In this document: positions 1 to 47,117 of the stretch, piece after piece
Position numbering within the stretch: the stretch's first letter is position 1
Layout: each line of letters starts with the position of its first letter
Assembly (NCBI RefSeq): GCF_000568405.1
Contig: NZ_ARZY01000036.1
Span: forward strand, 1 to 47,117
Length of the DNA stretch: 47,117 nucleotides
Origin: Catenovulum agarivorans DS-2
GTDB lineage: Bacteria; Pseudomonadota; Gammaproteobacteria; Enterobacterales; Alteromonadaceae
Reading direction: 5' to 3'
Made by a program: the position numbers and the translations under genes
Notes under the pieces: model-generated
Databases searched by the model: none
What the model saw: the letters and a program-made list of their open reading frames with translations, nothing else
What the model was told of the DNA's origin: nothing

Positions 1-108
1 TTAGTTAATGCCCATGTCGGGCGTACACAAGTAAATCCAGGTGACGCCTACGGCGCACCTAATTTAGGCGCTATGTGTTTAAGTAAAAATGGAGATTACG
101 ATGAATAG
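1..108 (+). CDS. 3' end of an unidentified gene (truncated by window edge)
   Basis: Frame 1 is open from the first base to a TAG at 106-108 (35 codons), with a C-terminus ending GAMCLSKNGDYDE. The start lies outside the window. The last codons overlap the ATG at 101 of the next small gene, an arrangement typical of translationally coupled genes, which argues that the frame is real. I do not recognise the family. The alternative is that the open frame is fortuitous, since 35 codons is short. Confidence 0.4.
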   Translation, partial: LVNAHVGRTQVNPGDAYGAPNLGAMCLSKNGDYDE

Positions 109-304
109 ATTTAAAACACTTGGATTAACTTGTGGCCTATCTGGTGCTGGTATAGGTTCATTTCTTAGCTATTTGGCTATCACAGAATCATTAAGTTCTA
201 CCGTAATTACAGCGCAACAAGCGGGAATGTATTCTGCTATTTCAGCAACGATTTTTGGTATCTCTTTGGCATTTATCGGCATTATCTATAACAAACAAAA
301 TTGA
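101..304 (+). CDS. Small hydrophobic membrane protein, unknown function
   Basis: This encodes 67 residues starting at the ATG at 101. An ATG at 89 is also in frame, but GGAG at 91-94 sits at the right distance to serve 101. Two hydrophobic stretches (about residues 8-28 and 43-62) suggest two transmembrane helices joined by a short polar loop, followed by a short basic tail. No catalytic or binding motif is visible. It overlaps the end of the preceding frame by 8 bp, so the two may be coupled. About 10 bases after the stop begins the first copy of a repeat whose second copy follows the next small gene. The function is unknown; the gene call rests on the RBS and on the coherent hydrophobic pattern. 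Confidence 0.5.
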   Translation: MNRFKTLGLTCGLSGAGIGSFLSYLAITESLSSTVITAQQAGMYSAISATIFGISLAFIGIIYNKQN

Positions 305-311
305 TAAAAAC

Positions 312-450
312 ACATAATAATCAAGCAGGTGTATCGTAAAGCATAGCCGCATATCAAAGTGTTGAACAAGGCCAGAGCGCAGACGTTTGGTGTGGAGAGT
401 AGGGTTGGTTTGACAGCCCTTCTTTATATAGCAAACATCAGAGCCACTGT
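312..450. repeat. Diverged ~135-bp repeat, copy A
   Basis: This copy matches 776-907. Its core, GAGCGCAGACGTTTGG at 375-390, pairs with GAGCGCAGACATTTGG in copy B. The block from TTTGACAG through TATATAGCAAA to GCCACTG is also shared, and identity is roughly 85% in these blocks. It lies directly downstream of the small membrane gene at 101-304. No integron attC core sites (RYYYAAC/GTTRRRY at palindromic ends) were found. Confidence 0.65.
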
Positions 451-484
451 ATTTTTTATAGCCTCATTATGTACTTAAAGAAAA

Positions 485-766
485 ATGAAACGTATTTGCC
501 CTAATTGCCTAAATAAATCTATTGCTATATTGCCGCTGATACTTTGGTCTGCGCGTTGCAAAGTGTGTAATTCAAAAATAGCAATCAATCAGTTTTATAG
601 CTTTTTGTTTTATATATTATTTACACCAGCTTTGATTTTCGGTGCATTCTACTTTCACGATTATATGAGCTATTATTTGGTTTTATTTGTTATGTTTGTC
701 TATTTTGTGTGCATTGTTGGGTTCGAAATAGTTGGGCCATTAGTAATACGAGAGCGCGGCAGGTAA
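485..766 (+). CDS. Zinc-ribbon small membrane protein
   Basis: This encodes 93 residues. Two CxxC knuckles, CPNC at residues 5-8 and CKVC at 25-28, form a short putative zinc ribbon. Two long hydrophobic segments (about residues 38-58 and 63-85) predict two transmembrane helices, and the protein ends in a basic tail. Small proteins with an N-terminal zinc ribbon and a membrane C-terminus are common and uncharacterised in marine gammaproteobacteria. The upstream AAAG is a weak ribosome binding site. The gene sits between two copies of a diverged repeat, like a cassette. Its role is unknown. Confidence 0.6.
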   Translation: MKRICPNCLNKSIAILPLILWSARCKVCNSKIAINQFYSFLFYILFTPALIFGAFYFHDYMSYYLVLFVMFVYFVCIVGFEIVGPLVIRERGR

Positions 767-775
767 AAAACGGCA

Positions 776-907
776 CACAATAAATAAAGGGTATGTGTCG
801 CGAAGCCGACATATCATCCAAGTATTGAACAAGCTCGGAGCGCAGACATTTGGTTTGAGGGAAGGTTTGACAGTTCTTCTGTATATAGCAAATATCATCG
901 CCACTGG
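776..907. repeat. Diverged ~135-bp repeat, copy B
   Basis: This is the second copy of the repeat at 312-450, starting 9 bases after the stop of the zinc-ribbon gene. Apparent minus-strand ORFs across it (690-926, 740-931) are frame openings in repeat DNA with no signal of their own. Another hairpin-forming stretch, GAGAC...GTCTC, follows at about 973-995. Confidence 0.65.
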
Positions 908-1019
908 AGAATTTGAGTAAACACAATACAAGAAAATGCTAGGGAAGCAGACGCGCCCAATATTTCGGCGTTGAGACTGGAGGAATTCTACTGTCTCGTT
1001 AGACGTACGAGGTAACTGT

Positions 1020-1655
1020 TTGAAATATATATTTATTCTTTTTATATGTTTAGGGCTAAGCCAAAATTCATTTGCTGCTAGAAATTACATATTCTCGCCA
1101 ACCCATGTTTATTTTGAGTATAGTGGCGGGTATAAAGTTGAAATTAAGACATCTCAGGATGGAAAATCACTGGATTCATTAACTGTAACACTAAAAAGCA
1201 CTATTATTTCGATACCAAGTGAAGACCTTAAAATAGTTAAAAATCCTGTATTAAATAACGTTTCTGTCGCTGGCGGCACTATGGGTAGTGGTAAAGATGA
1301 TGTTCTTCAATACGTTACACTGGGGTATGGCGCTATTTACTACCTTGGTGATGCTGTTGAAGAGCCAATTCCTGACGATTTGTTTGAAAACAGCAAGTAT
1401 TTGGCTTTGCCTAGTAAGCAGGATCTGGGTTTAGGTAAAAAGCTGGCGATTACTTTTGTTGCTGAAACACTGCCAGATCACCTTGATAAAGCATACGAAA
1501 TTTTCAGCCGTAAAGGTGCCTATGCGAAATTTAAAGCGTTTTTGAGTTCTGTAGACAAGCTAGAACTATGGTATGAGCACGAGGCGCAATCCCTTAATCA
1601 AGCGATAAGAGACTGGTGCAATAGCAACAGCATTAAAATTACCAGCGATTCCTAA
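1020..1655 (+). CDS. Secreted protein of unknown function
   Basis: This encodes 211 residues from a TTG start at 1020-1022, preceded by CGAGG at about 1008-1012; no better ATG exists near the N-terminus. Residues 1-19 form a clear signal peptide (KYIFILFICLGL, then NSFA before the mature chain), so the product is probably periplasmic. The mature part is rich in beta-type alternation to about residue 120, followed by a more helical, charged C-terminal third. No cysteine pairing or known catalytic motif is visible, and I cannot assign a family. It has no co-directional partner downstream, because the sulfatase gene converges on it. Confidence 0.6.
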   Translation: MKYIFILFICLGLSQNSFAARNYIFSPTHVYFEYSGGYKVEIKTSQDGKSLDSLTVTLKSTIISIPSEDLKIVKNPVLNNVSVAGGTMGSGKDDVLQYVTLGYGAIYYLGDAVEEPIPDDLFENSKYLALPSKQDLGLGKKLAITFVAETLPDHLDKAYEIFSRKGAYAKFKAFLSSVDKLELWYEHEAQSLNQAIRDWCNSNSIKITSDS

Positions 1656-1714
1656 TAATCAAATGTTGGGGTCGGCTTGGCTCACTGTCGTTGTCATTAT
1701 TAAAATCAACGTAT

Positions 1715-1750
1715 AAAAACACCTTTGCCGGATGTGCAGCAAAGGTGTTT
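1715..1750 (-). terminator. Intrinsic terminator of the sulfatase/DUF1080 operon
   Basis: A perfect 12-bp stem, AAACACCTTTGC (1717-1728) with GCAAAGGTGTTT (1739-1750), is followed on the minus strand by a short T tract (1719-1715). It can stop minus-strand transcripts arriving from 1907 and may also slow plus-strand transcripts from 1655. Confidence 0.75.
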
Positions 1751-1860
1751 AGCTTGTTGATTATCAAATCAAACAAAGGGACAGGGTTTAAAACAATTTA
1801 AAAGTTGTAGCGGGCGCCTTCACCGAGCCAATATCGCAAACAGTCGGTATAGCTGTTCGA

Positions 1861-1897
1861 TTATCCAGAGCTAGGAAAAATACCTCGCTCTGGATAA
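1861..1897. other. Inverted repeat downstream of sulfatase stop
   Basis: A perfect 10-bp stem, TTATCCAGAG (1861-1870) with CTCTGGATAA (1888-1897), begins about 10 bases after the minus-strand sulfatase stop. There is no T tract, so it is more likely an mRNA 3'-end structure than a terminator. Confidence 0.5.
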
Positions 1898-1906
1898 ATA
1901 ACTTTG

Positions 1907-3625
1907 CTAGAAATCAACCAGTAGCGGGGCGCTGGGTTGATAACCAATGCGATGGCTAATTATTTTTACTGTGGCGCCTGCAGGTACTTGGATTGCTTGT
2001 TGATAAATAGACCATGTTTTTGGTTCGTAACCATTTTCTATTACTTTATAGCCAATTGAAGCACCAGCTGTTGCACAGCGAATGGTTAATTGATTGCCAT
2101 TTTTGTGGACCTGTGGATTTTCAGTAACCGGTTGCGTGGTTTGGTTATTCCATAGTTGGCTGACTAAATCACGCTCTGGCAACTGTGGGTTATCTCCAAT
2201 TGAATTTAACCAGTTGTTCATTTCTATCCGAAGTGTTTGTAGCTGTTGTGCATATTTTGGATCTTGCGCTAGGTTATGCAGCTCATGAGGGTCTTCGAAT
2301 GTATCAAATAACTCTTCTTTCGGTTTTGAATCTCTAAACCATTGAGCTTGATGTGGCGTGAGTTTGTTTTCTGCTTTGAGCCGCAACAGTTCTTGCATTG
2401 TTGGTATTTTTTCACGATAGGCCACAGGTAAATAGTAACCTTGTTGTGGGCGGTAGTTACGAATGTATTTATAACGCTTGTTTTTAACTGCTCTAATTGT
2501 GTCGGTAAAACCGTCAAAACGGTCGGCAGCCGCGTGTATATACTGTCGTTTTTGTCCGTCTAAGAAATTTTGGCCGTGCATGTTTTTAGGGATGGGAGCG
2601 CCCGCAATAGCAAGCGTTGTGGGCGCAAAGTCGATAAAACTAATGAGCTGATCGTCAGTGGTTTTGGCCCATTTACCATTAGGGAAGCGCACTACTAGTG
2701 GTACTTTTAGGCCACTGTCGTAAATCAGGCGCTTCTGCCGTGGCAATGGCCCTCCATGGTCTGAATAGAAAAAGATGACTGTATTGTCGAGTAACCCATC
2801 GTTTTTTAGTTGTTGTAATACCGCGCCCATTTGTCGGTCGGTCTCGGCTAAATTATTGTACATTTTCCACATGTCTCGACGCACAATGGGGGTGTCAGGC
2901 AAATATGGTGGGATATTAAATTGAGTTGTTTTCGCAACATGGATGGGGGTTTCATCTTCGCTGGTTTTAATCGCATGATGTTTTGGTAGTTCTGCGATAC
3001 GCGCAACATCATCTGAAAAGTAATGGCGCGATTCTATTTTTCGAATGCCATAGGGTTCAAACAAACCTGACTCGTGCGTGGTGGTGAAGTTAAATACTGC
3101 AAAAAAAGGTTTGCCTGAGGGGCGATTACGCCAGTGCGCATATGGGCCATTTTCATCCCATGCGGTAACAGGGGCTTTAAATTGATAATCGGTTTTTAAG
3201 TTATTCACCGTATAATAACCCGCCATGCGCATTAGCTCACTGAGCATCTTTGCTTTTGCAGGCGGGATGGCTTCGTATTTTGGTAACCCTGTTTCGTCAG
3301 TATTGGACGTTGTACGCATATGATTGGCACCAAATGCGCTTGGATACATACCAGTCGCAAGTGCCGCTCGACTTGGTGCACAAACACCGGATGTTGAGTA
3401 TACATTGGTATATTTTACACCTTGCTGTACAAGCTCACTTATAGTCGGTGTTTTGATTGTGTTGTCGCCATAGTCGGGCAAGATAGGGCTCATGTCTTCT
3501 ACCACTAGCCAGAGTATATTTGGTGGTTGTTGCGAGGTTTGATTAGCTGTCGCCACCAAAGGGGGCAATAGCGCTGAACAGGCAAATACAATTGCATACT
3601 GCCTTATGAATTTTAATAGTTGCAT
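1907..3625 (-). CDS. Periplasmic sulfatase with C-terminal beta-sandwich extension
   Basis: This is a formylglycine-dependent arylsulfatase-family (S1) enzyme of 572 residues that should hydrolyse sulfate esters on a glycan. A signal peptide covers about residues 1-27. Residues 82-86 read CAPSR, the CxPSR motif whose cysteine becomes formylglycine; E43-D44 and D289-H290 fit the metal and sulfate pocket. The catalytic domain runs to about residue 490. The last 70 residues resemble the chitobiase/hexosaminidase-type C-terminal domain seen on some glycan sulfatases. It is preceded by the DUF1080 gene with a 3-base gap, so the two form one operon. The sulfatase subfamily and the position of the sulfate removed cannot be read from sequence alone. 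No formylglycine-generating enzyme is encoded in the window. Confidence 0.92.
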   Translation of the reverse strand: MQLLKFIRQYAIVFACSALLPPLVATANQTSQQPPNILWLVVEDMSPILPDYGDNTIKTPTISELVQQGVKYTNVYSTSGVCAPSRAALATGMYPSAFGANHMRTTSNTDETGLPKYEAIPPAKAKMLSELMRMAGYYTVNNLKTDYQFKAPVTAWDENGPYAHWRNRPSGKPFFAVFNFTTTHESGLFEPYGIRKIESRHYFSDDVARIAELPKHHAIKTSEDETPIHVAKTTQFNIPPYLPDTPIVRRDMWKMYNNLAETDRQMGAVLQQLKNDGLLDNTVIFFYSDHGGPLPRQKRLIYDSGLKVPLVVRFPNGKWAKTTDDQLISFIDFAPTTLAIAGAPIPKNMHGQNFLDGQKRQYIHAAADRFDGFTDTIRAVKNKRYKYIRNYRPQQGYYLPVAYREKIPTMQELLRLKAENKLTPHQAQWFRDSKPKEELFDTFEDPHELHNLAQDPKYAQQLQTLRIEMNNWLNSIGDNPQLPERDLVSQLWNNQTTQPVTENPQVHKNGNQLTIRCATAGASIGYKVIENGYEPKTWSIYQQAIQVPAGATVKIISHRIGYQPSAPLLVDF

Positions 3626-3628
3626 GTG

Positions 3629-4399
3629 TTAATCTTCCAATACTTGAAGTTCAATTGACTTAAATTGAATAGTGCTATTTTCAGCCTGAATAGCGATATA
3701 ACCAGACTTCATTTCAGTGCCTTTGTAATACTGAGCCAACGACTGTGATTTTTCATCTAACACTGGTCGACTATATTCCATCACCAGTTGTCCATTGACA
3801 TAATGCTTAATTTGCTGATTTCCTCGCACTTCTATTTCCACATCGACCCATTGAGTGCCGCGATAAGTCTTTGAATTCGAGTTGATGCAATGTTTGGTAA
3901 TCAATTTGTTTTGCATGTATATATGTGCACCTGGACTACACATATTAGCGGTCGACCTTTGTTCTGTATCGGCATTTGCGCCCAAGAGTTGAACCTCTAT
4001 GCTAGTTGGAAAACGTTGTTTTAACTCCATGGACTCCGGCGGCTGAGCGTGGATCATAAAACCATTATTCTTCCATGCATTGCGATAACCTGGCAGTTGT
4101 TGTTGTAAAAATCGGTAGGTTGCGCGCAGCTTGTAGTGCGAATACGGTGTTTTATAAAAGAGATGGCCAAACTCGAAGTTAAATTTTTCGTATTGGTCGT
4201 AATTCGTTGTCAAATAACCGTCTTGAACTCGAAAGGTGTTTTTATAATTTTCACCCAAAGGGTAACCAGCAAATTTTGCTGTCCATCCGTCTAGCGTTTT
4301 TCCATCGAATATGGCTTGCCATTTGCTCGTATTGGCCAAAACTGGAAAATTTATACTAGCTGTCGCTAGCAATAAAATAAGGATATTTTGAAGCTTCAT
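3629..4399 (-). CDS. DUF1080 (3-keto-disaccharide hydrolase-like) secreted protein
   Basis: This encodes 256 residues with a signal peptide (1-22). The FDGKTLDGW motif at residues 31-39 and the later block with IEVQLLGAN mark the DUF1080 fold (PF06439), a LamG-like beta-sandwich. Some members are established 3-keto-glycoside hydrolases that split glycosidic bonds after C3 oxidation; others may only bind sugar. It is the first gene of the operon with the sulfatase at 1907-3625 (3-base gap) and is divergent from 4586. Together with the GMC oxidoreductase pair at 14091-16399 it raises the possibility of a periplasmic oxidise-then-cleave route. That link is inference. Confidence 0.85.
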   Translation of the reverse strand: MKLQNILILLLATASINFPVLANTSKWQAIFDGKTLDGWTAKFAGYPLGENYKNTFRVQDGYLTTNYDQYEKFNFEFGHLFYKTPYSHYKLRATYRFLQQQLPGYRNAWKNNGFMIHAQPPESMELKQRFPTSIEVQLLGANADTEQRSTANMCSPGAHIYMQNKLITKHCINSNSKTYRGTQWVDVEIEVRGNQQIKHYVNGQLVMEYSRPVLDEKSQSLAQYYKGTEMKSGYIAIQAENSTIQFKSIELQVLED

Positions 4400-4532
4400 A
4401 ATGTTTACCGAAAAGAATTTTGGCTATAGCTAAGCAGAATATTCATAAACAATCAATATGCGTCTGGTTTTACACATTTATCATTAACATTAATAAAGTT
4501 TGTTAACATGTTTAACTTTGTTTGCTTGATTG

Positions 4533-4547
4533 TGATTGTAAGTGATG
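4533..4547 (+). promoter_or_regulatory. TGATT-N5-TGATG direct repeat (putative regulon operator)
   Basis: TGATT GTAAG TGATG begins 53 bp upstream of the ATG at 4586, in the divergent region serving both sulfatase operons. An extra TGATT lies 6 bp earlier (4527-4531). It is a weaker match to the 15-bp motif found at 13102, 14027, 18059 and 21014. A near-palindrome, GTTAACATGTTTAAC, also lies in this spacer at about 4502-4516. Confidence 0.5.
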
Positions 4548-4585
4548 GTTAAATGGTGTTTTTTGTAAGTAACTGCGTATATTGA

Positions 4586-5632
4586 ATGAAAGTACAATTG
4601 TTAAAGACACTGGTTGTCGCCCACTTTGCATTTTACTCTTGGGCTTCCCATGCAGCTCCTAGCTATGTTGAACAAAATGGAACTGTGGTGATTGAGGCAG
4701 AAAACTTTGCTGCGCAGCATTTAGACAACAAGCGTCGCTGGCATATTTTTTCGCAAACACAATTCCAACACAAATACCAAGACAGTGATTTACCTCATTT
4801 CGAAAACGCAAGTCGTGGCGCATATATTGAACTACTACCAGACACACGCGCAAACCACCACGAAACCTTAGTTAGAGGGGAAAATTTCGCTGAGTTTGGT
4901 GGTGCGGTGGCGGTATTGTCTTACCCTGTTTTGTTTGAAACGCCTGGTCGGTACTATATTTGGGCGCGTGCTTTTAGCACGGGTAGTGAAGACAATGGGG
5001 TGCATTTTGGTTTAAATAATCAATGGCCAGAATCGAGCGCGCGACTACAATTGTGTGATGGTAAAGATCAATGGACTTGGTCGTCTGCTCGTCGTGTACC
5101 AGAAAATCATTGTGGAACACCGAATACGGTAACGATCGATGTGCCAACTGCCGGAGTGCACAATTTTATGTTATCGATGCGTGAAGATGGCTTTGAGTTA
5201 GATAAGATCATTTTAACCCAAGACAAGCATTTTCAGCCGAATGGCCACTCCATGGCTGAAACAATTGCAAGCCAACAACAGTTTCCTGAGAAAACTCAGC
5301 TTAAAGGTATTTTGCAATACAAGCGTATACTCGACTCAAGCGAAAATTTTAAATATGTAGTTGATAAGCGAGAGGTCGGTACTCATCAACTTACTCTAGT
5401 GACATTATCGCAGCGTATTGGGCAAACCAGTTTTCAAATTCTGCAAAATGGTCAACAAATAGCAAGTTTTACTAACCCCAAGATGTCAGTCGATAATAAA
5501 GAGCTTTATCTATCAGTTGACGGGGTGTCTTTAAGTAAAAACGATATTATTGAAGTTAAAGTTCAACCAGATCAAAGTGGACAGCCTACACAAAACTTAT
5601 GGCGGGCGCTGGTGGTTGGAACGCAAAAGTAG
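4586..5632 (+). CDS. Periplasmic orphan carbohydrate-binding-like protein (GH115_C-like)
   Basis: This encodes 348 residues with a signal peptide (1-23, ending SHA). The mature start, with VVIEAENFAA at about residues 34-43, followed by a beta-rich domain containing GRYYIWARAF and LDKIILT, resembles the C-terminal beta-sandwich domain of GH115 glucuronidases and related binding modules. No catalytic domain is attached. A second beta domain occupies about residues 240-348. It leads the plus-strand operon with the sulfatase at 5660 (27-base gap) and lies behind a putative regulon site. It may hold oligosaccharides near the sulfatases, but it could also be an unrecognised enzyme or lyase. Family assignment is moderate; function is unknown. 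Confidence 0.65.
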   Translation: MKVQLLKTLVVAHFAFYSWASHAAPSYVEQNGTVVIEAENFAAQHLDNKRRWHIFSQTQFQHKYQDSDLPHFENASRGAYIELLPDTRANHHETLVRGENFAEFGGAVAVLSYPVLFETPGRYYIWARAFSTGSEDNGVHFGLNNQWPESSARLQLCDGKDQWTWSSARRVPENHCGTPNTVTIDVPTAGVHNFMLSMREDGFELDKIILTQDKHFQPNGHSMAETIASQQQFPEKTQLKGILQYKRILDSSENFKYVVDKREVGTHQLTLVTLSQRIGQTSFQILQNGQQIASFTNPKMSVDNKELYLSVDGVSLSKNDIIEVKVQPDQSGQPTQNLWRALVVGTQK

Positions 5633-5659
5633 TTAAAAACCTTTGGGTTGGGAAATAGT

Positions 5660-7123
5660 GTGATAAATACAAGATTTAAAAAATGTGCAATGGTGTTAGC
5701 TGTTGCGATTCTAAGTGCATGCTCTAATGGGCAGCAAACGGATAAGCAAGCAACGGCTGATATTCAACAAAAGCCGGTTAAAAAGCCTAATATATTGTTT
5801 ATTTTGGCCGACGATCATAGGTGGGATTTAATTGGTAAGTATCATCCGATTGTCAAAACACCAAATATAGATAAATTAGCCGACCAAGGCACAGTGTTTA
5901 AAAACGCTTTTGTTACCACACCCATTTGTGCTTCTAGTCGCGTGAGCATTTTAACGGGTTTAACGGAGCGCACGCATGATTTTACCTTCGCTCAACCAGC
6001 CACGGGCGCTGAAGAGTCTGCGTTAACTTACCCTAGTGTTTTAAAACAAAATGGCTACCAGTCTGCTTTTGTTGGTAAATATGAGATCAAGCTTTCAGGT
6101 GAAGACAGCGAAAGATTCGACTATTTTAAACCCTTGCTGCAGGCAAAAACAGAGCAATACAAGGGCAAAGAATTACCACAAACTTATTATATTGCTGAGC
6201 TTGCAAAAGACTTTATCCATCAATCAAAGTCTTCAGATAAACCATGGGTCATGGCCGTCAATTTTTGGAATCCACATGCGCATGACAGAGACGAAGAACT
6301 GCAATTCCATTATCCTGAAGAGTTTGAATCTTGGTATCAAGACGTAGAAATCCCGCCAGCAAAACTGTCATCAGATGCAGATTTTGCTGCTCTGCCAGAG
6401 CCATTAAAACAGTCAGCTGCTAGAATTCGTTGGCAGTTTAGATTTGGTAGCCCTGAGCTGTATCAAAAGATGACTAAACGCCACTATCGTGCGATTAGTA
6501 GCGTTGATAAAGCGGTTGGCATGATTTATCAATCGTTAGAAGCGCAAGGCATGGCCGATAATACAGTTATTATTTATACCGGTGACAATGGATATGCGAT
6601 GAATGAACGTCAACTTGCTGGTAAATGGTACGGATGGGAAGAAGATTTACGTGTACCTTTGATTATTTACGACCCGCGCAATCGTCAAGCGGGTGGAAAA
6701 GAAGTCGAAAAATTGGCATTGAATATAGATATTACGCCAACTATTTTGGATTATGCTGGCGTTGACGCACCAAAATCTTACCAAGGTCAAAGTTTACTTC
6801 CGTTAGTCGGGCAGGCTAACGATGTAAATTGGCGCGACGAATTCTTTTTTGAGCATATGTATCAGCCGAAACGCTTTTTAATACCTCCTATGGCTGGGGT
6901 TCGCACGGAGCAATGGAAGTATGTCGACTTTTACAAACACGACCATGTTCAGTTATATAATTTAGTTGAAGACCCGCAAGAGCAGTTCAATCTTGCCAAC
7001 CATCCTGACTATGCGCACCAGCAACAACAGATGGCTGAAAAACTAGCTGGATATATTCGCAAGTACGAAGCTGCAAGAAGTGACGAGGTGAAAGCGCGAG
7101 GCCAATATCCCAATAGCCAATAG
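5660..7123 (+). CDS. Lipoprotein sulfatase
   Basis: This S1-family sulfatase has about 487 residues. I chose GTG at 5660 because it gives a basic n-region and a lipobox LSAC with the lipidated cysteine at residue 21; a TTG at 5648 is in frame. D51-D52 are metal ligands, and residues 90-94 read CASSR, the formylglycine motif with serine in the third position as allowed in this class. TGDNG in the middle and the KWYG block further on supply other active-site positions. It is probably anchored in the outer membrane facing the periplasm. It is co-transcribed with the carbohydrate-binding-like gene and followed by a strong terminator. Its sulfate regiospecificity is unknown and need not match that of the other two sulfatases. 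Confidence 0.92.
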   Translation: MINTRFKKCAMVLAVAILSACSNGQQTDKQATADIQQKPVKKPNILFILADDHRWDLIGKYHPIVKTPNIDKLADQGTVFKNAFVTTPICASSRVSILTGLTERTHDFTFAQPATGAEESALTYPSVLKQNGYQSAFVGKYEIKLSGEDSERFDYFKPLLQAKTEQYKGKELPQTYYIAELAKDFIHQSKSSDKPWVMAVNFWNPHAHDRDEELQFHYPEEFESWYQDVEIPPAKLSSDADFAALPEPLKQSAARIRWQFRFGSPELYQKMTKRHYRAISSVDKAVGMIYQSLEAQGMADNTVIIYTGDNGYAMNERQLAGKWYGWEEDLRVPLIIYDPRNRQAGGKEVEKLALNIDITPTILDYAGVDAPKSYQGQSLLPLVGQANDVNWRDEFFFEHMYQPKRFLIPPMAGVRTEQWKYVDFYKHDHVQLYNLVEDPQEQFNLANHPDYAHQQQQMAEKLAGYIRKYEAARSDEVKARGQYPNSQ

Positions 7124-7140
7124 TGTTTGCTTTGGCATTA

Positions 7141-7166
7141 AAAAAGGCGCTATGTAGCGCCTTTTT
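7141..7166. terminator. Bidirectional terminator between sulfatase and IclR gene
   Basis: A 12-bp stem, AAAAAGGCGCTA (7141-7152) with TAGCGCCTTTTT (7155-7166), is flanked by A and T runs on both sides. It serves the converging genes ending at 7123 and 7197. Confidence 0.9.
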
Positions 7167-7196
7167 CGTTGTAAAAATCAATTGTGTTATGTCGTT

Positions 7197-7958
7197 TTAA
7201 GATGCGTTTAGTTCAGCTTTATAATATAGCTTGGTGCCAGCTTCTTTAACTATTTTGGCAATGCTGCAAATTAGGTCTGGGGTAAATTCGGTGATATGTG
7301 CAGTAATACCAATTGCCGCGACTGGGTTGCCTCGGTAATCATAGATTGGCGCAGCTAGACAGCGAACTTCGTTGGTGTATTCTCGCTCATCCATTGCGTA
7401 ACCCTTAGCAACTACCTTTTTTAGCTCTTCTTTAATTTGCGCGACCGTAGTGAGCGTTTTATCTGTCCGTTTTTCAAAACCCACTTCGTTAAAAATATCT
7501 TCAATTTTATTCGCATACAGGTGTGCCATAAAAATTTTACCTGTGCTAGAGCAATGTAAAGGCGCTAACGTACCTTGGCGCGAAGCTATTTTTGTTGGTC
7601 GAGGGCTGTCGCATACCTCAATGATCAGTGAGTTGTAACCGCTCGGTACAGCAAGATGAGACGAGAAACCTGTTAAAACAGAAAGTTCGTGTAATACCGG
7701 TACGGCTCTTTCTCTAAGTTTATTGGTTGATACCATTTGCAAACCAATATTTAACAGGCTATTGCCAGCAAAATAATGACGGCCCTGCTTGGAAGCCATT
7801 TGCTCGTGGATCAACGTTTTGAGAATTCGAAAAACCGTGGTATGAGGCATATCTAGCCTGTTTTCAATTTCAGAAGCGGTTAAACCCCGATCACTTTCAG
7901 CCAGCATCACCAGAATTTTACAGGCGTTTTTTAAATTCGGGATAAGGTAATCATTCAT
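7197..7958 (-). CDS. IclR-family transcriptional regulator
   Basis: This encodes 253 residues. An N-terminal winged helix-turn-helix (about 8-70, with GLTASEIENRLDMPHTTVFR as the HTH) is followed by the IclR effector-binding domain (about 75-250) with LHCSSTGKIFMA and REYTNEVRCLAAP, typical of the ligand pocket. IclR proteins usually control uptake and breakdown of carboxylated or aromatic compounds and sugar acids, often their own gene and a neighbour. It is divergent from the chemoreceptor at 8110 and convergent with the sulfatase. A short inverted repeat, TTTTG-N5-CAAAA (7994-8008), in the divergent spacer is a possible operator. The ligand is unknown; uronate or sugar-acid products of the locus are candidates. 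Confidence 0.92.
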   Translation of the reverse strand: MNDYLIPNLKNACKILVMLAESDRGLTASEIENRLDMPHTTVFRILKTLIHEQMASKQGRHYFAGNSLLNIGLQMVSTNKLRERAVPVLHELSVLTGFSSHLAVPSGYNSLIIEVCDSPRPTKIASRQGTLAPLHCSSTGKIFMAHLYANKIEDIFNEVGFEKRTDKTLTTVAQIKEELKKVVAKGYAMDEREYTNEVRCLAAPIYDYRGNPVAAIGITAHITEFTPDLICSIAKIVKEAGTKLYYKAELNAS

Positions 7959-7993
7959 TCATACACCTCTTTGGTTGAAAAACTTCCACAACT

Positions 7994-8008
7994 TTTTGTT
8001 TATCAAAA
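7994..8008. promoter_or_regulatory. Possible IclR operator
   Basis: The inverted repeat TTTTG-TTTAT-CAAAA lies 36 bp upstream of the IclR start in the divergent spacer. It is short and AT-rich, so support is weak. Confidence 0.25.
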
Positions 8009-8109
8009 GTGACAATTTCAAATTCAGTTGTTAAGATTACGTTATTGGTCACAAGTCGTCAAATTATTTCAATTGTGGTCAGTGGTTTTTTCTTCTAAAG
8101 GTGCTACTT

Positions 8110-10173
8110 ATGACGTTTATTAACCGTATCAAAATAAAAACCCGCATCATTGCACTTGTTATGATCCCTCTAATTGTGACTGCTTTGTTAGCATTTGAAA
8201 AATTGAGGGATGCTCAATTAGCTTTAAAACAAGCAGAAAATTTAGAGGTATTGCAAAAATACGTTTACATCACAGCACCACTGTTATCAGCGTTACAACA
8301 GGAATTGCTCTATACCAAGATGTATTTGGGGCCGGGTGGTCCTTCTGAGCCCATAGGTATGGAGTACAAGCAAGATATGCTTAATGCCCGGATTCCAGTA
8401 GATAAGGCACTAAAAAACTACAAGGCATTTATTCAAAATCAGCAGCAATTTGCACAATTCGACCAATTCGTAAAAGATATTAATGCAGTTAAAGCGGCTT
8501 TGGAACGTTTTGAATTTGTCCGTGACTTAGCAAAAAAACGTTTGAAGAAGTTAAAAAACACTCCAGAAATGCAAGTGGAAGGTAAATACACATGGACGAT
8601 AAGAGGCTTTCAAAACTTGGTTGATAAACTGATTTATAGCACCAACCAAGTGGTGTTGTTGGCAGCAAAAAATGACAAATTATCGCTGTACGCAAATGCG
8701 TTTAAAAATTTAGTGTATGCACAAGACAATGGGCTAATACTGGTAAGTGTAGTATACCGAGGCATCACAGGTACCTTGACGGTCAACTTTTATGGCGATT
8801 TGATGAAACGTGCAGCGTTAGAAGCGTCATACTTAGACAACTTTATTCGTTTTTCTAGTCCAGAAACGGTTGAATATTATAATAAACAACTCGGCGACAA
8901 ACAGTTTTACCGATTTGCGGTAAACAAGTATGAACACATTCGTAGAAAAACCCTTGATTATGTTGATAAACCCATTGATTTAGATAAAGAAGAATGGCTA
9001 AAAATTGGTAGCCAAATCAGTCAAGGGTATGAGCGTGTTATCGACAAAAGTTTACAAGATATCGAAACTGCTAAAACGGAATTAATTGATGATGCGCAAT
9101 CGCAAGTATACAACTTAATTGGCTTGATTACCTTGCTGATTGTTTCGCTTGCTTTGCTGTCGTTAAAAATTATCATGAGTATCAATACCCCGCTTAAAGC
9201 ATTGATGGGCGATTTTGATAAGCTGGCGACGACTAAAGATATGACGTTACGGAGCCAAATTGAAGGGCAAAATGAACTCAGTTTAGTTGGCCATGCGTTT
9301 AATTCGTTGATCGGTACTTTTGAAAAAACTTTATCAAATGTGCGTGAAAAGATAGTCTCGCTTGATAGTATCTCTAAACGAGTAACCAGCTCAATGCAAG
9401 ACTCGATGCGACTGATTGACAATCAAAAAGAAGCGACCGAAAGTATTTCGGTCGCGGTAAACCAAATGACATCTACTACACACGAAGTTGCCTCGATGGC
9501 ATCTTCGACTTCTGAAACCGTTAAGCGTGTTTATGATATATCCGTGACCAGCCAGCAAGATGCAAACAGAACAAAAGCCACTATTGATGATTTGATTGTT
9601 GAGCTGGGTGAAACCAATGAGTTAGTTGTGAATTTGAACAATGAAGCCGATCAAATTAGTAATGTTTTACAAGTGATTAAAGGCATTTCTGAACAAACCA
9701 ATTTATTAGCGCTTAACGCCGCTATCGAAGCTGCTCGTGCTGGTGAAATGGGTCGTGGTTTTGCGGTTGTAGCTGATGAGGTTCGAAACTTATCTAAGCG
9801 CACTCAAGACTCAACTGAACAAATTCAAAATCAAATTGAAGCTTTGATCAGCGGTGCTTCACAAGCGACCAACAAAATGCAATCGTTGCAAACAAGTGGT
9901 CAAGCTGCGGGAGATATCGTAGAAAAAAGCACTGCAGCTTTTGCTGTTATTAACAGTGAATTAGATCAAATTACCGACATGTCGAGTCAAATAGCCGTTG
10001 CTGCTGAAGAACAAACCAATGTCGCGGACGAAATTAATCAACGCATTCATGCAATAAAAGACGATTCTGACGCAATGCACCTGCAAAGCCGAGAAACCTT
10101 GTCATCAATAGAAACCTTATCGCAAAACGGTGATCAGCTGTTAGCGAATATTTCAGAGTTTAATTTTAAATAA
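8110..10173 (+). CDS. Methyl-accepting chemotaxis protein with NIT-like sensor domain
   Basis: This is an inner-membrane chemoreceptor of 687 residues from the ATG at 8110, served by AAGGTG 7-12 bases upstream; an in-frame GTG at 8101 is part of that RBS. TM1 is at about residues 12-30. A long periplasmic helical domain (about 31-330) resembles nitrate/nitrite-sensing (NIT) domains, though its true ligand is unknown. TM2 is at about 336-356, then HAMP, then the signalling domain with the conserved hairpin tip [19 protein letters not shown]. It is closely paralogous to the receptor at 35770 across the whole length. Its place beside carbohydrate genes suggests taxis toward substrate or breakdown products. 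The two-component system follows 66 bp downstream. Confidence 0.93.
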
Positions 10174-10239
10174 TATTATCCAAAAGTATTTGTGAGTATA
10201 TACTGGGCATATTCTTTTTTACTCTTTAGGCTTGCAGTT

Positions 10240-10923
10240 ATGAAGTTATTGGTGGTGGAAGACAACGAGCATATTCGTAAATCAATCGTTCGTGCTTTCA
10301 AAGCTAATAAATATGTTGTAGACGACACTGGTGACGGTGAAGATGGCTTGTGGCACGCATTGGAATATAATTACGATGTAATCGTGCTTGATATTATGCT
10401 GCCCAAGCTAGATGGCAAACAGATTTTGCAAAAAATTCGCCAAGCAGGTAAAGACACCCCTGTATTGTTTTTAACAGCGCTAGACCAGCTAGACGATAAA
10501 ATTGAAGGTTTTAAAATCGGTGCGGATGATTACTTAGTAAAGTCTTTTGCAATAGAAGAATTACTCGCTAGGGTAGAAGCGCTTAGCCGTCGTCGCTATC
10601 AAGCCATTTCATCCGTCATTAAGGTGGCTGACTTAGAGCTCGACAGAAGCGCTCGAACAGTTAGTCGCAATGGCCAATTGTTATCGATGACGCCTCAATC
10701 CTTCTCGTTGCTCGAACTATTTATGCTGCGTAAAGGTCAGGTCATTTCTCGTAGTGAAATTGAACAGTGTATATATGATGAGCATGTCAACCCGATGAGC
10801 AATGTGGTCGAATCTGCTATATATGCTCTTCGCAAAGCGTTACAAGTTGATAAATCACAACCGCAGTTAATTCAAACTAAACGGGGCATGGGATATTATT
10901 TACAGGATCCCGGTTGTGAATAG
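10240..10923 (+). CDS. OmpR/QseB-type response regulator
   Basis: This encodes 227 residues from the ATG at 10240 (TAGG upstream); an in-frame start at 10192 would add an unlikely hydrophobic leader. The receiver domain (1-115) has acidic D8 and the phospho-acceptor D51 in VLDIMLP. The conserved lysine is in YLVKSF, where almost all homologues have KPF. The C-terminal winged helix (about 130-225) ends with TKRGMGYYL, as in OmpR, QseB and PhoP proteins. The stop overlaps the GTG start of the kinase by 8 bp, so the two are translationally coupled. A candidate binding site, GCTCAT-N5-GCTCAT, lies ahead of the EF-hand gene just downstream. Confidence 0.95.
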   Translation: MKLLVVEDNEHIRKSIVRAFKANKYVVDDTGDGEDGLWHALEYNYDVIVLDIMLPKLDGKQILQKIRQAGKDTPVLFLTALDQLDDKIEGFKIGADDYLVKSFAIEELLARVEALSRRRYQAISSVIKVADLELDRSARTVSRNGQLLSMTPQSFSLLELFMLRKGQVISRSEIEQCIYDEHVNPMSNVVESAIYALRKALQVDKSQPQLIQTKRGMGYYLQDPGCE

Positions 10924-12295
10924 TTTAAGAAATCAGCTGCTGGGCTGGTTATTACCCAGCTTTATTGCTTTGTATACGATTGCGGCGGTTAGCCTATATC
11001 AAGTTGAGAAAGCACAGCAATATGAAAAATTAGATCAACAACTGCGCCATGTGGTCAATATGATGCGCTCAGAACTACTTCGCTCGCCTGGTAAAAGTCG
11101 TGAGCAACGTCTTTCTATAGAAAACCTACAAAGAGTATTGGCATTGGTCAGTGAAGATGAGCGGATTAACACACTCTATTATCAAGTGCTAAATCATAAA
11201 AAAGAATTGGTGTTGCGTTCAGAGTCACTGGCAGAAGTGCAGTTGCATATTCGTCCTGGTCCTATGATGTATACTCAAGCCTATACGGAAGATTTAACTC
11301 TTTATATTCGTAATGTATCTATACCTGAACGCCGTTTACGCAATCGACTGGTGGTTAGTATTGCACTTGATAACGCTGAGGCTATCAGCAAATTATCCCA
11401 GTACAAACAGCTGTTAATACTAGGTGGTGTGGTGTTCTGTTTGTTGTTTGCTTTGATTCTTATTTTTGTATTACGAAAGACTCTTCGTCCAGTCGAAAAT
11501 TTAGCACAGCTAGCTGCAAACATGAATGCAGATAACTTGTCACAGCGTTTTGCTGCCAATGCAATGCCATCAGAAATTAGACCTTTTATAAATAAGTTAA
11601 ATGATTTAATCAGCAGGTTAGATAATAGTTTTGCGCGTGAACGGCAATTTAGTAACGATTTAGCCCATGAAATGCGAACGCCGTTGGCCGCAATACGATC
11701 AGTCGCAGAGGTAGCGCAAAAGTGGCCGAGTGACAATATTAACGATGAACTTGCAGACATCGAATTATTAAGCAAACAAATGCAAAATATGGTTGATACG
11801 CTACTGACGCTTGCACGGTTAGATTCGGACAACCATAAACTTGAAGAAGAAAATATTGCGCTGGCACCATTTTTACAGCACATAGTTAAATTACATGAAA
11901 AGGCAATTTTAACCAAGCAACTGACATTTAAACTGAATGAGATAGACGCGGATGCAAGCTTACATACAGATAAAAATCTATTTCATATTCTATGGTCTAA
12001 TTTAATTGGCAACGCAGTGAGTTACGCGCCAAACGGTACACAAGTTAAACTGATGCATACAGTTGGTTGTGTCAGTATTTGTAATGTTTGTGACGGTTTA
12101 ACTGAAGCTGATTTAGACAATATATTTGAGCGCTTTTGGCGACACGACAGTGCGCGCACTAACCAAGCCCACAGTGGTTTAGGATTGTCTATTGCTAAAC
12201 GCTGTGCCCAATTAATGCAAGGGCAACTGACAGTTGAATTGCAACAGCATGAATCTGGTACACAAATATATTTTCACTTTTTTTATAAAAAATAA
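10916..12295 (+). CDS. Sensor histidine kinase (QseC/CarS-like)
   Basis: This encodes 459 residues from a GTG start at 10916 overlapping the response-regulator stop. TM1 is at about residues 8-28. A periplasmic sensor of about 135 residues follows, then TM2 (about 166-187) and HAMP (about 188-240). The phospho-acceptor H251 is in NDLAHEMRTPLAAI. The ATPase domain has the N box LIGNAVSYAPNG and the G box HSGLGLSIAKR. The architecture matches QseC and the calcium-responsive CarS kinases of Vibrio and Pseudomonas. The next gene encodes a secreted EF-hand protein, so a divalent-cation signal is plausible but not shown. Confidence 0.95.
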   Translation: MNSLRNQLLGWLLPSFIALYTIAAVSLYQVEKAQQYEKLDQQLRHVVNMMRSELLRSPGKSREQRLSIENLQRVLALVSEDERINTLYYQVLNHKKELVLRSESLAEVQLHIRPGPMMYTQAYTEDLTLYIRNVSIPERRLRNRLVVSIALDNAEAISKLSQYKQLLILGGVVFCLLFALILIFVLRKTLRPVENLAQLAANMNADNLSQRFAANAMPSEIRPFINKLNDLISRLDNSFARERQFSNDLAHEMRTPLAAIRSVAEVAQKWPSDNINDELADIELLSKQMQNMVDTLLTLARLDSDNHKLEEENIALAPFLQHIVKLHEKAILTKQLTFKLNEIDADASLHTDKNLFHILWSNLIGNAVSYAPNGTQVKLMHTVGCVSICNVCDGLTEADLDNIFERFWRHDSARTNQAHSGLGLSIAKRCAQLMQGQLTVELQQHESGTQIYFHFFYKK

Positions 12296-12310
12296 TAAAT
12301 ATTTTAGTTT

Positions 12311-12344
12311 GCTCATCTTACGCTCATATAGCTTTTTATAAGAT
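12311..12344 (+). promoter_or_regulatory. Candidate response-regulator box and -10 of the EF-hand gene
   Basis: GCTCAT (12311-12316) is repeated exactly at 12322-12327, giving a 6-5-6 direct repeat with 11-bp period, the geometry bound by OmpR-family dimers such as PmrA. A -10-like TAAGAT lies at 12339-12344, so the box would cover the -35 region, as expected for activation by the adjacent response regulator. Confidence 0.5.
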
Positions 12345-12376
12345 AACCTCGTCAACTAAACAAAGAGGTAATTTAC

Positions 12377-12832
12377 ATGAAAACTTTAACTACACTCATT
12401 TTAGCTTCATTGTTAACTGTTAGTGCAACAGCAAGTGCTGAGGGCGACCATGGCAAAATGCATAAACGTGTTAGTCCATTACACAAATTATTTGATGCCA
12501 ATAAAGACGGTGTTATCGACGCGGGTGAAATAAGCAACTCAACCACGGTGTTAAATGGCTTAGATGTTAACCAAGATGGCCAACTTGATAAGGTTGATTT
12601 TAAAGCCTTGCGTGAAGCCCATGGTGATGAGATGCGTAAGCACAAGCGTAAAGGCAAAAAGCATTGCGGTAAAAAAGCTATTTTTGCGAAAAAAGATAGC
12701 AACAAAGATGGTGTGTTAGATAGCTCAGAAATCAAAGCCGAATTTATTGAAAAGTTTGATAGCGACCAAGATGGTGTTGTGAGCAAACAAGAAGTCAAAG
12801 ATAAATTCGCCGAAAGACGCTCAGCCAAATAA
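12377..12832 (+). CDS. Secreted EF-hand calcium-binding protein
   Basis: This encodes 151 residues with a signal peptide (1-21, ending ASA) and an AGAGG RBS. Four EF-hand loops are visible: DANKDGVIDAGE, DVNQDGQLDKVD, DSNKDGVLDSSE and DSDQDGVVSKQE, arranged as two pairs separated by a very basic linker (about residues 88-105, rich in K and H). It is probably a periplasmic Ca2+ buffer or sensor. It is downstream of the two-component pair with its own likely promoter carrying an 11-bp-period direct repeat. EF-hand or OB-fold secreted proteins next to QseBC/CarRS systems are often targets of those systems, so feedback on the kinase is a reasonable inference. The long minus-strand frame over this gene is a shadow. 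Confidence 0.92.
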   Translation: MKTLTTLILASLLTVSATASAEGDHGKMHKRVSPLHKLFDANKDGVIDAGEISNSTTVLNGLDVNQDGQLDKVDFKALREAHGDEMRKHKRKGKKHCGKKAIFAKKDSNKDGVLDSSEIKAEFIEKFDSDQDGVVSKQEVKDKFAERRSAK

Positions 12833-13160
12833 GCTTGAATAGTTAGACGTATTCCCAATCAAGCGTTGTCACGCAAGTTGCAACGCTTTATCCCCTTAAT
12901 AAAAAATACCCATTTATGTAGCTCGCTACACTTCAATCGCTATGCCTTGGATAGATACTAGGCAAACTGCTGAAAAATTGTGCTCGAAAGAACAGCAGGC
13001 CTTTGATTCAGTTTATCAGTAAAAATCACTCAAGAGATATTCAAAATGTTTAAGGTATGTTGCAAAAATGTATCTTTTAAAGGTTGTTGTTTGCTTTATG
13101 TTGATTTAATATGATTAAAAATAATCGTTAGTGGTTTGTTTGTCGTATAGTGAGGGCAAT
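12833..13160. other. Intergenic region with hairpins, no gene seen
   Basis: These 328 bases contain an 8-bp stem, AAGCGTTG (12861-12868) with CAACGCTT (12881-12888), which is a weak terminator for the EF-hand gene. A small hairpin, GTAGCTCGCTAC, lies at about 12918-12929 and a CTGCTG/CAGCAG pair at about 12969-13000. The right end carries the TGATT-N5-TGATT site. A small RNA is possible but nothing specific supports one. Confidence 0.4.
13102..13116 (+). promoter_or_regulatory. TGATT-N5-TGATT direct repeat (putative regulon operator)
   Basis: TGATT TAATA TGATT ends 44 bp before the ATG at 13161. The 15-mer is identical to the one at 21014-21028. Confidence 0.65.
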
Positions 13161-13985
13161 ATGAAAGGTAATAATTTTTTAATGCTGTTTTTAAGGGTTA
13201 CTTCGGTGGCTATGCTGTGTTTATTGATAGCTGCAAAGGCATTTGCATTTGACCTGAAAGTTCCTAAACCATCAGACCCTGCCCATAACCATAAAATAGC
13301 TTTATTAAAACTGGTTGTTCAGCATGCACCAGAGCACAATATCAACTTGGTTGAAATACCTACGGGTAACCGACGATATCAAATTAGTTTAATTGATACA
13401 GGCGACCTAGATTTAATGTGGGCACCTAAAAATAACGAGTTAGAGCAACAAATGCGTGCAGTACAAGTTGCGTTAGACCAAGATGTATTGGGGGTTACCG
13501 GCCTAATTGTGCGTAAATCTGATGTCGGTCGCTTCAGTGCCTTGAGCAATATTAATCAATTAAAATCGTTGAAAGCGGGTGTACAAAAAGCATCGGTTAC
13601 ACGACGGATTTTGGAAGCGCACAATTTCACTGCTGTATCTACACTGCGCGGCAGTTTTGCACATATGCTGGATGGTGGCCGGTTTGACTACTACTTGACC
13701 CCTATTTTTAAAGCTCAAACTGTGGTTGATCGCTGGGCCGCTCAAGAGAACATAGAAGATGTAATGGTGCATCCAGATGTACTAATTAAACTACCCTTAA
13801 CCAGCTATTTTTACGTTAGAAAAGATAATCAGAGACTAGCGAGTATTATTACAGACGCTCTGCATAATGCGATTGAATCAGGCGATTTTGAAGCTTTACT
13901 TAAGCAAAGCCACGAATACAAAGCGGCGGAAGTTTATTTGAATAATCAAAATCAAACTATATTCGACGTAACTGGTTCAATTTGA
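13161..13985 (+). CDS. Periplasmic solute-binding-like protein (SBP_bac_3 type)
   Basis: This encodes 274 residues from the ATG at 13161, preceded by GAGGG; an in-frame upstream start at 13131 lacks an RBS. A long signal peptide (about 1-31, ending AFA) leads to a two-lobed domain resembling family-3 extracellular solute-binding proteins: GDLDLMWAP early, LKAGVQKASVTRRILEAHNF at the lobe switch and FDYYLTP near the hinge. No ABC permease or ATPase lies nearby, so it may instead present ligand to a chemoreceptor or sensor kinase, or act as a detached sensor. The TGATT-N5-TGATT site upstream links it to the GMC, BNR_4 and aldolase genes. The ligand is unknown. Confidence 0.75.
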   Translation: MKGNNFLMLFLRVTSVAMLCLLIAAKAFAFDLKVPKPSDPAHNHKIALLKLVVQHAPEHNINLVEIPTGNRRYQISLIDTGDLDLMWAPKNNELEQQMRAVQVALDQDVLGVTGLIVRKSDVGRFSALSNINQLKSLKAGVQKASVTRRILEAHNFTAVSTLRGSFAHMLDGGRFDYYLTPIFKAQTVVDRWAAQENIEDVMVHPDVLIKLPLTSYFYVRKDNQRLASIITDALHNAIESGDFEALLKQSHEYKAAEVYLNNQNQTIFDVTGSI

Positions 13986-14026
13986 CTAGGTGATACTGGC
14001 TTTACATTGTTTTAATTGAAATAAAT

Positions 14027-14041
14027 TGATTGAATGTGATT
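14027..14041 (+). promoter_or_regulatory. TGATT-N5-TGATT direct repeat (putative regulon operator)
   Basis: TGATT GAATG TGATT ends 49 bp before the GMC start at 14091. A -10-like TATATT follows at about 14054-14059. Confidence 0.65.
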
Positions 14042-14090
14042 GTTTTGTTGCGGTATATTAAATTAGGTTAAAAATAATAGAAAAACAAAT

Positions 14091-15809
14091 ATGAAACAGA
14101 GTGAATTTGACGTAATAGTTGTAGGTTCTGGCATTACAGGTGGTTGGGCCGCAAAAGAGTTTTGTGAGAAAGGCTTCAACACCTTAGTGATTGAACGCGG
14201 TCGGAATGTTGAACATCGAGGCCCTGAATATACAGATATGCTGGCGCCGTGGCAGATTGAAAACCGCGATCTTATCCCTGAAAGCTTTTCTGAAGAAGGT
14301 CGTTATCCTCATATCTTGGGTAAAGGGTATTTGAGAAACTCGACTAAACAATTTTTTACCGACGAAAAAGAACATCCTATTTCGTACCCAGAGGACAAGC
14401 CATTTATGTGGGTACGAGGTTATCAATTGGGAGGACGCTCGTTAACTTGGGGCCGACAAGTTTTACGGTGGAGTAAAAAAGATTTTGAATCAAACGCTAA
14501 AGATGGTCATGGTGTACCTTGGCCAATAGGCTATGACGACTTGGCTCCGTGGTACGATTATGTTGAATCATTTATCGGTGTATCTGCCAACAAAGATGGT
14601 TTAGACGCTGTTCCTGATGGTGTGTTTCAAAAGCCATGGGAGATGAGTGCGCCAGAAAAACATATTGCGAGTAATCTAGCTAAGCATTATGACGACCGCC
14701 GTTTAATAGTGGGTCGTGCAGCTAACTTAACAGAACCAACCCAAGAGCAATTAGAGTTGGGTCGAGGGCCATGTCAGGCACGTTCTTATTGTAAAAAAGG
14801 CTGTAGCTTTGGTGGTTATTTTAGTTCTTTATCTGCCACTTTACCTGCGGCAAAACGCACTGGAAAATTAACTTTAGTAACCGACTCTATAGTCGCAACT
14901 GTAGACTACGATGAGCAATCGGGTAAAGCTTCGGGTGTGACTGTGATTGATGCACACACCAAAGAAAAACGCAGTTACAAAGCGCGAGTCGTATTTTTAT
15001 GCGCCTCAGCTTTGGGGTCAATTCAAATATTATTAAATTCGAAATCAAAAAGCTTTCCAAACGGTATTGCTAACTCAAGTGGTACTGTTGGTCGCTACAT
15101 TATGGACCATTACACTGGGGTGATAGCTGATGGTGAAGTGCCAGGGTTTGAAGATAAATATAATTATGGGCGCAGACCAATCGCGACTTACATTCCGAAC
15201 TATCGACATGAGCAACACCCAGGGACCGACTTTATTCGTGGTTATGGTTATCAAGCAACGGCAACTCAGCGTAAAAACACAGGTACAACTGCAAAACGAG
15301 TAGGTATTGGTGCTGAAGTAAAAGCACAAGCAAGACAACCTGCACCTTGGCGTTTCTTGGCGTTAATGTATGGTGAAATGTTGCCTTATTACGATAATGT
15401 TGCGAGTTTACACCCTACAAAAACTGACCAGTGGGGTATTCCACTATTGCATATTGATGCGACCATTAAAGAAAATGAACGCAAGCAAATTAGGCAAGCG
15501 ACTAAAGATATTAAAGAAATGCTCGAAATTGGTGGTTGCACCGACATAAACCTTCGTGTAGTTCCTGAAACAGAGCACATCAAAATAGGTGATAGAATTC
15601 ACGAAATGGGTGGCGCGTGCATGGGAGATGACCCGAATACTTCGGTACTCAACAAATGGGCGCAAGCACACGATGTGCAGAATCTATTCGTCACTGATGG
15701 GGCATGTATGTCTTCTTGCGCAACACAAAACCCATCGCTTACCTATATGGCGATTACGGCCCGGTCGGCTAATTACGCGGCTAAATTATTAGAATCTGGC
15801 GAACTATAA
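14091..15809 (+). CDS. GMC-family oxidoreductase (sugar dehydrogenase large subunit)
   Basis: This FAD enzyme of 572 residues is expected to oxidise a sugar or sugar-alcohol hydroxyl. The dinucleotide fold at the N-terminus has GSGITGGWAA followed by ERG. The GGRSLTWGRQVLRW block lies at about residue 111-124. The C-terminal half has the GMC active-site histidine in HEMGGACMG and asparagine in TQNPSLTYMA. It has no signal peptide, while the gene 11 bases downstream encodes the Tat-exported gluconate 2-dehydrogenase subunit 3 homologue, so the pair is probably exported folded. Such pairs occur in 3-keto-glycoside pathways together with DUF1080 hydrolases, as found at 3629. No cytochrome subunit is encoded nearby, leaving the electron acceptor open. 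Confidence 0.92.
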   Translation: MKQSEFDVIVVGSGITGGWAAKEFCEKGFNTLVIERGRNVEHRGPEYTDMLAPWQIENRDLIPESFSEEGRYPHILGKGYLRNSTKQFFTDEKEHPISYPEDKPFMWVRGYQLGGRSLTWGRQVLRWSKKDFESNAKDGHGVPWPIGYDDLAPWYDYVESFIGVSANKDGLDAVPDGVFQKPWEMSAPEKHIASNLAKHYDDRRLIVGRAANLTEPTQEQLELGRGPCQARSYCKKGCSFGGYFSSLSATLPAAKRTGKLTLVTDSIVATVDYDEQSGKASGVTVIDAHTKEKRSYKARVVFLCASALGSIQILLNSKSKSFPNGIANSSGTVGRYIMDHYTGVIADGEVPGFEDKYNYGRRPIATYIPNYRHEQHPGTDFIRGYGYQATATQRKNTGTTAKRVGIGAEVKAQARQPAPWRFLALMYGEMLPYYDNVASLHPTKTDQWGIPLLHIDATIKENERKQIRQATKDIKEMLEIGGCTDINLRVVPETEHIKIGDRIHEMGGACMGDDPNTSVLNKWAQAHDVQNLFVTDGACMSSCATQNPSLTYMAITARSANYAAKLLESGEL

Positions 15810-15820
15810 GAGGTAACAAC

Positions 15821-16399
15821 ATGAAAGATTTAAAAATTACCCGACGCGTATTTTTAGGTGGTTTGGGTGCATCTGCAATTGTTGTTACCGCGCCCGTGCT
15901 GGCGAGTGTGGTCAATGCCGATACGGGCATTCAACAGGTGACAAAAGCAGGTCAATTTTTTACCGCTAACGAGTTAACTGTGCTGGTGGATGTTGCCGAG
16001 ATTATGATCCCTCGTACTGATACCCCAGGCGCAACTGACGTCCATGTAATGCCTGTGCTCGATGCAATGATGCTCACATGGGCGGGCGATAGTACTAAAT
16101 CACAGTTCAAAGCCTTGGTTCAGCAAATTGAGCAGCTAGCAAAAAATTCTTTTGAGCAAGAATATATTCAATTAGACCAAGCGAGTCGTAATCTATTGAT
16201 TTCAGAATTGGACAAAAGAGCATTTGCCAATACCAAAACTGACTTGTCTGAAAATTACCGTGAGTTTAAAGAATTGGTATTCCACATTTACTACACCTCA
16301 GAAGAAGCCAACCCTGACTACAAAGTGATACCTGGTGGGTATAGAGGCGATATTACCAAGTTGGAGCTAATTGAAATAAACAAGCGAGGGTATTTATAA
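15821..16399 (+). CDS. Gluconate 2-dehydrogenase subunit 3 family protein (Tat-exported)
   Basis: This encodes 192 residues with the RBS AGAGG. The N-terminus carries a twin-arginine signal: TRRVFLGG at residues 7-14, followed by a hydrophobic stretch ending ASVVNA. The mature region matches the small subunit of membrane-bound gluconate and fructose dehydrogenases (PF13618), with FTANELTVLVDVAEIMIPRT near its start. In known enzymes this subunit carries the GMC flavoprotein through the Tat system and stabilises it. It is in an operon with the GMC gene (11-base gap). The downstream hairpins at 16406-16474 separate it from the converging sulfatase gene. Confidence 0.9.
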   Translation: MKDLKITRRVFLGGLGASAIVVTAPVLASVVNADTGIQQVTKAGQFFTANELTVLVDVAEIMIPRTDTPGATDVHVMPVLDAMMLTWAGDSTKSQFKALVQQIEQLAKNSFEQEYIQLDQASRNLLISELDKRAFANTKTDLSENYREFKELVFHIYYTSEEANPDYKVIPGGYRGDITKLELIEINKRGYL

Positions 16400-16405
16400 C
16401 AATAT

Positions 16406-16474
16406 CACCAGCGATATATTTAAATACATCGCTGGTGCATGAAACATCGGGTAATTGCTTGAGCAATGATGTTT
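16406..16474. terminator. Two hairpins between converging genes
   Basis: CACCAGCGAT (16406-16415) pairs perfectly with ATCGCTGGTG (16428-16437). A second, nested structure pairs AAACATC (16442-16448) with GATGTTT (16468-16474) around ATTGCT-TG-AGCAAT. T tracts are poor, so termination may rely on structure or Rho. Confidence 0.55.
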
Positions 16475-16492
16475 AGGCAGGTAGTGACTTCG

Positions 16493-17974
16493 CTATTTTA
16501 GTTGAGCCAATACCGGATCATTTGTTTGTTGCATCTTGCTATAAAGTTGTTGTTCAAGCTTTTTAACGATTGCTTGATATTTGGGGTGGTCCTTTTGGCT
16601 AATTAAGTTAGTTGTTTCATCCGGGTCATTAACGAGGTCGTAAAACTCATCTCGACCTTGGTTTTTAAAATCTTTAACTAGCTTATATTTGCCGTCACTA
16701 TACATACGCATTTGCGTTACACTTTGATGCAACGTTGAATAAGCAGCGTAATAGTCAGTTGATAATATTAAGTTTTCATCTAGCAATGCAGGGGTAAAGT
16801 CTTTACCTCGAATAATGTTATCTTTACTTATTTTACCTTTAGCAATGCTAACTAGGGTTGGAAACCAGTCAAGGTTAGGCATGGTTGAGAGGTTTACCGA
16901 GCCTGCTTTAATTTTATTTGGCCAACGTACAATGGTTGGTACTTTTAAGCTTGGGTCGTACATATTTGGTCTTTGCCCTGTCGGGATATTGTCTGTACCT
17001 TTAGATTTTTTGTTTAATAACCAAAAACCATTGCCTTTGTGCCACATACCATTAAAACCTATGTTGTAGCCGTGATCAGATGTGAAAATTACTAGGGTAT
17101 TGTCAGCTAAACCTAACGTATCTAAAGTTTCCATTAATCGACCTATGTTGCGGTCAATACCTTTGACGCTAGAAAGGTATTCGCGCATTAACTTAGTACC
17201 GCGCTCGGTATTTAAGTTTGGGTAGTCCGGGTGCGGCAGTTTAATATCCATATCTTTAAATGGTGCTTCGTCTTCTGGCGCGACAGGTAAAAACCTGTAG
17301 TGGGGCGCACGGTAGTGCAGCGACAAGGCAAATTTTCCTGCTTTATTATTTCTTATAAAGTCAATTGCATAGTCGGTGAGTATGTCTGTAGTTAAACCTT
17401 CAAGTTGAGTTTCTACACCCTTTACTTCAAGTTGAGGATTAACTGGTGATGCGCCACCTTCTCGAAAGCCGATAAATTCGTGGTAGCCATGTTTAGTCGG
17501 GTGAAAAGGCTCTTTTTCCCCTATGTGCCATTTGCCAATTAAACCTGTGTAGTAACCAGCTTGTTGTAGTACTTCGGTCCAAGTTTCGTATTTTGTATCT
17601 AAACCTAAATCAAATTGATGACCCGTTAAGGTTTTAGCCTTTGGATTGTTATTTATCCAATCATCAATACCTAGCTCATATCCATATTGAGAGGTTAATA
17701 AACTAGCGCGTGATGGGCTACAAACTGGTGTTGTTGCATAAGCATTTGGCAAGTACATGCCTTGCTCGGTAAGTTTATCTAAATTTGGGGTAATTGCTTG
17801 GGTATTACCTGCACGGCCGAGCGCCCATGGTGCTTGATCGTCTGTATAAATAAATAAAATATTTGGTGTGTCGTTTGTTGCTGCTTGGCTGTCCGAGTCT
17901 GAATCGGTAAAAGTTGAACTGCAGCCGCTTAATAATACTAATGTGGCTGATAGTGCAAAAGCTAGTTGCTTCAT
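16493..17974 (-). CDS. Lipoprotein sulfatase
   Basis: This third S1-family sulfatase has 493 residues from the ATG at 17974, which has AAGGG upstream; an in-frame TTG at 17995 is less likely. The lipobox LSGC places the lipidated cysteine at residue 18. Metal ligands D45-D46 are in YTDDQ, and residues 85-89 read CSPSR, the formylglycine motif. KWHIG at about residue 150 and TSDHGYNIG further on complete the catalytic signature. It is divergent from the BNR_4 gene, with a TGATT-N5-TGATT site in the shared 157-bp spacer, and converges on the GMC operon. It differs clearly from the other two sulfatases around the active site, suggesting a different sulfate position or sugar. Confidence 0.93.
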   Translation of the reverse strand: MKQLAFALSATLVLLSGCSSTFTDSDSDSQAATNDTPNILFIYTDDQAPWALGRAGNTQAITPNLDKLTEQGMYLPNAYATTPVCSPSRASLLTSQYGYELGIDDWINNNPKAKTLTGHQFDLGLDTKYETWTEVLQQAGYYTGLIGKWHIGEKEPFHPTKHGYHEFIGFREGGASPVNPQLEVKGVETQLEGLTTDILTDYAIDFIRNNKAGKFALSLHYRAPHYRFLPVAPEDEAPFKDMDIKLPHPDYPNLNTERGTKLMREYLSSVKGIDRNIGRLMETLDTLGLADNTLVIFTSDHGYNIGFNGMWHKGNGFWLLNKKSKGTDNIPTGQRPNMYDPSLKVPTIVRWPNKIKAGSVNLSTMPNLDWFPTLVSIAKGKISKDNIIRGKDFTPALLDENLILSTDYYAAYSTLHQSVTQMRMYSDGKYKLVKDFKNQGRDEFYDLVNDPDETTNLISQKDHPKYQAIVKKLEQQLYSKMQQTNDPVLAQLK

Positions 17975-18058
17975 GTTTTTGTGCCCTTCAATCAAATTTT
18001 GGAGAATTTAGCTCTTTAATCGAATATTACTACTTTTACGCAATTTTGTATAATTTAT

Positions 18059-18073
18059 TGATTAAATGTGATT
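18059..18073 (+). promoter_or_regulatory. TGATT-N5-TGATT direct repeat (putative regulon operator)
   Basis: TGATT AAATG TGATT ends 58 bp before the BNR_4 start and lies in the spacer shared with the divergent sulfatase gene, so it could act on both. Confidence 0.65.
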
Positions 18074-18131
18074 GTTTGTGACTTTGTTTGGGTGTTATTA
18101 TTAGCAAAAAGTCCAAATAGAGTAAGTAAAC

Positions 18132-19523
18132 ATGTTTAGTGAGTTGTCGAATAACATCAAAAAACAATTGAAAAATTTGTCTAAAGCCTGCGTGTTAGTT
18201 GGGTTAACTATGCAAAGCCCTTTAGCCAATGCACAACAAGCAGAGGTGTTAGATACACAAGCAATCGACTTTGCTTGGTCTGGTCACCGAATTAAACCTT
18301 ATTTGTTAACTCGTGGTGAACACCAGTTTGTCGCCTATTTTGATGCGAATCGACAAATGACAGTTGCTTACCGTGAACTGAAAGGCAAATGGCGTTATTA
18401 CAAAGTAGATAGTTGGTTGGGGTGGGATAGCCACAACTATGTCACCATGGAACTCGATTCTGTTGGCAATTTGCATGTCATGGGCAATATGCATGCTGAT
18501 CCATTAGAGTATTTCCGTACCTCTGAGCCATACAATATCCGTTCGTTAAAACGCGTTAACACCATGGTCAATGCAAATGTTGAGCAACGAGTGACATATC
18601 CTATTTTTATGCTCAATAAAGCGGGCGAGCTATTGGTTAAATACCGAAGTGGCAGCAGCGGCAATGGTGACGAAATTTACAACATTTATGACACCAAAAC
18701 AGAAACTTGGAAAAAATTACACAGTAATCAATTTTTAGACGGCCAAGGTTTAATGAGTGGTTATTTTGAAGGCCCAACGTTAGGCCCAGATGGATATTTT
18801 CATTTAATTTGGGTATGGCGTAATTCACCCAATGCGGCGACTAATCATTCATTGTCGTATGCCAAAAGTGCGGATTTAGTTAATTGGCAAGACTCAAACG
18901 GCAAAAGCATTAGCTTGCCAGTTACTTTAAATAAAGCTGAAGTGGTCGACCCAGTTGAGCCGTTTGGCGGCATGATCAACGGTAACGTTAAACTCGGTTT
19001 TGATAGCCAAAAACGCCCAGTGATCTCTTACCACAAGTACGATGCCAAAGGTAATACACAAATGTTTGTTGCACGCAAACTAGGTAAAAAATGGCAACAT
19101 GTACAAATTAGTAATTGGACAGATTTTCGTTGGGACTTTGGTGGCCATGGTTCGCTGGGGCGTTTTCCAATTCGCCCACAAGCGCCTGTGGCATTAAATG
19201 ATAACGAACTCGGTGTAACGGTTAGAAAAAACGAGCAAATTTTACAGTTTGTTTTGGCACAAGACACGCTTAAAACCAAACAGGTTGTGCCGTCAAATCT
19301 GTATCCACCTATTATCAAAAAGGCTTCAGAGCATGCTAATCAGTCGTTGTTGACTGATCCGCGTTTTAATTTTGAGCTACAAGTATTTGAAGGCAAGGGC
19401 GATTTAAGCCCGGCGGGTGGTCAGTATTATTTGTCTTGGTATAACCAACCAGGCAACAGGGACAATGCCCATTCAGTTATTAGCCCTGCAAGCGTTTTAC
19501 TATTGCACGAAATTAAAGATTAA
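18132..19523 (+). CDS. BNR_4 beta-propeller protein, probable polysaccharide lyase (ulvan-lyase-like)
   Basis: This encodes 463 residues with a signal peptide of about 34 residues ending LANA. The sequence DSHNY at 99-103 followed by GNLHVMGNMHADPLEYFR is the hallmark of the BNR_4 family (PF15892), a seven-bladed propeller. Members include PL24 and PL25 ulvan lyases, which use histidine, tyrosine and arginine residues to cleave rhamnose-uronate links by beta-elimination, and GH145-type enzymes on the same scaffold. H101, H115 and H121 are candidate catalytic or structural residues. The divergent sulfatase and shared putative operator fit a role in sulfated glycan breakdown. I cannot separate lyase from hydrolase activity, or confirm ulvan as substrate, from this sequence. 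Confidence 0.8.
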   Translation: MFSELSNNIKKQLKNLSKACVLVGLTMQSPLANAQQAEVLDTQAIDFAWSGHRIKPYLLTRGEHQFVAYFDANRQMTVAYRELKGKWRYYKVDSWLGWDSHNYVTMELDSVGNLHVMGNMHADPLEYFRTSEPYNIRSLKRVNTMVNANVEQRVTYPIFMLNKAGELLVKYRSGSSGNGDEIYNIYDTKTETWKKLHSNQFLDGQGLMSGYFEGPTLGPDGYFHLIWVWRNSPNAATNHSLSYAKSADLVNWQDSNGKSISLPVTLNKAEVVDPVEPFGGMINGNVKLGFDSQKRPVISYHKYDAKGNTQMFVARKLGKKWQHVQISNWTDFRWDFGGHGSLGRFPIRPQAPVALNDNELGVTVRKNEQILQFVLAQDTLKTKQVVPSNLYPPIIKKASEHANQSLLTDPRFNFELQVFEGKGDLSPAGGQYYLSWYNQPGNRDNAHSVISPASVLLLHEIKD

Positions 19524-19578
19524 TTAATCAAACCCTGAAATAAATTAAGGGATTAACCTAAAACTAAAAGGACTTAAA

Positions 19579-20940
19579 ATGCCTAAACTTAAACCACTAC
19601 TACTTATTGCTGGCTTATGCACCGCTTTTGGTGCACAAGCTAGTATGTTTGATGCTCAAACCGCTGCAGCTGAGAAAGACTATAAAACGGCCGCAATACA
19701 CTTTAAAAGATCGGCTGATTTAGGGTTAGCAAAAGCTCAATCATCTATCAGCCAGCTATATTTACATGGTGCAGGGATTAAAAAAGACCCGATTAAAAGT
19801 TTTGTGTATATGGCTATGGCATACGACCAAACAAAATCCGACGAGCTACGTGGAAATATGGCAGGGATCTACCGCTCGTTAGCTAAAAATCAACAAGAAA
19901 TAGCACTGACTCAATATGAAAAATTTTCGGCACGCTATAGCCAGCAAGCTTTAACCAAACGTATTTACCCAGTGTTAAAAGCGCGACCAATTGTTTGGAA
20001 AGCGGGCAAGAAGCTTAAGCAAGCTGACAATCGAGGGGTTCAAATATCGATCTTTTCGGTTAATCGCATGCCATTGATGACAACTATCTACCAATACGAT
20101 ATCGCTGAAGATGGATCGGTTAGGGATATATCAGTTGCGCATGACTTTTTCGCCAATACTAGTATGAAAAAAAACGCGACCATGGCGATGTATTACGCAA
20201 AATATAGCGTCAGAAAACGCAAGAATGGTCAACCAGTTTATGTCGAGAATTATCGTACTCGTTGGGTACAAAAAGAATTGACCCGAGAGTATATAAAAGA
20301 TGAATTACCCAATTTTGATCGGCTGATTAACCAGCTTGAAAAGCTGGCAAAAGCTGACAACGCAGGTGCAATGTACGAGCTTGCAATGTACTACATAGCG
20401 TATCCTGCACTACAAGTTAAACTCGCTAAAGCGCTCGACTATTTGCAGCGAGCTGCTGAGCTGCAGCACCCTGAAGCTGCAGCTGAATACGCATATCATT
20501 TATTTAGAGGGTATGGACGTGCCAGAAACCCAAAAGCCGGCTTTAAGTATTTGTTGCAAGGTGGTATTGCAGGTAGTGCGAATGCACAATACCGCCTCGG
20601 GCGGGAATTGCTCAGTGGCAACATTGTCGAACGAGACATCACTAAAGCGATGTTTTGGTTAGAACAAGCCGTGGAAGCTGAACATGCTGCTGCGAAGTAC
20701 TGGTTGGCTCGCACTTTAATTGATCACACCAAGCTGGATGAGCAATCCAGTAAACGCGTAGCGCAATTGTTAGATGACGTTGCCGAAAGCGAAAATGTTA
20801 ATCCCACCTGGTATTACTATCGTGCAAAACATCAAAATTTAATCGGCAAACAAAAGCGCGCTCAATCTTTGTTTACTGAGGCGAAAGATTTAGCAAAAGA
20901 ATATGGCTGGAATGTGGGTGATTGGGTGTTACAAGGGTGA
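19579..20940 (+). CDS. Secreted Sel1-repeat protein with central TonB_C-like domain
   Basis: This encodes 453 residues with a signal peptide (1-21, ending AQA). One or two Sel1 helical repeats occupy about residues 35-75. A beta domain at about 140-235, with YQYDIAEDGSVRDISV, resembles the TonB C-terminal domain. Further Sel1 repeats at about 260-380 include NAGAMYELAMYY and NAQYRLGRELLSG. It lacks the N-terminal membrane anchor and proline-rich stretch of a true TonB, so it is probably a periplasmic scaffold rather than an energy transducer. It follows the BNR_4 gene by 55 bases on the same strand and may be co-transcribed with it, though no catabolic role is evident. Confidence 0.75.
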   Translation: MPKLKPLLLIAGLCTAFGAQASMFDAQTAAAEKDYKTAAIHFKRSADLGLAKAQSSISQLYLHGAGIKKDPIKSFVYMAMAYDQTKSDELRGNMAGIYRSLAKNQQEIALTQYEKFSARYSQQALTKRIYPVLKARPIVWKAGKKLKQADNRGVQISIFSVNRMPLMTTIYQYDIAEDGSVRDISVAHDFFANTSMKKNATMAMYYAKYSVRKRKNGQPVYVENYRTRWVQKELTREYIKDELPNFDRLINQLEKLAKADNAGAMYELAMYYIAYPALQVKLAKALDYLQRAAELQHPEAAAEYAYHLFRGYGRARNPKAGFKYLLQGGIAGSANAQYRLGRELLSGNIVERDITKAMFWLEQAVEAEHAAAKYWLARTLIDHTKLDEQSSKRVAQLLDDVAESENVNPTWYYYRAKHQNLIGKQKRAQSLFTEAKDLAKEYGWNVGDWVLQG

Positions 20941-21013
20941 TTGTTCTTCAGCTTTTGTTGTTCTAAATCAAAGTGTACAAATTATTTGCAGATTTGTAGT
21001 GCTAAATTTCAAA

Positions 21014-21028
21014 TGATTTAATATGATT
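21014..21028 (+). promoter_or_regulatory. TGATT-N5-TGATT direct repeat (putative regulon operator)
   Basis: TGATT TAATA TGATT ends 43 bp before the aldolase start at 21072 and is identical to the site at 13102-13116. Confidence 0.65.
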
Positions 21029-21071
21029 TTATTTGGTTGATATTGATTTTTTTTGTTTTTAGGATAAATAA

Positions 21072-22382
21072 ATGAGCGACAAACAGATAAACGAAGGATT
21101 TAAGTATTTACACCCGAAAGATCAGATAATTTTGATTATGGAGCGCGTATACGAATATGAAATGACCACAACTTCGGGTGGCAATATTTCCATCAAAGAC
21201 GACAATGGCGATATTTGGGTTACACCGGGTGGGGTAGATAAAGGGAGTCTCGTACGAGATGATATTGTTTGTGTAAAAGCAGACGGCACTATTGTTGGTA
21301 GACATAAACCTTCGTCTGAGTATCCATTTCATTTAGCAATCTACAATGTACGCGATGATATTAAAGCTGTACTGCATGCACACCCACCTGCTCTTGTGTC
21401 GTTTTCAGCTGCAGGCATAGTACCAAACAACAGTTTATTAGCTGGGGTAAAAGGCATTTGTGGTGATGTTGACTTTGTCCCTTATGCATTACCAGGTAGT
21501 GAACAATTGGGTGCAAACATTGCCGAATCGTTCGCTAAGGGCTTTAATTCTGTTTTATTAGAAAATCACGGCACGGTTACAGGAGCAGATAACTTGTTTA
21601 CCGCGTTCAAGCAATTTGAAACTTTAGATTACACGGCCCGTATTCAGATAAAAGCTGCGCCATTGGGCACAGCATTGCCATTATCTGATGCTGATCAAGC
21701 GTTAGATGCAGCTAAAGTAACTCAGGTTGAACATTTCACCCCAGAAAAAACCAATAGCTGTGAAAAAGAATTGCGCTACGAAATGTGTCGGTTTATTCAA
21801 CGCAGCTATGAACAAAAGCTGATTACCGCCACTGAGGGTACTTTTGCGCAGCGCTTATCTGATAATGAATTTTTATTAACGCCACATGGTTTAGACCGCA
21901 AATATATGTCGCCAGAGGACATTGTATTGGTGCGTGATGGCATGTGTGAAAATGGTAAAATACCGAGTTATTCTTTAAAAATGCATCAAGCCATTTTTAA
22001 AGCAAACCCTACAATTAACTCGTGCATTATCGCTCATCCGCCACATTTAATGGCGTTTAACATTACCAATAAAACACTCGACTCTAAAATTATTCCAGAG
22101 GCCTACATTTTAATGCGAGATATTCAAACTGTATCGTTTGCATCTTCCATTAATAATGTCGCTGAAGTCGCCGAAGTATTAGGCGAAGCTAGCCCTATTT
22201 GCATGCTGCAAAACAACGGCATTATCGTAACGGGTAGCAATATGTTGCAAGCATACGACAGGTTAGAGGTGTCTGAATTTACTGCCAAGGCTGTGTTAGA
22301 TGCTTATCAGCTAGGACATGTAAATATTATGGGCGAAGCTGAAATTAATGAGTTGAAAGAAGCATTTAACTTGTCTGATTAG
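21072..22382 (+). CDS. Tandem class II aldolase/adducin protein with degenerate second domain
   Basis: This encodes 436 residues with the RBS AGGA. Two copies of the class II aldolase fold (about 210 residues each) are fused. Domain 1 keeps the zinc site, H102 and H104 in HAHPP and H166 in ENHG, and the acid/base E83 in SSEYPFH. In domain 2 the matching positions are I320, H322, N382 and S301, so two zinc ligands and the catalytic glutamate are lost. Ordinary members (FucA, RhaD, AraD, OtnC) have one domain and act as tetramers. The second domain here probably has a structural or regulatory role. Domain 1 may cleave or decarboxylate a phosphorylated sugar or sugar acid. It stands alone behind a regulon-type site. 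Confidence 0.9.
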   Translation: MSDKQINEGFKYLHPKDQIILIMERVYEYEMTTTSGGNISIKDDNGDIWVTPGGVDKGSLVRDDIVCVKADGTIVGRHKPSSEYPFHLAIYNVRDDIKAVLHAHPPALVSFSAAGIVPNNSLLAGVKGICGDVDFVPYALPGSEQLGANIAESFAKGFNSVLLENHGTVTGADNLFTAFKQFETLDYTARIQIKAAPLGTALPLSDADQALDAAKVTQVEHFTPEKTNSCEKELRYEMCRFIQRSYEQKLITATEGTFAQRLSDNEFLLTPHGLDRKYMSPEDIVLVRDGMCENGKIPSYSLKMHQAIFKANPTINSCIIAHPPHLMAFNITNKTLDSKIIPEAYILMRDIQTVSFASSINNVAEVAEVLGEASPICMLQNNGIIVTGSNMLQAYDRLEVSEFTAKAVLDAYQLGHVNIMGEAEINELKEAFNLSD

Positions 22383-22402
22383 TGGTTTAGTTTTTTGCTA
22401 TG

Positions 22403-22440
22403 GAAGCCACAAACAAAATGGAAATTTGGTTCGTGGCTTC
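22403..22440. terminator. Hairpin between converging aldolase and PIN-like genes
   Basis: GAAGCCAC (22403-22410) pairs with GTGGCTTC (22433-22440) between two converging genes. No good T tract follows on either strand. Confidence 0.5.
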
Positions 22441-22450
22441 GTGAATTCCT

Positions 22451-22999
22451 TCAGCGCCTTACCCATTTTTTCTTGCTTTCAGGGGAACGACAGATTTTAT
22501 TCGCTTTTGCTAGCTCGTTGACTGCCCTAGTAAAAGCCGACTTAGACAACCCAAGCTTAGCTTGAAGTTCTTGGTTTAAAGCTTGTGGTGAGTGTAATTG
22601 AGCATATATTTGCTCGGATGGTGACACTGTCTTAGCAGCTATTGGTACAACGGTGTTGTTTTTTGTTTTGATGATATCGCATGTTCCGCCAAGCAAATTA
22701 CACTGAAATTTAAATGCGGCAATTAAATTGAGATCATTACTGTATAACTTAAGCTTAACCGAAGCTAGTTTCTTTCTATCTAGTGTAGCCAATATACGAG
22801 ACAAATATGCAATGATGTAGAAATCAGCTTGGTTAGCGCCACTCGGATAATCGCTTAAACAATGATACAAATTTTGCTCGCAAAACTGAGCAATCGAGTC
22901 TGATTTAGTAAACACAAAAACCTTATCAATGATCGTAGCTTCAATTTTTGATAATTCTTTTAGTCCGATATTTTCAGCATCAACAAAAATCATGTTCAT
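22451..22999 (-). CDS. PIN/NYN-like domain protein with C-terminal winged helix
   Basis: This encodes 182 residues starting at the ATG at 22999 behind AAAGGA. The N-terminal part begins IFVDAENIG, an acidic first-strand motif like that of PIN/NYN ribonucleases. NQADFYIIAYLSR supplies a second aspartate and LKLYSNDLNLI a third. Residues about 125-180 look like a winged helix (LGLSKSAFTRAVNELAKANK). A metal-dependent RNase or RNA-binding role is therefore plausible but unproven. It is followed by the TA-rich boundary of the catabolic region and has no visible functional link to its neighbours. Confidence 0.6.
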   Translation of the reverse strand: MNMIFVDAENIGLKELSKIEATIIDKVFVFTKSDSIAQFCEQNLYHCLSDYPSGANQADFYIIAYLSRILATLDRKKLASVKLKLYSNDLNLIAAFKFQCNLLGGTCDIIKTKNNTVVPIAAKTVSPSEQIYAQLHSPQALNQELQAKLGLSKSAFTRAVNELAKANKICRSPESKKKWVRR

Positions 23000-23037
23000 A
23001 ATTTAATCCTTTAAATGTGCTCAATAGCTATGGCTTG

Positions 23038-23601
23038 TTAATAGTAACTTACACCATACTTTATTTGAACAAAGTCATTTGGAAATGTGACTGCTTTGGC
23101 CTCTACCAATTTCACTGGATTATCAAGGTTACCAAACAAGGGGATACCTTCACCCAAAATAATTGGCGCTTTGGTGATTGTCATTTCATTGATCAGTTTA
23201 AGTTGAAGGAAAGAGGTAATAGTTGCACCGCCATCAATATATGCGTGTTTGAAACCTTGCTGTTCAAGCTGCTCGATTAGGCTAGCTATTTCTCCAGTAA
23301 AAATCTCAACCCTGTGTTGTAAATTAGCTGGTGGAGCCGTCAGTGTTTTGCTTAACACATAAATTTTAATGTTTCCATACGGCCACTGTTCAGGCGATAA
23401 GTTAAAAGAAGAAATAGCCTCCATGCATTTTCTTCCCATTATCATGCAGTCTACAGAGCTGATAAAGTTATTAAACCCCATATCTGAATTGTTAGACATA
23501 TCGGCTTTTGAATCACCAGCCTTATGAAGCCAACTTACATCACCATTAAGGGTTGCGATGTAACCATCCGCGCTTGTTGCAATATAGACTGAACATTTCA
23601 T
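23038..23601 (-). CDS. Dihydrofolate-reductase-like (RibD C-terminal) protein
   Basis: This encodes 187 residues from the ATG at 23601; a longer in-frame start at 23649 adds a lysine-rich leader unlike family members. The opening KCSVYIATSADGYIA and the middle MIMGRKCMEAI followed by YVLSKTL are typical of the RibD_C/DHFR-like family. These bind NADPH and reduce pterin- or flavin-precursor-like substrates, although most members of this clade have no proven substrate. The C-terminal IILGEGIPLF block is also conserved. It lies 38 bases upstream of the PIN-like gene on the same strand; the functional link is unclear. Confidence 0.85.
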   Translation of the reverse strand: MKCSVYIATSADGYIATLNGDVSWLHKAGDSKADMSNNSDMGFNNFISSVDCMIMGRKCMEAISSFNLSPEQWPYGNIKIYVLSKTLTAPPANLQHRVEIFTGEIASLIEQLEQQGFKHAYIDGGATITSFLQLKLINEMTITKAPIILGEGIPLFGNLDNPVKLVEAKAVTFPNDFVQIKYGVSYY

Positions 23602-23617
23602 ATGCTTATTGTTTTCC

Positions 23618-23836
23618 TTATGTTTGCAAATATTTTTGAGTGTCCACACAACAGACGCTATGTTTTGATTTTTTTAGTTTATTAATGACTTTTTGGTAAC
23701 TTGAAACTAATTCTTCAGTTTGTCTTGACGCTATAAACTGAGGCAAGTAGGCCATATTATCTATGGGGTTAGTAGCTCCCTTTAGATATTGCGTTAACTT
23801 TATACTCAAAAGCATGACCCTAGTCATTACTACCAT
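23618..23836 (-). CDS. Possible small protein, doubtful
   Basis: This open frame of 72 codons has a plausible helical composition (GATNPIDNMAYLPQFIASRQ, then EELVSSYQKVINKLKKS) and no overlap with another well-supported gene except 7 bases with the next one. The RBS is weak and there is no recognisable domain. It could be a real small gene, a remnant, or chance. Confidence 0.25.
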   Translation of the reverse strand: MVVMTRVMLLSIKLTQYLKGATNPIDNMAYLPQFIASRQTEELVSSYQKVINKLKKSKHSVCCVDTQKYLQT

Positions 23837-24375
23837 TCAATGCTTTTGAAGATAACTTTATTCGTATGGGTAATAAATCTAATTTTGGAATTTTTTATAT
23901 CAATATGCCATTTGGTTGTACTCGGAAAGGTATGTACTTGTTTAAGTTCTTTACCTTGTTTGGTTGCAAACCACATGGTGTTAATGTCTGAATTTTCTGG
24001 CTGTGTAATAATTAGTAGCTTATTTTTTATTTCTCGTGAAAGCTTGGAAGAATTGTTTAGTACACGGCCACCACCGCTATAAAAACCAATACCATTTGAG
24101 TTTAAACCTGTTTCAAATGTAAAAGCTTGAATGTTCCAAACTTGCTCTGGCTTAAATAAGAATGACTGAGTCTCGGACTCTGGATCAAAAATTAAGATAT
24201 TGGAAATACGTATTTTAGACCGACTCGAAAAAACACCACCTGATTCAGTTTTTTCTATTACAGGGTAATAAAATAAACCTGTTATTGGATCATAGCCTTC
24301 CTTAACACTTTGGTAGTAACCGCCAGCCAGGACATTAAAAGATAGTAATAAAGCTAAAAATATAGATTTTTTCAT
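23830..24375 (-). CDS. Secreted protein of unknown function
   Basis: This encodes 181 residues from the ATG at 24375, which has GGAG at proper spacing; the in-frame start at 24417 would place 14 extra residues before the signal peptide. The signal peptide covers about residues 1-17 (KKSIFLALLLSFNVLAG). The mature protein is rich in beta-type sequence, with YDPITGLFYYPVIEK and ILIFDPESE, and ends with a strand-like segment. No family is recognised. It is monocistronic or leads the doubtful small frame. It has no clear link with the polysaccharide genes. Confidence 0.65.
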   Translation of the reverse strand: MKKSIFLALLLSFNVLAGGYYQSVKEGYDPITGLFYYPVIEKTESGGVFSSRSKIRISNILIFDPESETQSFLFKPEQVWNIQAFTFETGLNSNGIGFYSGGGRVLNNSSKLSREIKNKLLIITQPENSDINTMWFATKQGKELKQVHTFPSTTKWHIDIKNSKIRFITHTNKVIFKSIEW

Positions 24376-24512
24376 TGAAACTCCATTTGCCATATGAGGT
24401 GTTTGTTTTTGATGCAATAAGCGCCGCAGTATACGATTTTACACGCCTAAGTGTTTAGCTTTTATTAGACAGGGGAAGTTTGGAAAGTTTCAAATAAGTG
24501 CGAGGATAAGAT

Positions 24513-24532
24513 TAGAGGCCTTGCGGCCTCTA
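24513..24532 (-). terminator. Hairpin after tpiA
   Basis: An 8-bp stem, TAGAGGCC (24513-24520) with GGCCTCTA (24525-24532), lies 24 bases past the tpiA stop. The minus-strand sequence after it (ATCTTATC) is only partly T-rich, so termination strength is uncertain. Confidence 0.55.
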
Positions 24533-24555
24533 CCTAGTGCGTCTACAAATAAGCG

Positions 24556-25350
24556 TTATAAACAAGCGCTTTTTGTGGTTTGCTCGACACTGCGGCAAAT
24601 TGTTGAGAAGTGCTCAGGGTCAAGGCTTGCACCACCTACCAATAAACCATCTATATCGGCTTGTTCAAGCAATAGGTGTGCATTGTTTTTATTGGCGCTG
24701 CCGCCATACATAATGCGAATAGTGTTGGCCGTTTCAGGACCATACATGTCTGTTAATTGTTTGCGTATAAATGCATGAACCTCTTGTGCTATTTCTGGTG
24801 TTGCAGCTTTACCTGTGCCTATTGCCCATACTGGTTCGTATGCAATACACAAGTTTTTGTTGGTTAAATCCATATCTTCAAGCGCTTCACGTAATTGATT
24901 AGACAACACTTGTTCGGTTAAACCTTGCTCGTATTCCTGTTGGCTTTCACCAATGCAATACACAGGTGTTAAATTTGCTTCTAGTGCGCGCGCTATTTTC
25001 ATTTGGCAGCTAATATTGTTTTCGCCAAAAATCTCGCGGCGCTCCGAGTGGCCAATAATGCAATAGCGACAGCCAGCTTCCTTTAACATACGAGCTGATG
25101 TTTCACCGGTAAACGCGCCAGAGTCGTGTTTACTGATGTTTTGTCCACCTACTTTAATTGGCGAGTTGCGTAAAAAGTTAAGCATATCGCGAATATAAAG
25201 GTATGGAGGGCATACTACTACTTCTGCCAAATAAGCGTGCTGAACAAAAGATGACACTGATTTACATAATAAATCTATATCACCATTCAGCTTCCAGTTA
25301 GCCATAATAATTGGTCGGCGTTGATCAATCATATTTTCTTGTGCTTTCAT
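24556..25350 (-). CDS. tpiA: Triose-phosphate isomerase (catabolic-cluster copy)
   Basis: This encodes 264 residues from the ATG at 25350; an ATG at 25332 or TTG at 25371 is possible. Catalytic residues are in place: the lysine in ANWKLNGD (K20), the histidine in CIIGHSERR and the glutamate in AYEPVWAIGTGK. The phosphate-binding YGGSAN and LVGGASLD segments are also present. It interconverts dihydroxyacetone phosphate and glyceraldehyde 3-phosphate. Being at the end of an acid-sugar cluster whose decarboxylase (34491) should make dihydroxyacetone phosphate, it is probably a second, pathway-dedicated copy. The housekeeping copy would be expected elsewhere in the genome. It is separated from the SMP-30 gene by 227 bases and likely has its own promoter. 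Confidence 0.95.
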   Translation of the reverse strand: MKAQENMIDQRRPIIMANWKLNGDIDLLCKSVSSFVQHAYLAEVVVCPPYLYIRDMLNFLRNSPIKVGGQNISKHDSGAFTGETSARMLKEAGCRYCIIGHSERREIFGENNISCQMKIARALEANLTPVYCIGESQQEYEQGLTEQVLSNQLREALEDMDLTNKNLCIAYEPVWAIGTGKAATPEIAQEVHAFIRKQLTDMYGPETANTIRIMYGGSANKNNAHLLLEQADIDGLLVGGASLDPEHFSTICRSVEQTTKSACL

Positions 25351-25577
25351 GTGTTTGGTCTTATGTGTCAATTTATAAAATTTTTTGTTGCTTTATTGTA
25401 CACCTAAATGTTCATGTTTGATTGTAATTGTGTGAATGTGAGGTATTTTGTCTGTTTATGGGGTTTTTGAAAAATTGTCCAATTTGAGGGGTAGCAATTT
25501 TGCTAAAGGAAAGATCAAGTTTGCGTTTGTGTAACGAATTTCGATTAACTAAATTTGTGTTACACAAAAGCACTAGG

Positions 25578-26546
25578 TTAAAAATACCAATGCGCTGGTT
25601 TAACTCCTGTAAATTCTGTGCCTAGCTGGTAAATTTGCTTATCGAGCAAACAGCCTAAAATTATTTTATTTAAGCCAGCCCCAGCAAACGCTAGTGATGA
25701 AATATTTTTAAGCTCAGCTGGATTATTGTCTAAATGTGGTCTGCCCATGGTTAAATTTTGAAAAGCAGCTTCAGCTTTATTAACGTGCTGATCATCGCTT
25801 ATTTCTAACATTAATTCCTGTTCACCGTTTTCTGATACTTTTATAACGCGATTGCTAACTATGCTGGTAACCCAAAAGTTACCTTGGGTATCACGCGTTA
25901 AACCATCAGGGAAGGTGCCTTCAGCAAATTTGCACACAACAGTCTGATTACACAAATCACCATTTGGCGCGATATCAAATTTTAGTAATTCGCGGCTAAA
26001 AGTCGCATTAGCGTATAACTCTGTGCCTTCGGGGTTAACCCAACATTCGTTGGTATAACCTAAACCGTCGGCAACAATTCGGGCACCATGTTGGTCAATT
26101 AAAATAATAAAACCATCATTACAGGTTGGTTTATAGGCTGCAGCGCGCGGTTGGGTGCGGGTGCTTACCGTAATCCAAATACGGTTTTGCTGATCTAAAT
26201 AAACAAAATTGCTGGGTGGCAGTGCTTCGCCGTCTATTTCTAATAAAAATGCCTCTATGCTGTTGTCGCGTTTTAAGCGAAAAATGCCGCCTTTGTCCGC
26301 ACCCAAATGGGCAATTAAAAAACTGCCATCTTTTAACATGGCAAAACCATTGGTTTGTAATAGGCCAAAACCTGGGTATTCACCACCATAAAAAACTTGG
26401 CTGCCGTCTGGGTTTATTTGCGTGATGCCGCCTCTAAAATCGGATACGTATATTTCGCCTTTGGCATTGGTTAATACACATTCAGGGCGGGTGAGTTGTT
26501 GGCCAATTTTTTTAATAGGACTATTAAATTTGTTTATTGTGCTCAT
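25578..26546 (-). CDS. SMP-30/gluconolactonase-family lactonase
   Basis: This is a six-bladed beta-propeller of 322 residues without a signal peptide, so cytoplasmic. The metal ligands of the SMP-30/gluconolactonase family are visible: E22 in RPECV, N113 in PPSNFVY, N166 in YTNECWV and D214 in FPDGLT. It should open a sugar lactone to the aldonic acid. Next to a Gfo/Idh/MocA dehydrogenase it fits an oxidative sugar route (sugar to lactone to acid) feeding the kinase and decarboxylase at 33211-35123. It is separated from that dehydrogenase by a 274-bp region holding a long inverted repeat. The actual lactone is unknown. Confidence 0.88.
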   Translation of the reverse strand: MSTINKFNSPIKKIGQQLTRPECVLTNAKGEIYVSDFRGGITQINPDGSQVFYGGEYPGFGLLQTNGFAMLKDGSFLIAHLGADKGGIFRLKRDNSIEAFLLEIDGEALPPSNFVYLDQQNRIWITVSTRTQPRAAAYKPTCNDGFIILIDQHGARIVADGLGYTNECWVNPEGTELYANATFSRELLKFDIAPNGDLCNQTVVCKFAEGTFPDGLTRDTQGNFWVTSIVSNRVIKVSENGEQELMLEISDDQHVNKAEAAFQNLTMGRPHLDNNPAELKNISSLAFAGAGLNKIILGCLLDKQIYQLGTEFTGVKPAHWYF

Positions 26547-26595
26547 TTTTCGAATTCTTTTTTGGCTTTACATTCCAGCACCGCTAGAGGAATAT

Positions 26596-26776
26596 TTTCG
26601 CAAAAACGTAGCAAGTACGTCCTTGTATACTTCGCTTTTTCATCCATGAAAAAGAAATTTTGCTCTAAATATTCCCCTATCGGTACTTCAATCTACATTT
26701 AAACAAAGTTGTTCAGTGATACTAGGCTCGGTACTTATAGAGCTTACCAGGATGTACTCGCAGCGTTTTTGCGAAA
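26596..26776. repeat. 181-bp palindromic element (MITE- or REP-like)
   Basis: The left arm, starting TTTCGCAAAAACG (26596-26608) and running to about 26622, matches the reverse complement of the right arm (26750-26776) at roughly 22 of 27 positions. Inside lie a perfect 9-bp hairpin, CTTTTTCAT (26635-26643) with ATGAAAAAG (26646-26654), and an AATATTCC copy complementary to GGAATATT just outside the left arm. No ORF is present. It splits the SMP-30 gene from the rest of the operon. Confidence 0.65.
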
Positions 26777-26820
26777 GTGATGAGTCCACAAGCCCTGCAC
26801 CCCAAGCATCAATCGATACC

Positions 26821-27855
26821 TTAACTTAAAGTTACCACGCGTTTATGCTCGTTCGAGTGATAAACCGCATCGACTATTTTAATATTGGTTAAATACTCGG
26901 CTGCGGTATTTTCAAGTGGTGTCTGCTGAAAATAATGTTTCACTATGTGCTCTATGGTTAAAAACACACAGTCACCACCAAATGCTTGGTCTTGCCATGG
27001 GTAAACTATTTGCTGCTCTTCAATTTGGTTAAATGCTCTGTGCCAAATACGCGCTTCACCATCCAAACGCAAACACCCTTGAGTGCCTTCAATCCACATT
27101 TCACCCATAGTGCGTCGGTGATTTGTCGCCGCGTGATCTAAACAGCGATTACCGTCAAATAAGGCACTGATGTTATTCGCCATATCAAAATGAATTACCC
27201 CGCTGTCTTCCCCCTGTATAACTGGGTTACATTTACGCAAACGCGCACTTACTTGAGTAATTTCACCAAACAAAAATCTAAACACATCAATAATATGTAT
27301 CGCGGTTTCGTGTACTAAAAACTTCGGCATTTGTTGAAAATAAGGTTGGCGTGCAAGGTAGGCATCATCACCTTGACCATCACCAGGGCGTAGCTTAAAA
27401 CTAACGTTGAGCACATCACCCACAAGGTTTTTCGACAATAATTCAGCTAATTTTCGATACCAAGGCATAAATCTAAAGTTTTCATGAATAATAATGCTTT
27501 TGTCTTTTTGTTTGGCATATTCAACCAAGCTTTCAGCTTGCGCGAGCGACTCACAAAATGGCTTTTGGCAAATTACGTTGGCACCTAAATCGATTGCTTG
27601 GCGCACATTGGTGTCATGCGTGACAGGTGGGGTGATTACATCTATCAAATCAGGTTGTAAATGTGCGATATCGGTTATGCTTGATGCAACATTTGCAATG
27701 CCATATTCATCTGCAACACGTTTAGCATTGTCGATATTACGGTTCACTACAGCAACAACGTCTATTGGAAAAACTTTGCTTAGACGCTGCCATGCTTGAT
27801 AGTGAAATTGAGCAAAATAGCCAGTGCCAACACAAGCAACTTTTAGTCTATTCAT
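26821..27855 (-). CDS. Gfo/Idh/MocA-family NAD(P)-dependent oxidoreductase
   Basis: This encodes 344 residues. The N-terminal Rossmann fold has CVGTGYFAQFH. The usual EKP cofactor motif appears as QKPF at about residue 97-100, with glutamine for glutamate. The C-terminal alpha/beta domain has VHETAIHIIDVFRFLFG, carrying the likely catalytic histidine. These enzymes oxidise or reduce cyclic sugars and inositols, some at C3. It lies 3 bases after tctA in the minus-strand operon. With the SMP-30 lactonase downstream it could oxidise a free sugar at C1 to the lactone, or reduce a 3-keto sugar made in the periplasm. Sequence alone does not decide between these. Confidence 0.9.
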   Translation of the reverse strand: MNRLKVACVGTGYFAQFHYQAWQRLSKVFPIDVVAVVNRNIDNAKRVADEYGIANVASSITDIAHLQPDLIDVITPPVTHDTNVRQAIDLGANVICQKPFCESLAQAESLVEYAKQKDKSIIIHENFRFMPWYRKLAELLSKNLVGDVLNVSFKLRPGDGQGDDAYLARQPYFQQMPKFLVHETAIHIIDVFRFLFGEITQVSARLRKCNPVIQGEDSGVIHFDMANNISALFDGNRCLDHAATNHRRTMGEMWIEGTQGCLRLDGEARIWHRAFNQIEEQQIVYPWQDQAFGGDCVFLTIEHIVKHYFQQTPLENTAAEYLTNIKIVDAVYHSNEHKRVVTLS

Positions 27856-27858
27856 AAA

Positions 27859-29391
27859 TTAAGCTTCCTCTTTATTTGGTTGGCTTTTACAAGCGCTACA
27901 GCATTTGCGCAGCAAAGATTTAAACCAAGGCATTTGCTGAAAAATAACCACTAACATAATTAAAATTAAGATGAGTGAAACAGGGCGCGACAACATAGGC
28001 AATAAATCACCTTCGGTTGTTAATAATGCGCGGCGCAGGTTTTCATCCGCCATTGGCCCCAAAATAAGGCCAATTATCATTGGCGATATAGGGTATTTCA
28101 GTTCAATCATCCAATAAGCAATAATGCCAATGGGTACCATTAAAAATAAATTAAATACATTTAATCCCAGCGCATAACTGCCAAGCACACACAAAATAGC
28201 AACAAACGGCATAAATAAGGGCGCTGGCACTTTTAAAAGTTTAACCACTTGTTTGGCCAGCAACATGCCATTACAAAACATAGCGATGGATGCCAACACT
28301 AAAATTGCGGTTATTTCTAATAAAAAATCTGGTTTTTCGACTGGTAAAGTCGGGCCAGGATTAATGCCGTGCAGCATTAACGCACCGAGTAACATAGCTG
28401 CTGGTGCACTGCCTGGAATGCCTAAAGTGAGTAGCGGAATAAGCGCGCCACCTATACACGCATTGTTAGCCGTTTCAGAAGCGATTAAGCCAGATTTATC
28501 ACCTTTACCAAATTTAGATTTGTCTTTGGCTGCACCTTTAGCTGCGCCATAAGACACCCAGCCTGCAATATCCTCACCGATACCAGGTACGGCACCAATG
28601 CCAACTCCAATGCTGGCAGAGCGTGCGATGTTTTTACCGTTTTTACGAATTTCAGAAAGCTCAGGCACAACCGAATCAAATTCTTTTGCTTGGGCGAGTT
28701 TTTTGCGCTCGGCTAACACTTTGATTATTTGTGGAATACCAAATGCACCAATTAATACCGGCACTATGTCTAAACCACTATCGAGTTGTGGCATATCAAA
28801 AGTAAAGCGAGGGAAAAACTGCAAAGTATCGCGGCCAATGCAGGCTAAAAACAACCCAAAAAAGCCTGCAATCCAACCTTTAAGTGCATCCCCTTCGCTG
28901 GTGAGTGTGCCACTAATTAAAATGCCAAACAGCGCCAATAAAAAGAACTCAAATGAAGTAAATTGCAAAGCGACACTGGCAATTAGTGGGGCCATTAGTA
29001 CTAAAATTAATAAGCCAAATAAAGTGCCAATGGTCGATGCTGTGGTAGTTAAGCCTAAAGCTTTGCCACCTTCACCTTTGCTGGCAAGTGGATAACCTTC
29101 CATTGCTGTTGCCGCGGCCGCGGCAGTGCCTGGAATATTAATTAAAATGCTTGGGTAGGAGCCACCATAAATAGCGCCAACGTATAATCCCAATAAAGCC
29201 AGCAGCGCTGAGTTAACATCTAACCCATAGGTTAGTGTGGTTAATAAGGCGACCCCTAAAGTTGCGGTTAACCCAGGCATCGCACCAAAAATAATACCTA
29301 AAAAGCTCGCCCCAAAAACAATTAATAAATTAACCGGATCGGTTGCTAAACCCCATAACACAGTAAAAAAGTGCTGAAATTGTTCAATCAT
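27859..29391 (-). CDS. tctA: Tripartite tricarboxylate-type transporter, large permease TctA
   Basis: This is a polytopic inner-membrane protein of 510 residues. The N-terminal region contains GAMPGLTATLGVALL and later GGSYPSILINIPGT, both signatures of TctA/DUF112. A repeated PGIGEDIAGW and LGIPGSAPAAMLLGAL pair marks the second half of the inverted-repeat fold. Roughly a dozen transmembrane segments are visible. With TctB and TctC it forms a sodium- or proton-driven importer for carboxylated solutes such as citrate, tartrate, aldonates or disaccharide acids. The gene is 1 base from tctB, indicating tight coupling. Substrate is inferred from the neighbouring acid-sugar enzymes. Confidence 0.95.
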   Translation of the reverse strand: MIEQFQHFFTVLWGLATDPVNLLIVFGASFLGIIFGAMPGLTATLGVALLTTLTYGLDVNSALLALLGLYVGAIYGGSYPSILINIPGTAAAAATAMEGYPLASKGEGGKALGLTTTASTIGTLFGLLILVLMAPLIASVALQFTSFEFFLLALFGILISGTLTSEGDALKGWIAGFFGLFLACIGRDTLQFFPRFTFDMPQLDSGLDIVPVLIGAFGIPQIIKVLAERKKLAQAKEFDSVVPELSEIRKNGKNIARSASIGVGIGAVPGIGEDIAGWVSYGAAKGAAKDKSKFGKGDKSGLIASETANNACIGGALIPLLTLGIPGSAPAAMLLGALMLHGINPGPTLPVEKPDFLLEITAILVLASIAMFCNGMLLAKQVVKLLKVPAPLFMPFVAILCVLGSYALGLNVFNLFLMVPIGIIAYWMIELKYPISPMIIGLILGPMADENLRRALLTTEGDLLPMLSRPVSLILILIMLVVIFQQMPWFKSLLRKCCSACKSQPNKEEA

Positions 29392-29392
29392 C

Positions 29393-30157
29393 TTAAAACC
29401 CCAACACTTGATAATAAAAATAGTCGGTTAACAGTAAAACACTGCTTTCGCTGGGCATTGGTACCAACAATAAATACTTAAAAATAAGCACAACTATGAT
29501 TGGCAACAACACGCAGGCAAATAACAAGATGCGTATTTGTTTATGCAATTGATTGGCTGTTAGATAACGTTCAGTTTTATACAAAACAAAACCGAGTGCG
29601 GGAAAGCTAATTAAGTCGCCCATATATAAACGATTGCTGTCTGACTCAAATGCAACAAATAAATTGAGTAAAAACAGCAACGCCGCAACAAAACAGAATA
29701 CCAGTAACACTTGTTCATTGAGCTTTTTCGCATCAGCTAAATAAAAGCGGCAAGTTATTGTGAGTTGAAACAAAATAGTTGCTATTACAAAGTCACTGTT
29801 GGGGATCAGCCCATAAACATAACCGGCTAACATCAGTACCAATAAAAATTTATCGATAGACTGTTGCGAGAATTTGCGGCTTGGTGCTGATGCTAGGCTG
29901 AATAAACTCTGCTGTTGGCTTTTTGCTGTTTTGTATAACTTAAGTAATTGAATACTCGCCAGCAATAAAATGCAGCTACCAACTACTAAAGGGAATAACG
30001 CAGGTGAAACGTACCAAACGTTTTCTAACCCACCTTGGCTAGCCGTTAATGGGTAAGTTAAGCTTTCAGCCAACATAGCCAAAGCAAAAATTACCAAAGC
30101 AAGGCTAGTAAAGGCTTCGCGACGATAATTAATCGAATCTGTCTTTGAAATTTGCAT
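29393..30157 (-). CDS. tctB: Tripartite tricarboxylate-type transporter, small subunit TctB (enlarged)
   Basis: This encodes 254 residues, much longer than the usual TctB of about 150-170. A first transmembrane helix (about 14-32) precedes a periplasmic stretch with WYVSPALFPLVVG, the TctB signature. Three more helices follow through about residue 165. An additional C-terminal part (about 170-254) adds at least one strong helix and a tail unlike classical TctB. Its position between tctC (3-base gap) and tctA (1-base gap) makes the assignment firm despite low sequence conservation in this family. Confidence 0.88.
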   Translation of the reverse strand: MQISKTDSINYRREAFTSLALVIFALAMLAESLTYPLTASQGGLENVWYVSPALFPLVVGSCILLLASIQLLKLYKTAKSQQQSLFSLASAPSRKFSQQSIDKFLLVLMLAGYVYGLIPNSDFVIATILFQLTITCRFYLADAKKLNEQVLLVFCFVAALLFLLNLFVAFESDSNRLYMGDLISFPALGFVLYKTERYLTANQLHKQIRILLFACVLLPIIVVLIFKYLLLVPMPSESSVLLLTDYFYYQVLGF

Positions 30158-30160
30158 ATA

Positions 30161-31216
30161 TCATCCTTGTGCATTTATTTGGTTAATGCCAAATTTAGCA
30201 GGCGAGTGTTTAGCTGCGCCTAACTCTTCAAGTGTCCAACCAAATAACGATTCTAACTTGCTAAACACTTCTGAGGCTTGTGCACCTGACTTGCCAGACA
30301 ATACAAAGTAATTATCATCCGCCCACTGTTTTACTTTGTCACTTTGCATTGCTTGGTTAAATGCTTGAGTGAGTTTGATTTTTATGCTGTCGGGTGTGTC
30401 AGCATTGACGGCAAAACCAATTACTTGAGTAATTGGCAAATGTTGTTTTAATGCAGGGTAAACATCTAAAGCTGTTGGAATATCTCCGATGTCGTCAGCA
30501 CTGAAAGCTTCATTGGTTAACATAGCCAGCGGTCTGAGTTGACCACTTTTAATTAACTGTTGTTGCTCAGCCATTGAGGTGATAACAATATCTACTTCTT
30601 CAGTTACCACTGCTGTTTGTGACGGTGCCGAGCCTGGGTAGGGTACAAACTTAAACTCAGCTTGGGTGCCTTTAGCAAAAGCCAATAAATTTAAATGATG
30701 CAGAGAGCCTGAACCAGCAGCAGCTGCTTTAACTTTATTTGGATTAGCAAGTGCGTATTCAACTAATTGTTCAACGCTGGTAAAAGGTGAATTTGCGCTC
30801 ACGGAAATGAGATCTGGCGAGCCACCAATAATAAATGGATACCAAGTATCCATACGCTCTGCCCAACCGCCCATAACAGCTGCAGTGACACACGACTCAC
30901 TTAAACCCACTAGCGTGTAACCATCGCTGCGTCTTTGATTTACATAACTTAAACCTAAAGAGCCTGCGACGCCACCAGGTTTATTGGTTACGTTAATGTC
31001 TGCACCTAACGCTTTGGCCAGCTCTGCTGAAATTATGCGGTTGGCAACATCTGTACCGCCGCCAGCAGACCAAACGACCACATTAGTTAATGGCCGACGC
31101 GGATAACTATCAGCATCGGTCGAAATTGTTTTTACGCCGACTAAAATGCTGATGATTACCCCACATATCAGCATTAAAGTTATCGCGTTTGTATATTTTT
31201 TGCTTGAGTTGTTCAC
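30161..31216 (-). CDS. tctC: Tripartite tricarboxylate-type transporter, solute-binding protein TctC
   Basis: This encodes 351 residues from a GTG at 31216 preceded by AAAGGG. An N-terminal hydrophobic helix (about 11-29) is a signal peptide or membrane anchor. The Bug/TctC fold follows, with VVVWSAGGGTDVANR at the first ligand loop and NKPGGVAGSLGL, both typical of carboxylate-binding members. FVPYPGSAPSQTAVV is the second-domain loop. It captures the acid substrate in the periplasm for TctAB. Two hairpins lie in the 91-bp gap between the upstream dehydrogenase gene and this start and may raise its level over its neighbours, as is common for binding-protein genes. Confidence 0.93.
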   Translation of the reverse strand: MNNSSKKYTNAITLMLICGVIISILVGVKTISTDADSYPRRPLTNVVVWSAGGGTDVANRIISAELAKALGADINVTNKPGGVAGSLGLSYVNQRRSDGYTLVGLSESCVTAAVMGGWAERMDTWYPFIIGGSPDLISVSANSPFTSVEQLVEYALANPNKVKAAAAGSGSLHHLNLLAFAKGTQAEFKFVPYPGSAPSQTAVVTEEVDIVITSMAEQQQLIKSGQLRPLAMLTNEAFSADDIGDIPTALDVYPALKQHLPITQVIGFAVNADTPDSIKIKLTQAFNQAMQSDKVKQWADDNYFVLSGKSGAQASEVFSKLESLFGWTLEELGAAKHSPAKFGINQINAQG

Positions 31217-31257
31217 TTTGCTATTTCCCTTTTGTGTATTTTTAAGTTGGGATGTTT

Positions 31258-31303
31258 AACCTGAGTTCAGGTTACTTTTTTTGGCGGGGTTTACCCCGCC
31301 AAA
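31258..31303 (-). other. Intercistronic hairpins ahead of tctC
   Basis: TTTGGCGGGG (31280-31289) pairs with CCCCGCCAAA (31294-31303), a 10-bp stem with a 4-base loop. AACCTGA (31258-31264) pairs with TCAGGTT (31267-31273). On the minus strand the strong stem is followed by As, not Ts, so it is better explained as an RNA processing or stability element than as a terminator. Confidence 0.6.
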
Positions 31304-31307
31304 TTTG

Positions 31308-32420
31308 TTAGCAAGTAATACTGTTATTTTGTAATTGTTTTAATTTGGCAAACACAGTGTCATAAATTGCTTGTGTGCCTGACGTGCCACCAAACTCAAA
31401 TGGTAAAATTTCACCACTTTCGTAGGCAGCTTCTACTGCTTTGGTAATGTCTTGTGCGGCTTTTACTGCGCCTTGATTGTCAAACTTGTCGCCTAGCCAA
31501 TCAAGCATCATTGCCGCAGATAAAAACATAGCGGAAGGATTCGCTTTACCTTGCCCCATAATATCTGGTGCACTGCCATGGCAAGGTTGGAATACCGCAT
31601 GGTCATCACCAATATCTGCCGAAGGTGCCATGCCCATGCCACCCATTAAACCTGCGCCTAAGTCAGATAAAATGTCACCGAACATGTTCTCAGTTACCAT
31701 TACATCAAACATCCAAGGTTGGCGAACCAATTGTAATGCGGCTGCATCTACATAAATGTGGTTGGCTTCAACGTCTGTATAGTTTTGAGCTACTTGATCA
31801 AATATTTGACGGAAGAAAAAGAACGAACCTAAAACGTTAGCTTTATCAACACAAGTCACTGCGCCTGAATAACCCAATTGTTTGCGGCGTTGACCCATTT
31901 TAAACGCGAAGTTAAACAATCGTTCGCTACCTTTACGTGTGATAACTTGGGTATCTTTTGCAACATCGTCACCTTCTTTTTCAAAGCGATTACGTGACGC
32001 AAATAAACCTTCGGTCGACTCGCGAATTAATACAAAATCTAACTCATGTCCACGTTTATCCGCCAGTGGTAAAGGCAAACCTTTTAGCGTTTTTACAGGG
32101 CGAACACCTGCGTATAAATCTAAGGTTTCACGCAGCTCTAACTGTGGGGCAATTTCACGACCATCAGGATAACGAATAGACGGCATACCCATACAAGCTA
32201 ATAATATGGCATCCGACGCTTTGGCTGTCGCCATAGAATCTTCAGGCAGGGCAACACCGTGCTCTTGGTAGTAAGCTGCGCCAGCTTCTAAATTAGTAAA
32301 ATTACATTCTACGTCATATTTTTCGCACGCCGCTTTCACTAATTCTAGGGTGATTGGCGTTACTTCAACACCAATTCCGTCACCCGGAAATACCGCAATA
32401 TCGAAAGTCGATTTAGTCAT
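31308..32420 (-). CDS. Isopropylmalate/isocitrate/tartrate-type beta-decarboxylating dehydrogenase
   Basis: This encodes 370 residues from the ATG at 32420, which has GAGG at ideal spacing; the in-frame TTG at 32432 is less likely. The N-terminal FPGDGIGVEV, the RESTEGLFASRN loop and GDILSDLGAGLMGGMGMAP with its metal-binding aspartates identify the family, which uses NAD(P) and Mg2+ or Mn2+ to oxidise 2-hydroxyacids, usually with loss of a beta-carboxyl. The CHGSAPD block lies in the cofactor region. It is the second gene of the GntR-led operon, next to TctABC. Leucine synthesis is unlikely here. A C4 or C5 sugar acid, tartrate or malate-like substrate is plausible. PdxA-type dehydrogenases fill a similar role in known threonate pathways. 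Confidence 0.9.
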   Translation of the reverse strand: MTKSTFDIAVFPGDGIGVEVTPITLELVKAACEKYDVECNFTNLEAGAAYYQEHGVALPEDSMATAKASDAILLACMGMPSIRYPDGREIAPQLELRETLDLYAGVRPVKTLKGLPLPLADKRGHELDFVLIRESTEGLFASRNRFEKEGDDVAKDTQVITRKGSERLFNFAFKMGQRRKQLGYSGAVTCVDKANVLGSFFFFRQIFDQVAQNYTDVEANHIYVDAAALQLVRQPWMFDVMVTENMFGDILSDLGAGLMGGMGMAPSADIGDDHAVFQPCHGSAPDIMGQGKANPSAMFLSAAMMLDWLGDKFDNQGAVKAAQDITKAVEAAYESGEILPFEFGGTSGTQAIYDTVFAKLKQLQNNSITC

Positions 32421-32438
32421 AATGAGCCTCAAAAATAG

Positions 32439-33119
32439 TTATAGCTGCACAAACCTATAGGTCTCCAGCAGGTTTAATAAGGTGTGTTTACCTTTAATTC
32501 GGTGGTTTCTATGTATTTCAGCGGCAAGGTTGGCATTGCCTGCTTTTATTGCGTTGACTAGGTCAATGTGATCTTGAGTTGACCCAGTTGGTTTCGGCCG
32601 CAAGTGCAAAGTGAAGTAGCGCACTCTGTGCGCTTGACCCCAAAATTGCAGCACAACCTGTTTTAATCTTTGATTGCCAGTTAAATTAACTAAAGCTAAA
32701 TGAAAAGCTTCGTCGGCTTCTGCCCATGCTTCTAATTGGTCATTTTCTAATGCTTGTTCCATCGCTTCAGTTGGTGCAGCGAGAGATTTATAGTCTTCTT
32801 CGGTAAGCTGTTTTTCTGCGAGTATGCGTGCGGCTTCAGATTCTAGCGCAGTTAAAATGTCGTAAATTTCGGCCATATCTTCTACCGAAATAGGTTTAAC
32901 TCTAATGCCATGCCTAGGTTTAATTTCAATCAAACCTTCTTTTTCTAACCGAACGCAAGCCTCGCGTACTGGGGTACGGCTGATGCCAAAACGCTCAACC
33001 AGTGCTTTTTCTAAAACCTGCTCACCTGCTTTGAACTGGTTATTTAAAATTTCTTCGCGAATGGCTCGGTAAGCAATTTCAGCTAAAGGTAAATTTTCTG
33101 AAGTTGTGTCTTTTTGCAT
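32439..33119 (-). CDS. GntR-family (FCD) transcriptional regulator
   Basis: This encodes 226 residues starting at the ATG at 33119; an in-frame ATG at 33152 lies inside the candidate operator and would add 11 residues. The N-terminal winged helix (about 8-75) has FGISRTPVREACVRLEKEGL. The helical FCD effector domain (about 90-220) carries the metal-binding histidine residues in EADEAFHLALV and near the C-terminus. It heads the minus-strand acid-sugar operon, 18 bases from the dehydrogenase, and is divergent from the kinase gene. A perfect palindrome at 33140-33155 is its probable binding site. The effector is probably a pathway acid or its phosphate. Confidence 0.92.
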   Translation of the reverse strand: MQKDTTSENLPLAEIAYRAIREEILNNQFKAGEQVLEKALVERFGISRTPVREACVRLEKEGLIEIKPRHGIRVKPISVEDMAEIYDILTALESEAARILAEKQLTEEDYKSLAAPTEAMEQALENDQLEAWAEADEAFHLALVNLTGNQRLKQVVLQFWGQAHRVRYFTLHLRPKPTGSTQDHIDLVNAIKAGNANLAAEIHRNHRIKGKHTLLNLLETYRFVQL

Positions 33120-33139
33120 TTTTTGTTTTATCGTGTACG

Positions 33140-33155
33140 TTAATGTATACATTAA
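33140..33155. promoter_or_regulatory. Candidate GntR operator
   Basis: TTAATGTATACATTAA is a perfect 16-bp palindrome centred on GTATAC, the type of core many FCD-subfamily GntR repressors bind. It sits 21 bases upstream of the gntR start and 55 bases upstream of the divergent kinase gene, able to control both directions. Confidence 0.65.
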
Positions 33156-33210
33156 TTTTTAGCCAGTTTATACTGACTTTAATCAAGGTTTCAACTGAAA
33201 TTGTTTTAAT

Positions 33211-34494
33211 ATGACAGTAAATGAAAAGAAAAAACCAATACTCGGTGCAATTGCCGACGACTTTACTGGCGCGTCAGACCTAGCGAGTTTTTTGCTAAAA
33301 GGTGGCTTAAAAGTTGTGCAAATAAATGGGGTGCCAAGCCAAGATATTGAATTAGCTGATGATGTTGATGCAATTGTAGTTGCACTTAAATCACGCACTT
33401 GTGCAATTAACCAAGCGATTAGCGACTCAACCGCCAGCCTTGCTTGGTTACAGCAACAAGGTTGCCAAAAATTTTATTTTAAATATTGCTCTACATTTGA
33501 TTCGACCAGCGAAGGCAATATTGGCCCGGTTACCCAAGCTTTATTAGCCAAACTTGAAAGTGAACAGACAATATTTTGCCCAGCGCTGCCAGTTAACGGC
33601 CGCACAGTTTACCAAGGGCATTTATTTGTGTTTGAGCAGTTGTTGTCAGACAGCCCACTGCGTAACCACCCATTAACGCCCATGTTAGACAGCAATTTAA
33701 TTCGGTTATTACAACCACAATTAGCTGAAGAAAATGCCCAGCGTTTGCAGCTAATGAACTTAGCTAGTCTACACAAACGACCCGCTTACCAAAAAGTAGA
33801 GTCGGCATATTGGGTAGTTGACTGTGTAAATGACAACGACTTGGAAAAAATCGCCCAACTGTTTGCAACCAACCCAGATTACCCATTATTAACCGGTGGC
33901 TCTGGTTTAGGTGAATATATGGCGCGCGAATATGTTAAAGCGGGCTGGCTACAACAAAGCAACACTAGCCACAAAATTACTAAAAACGATGGCAAAACCC
34001 TTATTTTAGCCGGCAGTTGTTCGCAAGCCACACGCAAACAAATTGATGTTGCACGTACACAAGTACCAACACTTGCACTAGATGTTGATGCCATAGCGAC
34101 AGGCCAACTAGACCCAGCAACTGTATTAGGTTGGATAAACATGCAACACAGTGAAGCAGTGGTTTTATATACCTCTGCCGAGCCAGAAAAAGTATTGGCT
34201 GCACAAGCTCAATTTGGCAAAGAGCAAGTCAGCGAAAAAATTGAACAGTGTTTAACTCAAATTGCCAAGCTGGCACGCGAAAACAACATTTTAAATATAG
34301 TGGTCGCGGGTGGAGAGACTTCAGGCGCAATTGTCAGCGGACTTAACTTAACCGCATTTACCGTTGGCCAAAGCATTTGCCCAGGCGTACCTGTAATGCA
34401 AAGCCACCATGCAGACGGTTTAATTGTTGCGCTTAAATCTGGCAACTTTGGTGATGAGAATTTCTTTTTAACTGCGTTGGAGACAATACAATGA
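33211..34494 (+). CDS. otnK: Four-carbon acid-sugar kinase (DUF1537, OtnK-like)
   Basis: This encodes 427 residues. The N-terminal sugar-binding domain (about 8-240) opens with LGAIADDFTGASDLASFLLK, the DUF1537 signature. TGGSGLGEYMA and LAGSCSQATRKQI follow at the domain junction, and the C-terminal nucleotide-binding domain ends with VVAGGETSGAIVSGL. Family members phosphorylate 3-oxo-tetronate, threonate or erythronate at C4. The stop overlaps the start of the OtnC-like gene (ATGA), the usual partner in 3-oxo-tetronate breakdown, favouring OtnK over threonate kinase. No good ribosome binding site is seen ahead of the ATG at 33211. It is divergent from gntR. Exact substrate is inferred from context. 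Confidence 0.88.
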   Translation: MTVNEKKKPILGAIADDFTGASDLASFLLKGGLKVVQINGVPSQDIELADDVDAIVVALKSRTCAINQAISDSTASLAWLQQQGCQKFYFKYCSTFDSTSEGNIGPVTQALLAKLESEQTIFCPALPVNGRTVYQGHLFVFEQLLSDSPLRNHPLTPMLDSNLIRLLQPQLAEENAQRLQLMNLASLHKRPAYQKVESAYWVVDCVNDNDLEKIAQLFATNPDYPLLTGGSGLGEYMAREYVKAGWLQQSNTSHKITKNDGKTLILAGSCSQATRKQIDVARTQVPTLALDVDAIATGQLDPATVLGWINMQHSEAVVLYTSAEPEKVLAAQAQFGKEQVSEKIEQCLTQIAKLARENNILNIVVAGGETSGAIVSGLNLTAFTVGQSICPGVPVMQSHHADGLIVALKSGNFGDENFFLTALETIQ

Positions 34495-35123
34495 CCCCAT
34501 TAGCGCTAGCTCGTGAACAAATGGTGACACTGGGTAAATCTATGTTTGATAGAGGTTTAACCCCAGGTGCCTCAGCAAATATAAGTATAAAAGTGGAAGA
34601 AGGTTTTTTAATGACCCCAACAGGCTCATGCATTGGCTTTTTAGATGCTGAGACTTTAAGTTTGTTGGATGAAAACGGCAACTTAATCAGTGGTGATAAA
34701 CCTTCAAAAGAATTTATTTTACACAAAGCTATGTACGACCAACGCCCAGATGCTGGTGCAGTTATTCACCTGCATAGCACTTGGTCAACTGCGCTTTCAT
34801 GCAAAGCAGATTTAAATCCGGATGATGTTATTCCGCCATTAACCCCATATTTAATTATGCGTTTAGGTCGTATTGGTTTAGTCCCTTATTTTCCACCAGG
34901 GGCGGCTGAATTAGGTGCTGCAGTGCGCGAAAAGGCAGCTGCACACGCAGGTATTTTAATGGCTAACCATGGGCCAATAGTGTCCGGTAAAGATTTAATT
35001 ACCGCCATGTTTAACATGGAAGAGCTAGAAGAAAGTGCCAAATTAATGCTGTTGTTAGAAGGCAAAAATGTAAACCCGTTGGCTGAGTCTGATCGCCAAG
35101 AATTATTAGCCCGATTCGGCTAA
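34491..35123 (+). CDS. otnC: OtnC-like 3-oxo-tetronate 4-phosphate decarboxylase (class II aldolase)
   Basis: This is a single-domain class II aldolase/adducin protein of 210 residues. E74 in PSKEFILHK is the catalytic acid/base; H93 and H95 in IHLHSTW and H160 in ANHGP are the zinc ligands. LTPGASANISIK near residue 23 forms the phosphate loop region. The known reaction of the orthologue is decarboxylation of 3-oxo-tetronate 4-phosphate to dihydroxyacetone phosphate and CO2, which matches the tpiA gene in the same cluster. Overlap with the kinase gene by 4 bases shows coupling. Unlike the two-domain relative at 21072 its active site is complete. Confidence 0.88.
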   Translation: MTPLALAREQMVTLGKSMFDRGLTPGASANISIKVEEGFLMTPTGSCIGFLDAETLSLLDENGNLISGDKPSKEFILHKAMYDQRPDAGAVIHLHSTWSTALSCKADLNPDDVIPPLTPYLIMRLGRIGLVPYFPPGAAELGAAVREKAAAHAGILMANHGPIVSGKDLITAMFNMEELEESAKLMLLLEGKNVNPLAESDRQELLARFG

Positions 35124-35149
35124 AGCAAGGAAAAAGATAGGAAAACATA

Positions 35150-35434
35150 ATGTACGTAGTCACAGTCGATTTTATAATTAAACCAGCACACCTAGCTGAA
35201 TTTTTACCAGCCATGATGGAAAATGCGAAAACTTCATTAGAAGTGGAACCTGAGTGCACATACTTTGACGTATGCCAAAGTGAAAGCAAAAGTAACCACA
35301 TATTTTTGTACGAAATTTACAACTCAGAAAAAGCCTTTCAAGACCACCTAGCCAGTGAGCACTTTAAGCTGTTTAGTCAAACCGTTGAAAACTGGGTTGA
35401 ATCAAAAGCAGTGAATATATTCAACCGCTGTTAA
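35150..35434 (+). CDS. ABM-domain (YgiN/LsrG-like) small protein
   Basis: This encodes 94 residues forming a dimeric alpha/beta-barrel ABM domain: VTVDFIIKPAHLAEF at the start, ECTYFDVCQSE in the middle and YEIYNSEKAFQDHLASEHF as the conserved second half with histidines. The family contains monooxygenases but also isomerases such as LsrG, which acts on a phosphorylated carbohydrate. It is the third gene of the kinase-decarboxylase operon (26-base gap). Since a recognised OtnI-type isomerase is missing here, an isomerase role on the acid sugar is an attractive inference. A hairpin at 35453-35473 ends the operon. Confidence 0.82.
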   Translation: MYVVTVDFIIKPAHLAEFLPAMMENAKTSLEVEPECTYFDVCQSESKSNHIFLYEIYNSEKAFQDHLASEHFKLFSQTVENWVESKAVNIFNRC

Positions 35435-35452
35435 GTTATATAAGTTAGATGA

Positions 35453-35473
35453 ATAGCCCCGCAATGGGGCTAT
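35453..35473 (+). terminator. Terminator-like hairpin after the kinase-decarboxylase operon
   Basis: A perfect 8-bp stem, ATAGCCCC (35453-35460) with GGGGCTAT (35466-35473), lies 18 bases past the ABM gene stop. The following sequence, ATTCGTTT, is moderately T-rich. Confidence 0.65.
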
Positions 35474-35504
35474 ATTCGTTTCCCGCCAGGCGCCAGCATC
35501 TAAA

Positions 35505-35687
35505 TTGTTTTTAACCACAGGTGAAAAAGAAACTGAAATTGACTGTTTTGGTAAGCCGGCATTTCCATACTTTGGTCTGTTGATTTTAGATGTCATTAAT
35601 CGCACTGAAAATTCAATGACACAGGCGCATACCTTTAAAGCCGTTGAATTGAGTATGTTGGCGCAAAAACAAGCGGATTCACTTTAA
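35505..35687 (+). pseudogene. Possible gene fragment
   Basis: An open frame of 60 codons from a TTG has protein-like composition (EKETEIDCFGKPAFPYFGLL, later THE MTQAHTFKAVELSML region) but no RBS and no recognised domain. The frame extends upstream to a stop inside the terminator hairpin. It may be the surviving 3' end of a lost gene. The rest of the 35435-35769 gap holds only that hairpin and the promoter region of the chemoreceptor. Confidence 0.25.
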
Positions 35688-35769
35688 CTTAACTCGCTTG
35701 GAAATAAATACTGTACTATATTTGATGGGTTAACTTTTCTCGGCGCTAAGCAAAGTTTTAGGGACATAG

Positions 35770-37815
35770 ATGAACTTAATCCATCAAATTAGTATAAAAA
35801 CACGCATCATTATTTTGGTTATTATTCCGCTAGTTGCGACCTTGTATTTCGCAAATGGCCGGCTCAATCAAGCTCAGCAAGAACTTAGTAACGTTGAGAA
35901 GCTTGAAGTGCTACAGCAGTATATTGATACCGTATCGCCACTTATTTCTGGCTTGCAGGTAGAGCGCCTTTATACAACCCTGTATGTAAACAAAAAAGAT
36001 CATGAAATCGCGGACTATAAATCACAATTACAACAAAGCCGACGTCCGGTTGATAAAGCGCTAGCAAGTTATAGAAAGTTTATCGCCAATACCGAGGCGT
36101 TAAATCAGTTTAGTGAATTACAAAAATATATAAAACAAGCAAAAATACGCTTAGATAAGCTAAACGTGATAAGAGACTTGGCCGACCAAAAAATCAAAAA
36201 CACCCCAGATCCAGAAAACCCTGGACAAAAAATATGGACATTGCTTTCGTATAAAGTGGCTTCACAAATTTTAATAGACAGTGTTCACCAAGTAATTTTG
36301 CTTTCAAGCGGCAATAAAGAGCTGTCTAATTTGACCAATGCTTACCATAGCTTAATGAATGCCAAACACACTTCTTTGTTGCTGGTAACTGGTTACTATG
36401 GAGGCTCAAGAGCGCCGCTAAACGTAAACACCTTTGGTGAAATTATAAAATTGGCATTGGTAGAAGATATTTACACCCGAAACTTTGTTAGCTTTGCACC
36501 ACAAGGTTTAGCCGAAACTTTTAAGCGAGAACTTTCCAGCAAAGAAATATACCAATATGTGCGTAATCAATACGAGCAATTAAGACGTAAACACCAAAAA
36601 GCAATAGGAGTACCGTTAGGGGACGAACCCAGAGAATGGCTAGATAAAGGTTTAGAAATAGACGGCTACTACGCGAAAATGATTGATTTAGTATTGCAGC
36701 GTATTGAGCTAGTAAAGGCCGAGTTAGTGGACAATGCACAAGCGGCTGTAACCAATACAATTATTGTTATAGTTGCATTATTGGTCGTTTTAATAACAGT
36801 GTCGTCAAAAATTATCTATAGCATTAACTCGCCACTTAAACAGCTGATGCGTGATTTGACAAAGCTGGCCGATAGCAAAGACATGACCTTGCGCAGCGAC
36901 CTACCAGGAAACAATGAGCTAAGCGAGGTGGGCAAAGCGTTTAATTCATTAATCGAGTCTTTTGAAGATACTTTGTCTATTGTACGTAAAAAAGTATTGT
37001 CTATGGATGACACCAGTAAAGGCGTTGCAAGTTCAATGACTGGTTCAATGCGTTTGATCGACAGCCAAAAAGAAGCGACTGACAGTATATCTGTAGCTGT
37101 TAATCAAATGACAGCCACTATCTATGAAGTGTCGAAGATGTCAACCTCAACCTCAGATACAGTGCAGCGGGCTTATGACCTGTCGATAGAAAGTGAAAAA
37201 GATGCAACTACCTCGAAAGAAACTATGGATAAGCTGTTCGCCGATTTGGGAGACACTGCGTATATAGTTGCCAACTTAAATAACGAAGCTAGCCAAATAA
37301 GCAATATATTGCAGGTGATTAAAGGCATATCAGAACAAACTAACTTGCTTGCGTTAAATGCAGCGATAGAAGCGGCCAGAGCAGGCGAGCAGGGGCGAGG
37401 ATTTGCAGTGGTAGCTGATGAAGTAAGAGAGTTGTCTAAACGCACTCATGAGTCAACCGAGCAAATACAATCGCAGATAGAAACTTTAATCAATGGAGCA
37501 CAAGCGGCAGCTACAAGAATGGAAACGCTACAAACCAATGGACAAAGTGCAGTGCAAGCAGTTGAAAAGAGCACCCAAGCATTTATAACTATAAAAGCTG
37601 AGCTTGACCAAATAACCGACATGGCCAACCAAATAGCAGTTGCAGCTGAAGAACAAACCAATGTTGCAGATGAAATTAACAAGCGCATACATAGCATATC
37701 AGACGAATCAGAAGCTATGTATCAACAAGGCAATGAAACTTTTGATTCAATTAAAACCTTGTCTGCAAACGGTGAAAAACTGAGAAACAATATTGAAGTG
37801 TTTCATTTCAAATAG
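35770..37815 (+). CDS. Methyl-accepting chemotaxis protein with NIT-like sensor domain (paralogue)
   Basis: This encodes 681 residues from the ATG at 35770 with AGGGA upstream. Layout matches the receptor at 8110: TM1 (about 11-27), a helical NIT-like periplasmic domain (to about 320), TM2 (about 327-346), HAMP, and the signalling domain with [19 protein letters not shown]. Similarity extends through the sensor domain (for example LEVLQQYI and LISGLQVERLYTT here against LEVLQKYV and [13 protein letters not shown] there), so the two arose by duplication and may sense related ligands. The C-terminus lacks a CheR/CheB docking pentapeptide. It lies between the acid-sugar operon and the GH3 gene, consistent with taxis linked to this substrate. 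Confidence 0.93.
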   Translation: MNLIHQISIKTRIIILVIIPLVATLYFANGRLNQAQQELSNVEKLEVLQQYIDTVSPLISGLQVERLYTTLYVNKKDHEIADYKSQLQQSRRPVDKALASYRKFIANTEALNQFSELQKYIKQAKIRLDKLNVIRDLADQKIKNTPDPENPGQKIWTLLSYKVASQILIDSVHQVILLSSGNKELSNLTNAYHSLMNAKHTSLLLVTGYYGGSRAPLNVNTFGEIIKLALVEDIYTRNFVSFAPQGLAETFKRELSSKEIYQYVRNQYEQLRRKHQKAIGVPLGDEPREWLDKGLEIDGYYAKMIDLVLQRIELVKAELVDNAQAAVTNTIIVIVALLVVLITVSSKIIYSINSPLKQLMRDLTKLADSKDMTLRSDLPGNNELSEVGKAFNSLIESFEDTLSIVRKKVLSMDDTSKGVASSMTGSMRLIDSQKEATDSISVAVNQMTATIYEVSKMSTSTSDTVQRAYDLSIESEKDATTSKETMDKLFADLGDTAYIVANLNNEASQISNILQVIKGISEQTNLLALNAAIEAARAGEQGRGFAVVADEVRELSKRTHESTEQIQSQIETLINGAQAAATRMETLQTNGQSAVQAVEKSTQAFITIKAELDQITDMANQIAVAAEEQTNVADEINKRIHSISDESEAMYQQGNETFDSIKTLSANGEKLRNNIEVFHFK

Positions 37816-37839
37816 TCTATTTTGTGTTAAGAGAGCGTA

Positions 37840-38283
37840 TTACTGAGTTTTTGCGATAATTTCACTTGCAAGTAATATAGTTATTAAACTGAATAAAGCT
37901 AAAAGGTTTACTAAGCACTGCAAGCCAACAAAATATAGAGTAGAGGCAGCGCGGCTCCAATTTTTAAAGGCTTTGTTGATACGAGCCCATACTAATGGGC
38001 TCCATATTAAGTTTAAAAATACCACCAACATCAATATATGAATTAGGGCTAATAAGCCCCATTGTTGATAATTCAAATCTTCTATTTGTGCGATAGATGT
38101 TTGGATAAATGCAAATACAACACCGAGCAAGCAGAACCCAAGTCCAGCCGAGCCGACTAATAACACGTTTGATCGGTCTATTCTCTGTGCTTGTAAATTG
38201 ACAATTAAGCCGATAAGCGCGCTGATAAGCGCGCCTAAAATGCTTATAACAATCAAGCTAGTTTGACTAATTGCTAAAATCAC
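37840..38283 (-). CDS. Four-helix membrane protein of unknown function
   Basis: This encodes 147 residues from a GTG start at 38283 whose bases overlap the TGA stop of the GH3 gene (GTGA), so translation is coupled. Four hydrophobic segments (about 7-28, 41-62, 76-96 and 115-140) predict an integral inner-membrane protein. A basic RINKAFKNWSR loop separates the last two. No domain is recognised. Coupling to a lipoprotein glycosidase is unusual and suggests a supporting role, though it might be simple operon packing. It converges on the chemoreceptor with a 24-base gap. Confidence 0.75.
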   Translation of the reverse strand: MILAISQTSLIVISILGALISALIGLIVNLQAQRIDRSNVLLVGSAGLGFCLLGVVFAFIQTSIAQIEDLNYQQWGLLALIHILMLVVFLNLIWSPLVWARINKAFKNWSRAASTLYFVGLQCLVNLLALFSLITILLASEIIAKTQ

Positions 38284-40907
38284 TTAGATTTGCCTATGGC
38301 AACGACGATCTTAGAAATTTGCTGTGATGGAATTTTAATCCCTTGACCACTACCAACCGAAACCATCAATTTACCCTTATACTTTTGTTTATCACCATTA
38401 TTGTCAACATAAGTCAGCTGATCTTTATTGACGACTAAATTGAGTGTTTTAGTTGAATTGGCGGATATATTATTACGCTCAAATTTAACCAGTTGACGAA
38501 TAGGCGTTTCTACGGGAGCGTTAGGCATAGACAAGTAAACTTGTGTCACTTCGTCTGCATCAATTGCAGATTGGTTTGTTACATCCACAACTAGGTGCAA
38601 ATTACCTTTGTTGTCAAAGTGGTGTTTGTTTATCTCATAGCTGAAGTCTGCATAACTTAAACCATATCCAAATGGATACAACACCTCACCTTTAAAGTAT
38701 TTATAGGTACGGTTTTGCATGCTGTAATCTTTGAAATCAGGTAAATCAGCAACCGATTTATAAAACGTAACAGGTAATTTACCCGATGGGCTAGTGTCAC
38801 CATAAATAATGTTTGTTAATGCGCTACCCGTAGCTTCGCCGGGATAAAAGCCCTGAATAACTGCGTCGAGGTACTCATCTTCCCAATTCAGTGCCATAGC
38901 GCTACCACTCATATTGACCAAAATTACAGGTTTACCCAGCTGTTTTAGTTTTTTGAGTAAAACTTGTTGGCTGGCAGGTAGTTTTAAGTGGGTTCGGTCG
39001 CCACGAGAGAATCCATCTAATTCCAGTGGCATTTCTTCGCCCTCTAAGTTTGCTGTTATACCACCAACAAAAATGACAACATCAGCTTTTGCTGCCGCAG
39101 TTAAAGCTTGTTGTTCAAGGTCTTGTCCTACATCTATCCAAGATAGGTTGACCATAGGTTCAATAACATTGCTGTGCCAATATGAATGCAATTTAGATTC
39201 AGCATTAAACTGGTATTTTTGTCCTTGTACGAGTTTAATCGCGCTATTTACAGGCTTGCCATTAATGGTAAAGCTGATATTTTTTGCTGAGAATTGGTAT
39301 TCAGCCGTTTTTGTTGGTTTGATAAAGCCACGCCAACGCACCGAAAATTCTTGTTCAGGCTTGCCATTGATAGGTGAATTTTTCCAATGGTAATTAATTT
39401 GCGTGTCTAATTGGCGTTTTACGGGTTGGTTTCCAAAATGCGGGTTGGCAAAATACTCAGTTATCAACCCCGCTTGTTCTTGGCCTTTGTAGTCAAGACT
39501 GACAAACTCACTTGCAGGCACAGTTTGATAATGGGTATATATTTCGTCGATTAAGCTAGTGCCTACATGGTAAGAAAATTGCGCATCAGCCAGTCTATTT
39601 TCAAAAGCCGCTTTTGGTGTTATTGGCTGAATAGGCGTGCCATGATAGTTACCCACCAATATAGATTGGTTATCTGCATTTGGGCCAATTAATGCAATTT
39701 TTGCATTTTTATTCAAAGGTAAAATACCATTGTTTTTTAGCAGTACCATAGATTTTTCAGCGGCCTCTGTCGCCAATGCTAAATGGTACTCAGAGCCAAC
39801 AACACTTGTTGGAATTTGTGCATAAGCAACTTGGTCGCTTGAATCAAACATGCCTAATTTAAAACGCGCATAAAATAATCGATAGAGTGCATTATCTATG
39901 GTTTTTTCATCAATTAAACCTTGTTTAACCGCTTCAATCAGATAACTAAAAGTATTGCCGTGATGATCGCCACAGTTTAAATCTGTACCTGTTTTTACCG
40001 CCATAGCTGCAGCTTTTGCTTCTGTGTCTACAATATGGTGTGATTTAGGATCGTAAAAGTCTGCAATTGCGCCGCAGTCGGAAACCATATAACCATTAAA
40101 GTTAAATTCGTCGCGTAGTTTGTTTTGGATTAGCTCATAGTTGCCGCATGCGGGTGTGCCATTTACACTGTTGTATGCACACATAATGGATGACACATTT
40201 GTTTGTGCAATGGTGTCTTTAAAGGCTAGTAGATAGGTTTCGGCCAAATCTTTCGCTGTGGCATTGTAATTGTCGCTGTGCCTTGAAATTTCTGGACCAC
40301 TGTGCACTGCATAGTGCTTTAATGTAGCGACAGATTTCAAGTAAGTGTCATCGTCACCCTGCAAGCCATTTACAAAATTAACCGCAATGCGTGTCGTTAA
40401 ATAAGGGTCTTCACCGTAAGTCTCTTGACCACGTCCCCATCGAGGATCCCTAAAAATGTTAATATTGGGCGACCAGTACGTTAAGCCTGTATACATACTG
40501 CGATTGCCATCGGCTAAAAAGGCATGGTGTTTGGCTCGACCCTCTTCAGAAATTGCAGAGGCTACTTTATATATTAATGCTTCGTCAAAAGTAGCGGCTA
40601 AACCAATCGCTTGTGGGTACACAGTAGCGCTGCCAGCTCTCGCAACGCCATGTAGTGCTTCATTCCACCAGTTGTATTCGGCAATGCCCAATCGGGGAAT
40701 TGCGGGCGACTTATCAAACATTTGGCTGACTTTTTCTTCAAGGGTTAATCTGCTGATTAAATCTTGTGTTCGCTGTGCAAAACTTAATGACTGATTTTGA
40801 AATGGGAGTTGTTTAGTCTGTGGTTGTGTGTTTTCAGTTAGCGTGCACCCAGCAACAACTGCAGTTGCGGCACAGGCAAATAAAAGTGCTTGGGATATTT
40901 TTGTCAT
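38280..40907 (-). CDS. GH3 lipoprotein beta-glycosidase with PA14 insert (xylosidase-like)
   Basis: This encodes 875 residues from the ATG at 40907; an in-frame upstream start at 40982 would bury the lipoprotein signal. The lipobox VAGC puts the lipidated cysteine at residue 21. The GH3 N-terminal barrel has NEALHGVARAG and the nucleophile aspartate (about D277) in GYMVSDCGA. The C-terminal sandwich is interrupted by a PA14 domain (about 480-590), and a fibronectin-III-like domain ends the protein. The ALHGVARAG-ATVYPQAIGLAATFD pattern is typical of beta-xylosidase/arabinofuranosidase members. It probably removes xylose or glucose from oligosaccharides at the outer membrane or in the periplasm. 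It is divergent from the TonB receptor, sharing a 537-bp regulatory region. Confidence 0.92.
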   Translation of the reverse strand: MTKISQALLFACAATAVVAGCTLTENTQPQTKQLPFQNQSLSFAQRTQDLISRLTLEEKVSQMFDKSPAIPRLGIAEYNWWNEALHGVARAGSATVYPQAIGLAATFDEALIYKVASAISEEGRAKHHAFLADGNRSMYTGLTYWSPNINIFRDPRWGRGQETYGEDPYLTTRIAVNFVNGLQGDDDTYLKSVATLKHYAVHSGPEISRHSDNYNATAKDLAETYLLAFKDTIAQTNVSSIMCAYNSVNGTPACGNYELIQNKLRDEFNFNGYMVSDCGAIADFYDPKSHHIVDTEAKAAAMAVKTGTDLNCGDHHGNTFSYLIEAVKQGLIDEKTIDNALYRLFYARFKLGMFDSSDQVAYAQIPTSVVGSEYHLALATEAAEKSMVLLKNNGILPLNKNAKIALIGPNADNQSILVGNYHGTPIQPITPKAAFENRLADAQFSYHVGTSLIDEIYTHYQTVPASEFVSLDYKGQEQAGLITEYFANPHFGNQPVKRQLDTQINYHWKNSPINGKPEQEFSVRWRGFIKPTKTAEYQFSAKNISFTINGKPVNSAIKLVQGQKYQFNAESKLHSYWHSNVIEPMVNLSWIDVGQDLEQQALTAAAKADVVIFVGGITANLEGEEMPLELDGFSRGDRTHLKLPASQQVLLKKLKQLGKPVILVNMSGSAMALNWEDEYLDAVIQGFYPGEATGSALTNIIYGDTSPSGKLPVTFYKSVADLPDFKDYSMQNRTYKYFKGEVLYPFGYGLSYADFSYEINKHHFDNKGNLHLVVDVTNQSAIDADEVTQVYLSMPNAPVETPIRQLVKFERNNISANSTKTLNLVVNKDQLTYVDNNGDKQKYKGKLMVSVGSGQGIKIPSQQISKIVVAIGKSK

Positions 40908-41444
40908 TTTAAGAATAACCTTTTGGTTTTTAGCATTAGGCGCTGAGCCTAACAACTCAGATTTGGTTATTCGTCTAACCACTTGTAAAAGCGCTAATTT
41001 GAACGTTCAGATTTACGTTTACCGATAACTACAGACTAAAGATCACTCCGACCAATGGTCATTTATGAAATTTTACAACCGAACTTAGCCTATTATGCAC
41101 AGGTACTATGGCCATTATGTTTATTTATGAAACTTGCGCGATTGTGATAGGGTTGCTGACAACCAAAGCTCGACCAGCATGTGAATTTTTTGTAATTATT
41201 TAGGGTGGGTAAATCTATGCCTAGGTTCAACATTCGGTTGTACAGGTATTTGAACGCTTATTGGTTTTGTTTTAACCTTTGAAAATAAATGAATTTCTTT
41301 ATCGAGTTAGTTCAACTGAAAGTTGAACGTTCAAATTTGACGCAATGTAGCGGCTAAGTCGAATAGGCAAGGGAAGGTTGATAAATTTTAACCTGCATAT
41401 AACAAGGCTGGGTAATCAAACTCAGTTATAAAGGGTATAAAAAC
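40908..41444. promoter_or_regulatory. Divergent regulatory region with two palindromic operators
   Basis: TTGAACGTTCAG (40999-41010) and TTGAACGTTCAA (41323-41334, a perfect palindrome) lie near the GH3 and TonB-receptor ends. A partial copy, TTGAACGCTTA, is at about 41251-41261. Central CG with symmetrical arms is the LacI-family operator style. No lacI-type gene is in the window. No ORF of note is present in these 537 bases. Confidence 0.6.
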
Positions 41445-44400
41445 ATGGCACATAAAACTATATCGCAAAAACCTGCCTTCAAATTGTCACTGGTAGCAGC
41501 TGCTATTACAGTTACTGGCGCGGTTACTCCGTTGCAAGCATTGGCTGAAGGCAACAGCAAAACTGAAAGTGAGGTTGAAACAATTGAAATTCGTGGTGCA
41601 CGCGGCAGTTTAATTAGCGCACAGGCAATAAAGCGCGACGGTGAAACCGTAATGGATGTTATTTCAGCAAAAGACATTGGCTCTTTACCAGACCGAAGTG
41701 TTTTAGAGGCAGTCGTAAGACTGCCTGGTGTATCAATAGAGCGGTTTGCCGGTGCAAACGATCCTGATCATTTTAGTGTTGAAGGCAGTGGGGTTGTTAT
41801 TCGTGGCTTAACCCATACCCGCAGCGAATTTAATGGTAGAGACACATTTACTGCAGATTCTGGCCGAGGGTTAAGTTTTCAGGACGTGCCACCAGAGTTA
41901 ATGGGCGGCGTGGAATTATATAAAAACCAATCAGCGGATATGATTGAAGGCGGTATTGCTGGCACGGTAAATTTGGTCACACGTAAACCTTTTGACAGCA
42001 AGGATAGGGTATTAGCTTTTACAGCAGACGCGACATACTCAGACTTTATTGAAGAAACAACACCCACGTATTCGGGGCTTTATAGTGACATTTTTACTTT
42101 AGATGCAGGTCGTTTGGGTATTTTATTAAATTACTCTAACTCCAACTTAAAAGCTCAATCAGACGGTACTCAAATTGGGAAATATTATCAACAAAATAGA
42201 CAGGTAGGTGGTAAAGATGTATTTGTACCTGAAACCACTCGATTAACCCGAAAAAAAGATGATAGAGACCGAGAGGGTTTAGCGGCATCTTTACAGTGGG
42301 AAAATACCGACCGTACTTTATTGATTACGGGTCAGTATATTCGTTCTGATTCGTCAAATGCATGGACTGAAAACGCCATTGAAATGGCCGACGACGCTGT
42401 AATTAAGGACTTAATACCTGCTGAAGGCACGGAGTTTGAGTATTCTGACCAGGGGTTATTTGAGTCTGGGTTAATCACGTCTACAGCCGGCTGGCGTGGC
42501 AATGGTGAACCAGAACGTTTACCAGGCGGTATTTTTGGCCCACAACATGCCATGATTACCCGACACAGAGATACTGACTCAGTTGTTGAGGATATTGGGG
42601 TAAACATTAAATATCGACCTAACGATTCTTGGTCTTTTAATTTAGATCTGCAACAGGTAGACGCTGAAACCACAGTAAATGATTATTCATTAATGGGGGC
42701 TACCCGCGCGGTTGTAGGCATAAAACAGCAAGGTGTAGATACACCCAAGATATCTTTATTTGATCCTGCTTATCAACCAGACGCACAAAGCGATGTCACC
42801 GATCATTTTACTAATCCACACAATTATTTTTGGCGCAGCGCCATGGAACATATTTCAGACAATGAAGGTAAAGAAAAAGCCTTTGCGGCTGACGCACAAT
42901 ACACCTTTGAAGATGGCCTAATTGCTTCAATTAAAGTGGGTGCTCGTTATGCCAAACGTGAACAAGTTACCCGTCAATCTAAATACAACTGGGGTTGGCT
43001 GTCTGAAGCCTGGGCTGGCAATGGTAATGCTTGGTTTGATGCCGAAGGTGACGAACTAGGCGCAAACTTGAATAAAGACTATCAGCAAGTTACTTTTGAC
43101 GACTTTGCTAAAGGTGATGTGTTAAACACCAGTGGTGGCAATTCATTTTTGTTCCCAACCGAAGAAATCGTAAAGGATTATGCTAATTGGCAAGATAGAT
43201 TTTCTAGCTTATCACCCGGTTGGAATCCGCTAGCGGCAAGAGACCGTGCTGTTGGTCACTTTATACCGAATGAAATAAATGACACAAAAGAACAAAATTC
43301 AGCCGTTTACATTAAAGCTAATTTTGACGGTGAAATGGCGGGTATGCCGTTTAGTGGTAATTTTGGTGTGCGTTACGTTAAAATTGAAAACCAAACTGAA
43401 GGTTTTGTAACCTTTCCTGATACTGTTGGTAAAACCAATGACGACGGCACTGCTGATTTAACTGATCCTGATTGGCATTTACCAGCTGATCAAGCCGCAT
43501 TCGGTAATGGTGCATTTGTGCCTCAAACGGGTACATCTGAATATACCAATGTGTTACCAAGCTTCAACTTAAAAGTTAATTTGGCAGATGACTTAATTTT
43601 ACGATTTGGCTTTTCAGAAGCCATTGCACTGCCTGATTTAGGTAACCTTAGAAACTATGTTGAGATATCCGAAGAAGACCAAATAATCACCTATCAAGGT
43701 GAAGGGGACAACCGCACTATTGTATCTGCACCTTATAGTCGTTATACCGCAAAATCGGGTAACCCCAATTTAAAACCTATGGAAGCATATAACTATGACC
43801 TTGCACTTGAGTGGTATTTTGCAGAAGGCGTGGGGTCATTAACAACATCGTTATTTTACAAAGACCTGAGTAATTATTTTATCAATAACACAGTTGAGCG
43901 TGAATTTGCCAACAATGGTGCGACGCAAAAAGTGCTAGTTGCAGGCGCGACCAATGGAGATGAGGGCACTGTGCGCGGCGTTGAATTTGCCTATCAGCAA
44001 TTTTTCGATTTTTTACCAGCTAGCTTAAGTGGCTTAGGCATGCAATTTAACTACACATACATTGAAGAGGAAGGCTCACCAAATTCTAATTTAGCTCCCG
44101 ATAAACCAAATTCAGCAGAAGGCGAAGGCGTTGCATATGACAATTTGCCACTCGAAGGATTGTCTAAAAATAACTACAACCTAGTCGCTATGTACGAAAA
44201 ATACGGCGTATCGGCTCGACTGGCTTATAACTGGCGCTCAGATTACCTGCTAACGACTAAAGATGTCATCACTGAGTTACCTATCTATAACGAGGCAAGC
44301 GGGCAACTAGACGGCTCAATTTTTTATAGCTTGAACGACAACATCCAAATTGGTTTGCAGGGTACCAACCTAACCGACGAAGTAACCCGAACTTCGATGC

Positions 44401-44486
44401 AGGTGGATCAAGCTGGCAATAGAGCAGGGCGTTCTTGGTTTGTAAATGACCGAAGAATCAGTTTTGTTGTAAAAGGCAATTTTTAA
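41445..44486 (+). CDS. TonB-dependent receptor (Xanthomonas/Caulobacter-type, glycan uptake)
   Basis: This outer-membrane protein of 1013 residues has a signal peptide of about 35 residues ending ALAEG. A TonB-box-like ETIEIRGARGSLISAQ at about 45-60 precedes the plug domain (DRSVLEAVVRLPGVSIERF, VIRGL, GGIAGTVNLVTRKPFD). The large barrel follows to the C-terminus, which ends RRISFVVKGNF as expected for a final strand. The length and plug pattern match the TIGR01782 subfamily used for oligosaccharide import. No SusD partner is present, as is normal in Proteobacteria. The RBS is AAAGGG. It is followed by a strong terminator and the halogenase-like gene. LacI-style operators lie upstream. Confidence 0.94.
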   Translation: MAHKTISQKPAFKLSLVAAAITVTGAVTPLQALAEGNSKTESEVETIEIRGARGSLISAQAIKRDGETVMDVISAKDIGSLPDRSVLEAVVRLPGVSIERFAGANDPDHFSVEGSGVVIRGLTHTRSEFNGRDTFTADSGRGLSFQDVPPELMGGVELYKNQSADMIEGGIAGTVNLVTRKPFDSKDRVLAFTADATYSDFIEETTPTYSGLYSDIFTLDAGRLGILLNYSNSNLKAQSDGTQIGKYYQQNRQVGGKDVFVPETTRLTRKKDDRDREGLAASLQWENTDRTLLITGQYIRSDSSNAWTENAIEMADDAVIKDLIPAEGTEFEYSDQGLFESGLITSTAGWRGNGEPERLPGGIFGPQHAMITRHRDTDSVVEDIGVNIKYRPNDSWSFNLDLQQVDAETTVNDYSLMGATRAVVGIKQQGVDTPKISLFDPAYQPDAQSDVTDHFTNPHNYFWRSAMEHISDNEGKEKAFAADAQYTFEDGLIASIKVGARYAKREQVTRQSKYNWGWLSEAWAGNGNAWFDAEGDELGANLNKDYQQVTFDDFAKGDVLNTSGGNSFLFPTEEIVKDYANWQDRFSSLSPGWNPLAARDRAVGHFIPNEINDTKEQNSAVYIKANFDGEMAGMPFSGNFGVRYVKIENQTEGFVTFPDTVGKTNDDGTADLTDPDWHLPADQAAFGNGAFVPQTGTSEYTNVLPSFNLKVNLADDLILRFGFSEAIALPDLGNLRNYVEISEEDQIITYQGEGDNRTIVSAPYSRYTAKSGNPNLKPMEAYNYDLALEWYFAEGVGSLTTSLFYKDLSNYFINNTVEREFANNGATQKVLVAGATNGDEGTVRGVEFAYQQFFDFLPASLSGLGMQFNYTYIEEEGSPNSNLAPDKPNSAEGEGVAYDNLPLEGLSKNNYNLVAMYEKYGVSARLAYNWRSDYLLTTKDVITELPIYNEASGQLDGSIFYSLNDNIQIGLQGTNLTDEVTRTSMQVDQAGNRAGRSWFVNDRRISFVVKGNF

Positions 44487-44493
44487 TTCAACT

Positions 44494-44518
44494 GGGCCTG
44501 TAAACAGGCCCTTTTTTT
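44494..44518 (+). terminator. Strong intrinsic terminator after TonB receptor
   Basis: GGGCCTG (44494-44500), loop TAAA, CAGGCCC (44505-44511), then seven Ts (44512-44518). It stands only 13 bases before the halogenase-like start codon. Confidence 0.92.
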
Positions 44519-44531
44519 CAAGGCGACCAAT

Positions 44532-46067
44532 ATGCAACAAACAGCACCTAAAGCAATACAACACATTGCAATTGTTGGCGGGGGCTCTGCGGGGTGGATG
44601 ACTGCGGCAACATTAGCAAAAGTATTACCCAAAGAATTTTGCAAGGTAACTTTAATTGAATCACCACAGATAAAAACAGTGTCGGTTGGTGAAGCAAGCA
44701 TACCGCAAATACAATTGTTTAATCGAATTTTAGAAATTGATGAAAACGAATTTTTACAAAGAACAAAAGCCACTTTTAAATTAGGTATAGAGTTTCATAA
44801 CTTTGCGCGAGAGGGAGATTGTTATTTTCATCCATTTGGTAGTTACGGCACCAATATGGACGCCTTGCCATTTCATCATTTTTGGCTGAAACAATCTCAA
44901 ACGGGAAATACCCTAGACATTGAAAATTACTCTTTGGCGGCACTTGCTGCGCGTCAAAATAAATTTCAGCGGCCTACAAATAGCGGCAATTCGCCATTAT
45001 CTAGTATTAATTATGCTTTTCATTTTGATGCAAAATTATATGCAGATTTTTTGCAGGACTATGCGGTTAAGCGTGGGGTTCAACACATCGAGGCCAACGT
45101 AACCAATGTTAGTTTAAAAGCTGACAACGGCTTTATTGACAGCTTATTTTTAAATGATGGACAAAAAATAACGGCAGATCTGTATATAGACTGTAGTGGC
45201 TTTAAAGGTTTATTAATTGAACAAGTATTAAAAACTGGCTTTGAAGATTGGAGTCACTACTTGCCATGTGATAGTGCGGTTGCCCTAGCTTGTAAAAACA
45301 CTCTTGGGTTAACCCCCTACACGCAAGCAATCGCACATCAATCTGGTTGGCGTTGGCGTATCCCCCTGCAACACAGAGTGGGCAATGGTTTAGTATACGC
45401 AAGTGAATTTATGCAACACCAGCAAGCAAGCAAATTGCTACAAGAGGAAATAGAAGGCCAAGCGCTGGCGGATATTAACTCATTAAAATGGACAACCGGC
45501 ATGCGCAACAAAAGCTGGAATAAAAACTGTATTGCAATTGGATTGTCAGCAGGCTTTTTAGAGCCGATGGAATCAACTGGCTTACACCTAATTCAATCGG
45601 CCATTGCTAAATTGATGACATTATTTCCAACCAAAGAGTTTGCTCAATGTGACATAGATAGCTACAACGCACAAACACGCAAAGAATTTGTCAATATTCG
45701 AGACTTTTTAATTCTGCATTACAAAGCAACTGAACGTGAAGATAGTGAATTTTGGCGCTACTGTAAAAATATGCAAGTGCCAGATTCATTGCATGAAAAA
45801 CTAACAATGTATCAAGAAACAGGGCGCATATTTAGGCAAGACAATGAGCTATTTAATGAAACATCTTGGTTAGCAGTTATGCATGGACAAGGCATTAAAG
45901 CCAACCGCTATCATCCGCTAGTAGACAGGCTCGAGCCAAGCGAAATATCACGTCGGCTTCAACATATAGAAGATGTGATAAAACGCTCGGTTGCAACTAT
46001 GCCAGATCATAGCCATTTCATTAACCAGTGTTTTTCCAATAATTTTTGCGATATTCAGTCGGGGTAA
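44532..46067 (+). CDS. Tryptophan-halogenase-like flavoprotein
   Basis: This encodes 511 residues with the RBS AAGG. The flavin-binding VGGGSAGWMTA is at about residues 15-25. The halogenase WxWxIP motif appears as WRWRIPL in the middle, and a lysine in TFKLG (K83) corresponds to the catalytic lysine region of PrnA. SAGFLEPMESTGLHLIQ is also conserved. Genes of this family regularly follow TonB receptors in carbohydrate loci of Alteromonadales and Caulobacterales, where their true substrate is unknown. Tryptophan halogenation is therefore not assumed. It sits right behind a terminator, so expression probably depends on read-through or a hidden promoter. Its last 47 bases overlap the convergent AraC gene. 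Confidence 0.88.
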   Translation: MQQTAPKAIQHIAIVGGGSAGWMTAATLAKVLPKEFCKVTLIESPQIKTVSVGEASIPQIQLFNRILEIDENEFLQRTKATFKLGIEFHNFAREGDCYFHPFGSYGTNMDALPFHHFWLKQSQTGNTLDIENYSLAALAARQNKFQRPTNSGNSPLSSINYAFHFDAKLYADFLQDYAVKRGVQHIEANVTNVSLKADNGFIDSLFLNDGQKITADLYIDCSGFKGLLIEQVLKTGFEDWSHYLPCDSAVALACKNTLGLTPYTQAIAHQSGWRWRIPLQHRVGNGLVYASEFMQHQQASKLLQEEIEGQALADINSLKWTTGMRNKSWNKNCIAIGLSAGFLEPMESTGLHLIQSAIAKLMTLFPTKEFAQCDIDSYNAQTRKEFVNIRDFLILHYKATEREDSEFWRYCKNMQVPDSLHEKLTMYQETGRIFRQDNELFNETSWLAVMHGQGIKANRYHPLVDRLEPSEISRRLQHIEDVIKRSVATMPDHSHFINQCFSNNFCDIQSG

Positions 46068-47088
46068 CCCCAGCTAGTTTCTTAAAAAATGTATTAAAGG
46101 TTGCTTTGGAATTAAAGCCTGCCCAATCCATAATATCCAACATGGTAGCCTTTTTATTTTGCGGCATTTCTAGTAGTTTTTTGCTTTCTTCAATTCGATA
46201 ATAATTGATAAACTCGAAAAAGTTTTTGTCAAAATGTCTATTTATTAGATTGGATAAATTGCGTGCAGGCATACCCAATTGGCTAGCTAAATTTTCAAGC
46301 GTGAGTAAGTGATTTAAATAGGGTTTCTTTTCTTGCATAAACTCTGTGACTAGCGCAACTTGTGCTGGGTTAATCACCTCTTTGTGTTTGTCTGTGCTTG
46401 GTGTTGGTTCACTACTAATGCCTTTGAACACAGGCGAATATCCAGCGCTGAAGAATATTAATCCGCTGATCATTAACATCACAACATAGTTTGACGTTAG
46501 GCCAAATAACTCATGGTCAATGGTTAATCCTAGCTCATAAGAAAAAACCAGCGCAAAAGCGACTACTATGGCGTCAATACGAATGACCAAAAAGCCAATG
46601 ACTAAAATTTTAAGCCAATTCAAGTCAACACTTTCAATGTCAGCCACTTCGTTTTGCAGTTGTTTTTGGTAACGTTGAAGCTCAATCAAACACATCACGC
46701 CAAAAATAAGTCGAATGCATTCTCGGGTAATATGAATAAAGCGGCTTAACAAATCGGATGTTGCGATTATGTTGCCTTGCAGCACATCTATTTTTGTTTG
46801 ATTATCCTCCATCCACCAAGTGACTGCGAAATAAGTTAAAAACAATACAAAGGGTAGAAAATAAACTAAATCTGTCGCTTTTAGCTGATAATTTTTGTAA
46901 ATCAATGAGCGTGTGTACAACAGTAATAAAGGCGCTTCTAGCCAAAAGGCTAAACCAAACGAGTGAAACAAATTGGGCGATACATCTAAAGCCCATAATT
47001 TAAATGCAGCGCCAAAGTTAATTAAGTTATCAATAGGAATGGCCGCTTGAGCACACAGGAAGCCAGCTAACAAATAATTACTAATCAA
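46021..47088 (-). CDS. Membrane-anchored AraC-family regulator
   Basis: This encodes 355 residues from a TTG at 47088; no ATG is available and a stop codon lies six codons upstream in frame. The N-terminal two thirds (about 1-220) hold five to six hydrophobic helices, for example LVYFLPFVLFLTYFAVTWW and LIFFSAGY. The C-terminal AraC/XylS domain (about 250-352) has two helix-turn-helix units, LENLASQLGMPARNLSNLIN and MLDIMDWAGFNSKATFNTFF, and the closing GVTPTEYR. Such proteins sense an extracellular or membrane signal and bind direct-repeat DNA. Family relatives generally have an extra N-terminal helix, so the start may be truncated or shifted. It is a candidate regulator of this locus. Confidence 0.85.
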   Translation of the reverse strand: MISNYLLAGFLCAQAAIPIDNLINFGAAFKLWALDVSPNLFHSFGLAFWLEAPLLLLYTRSLIYKNYQLKATDLVYFLPFVLFLTYFAVTWWMEDNQTKIDVLQGNIIATSDLLSRFIHITRECIRLIFGVMCLIELQRYQKQLQNEVADIESVDLNWLKILVIGFLVIRIDAIVVAFALVFSYELGLTIDHELFGLTSNYVVMLMISGLIFFSAGYSPVFKGISSEPTPSTDKHKEVINPAQVALVTEFMQEKKPYLNHLLTLENLASQLGMPARNLSNLINRHFDKNFFEFINYYRIEESKKLLEMPQNKKATMLDIMDWAGFNSKATFNTFFKKLAGVTPTEYRKNYWKNTG

Positions 47089-47117
47089 CCTGAGATCTGG
47101 TTAAGCCACCACTAAAT

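Follow-up and report, generated by a model that had tools for sequence, protein, structure and literature searches.

We describe here 10-bp tandem repeat arrays that precede five genes in the window, the whole 47,117-nt stretch of DNA that was analysed. The features concerned are listed below; array scores come from a matrix trained on the upstream regions of rhaEW genes.

from 4399, leftward: genes for 3-keto-disaccharide hydrolase/sulfatase, on the other side of the divergent intergenic region that holds the 4523-4547 array
4523-4547, plus strand: array TGCTTGATTG TGATTGTAAG TGATG; score 19.1, in the window's best five
4586-5632, plus strand: carbohydrate-binding-like (CBM-like) protein with a GH115_C match; predicted target
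5648-7123, plus strand: sulfatase, 15 bp downstream of the 4586 gene
10192-10923, plus strand: OmpR/PhoB-type response regulator, judged not to be the binder
13092-13116, plus strand: array TGCTTTATGT TGATTTAATA TGATT; score 19.5, upstream of the solute-binding-like gene
13161-13985, plus strand: solute-binding-like secreted protein, ATG at 13161; predicted target
14027-14051, plus strand: array TGATTGAATG TGATTGTTTT, upstream of the GMC oxidoreductase gene
14091-15809, plus strand: GMC oxidoreductase; predicted target
15821-16399, plus strand: gluconate 2-dehydrogenase subunit 3-like protein, 11 bp downstream of the GMC gene
16493-17995, minus strand: sulfatase, divergent from the BNR_4 gene
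18059-18083, plus strand: array TGATTAAATG TGATTGTTTG TGACT; score 17.4, between the divergent BNR_4 and sulfatase genes
18132-19523, plus strand: BNR_4 protein, nearest structures 5mvh, 5mum, 5muk and 4irt; predicted target
21014-21058, plus strand: five-unit array; score 20.4, upstream of the tandem class II aldolase gene
21072-22382, plus strand: protein with two class II aldolase domains; predicted target
46021-47088, minus strand: AraC-type regulator, judged not to be the binder

The four structures nearest to the BNR_4 protein we take to be GH145-type rhamnosidases, and the solute-binding-like protein has no match in Pfam, NCBIfam or the PDB; the longest open reading frame of its gene begins at GTG 13131. 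The 5648 sulfatase probably shares a transcript with the 4586 gene, and the 16493 sulfatase may share the 18059 array with the BNR_4 gene. The 4523-4547 array is situated in a divergent intergenic region, and could therefore also act on the leftward genes.

The initial annotation had described exact copies of TGATT-N5-TGATT at 13102, 14027, 18059 and 21014 and a looser copy at 4533, all in the same orientation and ending 38-58 bp before start codons, with the 13102 and 21014 copies identical, and each of these observations holds. All five lie on the plus strand, the 4533 copy has one mismatch, and the measured distances from site end to start codon are 38 bp (4586), 44 bp (13161), 49 bp (14091), 58 bp (18132) and 43 bp (21072). 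The four exact copies compare with a mean of 0.22 in shuffled windows, none of 100 shuffles reaching four, and when spacings from N0 to N25 were compared in the window, N5 came out on top with four exact pairs, every other spacing giving two or fewer. At each of the five sites the 15-mer is part of a longer 10-bp tandem array of TGATTGAATG. CRP-type palindromes near the five sites were considered and ruled out, the best still having three mismatches to TGTGA-N6-TCACA. The five repeats are real and are best read as operators to which a regulator would bind.

The bare TGATT-N5-TGATT pattern is too common to serve as a genome-wide marker, with 26 matches against 18 for the reversed control, and was rejected as such, but the tighter TGATTNAATRTGATT has only five exact matches in the 4.57 Mb genome, four of which lie in the window; the fifth is 110 bp upstream of an open reading frame resembling TonB receptors. 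When motifs were sought blind in the upstream regions of 20 rhaEW genes, none of them from the Catenovulum DS-2 genome under study, the result was TGATTGAAAATGCTTGACTATGATT, with a total score of 510. Twelve sets of Markov shuffles gave 306 (SD 8), and twelve sets of random pieces taken from those loci gave 298 (SD 5). The resulting matrix ranks as the window's top five exactly the sites of the initial annotation, and the ranking is unchanged when the Catenovulum training rows are removed. The top score, 26.2, belongs to the 25-mer at 14017 in the GMC promoter. Trinucleotide simulations give 0.055 matches per window at 17.4 or above, and five in none of 200 runs. A weaker site at 25419 scores 14.8 and has no rightward gene. 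In a hand-weighted three-unit scan, control regions of the Catenovulum genome (L041, L059-L061) score at most 20.9.

Three contigs outside the window (C11, C28 and C35) also carry sites in front of rhamnose and ulvan genes. Allowing one mismatch to TGATTGAATGTGATT, there are seven matches genome-wide at six distinct places, which precede rhaEW, two TonB receptors, a GH88-family gene, the GMC gene and the BNR_4 gene. The rhaEW site falls within the gene's longest open reading frame; with most relatives, however, the alignment begins only at residue 27-36, which places the start about 76 bp downstream of the site. PL24 ulvan-lyase genes are preceded by a site scoring 19.3 on C28 and by a weak one on C35, with two mismatches and a score of only 11.4; the matrix scan covered about 8% of the genome, a part chosen partly because of pattern matches in it. 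Relaxing the TGATTGAATGTGATT search to two mismatches gives 34 distinct places, 18 of them in open reading frames (including the overlong start of rhaEW), and some of the 16 outside open reading frames have no sugar gene downstream, which counts against the repressor model proposed below.

Three of the targets have an orthologue in the syntenic stretch of Catenovulum agarivorans, and all three retain a site there: that of the 4586 CBM-like gene scores 19.4, that of the solute-binding-like gene scores 17.7 and is retained in genome G005 as well, and the 18059 array is inside a 27-base block that is identical in C. agarivorans while the flanks have changed. In 100 kb of C. agarivorans six arrays score at least 14, before CBM-like, solute-binding, BNR_4, GH88-family, rhaEW and SDR genes, rhaEW having been placed by means of locus L128. 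The GMC orthologues, however, have no clear site, with nothing of 14 or above within 300 bp upstream of the gene or gene pair (7.6 and 11.7 in G005, 10.6 in G007). No site was found directly upstream of the G005 BNR_4 and CBM-like orthologues, and the other seven genomes of the genus gave no tandem aldolase orthologue at 1e-40. Beyond the genus, an array precedes rhaEW in Alteromonas, Psychrosphaera, Aliiglaciecola and Paraglaciecola. The three-unit score reaches at least 23 in 20 of 26 rhaEW loci, to which L136 can be added; its array lay partly inside the matched stretch, and the same place read in L272 shows an array. Five loci have weak arrays, and in four of these (L064, L067, L071 and L132) a DeoR homologue of 50-78% is nevertheless present; we read L067 and L071 as carrying diverged 10-bp arrays. 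The proposal that the motif defines a regulon hidden by gene order is well supported, as a matrix independent of the window picks the same five promoters and sites recur on the three other contigs and in other genera.

The regulator that fits best is a DeoR-family protein encoded outside the window on C11 (L056, 13152-13991), about 5 kb from a rha operon that starts with rhaEW and rhaI. Among 118 genomes of the family a homologue (1e-30) is present in 14 and rhaEW (1e-100) in 11, and all 11 rhaEW carriers have the DeoR protein (Fisher 4e-13, uncorrected for genome relatedness). A DeoR-family gene lies within the fetched stretch, about 10 kb either side, in 17 of the 26 rhaEW loci, and the co-occurrence may stem partly from joint transfer, the two often being neighbours. 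Near-exact 15-mers number 34 in the 14 genomes with the DeoR protein and 86 in the 104 without it, or 2.43 against 0.83 per genome (p = 1e-4; 4e-4 without this genome). Counting only near-exact sites away from rhaEW, the fractions outside open reading frames, 11 of 21 and 5 of 19 respectively, do not differ significantly (p = 0.09). Upstream of the C11 DeoR gene there are weak sites only (best 11.7), and a score of at least 14 within 350 bp upstream occurs in 8 of 25 DeoR loci tested, so that autoregulation is probably not general. UlaR, a DeoR-family protein of ascorbate utilisation, is the best NCBIfam model for the C11 protein, matching nearly full length at 203 bits, below the curated cut-off of 244, and the setting on C11 is one of rhamnose, not ascorbate.

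Several alternatives were considered. The C11 protein might bind only at rhaEW, with a second DeoR paralogue or some other protein occupying the window arrays. The genome has four HTH_DeoR matches, genome G004 has two close homologues of the C11 protein (86% and 57%), and the repeat units in the window do vary (TGATTTAATA and TGATTGAATG). However, the matrix trained on rhaEW promoters alone puts all five window sites on top, the window sites and the rha sites differ only slightly from a common 15-mer, and only one other protein of this genome matches the C11 protein at 1e-15, with just 27% identity; we consider a second binder unlikely.

The initial annotation had looked to regulators within the window, and an OmpR- or AraC-type protein encoded there is probably not the one. 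Regulators of the OmpR/PhoB type typically occupy a pair of direct half-sites spaced by about 10-11 bp, and operators of the OmpR/CpxR/PhoB type have such half-sites, about 10 bp apart, near the -35 region. The arrays resemble these in period and position, they end where a class II activator could bind, and the 10192 gene sits among the targets, a place retained in C. agarivorans. They differ in having a unit of more than five bases (TGATTGAATG), repeated up to five times, and the distribution of the local regulator does not follow that of the motif. Of 28 genomes, 4 have an orthologue of this regulator at 60% or more; these four, which include the genome of the window itself, all belong to the window's genus, whereas arrays precede rhaEW in other genera. 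In the 26 rhaEW loci, OmpR-type matches are of 35-36% and occur in 3. In G005 the 40 kb surrounding the CBM-like, IclR and MCP genes do not contain the orthologue, which is located on contig C1; in the window the 10192 gene adjoins kinase and EF-hand genes, and the nearest model for its product is a heavy-metal regulator, below cut-off. Activation through this protein is accordingly rated improbable.

Even less probable is binding by the AraC-type (46021) or IclR-type (7197) regulator of the locus. Both genes lie in the window, and IclR keeps its position in C. agarivorans, next to the CBM-like, sulfatase and MCP genes, and in G005, next to the CBM-like and MCP genes, but the 26 rhaEW loci, with about 10 kb to each side, contain no homologue of either regulator (E 1e-8). 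Operators of IclR proteins are as a rule palindromic, which we count against IclR here. The 10-bp period of the arrays departs from the 21-bp period given for novel AraC-type rhamnose regulators in PMC3870299. Chance placement of an AT-rich pentamer pair in intergenic DNA is compatible with the poor specificity of the bare pattern, but is opposed by the shuffles and simulations. We regard it as disproved by the blind matrix and by conservation, and give it next to no weight.

We therefore return to the C11 protein and propose, with a probability of roughly 0.8, that the five arrays serve as operators for a RhaR-like rhamnose repressor of the DeoR family, for which binding, repression and inducer are predictions; computation has established the motif and how it is conserved, what kinds of gene its targets are, and the co-occurrence with DeoR. 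PMC3870299 describes DeoR-type RhaR regulons with predicted direct repeats of 10-11 bp in four groups, and names Chloroflexales, Rhizobiales and Thermotogales; the Chloroflexus RhaR gel-shifts a tandem repeat of four sites, and L-rhamnulose undoes the binding. The Catenovulum system is similar in having a DeoR-family gene near rha genes including rhaEW, and tandem imperfect direct repeats of 10-11-bp period upstream of rha genes (PMC3870299). It differs in the repeat unit, TGATTGAATG in place of the TCGAAA of Chloroflexus RhaR, and Alteromonadales are not among the figure-legend lineages, the word being absent from the main text (PMC3870299). A further difference is that the predicted Catenovulum regulon spans PL24 ulvan lyases, TonB receptors, and sulfatase and GMC genes on several contigs. 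Among open-licence papers, no title or abstract start was found to report a DeoR, RhaR or ulvan regulon in this group.

In the proposed mechanism, DeoR subunits would occupy successive 10-bp units (consensus TGATTGAATG) head-to-tail along a single helix face, often covering a predicted -35 element (TTGANT within the unit) and so blocking RNA polymerase. Degradation of ulvan or another rhamnose-rich glycan would produce a catabolic intermediate, L-rhamnulose or its phosphate, that frees DeoR, and its release would turn on rhamnose catabolism together with the scattered lyases, sulfatases, TonB receptors and oxidoreductases. More tentatively, a single rhamnose-sensing DeoR might be the master switch for ulvan use in Catenovulum, joining these dispersed genes and a possible 3-keto-sugar oxidation branch to rhamnose catabolism, with the number of units (two to five) setting the strength of repression through cooperative head-to-tail filaments over the -35 box.

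A pattern at five promoters thereby becomes a putative regulon with a candidate regulator and a search matrix, and the lyase, GH88-family and TonB-receptor genes were reached by motif search, having played no part in defining the motif. Such a regulon would explain how genome-scattered ulvan genes of marine bacteria are coordinated in a way that gene order hides, and a rhamnose intermediate as signal would provide an induction logic for the use of green-algal polysaccharides.

Four exact copies of TGATT-N5-TGATT (13102, 14027, 18059 and 21014) and a looser copy at 4533 lie in the window at the positions and start-codon distances reported in the initial annotation, compared with a chance expectation of 0.22 exact copies per window. 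The copies are parts of longer arrays with a 10-bp step, the clearest of which (21014-21058) has five TGATT-like units. At two of the five window arrays the flanking genes diverge (4399/4586 and 17995/18132), and these arrays may therefore also act on the leftward genes, which encode sulfatase and 3-keto-disaccharide hydrolase. We note that the aldolase gene (21072-22382) encodes a 436-aa chain with two class II aldolase domains, and no orthologue was found at 1e-40 in the other seven genomes of the genus.

A genome scan had been proposed as a check on the motif, and its outcome depends on the pattern used: bare TGATT-N5-TGATT is common (26 matches against 18 for the reversed pattern), whereas the tighter TGATTNAATRTGATT is rare, with five exact matches genome-wide, four of them inside the window. 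The longer TGATTGAATGTGATT with up to two mismatches gives 36 matches (34 distinct places) against 10 in the reversed control; 18 of the 34 places are inside ORFs, that of rhaEW counted, and among the remaining 16 several are not followed by a sugar gene. Allowing at most one mismatch leaves seven matches at six places, each upstream of a sugar-use gene. These and two ulvan-lyase sites are as follows.

Sites on the window and on other contigs (C11, C28, C35) of the same genome
Window: before the GMC gene
Window: before the BNR_4 gene
C11: before rhaEW
C11: before a TonB receptor
C11: before a GH88-family gene
C28: before a TonB-receptor-like ORF
C28:32111: PL24 ulvan-lyase site, matrix 19.3; protein matches a short ulvan lyase at 7e-231
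C35:11428: weak PL24 ulvan-lyase site, two mismatches, matrix 11.4; protein at 1e-282

The rhaEW site overlaps the start of an overlong ORF, with which relatives mostly align only from residue 27-36. C11 also carries genes for rhamnose isomerase, an FGGY kinase, a TRAP transporter, a KduI-like protein, GH78 and a sulfatase; rhaEW and rhaI are named by NCBIfam models with scores above cut-off. The rhamnose operon further encodes a 570-aa protein (L056 2571-4283) that has no Pfam match and is shared by 13 of 26 rhaEW loci, with identities of 60-94%. Solute-binding-like secreted proteins are encoded near TonB receptors or motif sites at window 13131-13985 (no Pfam, NCBIfam or PDB match), L038 8628-9491 and, on C11, L057 5640-6521 (a weak SBP_bac_3 match, below cut-off).

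The motif was also recovered blind from other genomes. Of 80 rhaEW loci fetched, the 26 with proteobacterial titles were used, the 54 left out being mostly from Verrucomicrobia and other phyla, and a hand-weighted scan found three-unit arrays scoring at least 23 in 20 of the 26. Gibbs sampling of 20 rhaEW upstream regions, none from the DS-2 genome and with six near-duplicates dropped, settled on TGATTGAAAATGCTTGACTATGATT; its score was 510, where the two controls reached 306 (sd 8) and 298 (sd 5). The window arrays take ranks 1-5 with the resulting 25-bp matrix (26.2, 20.4, 19.5, 19.1 and 17.4), an order unchanged with the 17 non-Catenovulum training rows, and trinucleotide simulation predicts 0.055 matches of at least 17.4 per window. 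A weaker match (14.8) at 25419-25443 on the + strand falls in intergenic DNA flanked by leftward genes on both sides and is followed by no rightward gene; an array-like site at L038 17857-17901 (17.3) has no ORF directly downstream, possibly marking an unannotated transcript or arising by chance.

Conservation upstream of orthologues, also among the proposed checks, holds for some genes and fails for others. In a second C. agarivorans genome (G004), whose locus is syntenic with the window, sites precede the CBM-like (19.4), solute-binding-like (17.7) and BNR_4 (17.7) orthologues, although the flanking DNA has changed at BNR_4 and can hardly be aligned at the CBM-like and solute-binding-like genes. 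The 100 kb of G004 scanned holds three further arrays of at least 14, upstream of rhaEW (31.0), a GH88-family gene (23.5) and an SDR gene (14.2). Among congeners, the G005 solute-binding-like orthologue keeps its site, and G007 has sites 237 bp upstream of BNR_4 (20.9), at a TonB receptor (17.1) and at rhaEW (24.8). However, the 300 bp upstream of GMC orthologues contain no site of at least 14 (two in G005, 7.6 and 11.7; one in G007, 10.6), and no site lies directly upstream of the G005 BNR_4 and CBM-like orthologues. Upstream of the G005 Glc3/GMC pair (L032 18811-18840) is a differing 10-bp repeat, TGACCAAAAT TGACCGATAT TGAGTTAATG (matrix 11.7), possibly an operator with another specificity. 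Taken with the blind matrix ranks and the orthologue sites, the shared motif is real and conserved, and is a predicted operator.

The regulators first suggested fare poorly as binders: none of the 26 rhaEW loci contains a homologue of the window's AraC or IclR protein, and orthologues of the OmpR-type regulator (at least 60%) occur in just 4 of 28 genomes. The candidate is instead a DeoR-family protein encoded near the C11 rhamnose operon (L056 13152-13991). Among 118 family genomes its homologue is present in 14 and rhaEW in 11, with both in all 11 (Fisher 4e-13), and a homologue at 1e-77 or better accompanies 20 of the 21 rhaEW loci whose genomes were searched. Neiella is the exception, with a best match of 29% and a rhaEW locus also without a clear array. 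Four other weak-array loci (L064, L067, L071 and L132) do possess the protein, so the correspondence between array and DeoR is imperfect. Near-exact 15-mers are commoner in genomes with the homologue (34 in 14, against 86 in 104 without; p 1e-4), and 6 of the 10 other rhaEW-bearing family genomes have one no more than 240 bp upstream of their rhaEW match; away from rhaEW, 11 of 21 against 5 of 19 are outside ORFs, which is not significant (p 0.09). The helix SEATIRRD, the likely recognition helix judging from the family, is identical in 23 of 25 homologues compared and is SEVTIRKD in Neiella.

PMC3870299 describes predicted DeoR-type RhaR motifs in four groups as direct repeats of 10-11-bp period, and reports a gel shift by Chloroflexus RhaR of 38-bp DNA with four sites in tandem, which L-rhamnulose abolishes. 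By analogy with RhaR as described there, we propose that the DeoR protein would bind the repeat units head-to-tail and repress its targets, and that a rhamnose intermediate would release it. In 6 of 10 promoters examined (CBM-like, GMC, BNR_4, aldolase, rhaEW and the C28 receptor), the array contains the -35 box with the best or joint best fit to the consensus. This is a consensus match only, and TTGA is part of the repeat unit itself.

The closest matches of the window BNR_4 protein are 5mvh, 5mum, 5muk and 4irt, which we take to be rhamnosidases; L-rhamnose-alpha-1,4-D-glucuronate lyases come next. Given that the predicted targets outside the window include PL24 lyases, on other contigs, ulvan is the most likely substrate; for the window genes alone it may be another rhamnose-capped glycan. 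In the titles and abstract starts of the open-licence literature searched, nothing was found on this lineage's repeat unit or on how far the regulon extends. Architectures of this kind are known, and a rhamnose/ulvan regulon under the predicted operator motif is plausible.

Follow-up and report, generated by a model that had tools for sequence, protein, structure and literature searches.

The window, by which is meant the whole 47,117-nucleotide stretch of Catenovulum agarivorans DS-2 DNA that was analysed, carries a cluster of sugar-acid genes arranged in two divergent arms (Table 1). Like the OtnK/OtnC four-carbon acid-sugar pathways, with their DUF1537 kinases, it encodes a kinase and a decarboxylase, both of which pass the NCBIfam cut-offs. 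Unlike those pathways, it adds an isocitrate/isopropylmalate-type dehydrogenase, a Gfo/Idh enzyme, TctABC, and a regulator of the FCD family. The kinase/decarboxylase pair recurs with the dehydrogenase, Gfo/Idh, ABM, and TctABC genes (here at 25578-35434) in many gamma- and alphaproteobacterial loci. The recurrence of this set, isocitrate/isopropylmalate-family dehydrogenase included, suggests a variant of the pathway for four-carbon acids. For the erythronate pathway of Brucella, the available part of the source names a DeoR-family regulator. Two neighbors may be recorded in passing. A triosephosphate isomerase gene lies beside the cluster (24556-25371), in a genome with 5 TIM-family matches, and at 41445-46067 a gene for a TonB-dependent receptor precedes one of the tryptophan-halogenase family.

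Table 1. Features in and around the divergent promoter, in window coordinates
Feature	Position	Strand	Basis
Predicted operator, perfect 16-bp palindrome	33140..33155	none	letters; conservation in orthologous loci
Core ATGTATACAT	33143..33152	none	identical to crystallised Atu1419 operator
gntR short form, 226 aa, FCD-family regulator, predicted VanR-type fold	32439..33119	-	Pfam, AlphaFold, Foldseek
Alternative upstream ATG of gntR, probably unused	33150..33152	-	ORF list; comparison with relatives
Possible gntR promoter, TTGAAA-16-TATAAA	33167..33194	-	read by eye
Possible kinase promoter, TATACA-17-TATACT	33146..33174	+	scan; first hexamer inside palindrome
otnK, 3-oxo-tetronate kinase family (DUF1537 type)	33211..34494	+	NF043035, 496 bits against cut-off 350
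otnC, 3-oxo-tetronate 4-phosphate decarboxylase family	34491..35123	+	NF043034, 283 bits against cut-off 250
ABM-domain protein, kinase arm gene 3	35150..35434	+	domain match; present in most related loci
Isocitrate/isopropylmalate dehydrogenase-family enzyme, next after gntR	31308..32420	-	family matches
TctC, TctB, TctA transporter genes, other arm	27859..31216	-	Pfam; operon predicted from spacing
Gfo/Idh oxidoreductase and SMP-30 family gene, other arm	25578..27855	-	Pfam; operon inferred

Between the short start of gntR at 33119 on the minus strand and that of the kinase gene at 33211 on the plus strand lie 91 bp. Within this gap stands TTAATGTATACATTAA, 20 bp from the gntR start and 55 bp from the kinase start; the perfect 16-bp palindrome that the preliminary description had placed between these genes at 33140-33155 is therefore confirmed. 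Its 16 letters occur exactly once in the genome (4.57 Mb, 143 contigs). The genome has two copies of the inner 12-mer AATGTATACATT, the second of which lies inside a 1390-aa ORF and was rejected as a further site. The exact core was found nowhere else in the window, and a search between about 32000 and 34500 for a second core with up to two mismatches returned none.

Perfect palindromes of this length are, of course, not rare in such DNA, so the letters alone are weak evidence. The window holds two of at least 16 bp, against a mean of 1.24 in 100 order-2 Markov copies, and 78 of 20,000 mononucleotide shuffles of the 91-bp gap contain one. The other perfect 16-bp palindrome in the window, at 29110-29125, is GC-rich and lies within the tctA ORF. 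The bare palindrome is unremarkable; the case for an operator rests on position and conservation.

The regulator and its solved relatives

With a winged helix-turn-helix domain and an FCD domain both above curated cut-offs (Pfam on the 237-aa form: GntR 63.6 bits against 27, FCD 91.2 bits against 24.3), the regulator belongs to the FCD family of the GntR superfamily. Its AlphaFold model, made with an alignment of 25 sequences, has a mean pLDDT of 92 and a predicted C-terminal domain of six helices (residues 79 to 220). In the available text of the paper on Atu1419, the VanR group of FCD proteins is distinguished by having six, not seven, C-terminal helices (PMC7797058); on its predicted fold, the regulator would belong to this group.

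Atu1419, from Agrobacterium fabrum, is described in the same text as a repressor of the FCD family, VanR group, and as the first member of that group to be solved with DNA (PMC7797058). Its PDB entries are 6z74, 6za0, 6za3, 6za7, and 6zab. The protein was co-crystallised with ATGTATACAT, which it also bound in gel shifts, and its Arg45 contacts a guanine (PMC7797058). The identical 10-bp core stands in the promoter considered here. Glu34, Arg45, Thr46, and Arg49 of Atu1419 align with Glu37, Arg48, Thr49, and Arg52 of the short GntR, so that four of the five DNA-contact residues compared are kept; the fifth, Gly66, is replaced by Arg69. At these five positions in turn, the residue in the window's protein is found in 25, 25, 25, 23, and 25 of 25 sequences.

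A similar likeness extends to the C-terminal domain, which has six helices in both proteins (by prediction here). The metal ligands of Atu1419, as given in the portion of the paper available, are Asn137, His141, His192, and His214, and three histidines with an Asn or Asp are described there as the metal site of TM0439-type regulators (PMC7797058). In the window's GntR, Asp136, His140, His184, and His206 are invariant in the 25 sequences, share the spacing N/D-x3-H and H-x21-H, and are likely, by that spacing, to be the counterparts of these ligands, with Asp in place of Asn137. TM0439 and other metal-binding regulators of the VanR group (3fms, 3sxy) match the window's GntR in sequence and in fold.

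Atu1419 is a useful comparison without being the nearest one. The two proteins are only about 23-25% identical over the fold, and by sequence similarity Atu1419 is sixth among solved structures. In a Foldseek search against the PDB, a Brucella GntR structure takes ranks 1-2 by E-value and Atu1419 chains take ranks 3-10, with TM-scores of 0.62-0.71 against 0.82 for 9isw; 4p9f also scores higher than Atu1419. The biology differs as well. According to the available text, the effector of Atu1419 is methylene-tetrahydrofolate and its targets are hydroxycinnamate genes, whereas the window's GntR adjoins sugar-acid genes; Atu1419 also forms a tetramer and has more than one site in each region, whereas the window shows one exact site (PMC7797058). 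In the literature, the Atu1419 paper was the only GntR title among the matches listed for ATGTATACAT with "regulator," and it alone was found for GntR with TGTATACA.

Conservation of the palindrome

A full-length regulator sharing at least 60% identity with that of the window was found in ten genomes: the window's own, C. agarivorans YM01 (a near duplicate of the window), C. maritimum, G224, G346, G423, G163, G161, G183, and Colwellia maritima. In all ten, the promoter region of gntR or of the pathway genes contains the exact core. In C. maritimum the core is upstream of gntR, and no kinase gene was found within the locus. Four of the ten, G161, G183, G163, and Colwellia maritima (L074), have gntR and the dehydrogenase gene 7-19 kb apart, and the core is still upstream of the dehydrogenase gene. 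The first three of these have it between the kinase and dehydrogenase genes; in L074 the kinase is not within the locus. Farther out, the core is present in G049 (regulator 51% identical), and the exact core was not found in G009 (47% identical).

The preliminary description had held that one site would control both arms at once. This is supported by the three genomes just named, because the site stays between kinase and dehydrogenase where gntR is elsewhere.

These counts were set against several controls. Among the 160 two-GC 10-bp palindromes, the core is the commonest in the loci of nine relatives, with 15 copies; the next has 6, and the median is 0. A search of 295 genomes of the family found the 14-mer TAATGTATACATTA in 7 of the 9 that have an orthologue against 9 of 286 others, an enrichment with a one-sided Fisher p of about 1e-8 that ignores kinship and is too small because related genomes are not independent. 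The reversed control pattern occurs in 0 of 9 and 8 of 286. The two misses among the nine are G085 (C. maritimum, with one outer base changed) and G009. The 286 include 20 genomes with regulator matches of 25-33%, one of which, G223, has the 14-mer; within the 3-kb loci around the 9 other places of the 14-mer, no relative of the window's regulator was found. Also counted among the 286, and outside both the ten and the nine, is G262, where a regulator fragment (L106; a 97-residue match in a 108-codon frame) is seen without a dehydrogenase match at 1e-60 and without a 14-mer or core site. That locus looks decayed.

More distant loci were examined with a matrix made from 15 sites in relatives, all picked for the exact core and with the window excluded. 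The test set was 14 loci of 15-20 kb with regulators 38-47% identical; L084 to L089 (weak or partial relatives), L106 (the fragment), and L107 (the same locus as L070) stood outside it. In 13 of the 14, the best match of the whole locus fell in the gap upstream of pathway genes, mostly divergent, where gaps were drawn from tblastn edges and, for L101 to L104, were picked after the sites had been seen (L101 is not divergent, and the outer edge in L102 and L103 is arbitrary). In L076 to L083 the gap is divergent and precedes the dehydrogenase gene; L075 has a divergent TctC-SGL gap, and L098 and L104 are divergent. Of 1000 permuted palindromic matrices, with a mean of 1.1, the best reached 12 loci and none reached 13. 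For L075 to L083 the real matrix scored 9 of 9, a figure that at least one permuted matrix also reached. In L098, with a regulator 47% identical and no exact core, the best gap site ranks second in the locus. Several distant sites are imperfect and weak, scoring as low as 5.2 against 26.2 for a perfect site. Recognition has therefore probably drifted in these loci, as judged from their sequences.

These results bear on three other accounts of the palindrome. That it is an AT-rich accident without function draws on the frequency already given, about 1.24 perfect palindromes of at least 16 bp expected per window. It was rejected, and its probability is close to nil: conservation exceeds that of control palindromes and permuted matrices, and the site is retained where gntR is elsewhere.

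The second account has translation of a 237-aa GntR begin in the palindrome, which would be conserved for the sake of the protein. Here, the alternative start reported in the preliminary description does exist: a minus-strand ATG at 33152-33150, inside the palindrome, opens a 237-aa gntR ORF in the window, and in C. maritimum, alone among the relatives tested, the palindrome's ATG is likewise in frame and open. In the other five of six relatives tested, either a stop follows it or it is not in frame. YM01, whose regulator is 97% identical, has an in-frame TAA after it, L096 also has an in-frame stop, and in L097, L099, and L100 (the last two near duplicates) the frame is wrong. The palindrome is also retained where gntR is not adjacent. 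The idea of a translation start was rejected on this comparison and is exceedingly improbable. The 226-aa GntR is supported because the ATG is closed or out of frame in five of six relatives; thus, the shorter protein proposed earlier stands on the comparison of relatives, and the overlap of ATG with operator does not serve as an argument in itself.

The third account gives the site to a different regulator of the FCD type, with its gene elsewhere in the genome. The genome has 14 FCD matches, and the motif is common to Atu1419, in the text available, and probably to a regulator 29% identical to the window's in G049. Against this, the motif tracks the orthologues of the window's regulator across genomes, and in the upstream stretches examined the core precedes the window's gntR and 0 of the 13 other FCD genes. 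This account is very unlikely. The G049 case is itself of note. At L148:7856-7865 the same palindrome stands about 20 bp before the gene for that different FCD-like regulator, which adjoins a gene starting, by eye, like a TonB receptor. The core is thus not exclusive to the window's regulator, and the word is probably common to several FCD proteins, to judge by such sequences.

Proposed mode of control at the divergent promoter

The reading best matched to this evidence, to which we give a probability of roughly 0.87, is that the adjacent GntR regulator, of the FCD family and VanR group, has its operator in the palindrome and would repress both arms when substrate is absent. The GntR operator suggested by the preliminary description is supported on two grounds: the core matches the Atu1419 operator, as reported in the text available, letter for letter, and it is conserved along with the orthologous regulator. 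We infer the binding, repression rather than activation, the promoter positions, the operon extents, the metal, and the effector.

A mechanism may be sketched. A GntR dimer would bind the palindrome through its winged helix-turn-helix domains, one half-site per subunit. Without substrate, the bound protein would most likely block both arms at the 91-bp divergent promoter. On the side of the kinase arm, otnK-otnC-ABM, it would cover the -35 region; on that of the gntR-dehydrogenase-tctCBA-Gfo-SGL arm, it would lie over the bases transcribed first. With those first bases covered, gntR would therefore also repress itself. Autoregulation, claimed earlier, is likely because the site is 20 bp before the gntR start, and is deduced from that position. 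A sugar acid or a pathway intermediate is probably the effector that would release GntR, probably held through a metal ion in the C-terminal domain.

The promoters in this sketch are approximate. The gntR promoter read by eye would start its transcript near 33160, with the palindrome at about +5 to +20. A promoter scan paired the first hexamer of that promoter, TTGAAA, with a different second hexamer, and it gave 2 promoter-like sites against 1.7 expected by chance, which is no better than chance. The placing of the palindrome relative to promoters thus draws on consensus matches no better than chance. The word TATAC at 33169-33173, part of the second hexamer of the possible kinase promoter, is invariant in 6 aligned loci, among which are two pairs of near duplicates, and was not seen at the matching place in L096 and L097.

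Might the regulator that binds this operator activate both arms, or one? The FCD protein CitO is described, in the part of its source available, as the activator of citrate genes, and the site overlaps a possible kinase -35, where an activator could act too. (GTATAC is present once in the CitO paper, in a primer.) The closest operator match, Atu1419, is nonetheless a repressor in the text available (PMC7797058), and the position of the site, with a possible -10, read by eye, on one side and the start codon of gntR on the other, suits repression. Activation is therefore unlikely, and repression of both arms is most simply read from the arrangement.

Breadth of the proposed regulon

The preliminary description had proposed looking for the same palindrome near tpiA. 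No site was found upstream of the gene in the 4 TIM-family loci examined, of 5 genes found, and tpiA was rejected as a regulon member through the palindrome. The window's TIM locus and L143 lack a site; L144 and L145 have sites with one mismatch downstream of the gene.

Elsewhere the site has other company. In L072 (5417-8638) and L105 (10926-14161), where gntR and the pathway genes are apart, sites near gntR are also upstream of a long gene that diverges from it; they have the core in L072 and a one-mismatch form in L105. The L072 gene is a TonB-dependent receptor by Pfam, and the L105 gene begins alike. In both loci another exact site precedes a gene that encodes about 278 aa and, by eye, begins in a signal-like way; in L072 this gene has no Pfam match. 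In L073, L074, and L105, gntR is preceded by paired sites 22-23 bp apart, most with one mismatch, and in L099 and L100 it has an exact site on either side. Cooperative or looped binding would therefore be possible in such relatives.

We offer tentatively, as somewhat short of an even chance, the view that the operator marks an FCD regulon of a four-carbon acid-sugar pathway with an isocitrate/isopropylmalate-family dehydrogenase, from Catenovulum to Rhodobacteraceae. Two qualifiers belong to this view and share its tentativeness: some relatives add a TonB-dependent receptor and further genes, and some have paired or gntR-flanking sites. Among the matches listed in the literature searched, none describes such an acid-sugar FCD regulon.

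As a kind of switch, the element is ordinary and known; sequence comparison gives good support to its being the local operator of an FCD protein, set in a divergent promoter of catabolic genes. Its value lies in giving a concrete, easily tested predicted binding site for a VanR-group regulator, tied to a sugar-acid kinase/decarboxylase pathway. The core, in turn, is a search motif for the acid-sugar regulon, and it may reveal where marine bacteria get these acids.
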